DNA from: Verrucomicrobiota bacterium
Lineage (GTDB): Bacteria > Verrucomicrobiota > Verrucomicrobiia > Verrucomicrobiales > Akkermansiaceae
Direction of reading: 5' to 3'
Assembly: GCA_026397695.1 (NCBI GenBank)
Contig: JAPLUJ010000214.1
Coordinates: 1 to 18,431, forward strand
Length of the DNA stretch: 18,431 nucleotides
The notes beneath the pieces were generated by a model. That model saw only the letters and a list, made by a program, of their open reading frames with translations, was not told where the DNA came from and searched no databases. This document shows, piece after piece, positions 1 through 18,431 of the stretch (position 1 is its first letter; each line of letters opens with the position of its first letter). The position numbers and the translations under genes were made by a program.

Positions 1-224
1 AACTCGCCCCGCGCAAGCTGGTCGGACAAATGATGGGCTTCTGGTTCCTTGCCACGGCCCTCGGCAATCTGATAGCCGGCTTGCTGGCCGGCACCTTTTC
101 GGTCGATGCCATCCAGCAGTGGCCAGCCATGTATTTGAAAATCACCGTGCTTCCCATTGCCGCCGGTTTACTGCTGATCGTCTTTTCCAGGTTGCTCAAG
201 AAACTCGCCCCGGATGTGAAGTGA
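1..224 (+). CDS. POT/PTR2-family proton-coupled peptide transporter, C-terminal fragment
   Basis: The reading frame is open from base 3 at the window edge to a TGA at 222-224, so only the last ~73 residues are present. The peptide has the GQMMGFWFLATALGNLIAG signature seen near the end of POT (proton-dependent oligopeptide transporter) proteins. A second hydrophobic helix (MYLKITVLPIAAGLLLIVFS) and a short basic tail follow. By family knowledge this is an inner-membrane MFS importer of di- and tripeptides. It converges on the cyanophycin synthetase-like gene, and a shared palindromic region separates them. An internal ATG at 30 is not the true start, because conserved family sequence continues upstream of it. 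The family call is fairly secure; the substrate is inferred. Confidence 0.75.
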   Translation, partial: LAPRKLVGQMMGFWFLATALGNLIAGLLAGTFSVDAIQQWPAMYLKITVLPIAAGLLLIVFSRLLKKLAPDVK

Positions 225-258
225 TGCCATCTTAAAGAAATAATGTGAATCCAACTGC

Positions 259-301
259 GGAGCGGGACGCTCCTGACACGGTCTGGAGCAGGATGCTCCA
301 G
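259..301. repeat. Tandem pair of GGA-loop palindromes (REP-like or bidirectional terminator)
   Basis: Two perfect short hairpins lie 9 bases apart. The first, at 259-273, is GGAGC with its complement around GGGAC. The second, at 283-301, is CTGGAGCA/TGCTCCAG around GGA. They sit between two convergent genes, so they could act as a bidirectional transcription end or as REP-type elements. There is no long T-run on either side, so a classic intrinsic terminator is not shown. A third hairpin of the same design lies at 13345-13364. Confidence 0.6.
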
Positions 302-337
302 CTACGCTGCGAAGTGGTATGATGATGCGGGATGGCC

Positions 338-2479
338 TCACAATGTGGCAATACCCGCACGGATGATATCCGTCGAGATACCGAGCGCCCAGGCGGCGGC
401 AACCGCTGCCAGGATGTTTTCAAGCTGCGTTTGACCGCACGCCTTGTTAGACATCGGCAACTCCGCCAGCATGAGTACCACACCATCCATCCCGCCCTGA
501 CTCATGACGATGCCGCCATCCCGCACCAACACGGCCCGGCCACCCCGGCTCATATGTTCGGTAACGGCGGGTAACGGAGCGGTGGTGGCAAAGAAAATCA
601 CTTCCCCATCGCAATGCCCGGCCAATTCCACGACCCAGGGATCCGCACCATTCAGCACCGCGACGCCCCCGGGCAACACCACGTCTATCTGGGTACGCAC
701 CACATTGCTGACCTGCTCCACGGTTGCAATGTAATACGGGCCGAAATGGCGGTCCGGTTCCAGGTTGGTGACAATGCCGACCTGACAGCGGTCATAGCCC
801 AGACCTTCTGATAGAATCATCGCAATGCTGTTTTCAAGCACGGCAGCGGTGACCGAACGGTTGATCAAAACTCTTTGCGCCGATGCCCAATTCGCGCAAT
901 CGTTCTTGTCCACCACACGCTTGTCAAACGTCAGGCACTCACGGCTGGCAAGCCCCACATAATACCCGGCCATTTTCAGCAATCCGGCCACGATGCGCGC
1001 CACTTGTGCTTTGCCATGCGTGCCGCAAATTCCGATCACCGGAATACGATCGCTCTCTTGGTCGGAAAACAGGCTGTCAACGATGGCCCGACCCACCGGA
1101 CGAGGTTGTCCGGAGGCAGGCTTCAAATGCATCAACAGACCGGGGCCCGCATTGATTTCGATGATCGCGCCGTCTTGCTCTTCAAGCGGACGGGAAATAT
1201 CTTCCGCAACCAAATCAACACCGGCGATATCCAGACCGATCATGTGCACCGCGTGGGCGACCAAGGCCGCCACCTCAGGATGAACCAGATCGGTCACGTC
1301 ATCCACCACATTGCCATTGCGCTGGATCAACACCTGCGTGCCGGACGGTGGAACCGAATCCGGCGTGTAACCCTGACGGGTGATTTCAAACATGACCGCC
1401 ACATCGTCATCCAAATCCACCAGACTGAGTGGGAAATCTTCACCGATGCCGCGACGCGGATCCGTATTAATTTGCTCGTCTATCAATTTGCGAATCGACG
1501 AGCGCCCGTCAGCCAGCAGTGAGACCGACGCGCCACGTGTAGCTGCCGCCAAGCTGCCGCCAATCATCAGCAGGCGGTGTTCGTGGCCGCGGATGAAGCG
1601 TTCAACAATGACTTCGCTACCCTTTTTATCGGCGAGCTGATAGGCGGTTGCGACCTCCTCGCGTGTCATTAAGTCGGTGGAGACGCCGCAGCCATGATTC
1701 CCATCGGATGGTTTCACCACCACCGGCAAGCCAATGACTGTTGCCGCCTCCCACGCATCTTCCGGACTATCGACAATCCGCCCTACAGGCACCGGCACCC
1801 CGCACGCCTGTAACAAAGTCCGGGTGAGATTCTTGTTTCTGGATATACTCTCGGCAATCGCACTGGTCTTGTCGGTCTCGGCCGTCCAAATCCGTTGTTG
1901 CCGCGCGCCATAGCCCAATTGCACCAGATTGCCTGCCGTCAAACGGATCGAGGGAATGTCGCGGTCGTCGGCCGCTGCGGCGACGATGCACGCGGTGCTG
2001 GGACCCAGACAAAGCGTATCCACCAAATCGTGCAGTTGCGTGTGGGTTGCCGCCATGTCATACGGCTGGTTATGTATTGCCGCGAGGATCAGGTCGCGTG
2101 CCGCATGCAATGCCGCACGGCTCACCTGCTCGTTGCGCGAGCGTACCACCACTTGATAGACACCGCGCACCGGGGTGCCATGGGTTTTGCCAAAGCCGCC
2201 TTGCATGCCGGCGAGATTTTGCAGTTCGAGCGTGACATGCTCGAGGATGTGGCCAAACCCGGTTCCCTCGCGCATGTGTTGCAGGAAGCCCCCCCGTTCA
2301 CCGATGTCGCAGCGGTGCTCGACGAGTGTGGGTAGCCAGCCGGTGAGGCGTTCGTAAAAGCCGGGAATCGTATGGGGTGGTGAATCTTCCAACACCCCGA
2401 TATCAACCCACGCCTCAAGCACCGGACGATACCCCCAGATGTTCGGGCCACGCAGTGGCAATATATTGAGAAACTCCAT
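338..2479 (-). CDS. Cyanophycin synthetase-like ATP-grasp/Mur-ligase protein, short form (CphA2-like?)
   Basis: The protein aligns by eye with cyanophycin synthetases. An N-terminal domain opens with MEFLNILPLRGPNIWGY. A central ATP-grasp domain has VVKPSDGNHG near residues 254-263, then ERFIRGHEHRLL, DPRRGIGE and EINAGPGLLMHL. A Mur-ligase-like domain begins near residue 480. I chose the ATG at 2479 (713 aa) because the family usually starts just before LRGPN; a GTG at 2524 would add 15 residues. Two oddities stand out. The Mur-ligase P-loop reads GTHGKAQ (486-492) instead of the usual GTNGKTT. The protein also stops right after IIRAGIATL, so it lacks roughly the last 150 residues of CphA1. 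Both fit CphA2-type enzymes, which polymerise beta-aspartyl-arginine dipeptides with one active ATP site. A decaying CphA1 is the alternative. It lies 113 bp downstream of the HzsA-like gene. Confidence 0.85.
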   Translation of the reverse strand: MEFLNILPLRGPNIWGYRPVLEAWVDIGVLEDSPPHTIPGFYERLTGWLPTLVEHRCDIGERGGFLQHMREGTGFGHILEHVTLELQNLAGMQGGFGKTHGTPVRGVYQVVVRSRNEQVSRAALHAARDLILAAIHNQPYDMAATHTQLHDLVDTLCLGPSTACIVAAAADDRDIPSIRLTAGNLVQLGYGARQQRIWTAETDKTSAIAESISRNKNLTRTLLQACGVPVPVGRIVDSPEDAWEAATVIGLPVVVKPSDGNHGCGVSTDLMTREEVATAYQLADKKGSEVIVERFIRGHEHRLLMIGGSLAAATRGASVSLLADGRSSIRKLIDEQINTDPRRGIGEDFPLSLVDLDDDVAVMFEITRQGYTPDSVPPSGTQVLIQRNGNVVDDVTDLVHPEVAALVAHAVHMIGLDIAGVDLVAEDISRPLEEQDGAIIEINAGPGLLMHLKPASGQPRPVGRAIVDSLFSDQESDRIPVIGICGTHGKAQVARIVAGLLKMAGYYVGLASRECLTFDKRVVDKNDCANWASAQRVLINRSVTAAVLENSIAMILSEGLGYDRCQVGIVTNLEPDRHFGPYYIATVEQVSNVVRTQIDVVLPGGVAVLNGADPWVVELAGHCDGEVIFFATTAPLPAVTEHMSRGGRAVLVRDGGIVMSQGGMDGVVLMLAELPMSNKACGQTQLENILAAVAAAWALGISTDIIRAGIATL

Positions 2480-2592
2480 CAGACTGGTGAGTAGGCCGTT
2501 TGGCCGCACGATGCTAGGCACCACGCTTTGGCCCTGTCAATGCCGGGATTTGCTTGTCGAGCAGCCATTTGCCGGGTGTTTCTTATGCGAGG

Positions 2593-5100
2593 TCACCGGC
2601 GCGGTGCGCCCGCCCAAACAGGCACCGGGACCATGTTTTCCACCCCGGTGGGACACGTCGGGTCCACATCCACCGGCGGCCACAGCGCATTGCCGGCCTT
2701 TTGGGCGGCGATCTGGCTGCGATCATTGCCGATCCAGCCTATTTCGTTAGAGTTGAGGTCCAGCCACAGCGTGATGCGCCGCCAGTCGTCGGCGCTCAAT
2801 TGCAGGTCTTTGTGCTGGGGCATGGTTGTCAGGGCTTTCATGATGCCTGAGGCGCGGGCGCCGAAGCGGCCGGGGGTTGTGCGTGAGCCGCCGACGCCGA
2901 GCATGGCGAGCGCCTTGTGTTCGCCTGGGTAGCTGAAGGCGAGATTATTTCTGGCCAGCGACTTGTAGCTCATGTCCGGGGCCCGCGGATTCTTTTTGTG
3001 ACACTCGACACACTTTTTGTCGAACACCGGGGTCTTCACCAGTTGGGTATAATTGAAGGGCATGGCACCGCTTGCGACCTCGGGTGTTAGTTTCGACGGC
3101 GGACGTTTCAGTGCGGTCGACAGGTTGTAGTTGGTGCCGGACTTCCACTTGTCCTCATGGCATCCGAAGCAGGTCATTTGTTCGCCGGGATGGACATATG
3201 TGGCCGAGCGCATCGAGTGCACGGCCATGCCCTTCTCATCAAGCAGCTGGAAATAGATCGCCTTGCCCACCGGTGCCTCGCAATGGACGCTGCCGTCCGC
3301 CTCGACCGGCACGACGCCCAGGGCCATCCGGCCCGCCGAGTTGGTGGCAAAGCCGATTTGGGACACCGACTGGGTGCTGAACTCCAGATCGAACAACTGG
3401 GGAATGACCTGCACGATACGCATCCATTTCACCTTGGTTCCCTCCATGCTGATGGTGGCACGTTTGTGATCGGGCAGGGTCGCGCGCTTGCCCTGCCAGG
3501 TCTGCACAGGCAACACCGGCGGCAGCCAGCGTGGACGGATCGGAAAAGGATCCCTCACGCGATAATGCGGATTGCCCGGATCATGGATCAACTCACGGTT
3601 GCCAAACCTATCTAACATGTATAGGCCGGTTTGATAATTGCACAGGTAGAAATCCTCGTTCAGCGGCCATGCGGTGCCATAGGCATAGGTGGAGCCCTGT
3701 TCGACCTCCGGAAAAGGATATTCAGGGGTGATGCGTTTGACCTGGGCCATCGCGCCGTCATCGGGAATACGGGTGTCAATGAGCACGAGACTTCCGGAAA
3801 ACCCTTCGTGGTGACCCACGGCCGTGGCCGTGAATTTCGGCGAGTCGGGGACCGCGCGGAAGGAGATTTCAGCGTCGGGCCGCAGGTTGCGCCCGTAAAC
3901 CAGGGACTCCCTGCCATACTGGTGGGGTTGGAGGCCCTCGGTCATGGCGGACCATGGCAGGGGATAATTGCCGTGGAAGTTACGGGGGTCCCGTCCGTCG
4001 GGCATGCATTCCCAGAGGTGATGTGCGGTTCCCCAATGGCGGTCGACGTAGTCCCAGCGGGTATAGATGATCTTGCCGTCATGGGTGATGCTGGGTGCCC
4101 ATTCATTGGTTTCATGATAACTCAGGCAGATGATGTCCGATCCATCCTGCTCCATGGAATACAGCGTATAGGTCAGCGACTGCGGGGTGAGCACGCATCT
4201 GCCAACGCCGCCCCGGCGCGTGGAGGTGAAGACAATTCTTCCAGATGGCAGGAAGCATGGATCGAAGTCGTCCGCCGTGCCGTCGGTGAGTTGGGTGAGT
4301 TTTTTGGTGGTGATGTTATAGTTGAAGATATGCCATATTTCACCGATGGTGGTGGCGGCGAACAGGAGATCCCTGCCATCGTAACTGAATTCCAGGCCCG
4401 AGAACTTGCCGGTGAGTTCCTTGCCCTGCCATGGCCCGGATGACACCTTGATGCTGGCCAGCGGCGCGACGGTTGCGGCTTTGGACTTGAAGTTTTGAAT
4501 GACGAGAGGACCACCGCCATTGCTGTGCCCCCGCCAGATGGCGCGCGCCTGCTCGATGATGCGGCCATTGCCGGGTTGTTCGAGCATGCATACGATGTTA
4601 TCAAAATTGAGCAGCGGATTGGCGAACACCACCGTGCGGCGCAATTCGCACACCGCAAAAAACAATTTCCTGCGCGCCTCCTCCGCAGTCGTGAGTTTGG
4701 CCTCGGCGGTCAGTTTTCCCAGTCTCGCATCAAACCCGCCGGTGATGGCGGCGGACAATAATGCGCGCGACTTGAAATGTGCAAGCAGCGCGTTTGTCCG
4801 TCGCAGCACCACGTCGAGCGGATCCGCATCCGCAGGCTGCACCAGCGCCTGCGGGTCCAACGCTTGTGCCGCTAGGCGTTCACGCCTGGCCTTGGAGGAG
4901 GCCTTCTGCTTGTTGAGTTGGCCGGCGGTTTCATCATACTCATGCTGCCATGCTTGATCCGGTGTGAGGGAGGGGGATGCATTCTCCAGACCCGCCGCAG
5001 AGGAGGGATCTTTTTTGTTAGGGTCGCGGGGTGCGGCCAAGCCGGTGTAAGGCAAGCACGCTAGCAGGCTGATTTGCAGCAAGGTGGCGGCACGATTCAT
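2593..5100 (-). CDS. Secreted HzsA-like beta-propeller protein with two c-type haem motifs
   Basis: This 835-aa protein has a Sec signal peptide (residues 1 to about 23, MNRAATLLQISLLACLPYTGLAA). A charged low-complexity linker with coiled-coil potential follows (about 50-90). The middle of the protein carries TolB/WD-like propeller blades, for example YDGRDLLFAATT, LPSGRIVFTSTRRGG and THDGKIIYTRWDY. The C-terminal part has two CxxCH haem motifs, CFGCH at 644-648 and CVECH at 697-701. This layout matches proteins annotated as hydrazine synthase alpha-subunit-like in planctomycetes and verrucomicrobia. In most of these hydrazine synthesis is not implied, so a periplasmic electron-transfer or haem-dependent redox role is the safer reading. 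The PSCyt1 cytochrome lies immediately upstream and may be a partner. An inverted repeat lies 30 bp upstream of the start. Confidence 0.75.
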   Translation of the reverse strand: MNRAATLLQISLLACLPYTGLAAPRDPNKKDPSSAAGLENASPSLTPDQAWQHEYDETAGQLNKQKASSKARRERLAAQALDPQALVQPADADPLDVVLRRTNALLAHFKSRALLSAAITGGFDARLGKLTAEAKLTTAEEARRKLFFAVCELRRTVVFANPLLNFDNIVCMLEQPGNGRIIEQARAIWRGHSNGGGPLVIQNFKSKAATVAPLASIKVSSGPWQGKELTGKFSGLEFSYDGRDLLFAATTIGEIWHIFNYNITTKKLTQLTDGTADDFDPCFLPSGRIVFTSTRRGGVGRCVLTPQSLTYTLYSMEQDGSDIICLSYHETNEWAPSITHDGKIIYTRWDYVDRHWGTAHHLWECMPDGRDPRNFHGNYPLPWSAMTEGLQPHQYGRESLVYGRNLRPDAEISFRAVPDSPKFTATAVGHHEGFSGSLVLIDTRIPDDGAMAQVKRITPEYPFPEVEQGSTYAYGTAWPLNEDFYLCNYQTGLYMLDRFGNRELIHDPGNPHYRVRDPFPIRPRWLPPVLPVQTWQGKRATLPDHKRATISMEGTKVKWMRIVQVIPQLFDLEFSTQSVSQIGFATNSAGRMALGVVPVEADGSVHCEAPVGKAIYFQLLDEKGMAVHSMRSATYVHPGEQMTCFGCHEDKWKSGTNYNLSTALKRPPSKLTPEVASGAMPFNYTQLVKTPVFDKKCVECHKKNPRAPDMSYKSLARNNLAFSYPGEHKALAMLGVGGSRTTPGRFGARASGIMKALTTMPQHKDLQLSADDWRRITLWLDLNSNEIGWIGNDRSQIAAQKAGNALWPPVDVDPTCPTGVENMVPVPVWAGAPRR

Positions 5101-5129
5101 GGAAGCATGGTTGTCCGGGTAGGAGTTGC

Positions 5130-5156
5130 GTTGACATCACCCATACGGTTGTCAAC
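5130..5156. promoter_or_regulatory. Perfect 7-bp inverted repeat upstream of the HzsA-like gene
   Basis: GTTGACA at 5130-5136 and TGTCAAC at 5150-5156 form a perfect inverted repeat with a 13-base spacer, 30-56 bp before the ATG at 5100. On the minus strand one arm supplies TTGACA, a consensus -35 hexamer, but no good -10 box follows at 16-18 bp. The symmetry and position suggest an operator for a dimeric regulator. This is inference. Confidence 0.4.
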
Positions 5157-5212
5157 TGGTGGTTCTTGCGTGAAAATAACGCCACAATGCACCCGTACGC
5201 AAGCTATTTCTA

Positions 5213-5984
5213 TCAGGGTTTCCCGGGTTGGTGTGGAAGCTTGAGTTCGGCTGCGGTTTGGTGTTCCGGCGCCCCGGCGTCAATCCACCGCCGCACCAGC
5301 GCGATCTCGTCATCCGTCACTGGGGATTTGCCCCCCGGAGGCATGAAGTGCTCATGGCTGGGCGACAACTCAAGGCGTCTGACCAACTCGCTGGCGGCGG
5401 CGTGGCCGGGCACCACGACCGGACCGAATTTGGGCTCTTTGAGGATCGCGTCATAGCTGTCCAAGCGCAGTCCGCCCTTGACCTTGTCGGGGCCGTGGCA
5501 GGCAACGCATTTGGCGGACATCACCGGCAGCACCCAGGCAGCGAACGCGGATTCACCGGCCGCCCCCCCGGCAGGTGCCACCGGCTGGACGTCGGCATTG
5601 GCACCACTGGGTTGGCGTTCCAGCATCGGCAGGTAGTAGGTCAGGTAACCGCTGCCATGCGTCAGAGAACCGCCAAAATGGCTGGCCACCAGCAAACCCA
5701 GCAGCGCCACCGCGAGCATCGCACCGTAGGCCGTGCGCCAGTTGAGCCAATGCATAATCAAGGTCAGCAGGCATGCGCCCACCACGCCGCAGCCGGCCCA
5801 CATGTGCCAAGTGAGCAGACGCGGATCGTAACTGCCACTGCGGGCAAGCAACAAACCGCAAGCGCGGCCAGCGCGCGAGGATTTCGAGGCAGACCAACAG
5901 CACGAGAAAGCCAATCGGCAGATGCACCAGAGGCAGGTGGAATCGGCCGCAAAACAAACTGAGTTCAAGAGGGATGCCGCTCAT
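5213..5984 (-). pseudogene. PSCyt1-type membrane cytochrome c (DUF2231-like N-terminus), frameshifted
   Basis: The N-terminus, in the frame starting at ATG 5984, reads LFCGRFHLPLVHLPIGFLVLLVCLEILARWPRL, a typical DUF2231-like first membrane helix. The rest continues in another frame: a membrane segment (MWAGCGVVGACLLTLIMHWL), another (AYGAMLAVALLGLLVAS), the hallmark SHFGGSLTHGSGYLTYY, then a planctomycete-type cytochrome domain with CVACHGPDKVKGGLRLDSY and an ending HFMPPGGKSPVTDDEIALVRRWIDAGAP. The switch lies around 5850-5890, within repeated GCGCGC/GGCCGCGC sequence. Compared with the family, about 25-30 residues (the second helix) seem to be missing, so a frame-changing deletion is likelier than one lost base. 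A sequencing or assembly error is possible. The stop is TGA TAG. The intact protein would bind haem c outside the inner membrane. Confidence 0.7.
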
Positions 5985-6172
5985 GTTGTTAGATTGGAAT
6001 AAATGAAACCATGGCGGGTGTGAGGCGATCCGGGTCTCCCACCTGCGAACTCCTCGCCGGCTGATGCTTGCCCGCCCACGTGGCCGACTAAAGAAAAAAA
6101 TCTCTTTTGCTCATCGGGGGTGCGAGCGGGATCCAGGCCGGGGCGGGGCCGTCTTATTGCAGGGCGGGTTGG

Positions 6173-8668
6173 CTATTTTCCGGTGTCCACTTCCCATTCG
6201 GTGATGCCAGCGGAGAAACCCTCGACCAGATCGAGTTCGATGCGCAGGGCTTGGGTGGTGACGGGTTGGATTTTCACCTTCACCGGTTCGGCCTTGCGGA
6301 TGGCATACACGGGCGAGCCGGGCGCGGGTTGCCAGGCACCGGCCTTGTCCTGATAGAGCAAGCGCCACGCCTGCGGCAGGCGGCACTCACCGGCATCGGT
6401 GTCCTCAGACCAGGTCACGGTCACGCCGTTCACCTTGATGGGTTTTTCGAATTCATAGGCGATCCATTCCCGGCCGCCCTTGTGCGGCCAGAAGTCAAAG
6501 ACCGGAGCGAATCCATCGCTGGCGTTGCGCGACATTTGCTGGTCGTTGATGCGGCCGGGGTCCATGCCGACGCGCACGAATGAGACGCTGATCTTCGCCA
6601 TGGAAGCGGCAGTGGGAACGGGCACGGGACGCACGTGTTTGGCATCGCGGCCGAGCCAGACGGCCATGGAAGATAGGCCGCGGTTGTTCCATGAGGCGTA
6701 GGGAATCGCGACCAAGGTCACGGGTTCCGCGCCAACGCCGCCTTTTTTGCGCACCACGCGTTGCGCACCGGTCACTTCTAACACAGTCACGCCACCTAAC
6801 AAATCCGGTTTGAAAACGGGGGTTGCTTTGGCCGTGACGGGCAGCGCGACATCGGCAACCGGTCCGTTGTTATCCAAGCCTTCGAAGGCATAGACGACGG
6901 GTCCGCGTTCGAGCGCGACCTGGCCGCGGGTGGCGGCGATTTTCTGATTGCCAGCCACGCGGCGCACGGGCATGGGCAGATTGAGGTCCACCACATCACC
7001 GGCTTTCCACGGGCGCTGGATGATGGCATATCCATCCTTGATGTCGGCCTTGAGCAATTCGCCATTCACCTTCACGGTCCACGCGGCTGGGGTGGGATCG
7101 TCGTATGCGTAGAGATCGGTGGGCAGGGGCTTGCCGCGCACCCAGTCGGGAATCCGCAGACACAGGGAGAAGTCGCCCTCCTTCGCGGGATCGACTGATA
7201 GTTTGATTGCGCCATCCCACGGGTACTTGGTTTGCTGGCTGATTTTCACGGTGTTGCCCTGCACCTCGGCGCGGGCATCGCCTTGGGCGTAGAGATTCAC
7301 GAACAACCGCCTGTCCTGCACGGCGTAGGCATAACCTCCCAGCGAGGCCATCGTGCGCAGGACATTGGGCGGGCAACAGGCGCAGCCAAACCATGGGGCG
7401 CGGCCGGCCTGGCCGTGGTTGTTGGCGTCCTTGCCATTGTATTCAAGCGGGTTTGGATAGAAAAAGCGCTCGCCTGATAGAGAAACTCCGCTCAGGAAGC
7501 CGTTGTAGAGCGTGCGTTCGAAAACATCCATGTATTTGCCCTCGCCGGTCATCAGGAACATGCGCTGGTTCCAGAACAGGAAGGCAATCGCGGCGCAGGT
7601 TTCGTTGTAACAGCGGTGGGGCAACTCGTAGTCATTGCCATAGGCCTCGCCGGCGGCACGCGCGCCGCAGCCGCCGGTGATGTGGAGTTTTTTGCCCACC
7701 ACGTTTTCCCAAATGGCGGTGATGGCATCAAGGTAGCGCTTGTCGCCCTTGAGCGCGGCCACGTCGGCCATGCCGCTGTAGAGGTAATTCGCCCGCACCG
7801 CGTGGCCGACGGCTGCACGCTGCTCAATGACAGGCAGGTGGTCCTGACTGTAATCACTGCCGCCCTTGCCGTCCTTGCCGCCCCTGCCGCGGGCGTCGAG
7901 GAAAAACCTGGCGAGATTGAGAAACCGCTCGTCGCCGGTTTTCCGATAGAGTTTGGCCAGGCCCATTTCAATGACCGGATGGCCGGGTGCGATCACCGGT
8001 TCGCCATCACCGAAGTCCTTGTGCACCAACTCCGCGCTCTTCAGGCAGATGTCCAGCAGGGTCTTGGATTTGGTGGCCTGCTCATAAGCCACACCCGCTT
8101 CGTATAAGTGGCCGAGATTATATAACTCATGGCTGAGCCCCGGATCCTTGAGCCAGCGCTGCGGATCGATCCAGTCGTGCGCCGGTGAATCCGGATGCAT
8201 CGTCCGCCAGGTGTAAAGATAGCCATCCGGTTCCTGCGCCGCAGCGACCCGCGCGATGATGCCTTCCAAGCGTTGCTGCAATTGCGCATCCGGGCGGACG
8301 CTCAGACAAAACGCGGCGCCTTCGAGGACCTTGTACACATCCGAGTCATCGAACGGGTATTGCGTCGGCGGCTTGTGTTGGAAATCCTTGTCGCCGGCGG
8401 CGCGGCGTTTCAGCGTGTCGGCGGCGAGATCGAAGTTCACCATGCGTTTCGACGACTCGCACTGGTCGAGCGCAAATGGCAGGGTCACCTTGTTGTTGAT
8501 TTCCTGACGATCATGCCACAGGCCACCGGTGAAACTTACGTCGGTGAAGGGCACCGGCCGCACCGGATAGTCCGCCGCGCCGAGCAGTCCAACCGGCACG
8601 ACGGACATCGCGAGAAACATGCACCGGACCGGCAAGTGGCGGCCCTTGGAGAATAATGATTTTTTCAT
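6173..8668 (-). CDS. Secreted GH127 (DUF1680) beta-L-arabinofuranosidase-like glycosidase with C-terminal discoidin-like domain
   Basis: The family is recognised from FTDVSFTGGLWHDRQEINNKVTLPFALDQ, AQEPDGYLYTW, GGCGARAAGEAYGNDYELPH and the CCPPN motif (431-435). In characterised GH127 enzymes a cysteine of the CCPPN region is the nucleophile and zinc is held by nearby cysteines and a glutamate; NETC (E356), C429, C431 and C432 are present here. The C-terminal ~130 residues (WIAYEFEKPIKVNGVTVTW, ALRIELDLVEGFSAGITEWEV) look like an F5/8-type carbohydrate-binding domain. I chose the ATG at 8668 (831 aa) because it puts a signal peptide (MKKSLFSKGRHLPVRCMFLAMSVVPVGLLGA) first; the open frame extends to 8770. 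It probably releases L-arabinose from plant or algal polymers outside the cytoplasm. The Gfo/Idh gene upstream may belong to the same pathway. Confidence 0.85.
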   Translation of the reverse strand: MKKSLFSKGRHLPVRCMFLAMSVVPVGLLGAADYPVRPVPFTDVSFTGGLWHDRQEINNKVTLPFALDQCESSKRMVNFDLAADTLKRRAAGDKDFQHKPPTQYPFDDSDVYKVLEGAAFCLSVRPDAQLQQRLEGIIARVAAAQEPDGYLYTWRTMHPDSPAHDWIDPQRWLKDPGLSHELYNLGHLYEAGVAYEQATKSKTLLDICLKSAELVHKDFGDGEPVIAPGHPVIEMGLAKLYRKTGDERFLNLARFFLDARGRGGKDGKGGSDYSQDHLPVIEQRAAVGHAVRANYLYSGMADVAALKGDKRYLDAITAIWENVVGKKLHITGGCGARAAGEAYGNDYELPHRCYNETCAAIAFLFWNQRMFLMTGEGKYMDVFERTLYNGFLSGVSLSGERFFYPNPLEYNGKDANNHGQAGRAPWFGCACCPPNVLRTMASLGGYAYAVQDRRLFVNLYAQGDARAEVQGNTVKISQQTKYPWDGAIKLSVDPAKEGDFSLCLRIPDWVRGKPLPTDLYAYDDPTPAAWTVKVNGELLKADIKDGYAIIQRPWKAGDVVDLNLPMPVRRVAGNQKIAATRGQVALERGPVVYAFEGLDNNGPVADVALPVTAKATPVFKPDLLGGVTVLEVTGAQRVVRKKGGVGAEPVTLVAIPYASWNNRGLSSMAVWLGRDAKHVRPVPVPTAASMAKISVSFVRVGMDPGRINDQQMSRNASDGFAPVFDFWPHKGGREWIAYEFEKPIKVNGVTVTWSEDTDAGECRLPQAWRLLYQDKAGAWQPAPGSPVYAIRKAEPVKVKIQPVTTQALRIELDLVEGFSAGITEWEVDTGK

Positions 8669-8829
8669 GACGGCATCCATACGTGGGAGCGATGGCCGAA
8701 CTTGCAGCGCCAATGCACCCAATCGACCGGGCGCACCGCCAAGCCGCTCCTGGCTGGTATTCCAGCGCATGGTGCGTGGATTGGATGGTGGGATGCGTCA
8801 GGGATCACCCATTCCTCAGGCAGGGCAAA

Positions 8830-10065
8830 TCATGCCTTCAAGCCCTTCAGATCAAACTCCAGCGCGAGGTTTTCGGTGAGGATTTCCTGCATCGTGAGTT
8901 CCTTGCCGCGGGCGGCGGCTTCACGACCGAGGACGGCGGTCAGGGCGTCGTCCACCGACTGTTGGACTGTCGGGTTGGCACACTGATTGCCAATAACATT
9001 CTGATAGAACGTGGCGATGTTGCGGATCGCCCCTTGGTCGTAGAGGCTGGTGATCGGTCCGCCGCCGAACTGATTGGGACCGCCGCGGAGGTAGGATTTC
9101 CCCCAGTAATTGATGTGGGCGTAGGCGGCCTTGCCATAGACCTCGCAGCGGATCAGCCAGTCCTGGGCGTTCTTCAATGCCTGGCAGCGGTGCGTCCACA
9201 CGAGTCCGTCGTCGAATTCATAGGTGATCATGTAAAGATCGCGTCCGTCGCCATTGGCACCTTCCCTGCAGCGCCGGGTTTTGCCGATGGCTTTGACGGG
9301 ACGTTTTCCGACCGCCCATAACACGGCGTCGATGGTGCGGACGCTGTATTCCACGATGAAATCCCCGGACAGCGGAATCGCGGTGATCCAGTTGCCCCGC
9401 CGCAGCAGGTTTTCGTTATTTCTATCAGCCGGGTCCGGCCAAACCGAGCTGAAGCCCATGCTGTCCACGTGCATCAGACGTCCGAGGGCACCTTCATGGA
9501 TGCGTTTCACGACTTCGATGTTCACCGGATCGGTCGGCATCTGATAGTCAACGAAATGCACCAGTTTTTTTTCGGTGGCGAGTTTGCCGGTGGCCTGGAT
9601 GCTGAGTGCGCCGGGCACATCGATCGCCACCGGTTTGGCCGCATAGACATGGCAACCGGCCTGGATCGCGGCCTGCGCGTGCGTGGCGTGGAATCTGGGA
9701 ATGTTGACGATGGTCACTGCTTCCACGCCGCTTTCGAGCAGGCGCTTGTAGGCTGATAGACCTGAGAAGCGGCGGGCTTTGTCCACCCCCCGCGCGTCGC
9801 CGGTTTTATCGGCCGGTTCCTGGAAGTAGTCCGCCGTGGCGTGGATCTCATATCCGCCGTGTTGCTTGAAAAGATTGCCAAGCCATGCCCCGCGTCCGCC
9901 GCAGCCGATCAGGCCGAGTTTGATCTTGCGGTCGAAAACCGCGGGCGTGGCCGGGGTTTCCTCGGCAGCATGGCTGTGGATGGTTTGAGCGACTCCGGCG
10001 ATGGCGGTGGAGGCAAGCGCGGTACCAAGGAACCGGCGGCGGGAATAATCAAATGATGGATTCAT
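8830..10065 (-). CDS. Tat-exported Gfo/Idh/MocA family oxidoreductase
   Basis: This 411-aa protein begins with a twin-arginine signal (SRRRFLGTALASTAIAGVA, residues 8-26). A Rossmann fold with GLIGCGGRG (51-59) follows for NAD(P) binding, then HVYAAKPVAID (139-149), where K144 occupies the conserved lysine of the usual EKP motif. A Gfo/Idh/MocA C-terminal alpha/beta domain completes it. In many relatives the active-site helix reads EQxVHxID; here it is EYSVRTID, so the usual histidine is arginine. Tat-exported members are very common in Verrucomicrobiota and Planctomycetota, where they act on sugars or modified sugars with a tightly bound cofactor, but the substrate cannot be read from sequence. 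It lies upstream of the GH127 gene on the same strand with a gap of about 160 bp, so co-transcription is plausible. It ends in FDLKGLKA. Confidence 0.85.
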   Translation of the reverse strand: MNPSFDYSRRRFLGTALASTAIAGVAQTIHSHAAEETPATPAVFDRKIKLGLIGCGGRGAWLGNLFKQHGGYEIHATADYFQEPADKTGDARGVDKARRFSGLSAYKRLLESGVEAVTIVNIPRFHATHAQAAIQAGCHVYAAKPVAIDVPGALSIQATGKLATEKKLVHFVDYQMPTDPVNIEVVKRIHEGALGRLMHVDSMGFSSVWPDPADRNNENLLRRGNWITAIPLSGDFIVEYSVRTIDAVLWAVGKRPVKAIGKTRRCREGANGDGRDLYMITYEFDDGLVWTHRCQALKNAQDWLIRCEVYGKAAYAHINYWGKSYLRGGPNQFGGGPITSLYDQGAIRNIATFYQNVIGNQCANPTVQQSVDDALTAVLGREAAARGKELTMQEILTENLALEFDLKGLKA

Positions 10066-10434
10066 GGGGTGATGATGGTGGGTGTGAGGTTTGCGGGAAA
10101 CTTGCTGTCAAAAAAACTAACAGAATGGTGTGCATGAATGGGCTTCGCCGGGCTGCACCTGCCCATGGAAGGCGAATGCGTGAAGCGAAGGTCGGGATTG
10201 AAAGGGCAGCGAACATTATTTGCAACCATGAAAATGAGGTGAAGTCAGCGATCCCAGGGCGATTGGCTTAATCCGCCTCTGTTCAAGGAAACTCAAGGTT
10301 TTTTGAGTTTTAGTTCAACATAGGCGCTGATTTTGTCATTTTAACGCTGATATGCTGGCACCGGCGGAAATTGCAAGGAATTTGTCATGAGAAATCAAAG
10401 GCTAACGCCGGTTGTCCACCATGCATTGTTCGCT
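10066..10434. other. Intergenic region at the left edge of the cassette-like array
   Basis: No convincing gene is seen in these ~370 bp. Contents noted: a TTGACA at about 10106-10112 read on the minus strand, which could be a -35 element for the Gfo/Idh gene; an 8-bp inverted repeat, AAACTCAA/TTGAGTTT, near 10289-10310; and an attC-like core, GGCTAAC (minus GTTAGCC), at 10400-10406 just after the ParE stop codon. The AT-richer composition here marks the change from the core genes to the cassette region. Confidence 0.5.
10400..10434 (-). repeat. Possible short or truncated attC-like site after the ParE cassette
   Basis: Read on the minus strand, the toxin stop codon TAG is followed by GCGAAC and, about 20 nt later, CGGCGTTAGCC. 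GTTAGCC fits the attC R' core GTTRRRY exactly, and GCGAAC can pair with it except at one position. The whole element is only about 35 nt, shorter than known functional attC sites (about 57 nt or more), so it may be a truncated end or a chance match. Its position right after the cassette gene is what would be expected. Confidence 0.35.
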
Positions 10435-10734
10435 CTACGATTGGCCGAGAGCCTTGCGTATTCTCTTGGGATCTCTTCGGCAATCAAGAATCCGATAGAC
10501 CACCGGTTCCTTGGCGGCGTCGGTCCGGTAATAAATCGCGAATGGAAAGCGCTTTGAAAGCAGACGATGAAACCCGAAGACCCGGCGGTGAATACCAGCG
10601 TAAAGCACTAGCGAGTCAATGTCGGAGAAAAGGCAGTCCTGGAAGTAATCGCCCAGTCCGACTTCCCGTGATTCGTAAAACGCTCTCCCGTCTTCGAGAT
10701 CGGCAACCGCGGATGGTAGGATTCGGATTGTCAT
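10435..10734 (-). CDS. ParE/RelE-superfamily toxin
   Basis: This 99-aa protein has the ParE-type layout: MTIRILPSAVADLEDGRAFYE, a helical region, then the strand-rich core RRVFGFHRLLSKRFPFAIYYRTD and PVVYRILDCRRDPKRIRKAL. The family includes gyrase poisons (ParE) and ribosome-dependent RNases (RelE), and the sequence looks closer to ParE. Its ATG follows the antitoxin stop directly (TGAATG). An AGGAGG ribosome binding site lies inside the last antitoxin codons, so translation is coupled. As part of a small minus-strand cassette it is typical of toxin-antitoxin genes that stabilise integron arrays. Confidence 0.8.
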   Translation of the reverse strand: MTIRILPSAVADLEDGRAFYESREVGLGDYFQDCLFSDIDSLVLYAGIHRRVFGFHRLLSKRFPFAIYYRTDAAKEPVVYRILDCRRDPKRIRKALGQS

Positions 10735-10953
10735 TCACAGCCTCCTAAGATGACGCTTCGCCGCATCCCAATCCAAAGGAGTCTCCTCGCCGGAGGTAAC
10801 ACGCTGCTCGGTCTCTCTCAATACTGCCTCATGCCAAGAGGGTGAGTCCACCTCTACGCCCTCGTGGCTGAGGTCATCCCACAGCGCTTCCATGAGTCGC
10901 AGTTTCTCGACCCGGGGTAATCGCATTACCAATTCTTGAACGCTCATGTCCAT
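10735..10953 (-). CDS. PF09720-type addiction-module antitoxin
   Basis: This 72-aa acidic protein matches the putative addiction module component family (PF09720/TIGR02574): MSVQELVMRLPRVEKLRLMEALWDDLSHE near the N-terminus and SPSWHEAVLRETEQRVTSGEETPLDWDAAKRHLRR at the C-terminus. These antitoxins sit directly upstream of ParE-like toxins, as here. Either the ATG at 10953 or the one at 10947 (second Met) could be the start. A TTGACT (10976-10981) and TAGGTA (10953-10958) pair on the minus strand, spaced 17 bp, would favour the later start. A palindrome upstream (11002-11020) may be the autoregulatory operator. Confidence 0.75.
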   Translation of the reverse strand: MDMSVQELVMRLPRVEKLRLMEALWDDLSHEGVEVDSPSWHEAVLRETEQRVTSGEETPLDWDAAKRHLRRL

Positions 10954-11001
10954 ACCTATGGCGCATCTTTCGCAGAGTCAATCCCAAAAACCGTGCTCTA
11001 A

Positions 11002-11020
11002 GGCATTGAATTCCAATGCC
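11002..11020. promoter_or_regulatory. Palindrome upstream of the PF09720/ParE module
   Basis: GGCATTG and CAATGCC are perfect 7-bp arms separated by AATTC. The element lies about 50 bp before the antitoxin start and about 20 bp upstream of the putative -35 box. Toxin-antitoxin operons are usually repressed by their own complex at such symmetric sites, so an operator is the simplest reading, but this is inferred only from symmetry and position. Confidence 0.4.
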
Positions 11021-11167
11021 ATCACGGCCCACTTTCTTCTTGGCATAACGTCAAAGCGCACGCACCCCTATCAGCGAGGGCGGGCGTCGATCACGGAGTT
11101 AAGGTTGTAGATACGGAAAATCATCGAAAACAGAACGGCTGATAGGGGTTGCTGTGGCACGACTTGT

Positions 11168-11705
11168 GTGTGCCCAGCATGGGCACGTTGTAAATGGGGT
11201 TGAAGTCCCCTGTAGGAATACCAGAACATGAAAATGAAGAAACTACCATCTGAAGCCAACTCGCGAAGGGTAACCGACGCGGGGAAGGAAGGCTAGGAGA
11301 AATGAGGAGGGGATCGACCCCGTTACGGACAAGCCAACCGACAACGCCAGACGGCGAGGTGAGCTTGAGAGCCGTGGCAGAGGGAGCCGAGGCCGAAGCC
11401 GAGACAGCCAGCCATAGGCTGCCCGGAGGGCGGGCGAAGCCCGGCAACCATGGAGCCCCTCAAGAACGAACCAAGATCGAGGACATCCTTGAACCGGAAA
11501 ACCTCTCGGCAGCGTGGAAACGCGTGAAGAGAAACAAAGGCGCTCCGGGGATCGACGGCATGACCGTGGAGGACTTCCCTGCGTTCGCGCGGGGACACTG
11601 GCCGAGGATTGCCACTGCGATCAGGGATGGAACCTACCGGCCCGCGCCCGTCAAACGGGCGTGGATTCGTGGGACCCGGGAGCTAACTACTCCCGGGGAC
11701 CCGAT
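11168..11705 (+). mobile_element. Group IIC intron remnant, internally deleted, inserted in an attC core
   Basis: The 5' end, GTGTGCCCAGCATGGGCAC, is typical of bacterial class C group II introns and follows the exon sequence TTGT. The 3' end carries a domain VI-like hairpin (about 11674-11702; CCCGGGAG/CTCCCGGG around CTAACTA, with a candidate branch-point A) and finishes in ACCCGAT. Removing 11168-11705 rejoins the exons as TTGT|TAGGC, restoring an exact GTTAGGC core. The intron runs antisense to the cassette genes, as known for IIC-attC introns. At 538 bp it is far shorter than the ~1.8-2 kb of intact relatives: most of the reverse transcriptase and a recognisable domain V are missing, so it should neither splice nor move. 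The deletion junction lies near 11655-11670. Confidence 0.8.
11302..11660 (+). pseudogene. Group II intron reverse transcriptase, N-terminal fragment
   Basis: From about 11470 the frame encodes EDILEPENLSAAWKRVKRNKGAPGIDGMTVEDF, then IATAIRDGTYRPAPVKRAWI. This is the RT-0/RT-1 start of intron-encoded proteins of the LtrA type. After about 11660 the frame runs into domain VI of the intron RNA and ends at 11739 in unrelated sequence. The YADD catalytic motif, the maturase (X) domain and all later RT blocks are gone, so the product cannot be active. The region before about 11470 is open but reads as intron RNA rather than protein; the original start codon is uncertain, and ATG 11302 is just the first in frame. 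Confidence 0.8.
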
Positions 11706-11995
11706 TAGGCTCTTCGGATTTCGCGGCGAAGAGCATTGAAATCTCCAGCGATCTCGTTGCGAAGTTCACAAGGCAGCCTGCGCCAGTCACAGTCAATAAG
11801 TGCTCCCGCTATTGCATAGGCCATGACTCGTGATACGGAATGGCCGGCCTCCAGCATTAGGCGGCACGCCTCGATAGCTCCAATGCGTTCCAGATGGGCG
11901 CGGGATGTGATTCCCACTTCGGCCAGACACGCAGCACTCATCGGCCCAAGGTTGCGAAGGCTCTGCAATTCTATGACTGGCGTGGAGCTGGGCAT
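11705..11995 (-). CDS. TfoX C-terminal-domain-like small protein
   Basis: This 96-aa protein reads LQSLRNLGPMSAACLAEVGITSRAHLERIGAIEACRLMLEAG, a helix-hairpin-helix-like pattern found in the C-terminal domain of TfoX/Sxy proteins and in free-standing homologues (PF04994). The following part, AYAIAGALIDCDWRRLPCELRNEIAGDF, fits that family as well. TfoX proteins regulate competence, but stand-alone C-terminal domains have no settled role, so no function is claimed. The start lies 3 bp after the upstream gene's stop. The TAA stop coincides with the attC core GCCTAAC and is kept after the intron inserted, because the first intron-derived base is also A. This gene and its neighbour appear to share one cassette. 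Confidence 0.7.
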   Translation of the reverse strand: MPSSTPVIELQSLRNLGPMSAACLAEVGITSRAHLERIGAIEACRLMLEAGHSVSRVMAYAIAGALIDCDWRRLPCELRNEIAGDFNALRREIRRA

Positions 11996-11998
11996 GGA

Positions 11999-12310
11999 TT
12001 AAATGGCGGAAAAGAACGGGTCACCGTGTCTCATCTGCACTGTTGATGGATCAATGCAAGCCATGAATGTCGCCGCCTCTGGAGCAGTCATAAATCGGTC
12101 AGCGGCTGAATGAGCCGAGGCGAGGTCACTCCAAAGAACGACATCAATCCACTCACCGGAGCCCGCAGCCTTGGTGAGATGGCGGGCGATAAAGCCGCCG
12201 CAAGTGCGGAGTAAATCAGTCGAGACCTCAACAGCTGAATAGAATGAAGCTTCATCGACGGTTGAAATGGTCTTGAAGAGAACGAGTTCGGTTACATATT
12301 TTGTGTTCAT
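11999..12310 (-). CDS. Small dimeric alpha-beta barrel protein (ABM-like), unknown function
   Basis: This 103-aa protein has an alternating strand-helix layout: KYVTELVLFKTI, DEASFYSAVEVSTDLLRTCGGFIARHLTKA, GEWIDVVLWSDLASAHSAADRFM and EAATFMACIDPSTVQMRHGDPF. It resembles the dimeric alpha/beta-barrel superfamily that includes antibiotic-biosynthesis-monooxygenase-like proteins. No catalytic residues can be assigned, so function is unknown. The ATG lies about 20 nt after the attC-like core at 12331-12337, a normal distance for the first gene of a cassette. The gene ends in TAA at 11999, 3 bp before the TfoX-C-like gene. Confidence 0.6.
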   Translation of the reverse strand: MNTKYVTELVLFKTISTVDEASFYSAVEVSTDLLRTCGGFIARHLTKAAGSGEWIDVVLWSDLASAHSAADRFMTAPEAATFMACIDPSTVQMRHGDPFFSAI

Positions 12311-12330
12311 TGCGTTTCTTGAGTTCTCAT

Positions 12331-12423
12331 GCCTAACGTCGAGCCCATCTGCGGGCGTTAAATTGAAATCCAGGGGTGAGAAACTAGAAGGTGATAGCCC
12401 GTCAGATGCGGCGACTCGCCTTG
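12331..12423 (-). repeat. attC: Second attC-like site, after the DinJ/YafQ cassette
   Basis: On the minus strand the site ends in GACGTTAGGC; GTTAGGC (12331-12337) is an exact R' core. The arms GTCGAGCCCATCTGCGGGC (12338-12356) and GCCCGTCAGATGCGGCGAC (12397-12415) pair over almost their full length, with one or two unpaired bases, which recalls the extrahelical bases of attC hairpins. The loop is about 40 nt and the total about 85-93 nt. The weak point is the distal R'' core, which should be RYYYAAC next to 12415 but reads TCGCCTTGG on the plus strand. A closer AAC-type core (minus ATTTAAC, 12357-12363) is an alternative pairing. The site starts soon after the YafQ stop. Confidence 0.55.
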
Positions 12424-12439
12424 GTCGATGTCTGGTGGT

Positions 12440-12703
12440 TCAAAATAGATCGGAATGGGTTCCAGTCCGGCCCAAAGTGAGTTCATCCGAAGATCTCTTG
12501 TAGATTAGCAACCAGTCCGGCTCCAAATGACAGTCCCGCCATCCGGACCAATTGCCTGTAAGCGCGTGATCCCGGTTCCTCACAGGAAGGGGTTCCTCTG
12601 ACAACAAGAGTGCGATCAAATCCTTCACTTTCTGGAGCTCTTTGCCCCTCTTCTTCTGCACCTTGAGATCCTTCATGAACTGCGTTGTTTGGGTGACTCT
12701 CAT
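12440..12703 (-). CDS. YafQ/RelE-family mRNA interferase toxin
   Basis: This 87-aa protein fits YafQ: MRVTQTTQFMKDLKVQKKRGKEL at the start, then RNRDHALTGNWSGWRDCHLEPDWLLIYKRSSDELTLGRTGTHSDLF. The residues corresponding to E. coli YafQ catalytic H50, H63, D67 and H87 are all present (RDHAL, DCHLEPDW, GTHSDLF). YafQ cuts translating mRNA in the ribosomal A site. The start overlaps the antitoxin stop by ATGA, which couples their translation. The length is normal for the family (about 90 aa), so the toxin should be intact. Confidence 0.85.
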   Translation of the reverse strand: MRVTQTTQFMKDLKVQKKRGKELQKVKDLIALLLSEEPLPVRNRDHALTGNWSGWRDCHLEPDWLLIYKRSSDELTLGRTGTHSDLF

Positions 12704-12960
12704 GAATCCCAGGAGGCGTAAAGATCATCTACGGAGGCAAACCGTTCCAGATCCTCGCCGCGATCAGCCTTGGAAAGGGTAGCCGCCGTGAGACTGTTTG
12801 GAACCCTCAACTCTAGGGGGAATTCCCCTCTCATGGCAATCTGACGGTAGAAAAGCCGGATTGCCTCGGTCGGTGTGAGTCCGAGTGAATTCAAAATCCG
12901 CTCAGTGGCCTCCTTGGTGGAAGAATCAATTCTTGCGTGGATGACAGCGGAGTGGCTCAT
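12700..12960 (-). CDS. DinJ/RelB-family antitoxin
   Basis: This 86-aa protein begins HSAVIHARIDSSTKEATERILNSLGLTPTEAIRLFYRQIAMRGEFPLEL, the ribbon-helix-helix region of RelB/DinJ antitoxins. An acidic C-terminal tail, expected to wrap the toxin, follows (ADRGEDLERFASVDDLYASWDS). It would dimerise, bind its own promoter and neutralise the YafQ toxin encoded directly downstream. The ATG at 12960 is close behind an inverted repeat (12969-12988), suggesting repression by the complex and a very short leader. Confidence 0.85.
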   Translation of the reverse strand: MSHSAVIHARIDSSTKEATERILNSLGLTPTEAIRLFYRQIAMRGEFPLELRVPNSLTAATLSKADRGEDLERFASVDDLYASWDS

Positions 12961-12968
12961 GCGAGGAT

Positions 12969-12988
12969 TGTGTCACAGGCGCGACACA
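12969..12988. promoter_or_regulatory. Candidate operator/promoter of the DinJ/YafQ module
   Basis: TGTGTC (12969-12974) and GACACA (12983-12988) are perfect 6-bp inverted arms with an 8-base spacer. On the minus strand TTGCTG and CACAAT, 16 bp apart, overlap this palindrome and could serve as -35 and -10 boxes, which would put the RNA start almost at the ATG. Overlap of operator and promoter is usual for self-repressed toxin-antitoxin operons. No site has been tested. Confidence 0.4.
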
Positions 12989-13344
12989 CAGCAAGGGAAA
13001 TTTTTGTGGAATATTCTGGGGCGAACAGTGTATTCTCCGTGAGTAGGGTGGACACATGTTGCGGGGATGCCAAGCTGATTCTGATAATTGCTATCGCAGC
13101 ACGCTGATTTTCAGATGGATGGGCTTTTGGTATTGATTTCTGGAACTTCAGGCATGTTGGTTTATCCGTAATCGCGAACCTAACAGATACGGTTTCTTCA
13201 AGGTGATGTGATTTTTTGGATACATGGAATTTCCGAGGAAACGAAAGGTGCATTTTTTTTTTTCTTCCCGCGCTCCGTAACTCACGTCCTCTTTCGCCCT
13301 TTTGACCTCTGACAACCGACAACTCTTCCTCTTATGAAGAAAGA

Positions 13345-13364
13345 CACGGGCAGGAATGCCCGTG
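13345..13364. repeat. GGA-loop palindrome
   Basis: CACGGGCA and TGCCCGTG are perfect 8-bp arms around GGAA. The same design (perfect short stem, GGA-type loop) occurs twice at 259-301, so the three are probably members of one intergenic hairpin family. No gene ends directly next to it, so a terminator role is less likely here. Confidence 0.6.
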
Positions 13365-13386
13365 CTCCGTTCTTCTGCCTCTTCAC

Positions 13387-13414
13387 CAATGACCAATGAC
13401 CGATGACCAATGAC
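13387..13414. repeat. Four tandem CAATGAC heptads
   Basis: Units CAATGAC, CAATGAC, CGATGAC and CAATGAC follow one another without spacers. They are too short and unspaced for CRISPR. The heptad period and AT/GC balance suggest a slippage-prone simple repeat or repeated protein-binding sites. Confidence 0.7.
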
Positions 13415-13531
13415 TTCTTCTCTGCACGGCATCGGGTTTCTTGCCCAGCCTTGAGATCATGGCTTTCGTCCAGCGCGTTTGTGGTTTTGGGAGTGGGGGG
13501 ATTCCCAGCTTGCGCTGAGAGATACGCCTGT

Positions 13532-13795
13532 TCATGAGATCTTCGCGGTGATCATTGCCGCCAGGGATAGCGGGGTCGCCAGATTGGCCCGCGTCAGATC
13601 GGCGGGATCGAACACGATCCCGTAATAATCCTCCAAGGCGGCCACCACCGCGCGCATCACCGGCACGGCTTCCAGACCGGCGGCATACAAATCCCCGTCA
13701 TCCGGGAAATCCCAATCCAAATCCAACAAGCCCTCGGCATTCAACCAATCGATCAGGTCCGTGGGCCCGGGTGGTGTGCGCTTCGTTAGTCCCAT
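13532..13795 (-). CDS. Acyl-carrier-protein-like small protein lacking the phosphopantetheine serine
   Basis: The C-terminal part, DGDLYAAGLEAVPVMRAVVAALEDYYGIVFDPADLTRANLATPLSLAAMI, follows the acyl carrier protein pattern (helix II after GLDSL, then ALEEEFGI, then a late helix). The serine that carries 4'-phosphopantetheine in GLDSL is alanine here (GLEAV), so ordinary carrier function looks impossible. I chose the ATG at 13795 (87 aa) because it begins near the usual ACP length; the frame is open to 13930, where it would overlap the flavoprotein gene. It is the last gene of the hemB-flavoprotein group. It could be a regulatory or scaffold ACP homologue, or a decaying gene. Confidence 0.6.
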   Translation of the reverse strand: MGLTKRTPPGPTDLIDWLNAEGLLDLDWDFPDDGDLYAAGLEAVPVMRAVVAALEDYYGIVFDPADLTRANLATPLSLAAMITAKIS

Positions 13796-13893
13796 GCGGG
13801 GAAACGGTGCAACGACATCCCCGCACTCATCAAGAGAAAATATTTGCCGCCCTGCAATAAGCGCAATGGTCCGCCGCAGGGTGCCACCGTAAC

Positions 13894-15153
13894 TCAGCGG
13901 GACATCGCACACGCTGCGGCCGCCAGCCAAGCGGTGGAGAAGGCGATCTGCAGGTTGAACCCGCCGGTATCGGCATCGAGATCGATCATTTCACCGGCAA
14001 AATACAGGTGATTGACGATCTTGGATTCCATGGTGGTCGCATCCATCTCGGATGTCAGCACTCCCCCGGCGGTGATGATGGCTTCCTTGAACGGACGGCA
14101 ACCGGTGACGGTGAACCTGAAATCCTTCATCAATAACAGAATGGCGCGTCTTTCCGCCGCCGTCAATTGATGCCCCTCCTTGCGGCCTGAAATACCGGTT
14201 GCCTCAAGAAAAACCGGGATCATGGCGGCTGGCAACCATTTGCGGAAAATGGCATCCATGCGGGTTTGCCCGTGCGCGGTGAGGTCGCGGACCAAGCGGG
14301 CATCCAGCTTGGCTTCGTCCAGCGCGGGCTTCAGGTCCACCGCAAGCTCAACCGTGTGGCGCTGGCGCAGCGCATCCACCATGCACCGGCTCAGCGTCAG
14401 GATGATAGGCCCGGACAGCCCGAAATCGGTAAATAGAATCTCACCAAAGGCTTCCCTAACATTTTCCCCATCGACCCAAACCCTCGCCCTGACATTTTTC
14501 AGGCTCAATCCCTGCAGGCGTTGGGCGCGATTTCCCGCAGTCTCCATCGGGACCAGTGCCTGCCTTGGGGTTGCAATGGCATGTCCCACCGAAGATGCAA
14601 ACCGGTAACCATCACCATCCGAACCGGTGGCGGGATAGGACATCCCTCCGGTACATAAGATGATGTTGCGCGCGCGAATGATACGGTTCCCGTTCCGAGA
14701 GCGAACCTTCAAGCCTTCCACCATGCCTTCCCGCACGACAATATCCAACACCTTGTGCTGATAGCGGATTTCCACTTGGTGATGCAGCACCCATTGCATC
14801 AGGGCATGGACCACATCGGCGGATTTGTTGGAAACCGGGAACACGCGGCCGCCGCGTTCCACCACCGTGGCGCAGCCGTGGTCATGCAACAAGCGGACGA
14901 TGTCGTCGGCAAAAAAGGTGGCAAAGGCATGTTCGAGGAACCGGCTGTTAGGATGGATGTGTTGGAAGAATTCACTTTGCGGGGCATCATTGGTGATATT
15001 GCATCTTCCCTTGCCGGTGAGCAGGAGCTTGCGCCCCGCCCGCTCCATTTTTTCCAGCAGCAGCACCTGGCACCCCAGTTCCGCCGCCCTGCCTGCCGCA
15101 ATCAATCCCGCGGCCCCGGCACCCACCACGATGACATCATACGTTTTCTCCAT
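13894..15153 (-). CDS. BaiN/HI0933-family NAD(P)/FAD-dependent oxidoreductase
   Basis: This 419-aa flavoprotein opens with the dinucleotide-binding motif VVGAGAAG (9-16). The family signature RKLLLTGKGRCNITN follows, and the ending LYFAGEMIDLDADTGGFNLQIAFSTAWLAAAACA is typical of HI0933/YhiN/BaiN proteins, whose C-terminal GE-D-GGFN region contacts FAD. Length is normal. Family members are soluble FAD enzymes; one characterised relative, BaiN, acts in bile-acid dehydroxylation, but the usual substrate in free-living bacteria is unknown. The gene starts 12 bp after the hemB stop, so the two are probably co-transcribed. The reason for linkage to haem synthesis is not evident. Confidence 0.9.
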   Translation of the reverse strand: MEKTYDVIVVGAGAAGLIAAGRAAELGCQVLLLEKMERAGRKLLLTGKGRCNITNDAPQSEFFQHIHPNSRFLEHAFATFFADDIVRLLHDHGCATVVERGGRVFPVSNKSADVVHALMQWVLHHQVEIRYQHKVLDIVVREGMVEGLKVRSRNGNRIIRARNIILCTGGMSYPATGSDGDGYRFASSVGHAIATPRQALVPMETAGNRAQRLQGLSLKNVRARVWVDGENVREAFGEILFTDFGLSGPIILTLSRCMVDALRQRHTVELAVDLKPALDEAKLDARLVRDLTAHGQTRMDAIFRKWLPAAMIPVFLEATGISGRKEGHQLTAAERRAILLLMKDFRFTVTGCRPFKEAIITAGGVLTSEMDATTMESKIVNHLYFAGEMIDLDADTGGFNLQIAFSTAWLAAAACAMSR

Positions 15154-15165
15154 CGATACGACGGG

Positions 15166-16149
15166 TCAGTCATCCCTGAGCCAGCAGGCCGCTTGCCTGG
15201 CGAAATAGGTTAGAATCATCGACGCTCCCGCACGCTTGATGGCCACAAGCGACTCGAGCACGATGGCACGTTCATCCAGCCAGCCGCCGGCGGCGGCGCT
15301 CTTGAGCATGAGATACTCGCCGCTCACCTGATAGGCCGCCACCGGCAGCGTGGTGGTGGCCCGGACGCGGGCGATGACGTCAAGATAGGGGCCGGCCGGC
15401 TTGACCATCAGCATGTCCGCACCCTCGGCCTCGTCCAGCAGGGTTTCTCTAACAGCCTCGCGCGTGTTGGCCGGATCCATCTGATAGGTTTTCTTGTCGC
15501 CTTCCTTGGGTGCGGAATCGAGCGCCCCGCGGAACGGCCCGTAGAAGGCGGAAGCATATTTCGCGGTATAACTCATGATCAGGACTCCGGTGAAATCCTC
15601 CGCGTCGAGAGCGTCGCGGATGGCGGCGACACGGCCGTCCATCATGTCGGAAGGTGCGACGATGTCCGCGCCGGCGCGGGCATGGCAGATCGCCTGCTGG
15701 CAGAGCACATCCACGGTTTCATCGTTGAGGATGGTCAGGCCGCCACGCGCGTCGCGCCTGACGATGCCATCGTGGCCGTCGGAGTTATAGGGATCGAGCG
15801 CAACGTCGGTGATGACACAAAGCGTCGGATGGGCGGCTTTGAGCGCCCGGATCGCCCGCGGCACGAGACCACCACCATGATATGCTTCCACCGCCTGCGG
15901 CGACTTGAGCGCTTCCTCGATTTTCGGGAAAAGCACCACTGCCGGGATGCCCAGAGCATGGACTTCCCCCGCCTCACGCACCAAGCTGTCGAGCGACCAG
16001 CGGGTTACTCCCGGCATCGAGTCGATGGGCGTATCCACCGTGCCCTCGTGCAAAAACATGGGCAGGATGAAATCGGCGGGAGCCAGCGTGGTCTCGCGGA
16101 CCATCGAGCGGATCGCCGGCGATTGGCGGTTGCGGCGTGGGCGGTTCAT
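15166..16149 (-). CDS. hemB: Porphobilinogen synthase (delta-aminolevulinate dehydratase), magnesium-type
   Basis: HemB joins two 5-aminolevulinate molecules into porphobilinogen, a cytoplasmic step of haem synthesis. The two active-site lysines are K197 (SYTAKYASAFYGPFR) and K250 (LMVKPAGPYLDVI). In zinc enzymes the metal loop has three cysteines; here it reads DVALDPYNSDGHDG (115-128) with aspartates, as in Pseudomonas-type magnesium-dependent enzymes. Length (327 aa) and ending (GASMILTYFARQAACWL) are typical. The N-terminal RNRQSPAIRSMVRETTLAPADFILPMF agrees with the chosen ATG. It is the first gene of a likely operon with the flavoprotein and the ACP-like gene, and could supply haem for the c-type cytochromes encoded elsewhere in the window. 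Confidence 0.95.
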   Translation of the reverse strand: MNRPRRNRQSPAIRSMVRETTLAPADFILPMFLHEGTVDTPIDSMPGVTRWSLDSLVREAGEVHALGIPAVVLFPKIEEALKSPQAVEAYHGGGLVPRAIRALKAAHPTLCVITDVALDPYNSDGHDGIVRRDARGGLTILNDETVDVLCQQAICHARAGADIVAPSDMMDGRVAAIRDALDAEDFTGVLIMSYTAKYASAFYGPFRGALDSAPKEGDKKTYQMDPANTREAVRETLLDEAEGADMLMVKPAGPYLDVIARVRATTTLPVAAYQVSGEYLMLKSAAAGGWLDERAIVLESLVAIKRAGASMILTYFARQAACWLRDD

Positions 16150-16351
16150 GGGAGGATGAGTGTGGTGGGTGGATCGTGGCCGGTGGGCGGTGCAGCGTGC
16201 GTTGATTTCATGGGCATTCTGGCGTTTCCGAGCTGCCGGGTCAACGCCTCATCCCGCGCCGCCCGCGAATACAGAAACGCCGGAAATACCATGCCAATAG
16301 CGCGAACCATCGACACCAACCCGCCTCCACCCGACATGAATTCCGGCGACG

Positions 16352-16513
16352 TCAGATAGCGGCTGGTGCGGTAGTTGTCTTCAGCTTGCGGATGGTGATT
16401 GCCAGGAAATTGTTTTGCGGGGTGGCGTACATGGGACGACGCTGCAGCGGCGCGAGCACCAGGGCGGCGATGAGTGGGAGGGTGTGTTTCAGGATGGTTT
16501 CCTTCGTTTTCAT
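16352..16513 (-). CDS. Short ORF with a signal-peptide-like N-terminus, probably a gene remnant
   Basis: A 53-codon frame starts MKTKETILKHTLPLIAALVLAPL, which looks like a Sec signal peptide, then continues QRRPMYATPQNNFLAI before an early stop. The rest of the 390-bp gap between hemB and the second GH127 gene (16150-16540) shows no recognisable domain in any frame. The simplest reading is the leftover start of an exported enzyme whose body was deleted. A genuine small secreted peptide is possible, but no ribosome binding site is obvious. Confidence 0.3.
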   Translation of the reverse strand: MKTKETILKHTLPLIAALVLAPLQRRPMYATPQNNFLAITIRKLKTTTAPAAI

Positions 16514-16540
16514 TTTGGATAATCAACATTCACCATTTCG

Positions 16541-18397
16541 CTAGAATTTGAAATAGGTTCGGGGCCCGGTCTTAAGGCTCCCGCTACAAAAAAATGGTTT
16601 CAGCACAATGTTCGATCCCTTGATGCGAAACTCCGGCAGGCCACCATCCTTGACCGGGCATGGCTCAAGCCATTCCGATGCTGCTTTGGATGGAATGTCC
16701 TTCCCGTTGAACGGCTCGGCGAGGGCCGCGCCCTTTTCCGTCGTCTGTGCCAATGCCCAGGGGCCATAGGTGAAGGCAACCCACTTCCTGCCGTCCTTGG
16801 GTAATGCAAAGTGGCTCTCGAGCTGATACTCGAAATCAATCGCCACCTCATCGCCCGACTTCCAAGCGCTCTCTAACATATAGAACCCACGCTCATTCTT
16901 CCTTGACTCAATTTCCTTGCCGTTGATCCGCACCGCTGCCAGACGCGCGCCCAAAGGCTCCTTGAACTCCACGGCAAATTCCTTGCCAGTGGTTTGTGCA
17001 AATCGGATTTCCGCCTTGGGGCTGATGGGATAATTGCCCATCCCCTTGATTTTGGCCTGGCCGAATTTTTCCGCCAGGACTCCGATGCATGGAGCCCGGC
17101 TGGTGAATGCAACGGCCCCATCCACTTCCCCGATCAGATAGCGGGAGAACATTTCCAACGCCCGCGGGCCGCTCGAGGAACAGCACTTGATCCCGGACTC
17201 ATAGGGCTCATGGTCCTGATTGGCCCTGGTGTAGTAACACCAATCGATGCCTTCCCCATATTGTGCCATCATCAGGGAATTGAAGACCGCCCGCTCCGCC
17301 TCCGCAGCATACCTGGACTGGCCGGTCAGCTCCAACAAATGCAGATTCAACTGGATCCAGGTGGTCGTGGAGCAAGTTTCGACAAGGACTGCGGCGGGGT
17401 TGTAATCCTGCGGGTGCGCAAAGCACTCCCCGTTTCCGTTGTAGGGCGTCTTTATACTCCATGGACCTCCCGTGACATCAAGGTGGTGCGCCTTGATGTC
17501 ATCCCAGGCGTTCTGCACGGTCTTCAGGTATCGTTCGTCCCCGGTGGACTCATAAAGACGCAGATACCCCAGCAGATTGGCCATCAACTGATAGGCCTTG
17601 CCATCACCCGAATCAACCACGCTGCCTTTTTCCAGCATGTTCCCCATCAGGCGCAGCTTCGGCTTATTTTCACTCAGTGCTACAATATGGCCGGCGAAAT
17701 CCAGGTATTTCTTTTCCTGGGTCCGCGCATAAAGCATGACGATGGATTCCAGCAGCGTGGTTGCGGAGATTCCCTGGCGGGTGCCGTAATTGGTGATGTC
17801 GGCTTTGCCCTCTCCGTAGATCTCGATCAGCAAATCCGCCATCTTCCGGCACGCCTGCACCACGCGCGGGTCCGGGTGGAATTTCTCATACGTCAGCAGG
17901 CCATAGATGTTATAGCGCAGCGTCCAGGTGTCCCATCCGCCCGCCGGTTTACGCGTCCCCCCATTCTTCTGCGGTGCGGCCACATCGTCAGCTATATTGT
18001 AGTCAGCGCCATACGTGCCCAAATATCCATTGGCATCCTGCGCCGCCAAAAGACGCTGCACCGTCTCCTGCAATGCCTTCAACAATTTAGCATCCTGCGT
18101 CTGTTCATACGCCAGGGTGGCGGCATGGAGCCATTTGCCCACGTGCTCGCCCTGCCAGGGATGACGCCCGGGCCGTGATTCAAATCCGGATAACAGATAA
18201 CTGTCTTCCGCTGTGAGCATGTGCCAGAGGCGGCCGTTCCGCCACAGTTCGAGTCGTTCGGCAAACAACCCTCCTCCCGGCGCACTGGGCACGGACCGCC
18301 AGACACCAGGCACCCTTTCCCTTGGCTCTTGGGCAAGGACTCCAGCCGCTTGAAACTGCGCTGCTACGACAAGCAATACCGGCAAGTAGTTGTGCAT
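16541..18397 (-). CDS. Secreted GH127/DUF1680-like glycosidase, divergent
   Basis: This 618-aa protein has a signal peptide (MHNYLPVLLVVAAQFQAAGVLA). An (alpha/alpha)6-barrel-like body follows, with WQGEHVGKWLHAATLAYEQTQD, AAQDANGYLGTYGA, WDTWTLRYNIYGLLTYEKF and TGDERYLKTVQNAWDDI. The catalytic region is comparable to GH127: VETCSTTTWIQLNLHLLELTG (E340, C342) and KCCSSSGPRAL (C405, C406), where the usual CCPPN is CCSSS. A C-terminal beta-sandwich resembles that of DUF1680 enzymes (EVAIDFEYQLESHF, GRKWVAFTYGPWALAQ). The cysteines and glutamate that could hold zinc are kept, so activity is plausible; the linkage it cuts is not predictable. It differs too much from the other GH127 gene to be a recent duplicate. 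The start lies close to the window edge. Confidence 0.8.
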   Translation of the reverse strand: MHNYLPVLLVVAAQFQAAGVLAQEPRERVPGVWRSVPSAPGGGLFAERLELWRNGRLWHMLTAEDSYLLSGFESRPGRHPWQGEHVGKWLHAATLAYEQTQDAKLLKALQETVQRLLAAQDANGYLGTYGADYNIADDVAAPQKNGGTRKPAGGWDTWTLRYNIYGLLTYEKFHPDPRVVQACRKMADLLIEIYGEGKADITNYGTRQGISATTLLESIVMLYARTQEKKYLDFAGHIVALSENKPKLRLMGNMLEKGSVVDSGDGKAYQLMANLLGYLRLYESTGDERYLKTVQNAWDDIKAHHLDVTGGPWSIKTPYNGNGECFAHPQDYNPAAVLVETCSTTTWIQLNLHLLELTGQSRYAAEAERAVFNSLMMAQYGEGIDWCYYTRANQDHEPYESGIKCCSSSGPRALEMFSRYLIGEVDGAVAFTSRAPCIGVLAEKFGQAKIKGMGNYPISPKAEIRFAQTTGKEFAVEFKEPLGARLAAVRINGKEIESRKNERGFYMLESAWKSGDEVAIDFEYQLESHFALPKDGRKWVAFTYGPWALAQTTEKGAALAEPFNGKDIPSKAASEWLEPCPVKDGGLPEFRIKGSNIVLKPFFCSGSLKTGPRTYFKF

Positions 18398-18431
18398 GAG
18401 GTTCCCGTGGAGTTATTGTGAGGAAACAGGA

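Follow-up and report, generated by a model that had tools for sequence, protein, structure and literature searches.

The heptamer CTGATAG, which recurs throughout an 18,431-nucleotide contig of a Verrucomicrobiota bacterium (the window), is one of several spellings of a word that is degenerate, directional and non-palindromic, approximately (T)CTG[TAC]TAG[AG]. An earlier note on this DNA had placed CTGATAG at 17 positions, and all of these coordinates are exact, with 14 sites on the plus strand and 3 on the minus strand, far over the mean of 0.79 (maximum of 4) obtained in 200 dinucleotide shuffles of the window. Its counts for one-base variants are likewise reproduced (CTGATAC, CTGATAA, CTGATAT, ATGATAG and GTGATAG once each and CCGATAG twice), and its reading of the codons CTA-TCA-G at positions 808, 7195, 7474 and 9753 is correct. 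In contrast, its treatment of CTGATAG as a lone enriched word had to be given up: the window contains related spellings (CTGTTAG, 4; TTGTTAG, 4; TTGATAG, 2; CTGCTAG, 1; ATGTTAG, 3), and in 130.6 kb of sampled DNA CTGTTAG, TTGTTAG and CTGCTAG are enriched as well. The commonest codon phase of the window sites is C-TAT-CAG, and a scan of the window against Rfam gave no match at gathering thresholds. The sites are listed below, where G000 denotes the source genome of the window and the other G and L codes denote the relatives compared.

69..75, plus: CTGATAG, identical in G209
444..450, plus: TTGTTAG, antisense in a cyanophycin-synthetase-like gene, identical in G209
808..814, plus: CTGATAG, antisense CTA-TCA-G, CCGTTAG in G209
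1480..1486, minus: TTGATAG, sense, CTGATAG in G209
1637..1643, plus: CTGATAG, antisense C-TAT-CAG, identical in G209
2153..2159, plus: TTGATAG, antisense C-TAT-CAA, identical in G209
5015..5021, plus: TTGTTAG, antisense in gene 2593-5100
5061..5067, minus: CTGCTAG, sense CTG-CTA-G
5210..5216, minus: CTGATAG, spans the stop codon of ORF 5213-5968 (C-TGA-TAG)
5986..5992, plus: TTGTTAG, outside the ORFs checked
6350..6356, plus: CTGATAG, antisense C-TAT-CAG in a GH127 gene
6796..6802, minus: TTGTTAG, sense TTG-TTA-G in the GH127 gene
7195..7201, plus: CTGATAG, antisense CTA-TCA-G
7474..7480, plus: CTGATAG, antisense CTA-TCA-G
9001..9007, plus: CTGATAG, antisense C-TAT-CAG in a GFO/IDH/MocA gene
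9422..9428, minus: CTGATAG, sense, CT-GAT-AG phase
9541..9547, plus: CTGATAG, antisense C-TAT-CAG
9753..9759, plus: CTGATAG, antisense CTA-TCA-G
10117..10123, minus: CTGTTAG, outside the ORFs checked
11068..11074, minus: CTGATAG, outside the ORFs checked
11139..11145, plus: CTGATAG, upstream of ORF 11302-11739
13180..13186, minus: CTGTTAG, outside the ORFs checked
14758..14764, plus: CTGATAG, antisense C-TAT-CAG in an HI0933-like gene, not conserved in L041
14945..14951, plus: CTGTTAG, antisense in the HI0933-like gene, conserved in L041
15328..15334, plus: CTGATAG, antisense C-TAT-CAG in an ALAD gene, conserved in L041
15449..15455, minus: CTGTTAG, sense in the ALAD gene, not conserved in L041
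15481..15487, plus: CTGATAG, antisense C-TAT-CAG in the ALAD gene, conserved in L041
17588..17594, plus: CTGATAG, antisense C-TAT-CAG in a second GH127-like gene

Genome-wide, CTGATAG occurs 1359 times in the 4.53 Mb of G000, compared to 309 occurrences of the reversed word. This mean of 1 per 3.3 kb, set against 1 per 1.1 kb in the window, makes the window about three times denser. CTGHTAG reaches a density of about 669 copies per Mb in G000, and in G102 the figure is 1219. Under a synonymous-codon shuffle that fixes amino-acid order and codon totals, sampled G000 coding DNA contains 162 YTGHTAG sites (82 sense and 80 antisense) versus 27.9 expected; the reversed-word control gives 77 versus 63.8. 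Genes were called with a simple purpose-written caller, which called too few in some genomes (G141 and G101). Noncoding DNA also carries an excess (15 sites versus 5.5 in G000 and 26 versus 5.2 in G021), with a YTGHTAG density in G000 of 0.53 per kb versus 1.58 per kb in coding DNA. Rare codons in G000 are favored where they spell the word: TTA makes up 50 of 136 Leu codons in the context YTG-Leu-G versus 34 of 1220 wherever else a Leu codon precedes G, so that 50 of the 84 TTA codons before G fall in the word context, and CTA accounts for 32 of 116 before ACA, TCA or GCA versus 102 of 3368 elsewhere. The same comparison shows no significant effect in G022, and in G158 the codons that would spell the word are hardly used at all. 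TAG is depleted in other contexts, which is partly an artefact because the shuffle fixes codon totals. The word overlaps the stop codon in 4 of 75 G000 genes, which is nothing striking, and position within genes shows no clear bias among 316 sense and 344 antisense sites.

The excess falls off with mismatches. For TCTGTTAGA in G102, it amounts to 40x, 9.7x, 1.5x and 0.9x at 0 to 3 mismatches, with a flat reversed control, and the gradient is also clear in G000. It is weaker in G070 (3.3x, 2.2x, 1.2x), and the TCTGTTAGA spelling in G001 gives 0 sites versus 0.1, followed by 2.2x and 1.8x; both results count against an uptake function. Gaps of under 100 bp between sites are fewer than random in G000 (0.077 versus 0.163 ± 0.025) and scarcer in G001 too (0.030 versus 0.078 ± 0.017). 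Even spacing is not general: four other genomes lie within about 1.3 s.d. of random, and none is seen in G070.

Among relatives, the word is gained, lost and respelled, and single sites turn over. Scored by eye in 32 groups sampled from one family (probably the Akkermansiaceae), it is present in 18, with differing spellings, weak or ambiguous in 5 and absent from 9; a further 8 of 40 groups were dropped for too little DNA, and the word-bearing score of G141 comes from 9 kb of called coding sequence. Based on Markov z-scores, the leading spelling is CTGTTAG in both G102 and G021, and it is CTGCTAG in G001; the leading word in G018 by synonymous shuffle is GGTTAGA. Between G000 and G209, 20 of 27 sites are exact, compared to a fraction of 0.715 for 2256 matched control words, and 9 sites are present in one genome and absent from the other, owing to substitutions of several types that fall at various positions. 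Conservation no better than that of matched words fits a drive, but it also fits mutation bias. Finally, several genomes that carry the word have a strong deficit of GTAC.

In the larger samples, from G070 and G001, the orientation of the word does not follow the replication strand, and the earlier proposal of a polarity set by the DNA strand is not supported. Site 11139, the plus-strand copy credited to the plus-strand gene, is upstream of that ORF, not inside it. The 14:3 skew of the window is in keeping with the location of 13 of its 14 called genes on the minus strand and with C-TAT-CAG as an easy antisense spelling of the word. At the scale of a replichore, orientation was tested in one genome, G070, where 420 kb of one apparent replichore (GC skew positive in 21 of 21 windows) carries 187 and 162 sites on the two strands, and 186 of 348 adjacent pairs are oriented alike. 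No consistent orientation domains are seen in G001. Orientation is not wholly random, as the genic sites of G070 are 150 sense versus 99 antisense. A clear run of sites oriented alike is seen once, for a wider pattern in G018 (72 of 105 neighbors alike, 78 of 91 genic sites antisense), and it tracks gene direction. Counted by itself, CTGATAG is unequally divided between the assembly strands of G033 (140/81), G001 (380/292) and G021 (486/617).

The best reading of the CTGHTAG-type word, which many members of the family maintain in abundance at the DNA level, is that of a word akin to a DNA uptake sequence (DUS) or uptake signal sequence (USS) and spread by biased uptake, a reading that we would accept or doubt about equally. 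It fits best because hundreds of copies occur per Mb, replication-strand bias is absent where testable, near-matches are graded, spellings differ between relatives and competence genes are present; the uptake-sequence idea of the earlier note is thereby retained and its strand polarity dropped. In this model the cell surface would bear a DNA receptor, probably a minor type IV pilin, with a preference for fragments that carry the word. After entry by way of the pilus and ComEC, recombination would pass each new copy on between cells, and copies would accumulate wherever coding constraint allows. We infer the competence of these bacteria, the biased uptake and the receptor from sequence. ComEC was found in 22 of 22 genomes and in G000, PilT and DprA each in 31 of 31, and the ComM family over the cut-off in 31 of 33. 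These genes are equally present in relatives that lack the word and so prove nothing, and no gene tracks the word among those tested (ComEC, PilT, DprA, ComM and PDDEXK_1).

Similar to the DUS of Neisseriaceae, the word has very many copies, graded mismatch forms, and relatives with an altered spelling or none. The core given as common to all DUS dialects in a section of PMC3630211 is 5′-CTG-3′, which also opens CTGHTAG, by coincidence or not. Unlike DUS, CTGHTAG is shorter, more degenerate, mostly inside genes and found in another phylum. The intergenic preference of Neisseria DUS, a Neisseria trait that is not general to USS, is absent, since the noncoding density in G000 is below the coding density, and close inverted pairs, such as those at Neisseria terminators, are few and show no clear excess. 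The Pasteurellaceae USS, for which the minor pilin ComN/PpdA is the receptor candidate, has a comparable density range and no general orientation bias (parts of PMC12616744 and PMC2346458), whereas its sequence is unrelated and its core, a 9-mer, is accompanied by an extended flank. The quoted USS range of 200–800 per Mb (a passage in PMC12616744) places the densities of G000 and G102 near or above it. A graded near-match excess is described for known uptake words in part of PMC1939737, and a statement in PMC2346458 holds that no general orientation bias of uptake sequences has ever been observed. Counted against an uptake reading, the word has a looser sequence and a smaller length than the known DUS and USS, given as 12 and 9 bp in the same section of PMC3630211.

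Some other sequence-specific DNA-binding protein, acting in the nucleoid, segregation or methylation or of unknown kind, may instead gain from many dispersed copies, which we consider unlikely. The enrichment does need a recognizer of a directional word, no tracking gene was found, and neither CTGNCAG nor CTANTAG shows a clear excess in G000 and G102. A regulator, however, would be poorly served by thousands of sites that run both with and against the genes, and restriction targets are normally avoided rather than enriched. KOPS and other FtsK-orienting words are also short and dispersed, but polarity along replichores is what defines KOPS, and the genome tested for it, G070, shows none, so that a KOPS-like use is unsupported. 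HIP1 of cyanobacteria is also extremely over-represented but palindromic, and the CTGHTAG-type word is not. Counts in G000 speak against a HIP1-like palindrome, with CTGNCAG at 74 versus 57.3 and CTANTAG at 2 versus 2.1, against CTGNTAG at 104 versus 23.9. Separately, CTGNCAG is raised in G001 (170 versus 94.2).

A Chi-like role is about as unlikely. The end-resecting helicase-nuclease AddAB would read CTGHTAG and switch to RecA loading, and the word would thus be kept chromosome-wide. Like Chi, the word is short (7 bp), over-represented, directional and mostly intragenic, and AddAB-like genes are present. Of 31 genomes, both word-bearing and word-less, 28 have matches to PDDEXK_1 (PF12705) in frames of AddB size (596–981 aa; in G000, frame C171 of 981 aa), and many of these have another frame of AddA-like size, about 1000 aa long (in G000, C49 of 982 aa), the names AddA and AddB being assigned by domain and size. 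Two genomes that lack a large frame, G074 (no PDDEXK_1 match) and G158 (a match in a 209-aa frame only), also lack the word. The third, G021, whose 276-aa frame sits at the end of a contig, bears the word, however, and AddAB-like pairs also occur in the word-less G093, G022 and G195. Furthermore, several spellings are enriched together, whereas the sequence of Chi is as a rule almost invariant, and the apparent replichore of G070 lacks polarity (187/162). Part of PMC8022716 relies on leading-strand polarity as an established feature of Chi. Together with the strand polarity, the KOPS and classical Chi alternatives of the earlier note are left unsupported (187/162; 186 of 348 pairs). A word that proved Chi-like would be a non-polar Chi, which is also unusual.

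It is very unlikely that a context-dependent mutation or repair bias makes the word without any function. Vsr repair in E. coli creates a few words in this way, site turnover between G000 and G209 is about that of matched words, and GTAC depletion shows that other strong word biases exist in the family. Against such a bias, the 9 differing sites involve several substitution kinds and positions, and in G000 and G102 no single neighboring word has a deficit that reaches the excess of CTGTTAG or CTGATAG; a mutator acting by a single base change is rejected or weakened on the same two grounds. Codon-pair or amino-acid-pair bias (Tyr-Gln, Leu-Ser), named in the earlier note as a possible full explanation, has next to no probability: C-TAT-CAG is indeed the commonest window phase and accounts for 30 of 40 antisense CTGATAG in G000, but the excess persists with amino-acid order and codon totals fixed, in both gene orientations, in other phases (CTA-NCA, YTG-TTA-G, YTG-ATA-G) and in noncoding DNA.

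To our knowledge, uptake sequences are known only from Neisseriaceae and Pasteurellaceae, and a literature search found no reported uptake-sequence system in Verrucomicrobia. Biased uptake of the CTGHTAG-type word would extend a DNA-uptake 'self' code beyond the Proteobacteria: many species of a Verrucomicrobia family may carry CTGHTAG dialects that are gained, lost and respelled by molecular drive and that shape codon use, a proposal whose probability we place a little short of even. If it is true, the receptor would be findable by co-variation across many species. Why uptake sequences evolve is a long-standing question, and a word that is present, absent or respelled within one genus of another phylum, for which 73 genomes are available, would offer a natural experiment on gain and loss. 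An uptake-type word would also provide a way to trace recombination in these largely uncultured bacteria.

All 17 CTGATAG sites listed in the earlier note were found in the window, compared with 0.79 on average and at most 4 in 200 shuffles that preserve dinucleotide content. In the whole genome (G000; 4.53 Mb in 759 contigs, 83% complete), to which the window belongs as contig C281, CTGATAG occurs 1359 times versus 309 for the backwards-read word. The over-representation is genuine and larger than the earlier note stated. Relative to a third-order Markov model of 130.6 kb of G000 (the window and 20 contigs), CTGATAG occurs 58 times versus 5.9 expected, and the word is wider than this spelling: CTGTTAG (39 versus 5.8), TTGTTAG (52 versus 8.7) and CTGCTAG (17 versus 1.7) are enriched, and CTGGTAG is not (4 versus 5.8). 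Under synonymous-codon shuffling, the top-scoring 7-mer of G000 is CTAACAA/TTGTTAG (46 versus 2.7). Base preference by position is T, C, T, G, T/A, T, A, G, then A/G. Changing any base of G-H-T-A-G other than the H brings the count mostly to or near expectation, with some exceptions, among them CTGTTAT in the relative G001 (14 versus 3.4), and the first two positions are less strict if the fourth base is T. The word has direction. The palindrome-like CTGNCAG and CTANTAG show no clear enrichment in G000 or in the relative G102; CTGNCAG is raised in G001 (170 versus 94.2). By Markov scores and synonymous shuffles, the favoured spelling varies between sampled genomes.

The excess is a feature of the DNA level. 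When synonymous codons were shuffled with protein sequence and codon totals fixed, G000 coding DNA held 162 copies of YTGHTAG where 27.9 were expected, split 82 to 80 between the coding and the opposite strand, and the reversed control stood at 77 versus 63.8. The same null gives 136 versus 26.9 in G102, 80 versus 17.0 in G035, 56 versus 11.8 in G021, 205 versus 37.8 in G001, 42 versus 12.2 in G018, 23 versus 4.4 in the single locus L041, and no excess in G022 (14 versus 13.1). Noncoding DNA is enriched too (G000, 15 versus 5.5; G102, 13 versus 5.2; G035, 14 versus 4.0; G021, 26 versus 5.2; G001, 27 versus 14.0; G018, 11 versus 3.6). Rare codons are preferred in G000 where the word gets completed: TTA accounts for 50 of the 136 leucines in YTG-Leu-G versus 34 of 1220 in other pre-G contexts, ATA for 14 of 51 in word context versus 23 of 655 otherwise, and CTA for 32 of 116 before ACA, TCA or GCA versus 102 of 3368. 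Nothing significant of this kind is seen in G022, and G158 scarcely uses these codons. The ATA test was null in G102 and G070, as was TTA after CTG and before G in G001, which favours other spellings. The comparison of C-TAY-CAG with [AGT]-TAY-CAG was null in G070; in G000 it gave 30/30 versus 2/2, which is uninformative.

Across the genus (73 genomes), counts of CTGHTAG versus its reversed control range from 3658 versus 1163 (G102) to 92 versus 1599 (G158), raw ratios that are confounded by base composition. A codon-shuffled survey covered the 32 of 40 sampled groups with enough DNA (G028, G029, G030, G036, G080, G170, G186 and G190 were left out). Judged by eye from three pattern ratios, the word is present in 18 of the 32 (with few counts for G016, G096 and G013), weak or ambiguous in 5 (G107, G101, G121, G136, G182) and absent in 9 (G022, G158, G033, G093, G009, G195, G066, G074, G085). 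In 22 genomes from other families of the order, raw CTGATAG counts are about 1.0 to 2.1 times the reversed control. A second-order Markov model predicts 17.5 occurrences over loci L042-L046, of which two are from Akkermansia, two from further Verrucomicrobia and one is unlabelled, and 18 were counted; over 74 more loci, almost all from other phyla, 682 are predicted and 630 were counted. Within the sampled genomes, the word so belongs to part of one family. This family (labelled f1) is taken to be Akkermansiaceae because the best named match to the ALAD gene of the window, in a contig search that possibly omitted the nearest records, is L041, from an Akkermansiaceae MAG (88% identical).

The ratio of TCTGTTAGA to its shuffled null is 40, 9.7, 1.5 and 0.9 at 0, 1, 2 and 3 mismatches in G102, 30, 6.2, 1.8 and 1.0 in G000, and, more weakly, 3.3, 2.2, 1.2 and 1.0 in G070. 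G001 has no exact match, the reversed word gives a flat profile across mismatch classes, and neither G022 nor G093 has a clear excess. In the available text of PMC1939737, a graded excess is described for known uptake words and explained by drive. In a small sample, 13.8 kb of G000 aligned at 94.8% identity with the closely related G209, 20 of 27 G000 sites are identical and 22 still match YTGHTAG, and G209 has 4 sites absent from G000. For matched permuted words (2256 cases) the identical fraction is 0.715, and therefore single sites carry no special conservation. L041 and the window have two genes in common, and of the 5 sites that the window carries in them, L041 keeps 3. The excess is maintained by turnover, as expected of drive or of mutation bias. 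A single mutator is argued against by the nine sites unique to G000 or G209, which, in this small sample, involve several substitution kinds and positions.

Competence genes are present, in word-bearing and word-less genomes alike: ComEC in G000 and 22 of 22 chosen genomes, PilT and DprA each in 31 of 31, and the ComM family above cut-off in 31 of 33. PDDEXK_1 was matched in 30 of 31 genomes, with AddB-like-size frames in 28 of 31. Since these genes are common to both classes, uptake and Chi are both possible and neither is favoured by gene content. In G158, the genome poorest in the word among those counted, the AddB-like PDDEXK match lies in a 209-aa open frame adjoining an AddA-like frame of 1034 aa (G158:C88:4691-8349); this addB may be broken, diverged or misassembled. 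The comM-like gene (TIGR00368) is apparently split in the word-less G093 (G093:C1:3999448-4080719, parts ~80 kb apart) and G009 (G009:C9:316706-356303, parts ~38 kb apart), and several relatives have additional C-terminal comM pieces, which would fit integration of large elements at comM.

The earlier note held that polarity follows the DNA strand; this proved a local effect only. On 420 kb of contig C1 of G070, with positive GC skew in 21 of 21 windows, the plus strand carries 187 sites and the minus strand 162 (p 0.20); adjacent sites are like-oriented in 186 of 348 pairs. YTGHTAG neighbours are like-oriented in 48-57% of pairs in the other six sampled genomes. With a wider pattern, G018 neighbours are alike in 72 of 105 (p 0.0002) and follow gene direction, because antisense sites make up 78 of the 91 within genes. 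CTGATAG alone divides unequally between assembly strands, whose contig order and orientation are arbitrary, in G033 (140/81), G001 (380/292) and G021 (486/617). Within G000 genes, CTGATAG is sense 12 times and antisense 40 times, and CTGTTAG 24 and 10 times; we read each spelling as occupying the orientation cheapest in codons. Genic sites in G070 (150 sense versus 99 antisense) show an imbalance like that of known uptake sequences, for which the available text of PMC2346458 describes one orientation as commoner within reading frames and a general orientation bias as never seen. Chi is weakened by these data, because polarity is treated as a known Chi property in the available text of PMC8022716; a non-polar Chi-like word is possible, as is the target of some other recogniser. 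Taken together, the orientation data do not support KOPS.

Two further features lie in the window:
2593-5100, minus strand: protein carrying the middle domain of hydrazine synthase alpha (PF18582 above cut-off)
11302-11739, plus strand: remnant-like open reading frame matching the group II intron reverse transcriptase/maturase family over no more than positions 2-59 of 353
The former falls far under the NCBIfam hydrazine synthase alpha cut-off (45.7 versus 800 bits) and its gene adjoins a PSCyt1 cytochrome gene; the latter scores 50 versus a maturase-family cut-off of 300 bits. Clustered GGATTGAGGATTG-like short repeats occur in the same genome (starts L001:3704 and 3739, L002:1599-1768, L012:1697-1711). 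GTAC reaches no more than 0.02-0.45 of its first-order expectation in the contigs sampled from word-bearing G102, G070, G001, G021, G000, G018 and G035, and 0.30-0.54 in word-less G022, G009, G066 and G074, a depletion that looks like restriction avoidance; G158, G136, G093 (0.81) and G085 show none.

Literature searches on uptake sequences and on competence in Verrucomicrobia, and wider ones, in a library with few subscription journals and no bioRxiv preprints, found nothing on the word, and searching by letter for five of the 7-mers gave unrelated matches only. Partial texts of PMC3630211, PMC12616744, PMC8022716, PMC2346458 and PMC1939737 were drawn on for comparison. Of the readings suggested by the earlier note, the uptake sequence fits best, with strand polarity confined to a local effect: on the sequence pattern, the word is best explained as DNA-uptake-sequence-like, in a family without an earlier report in the literature searched.
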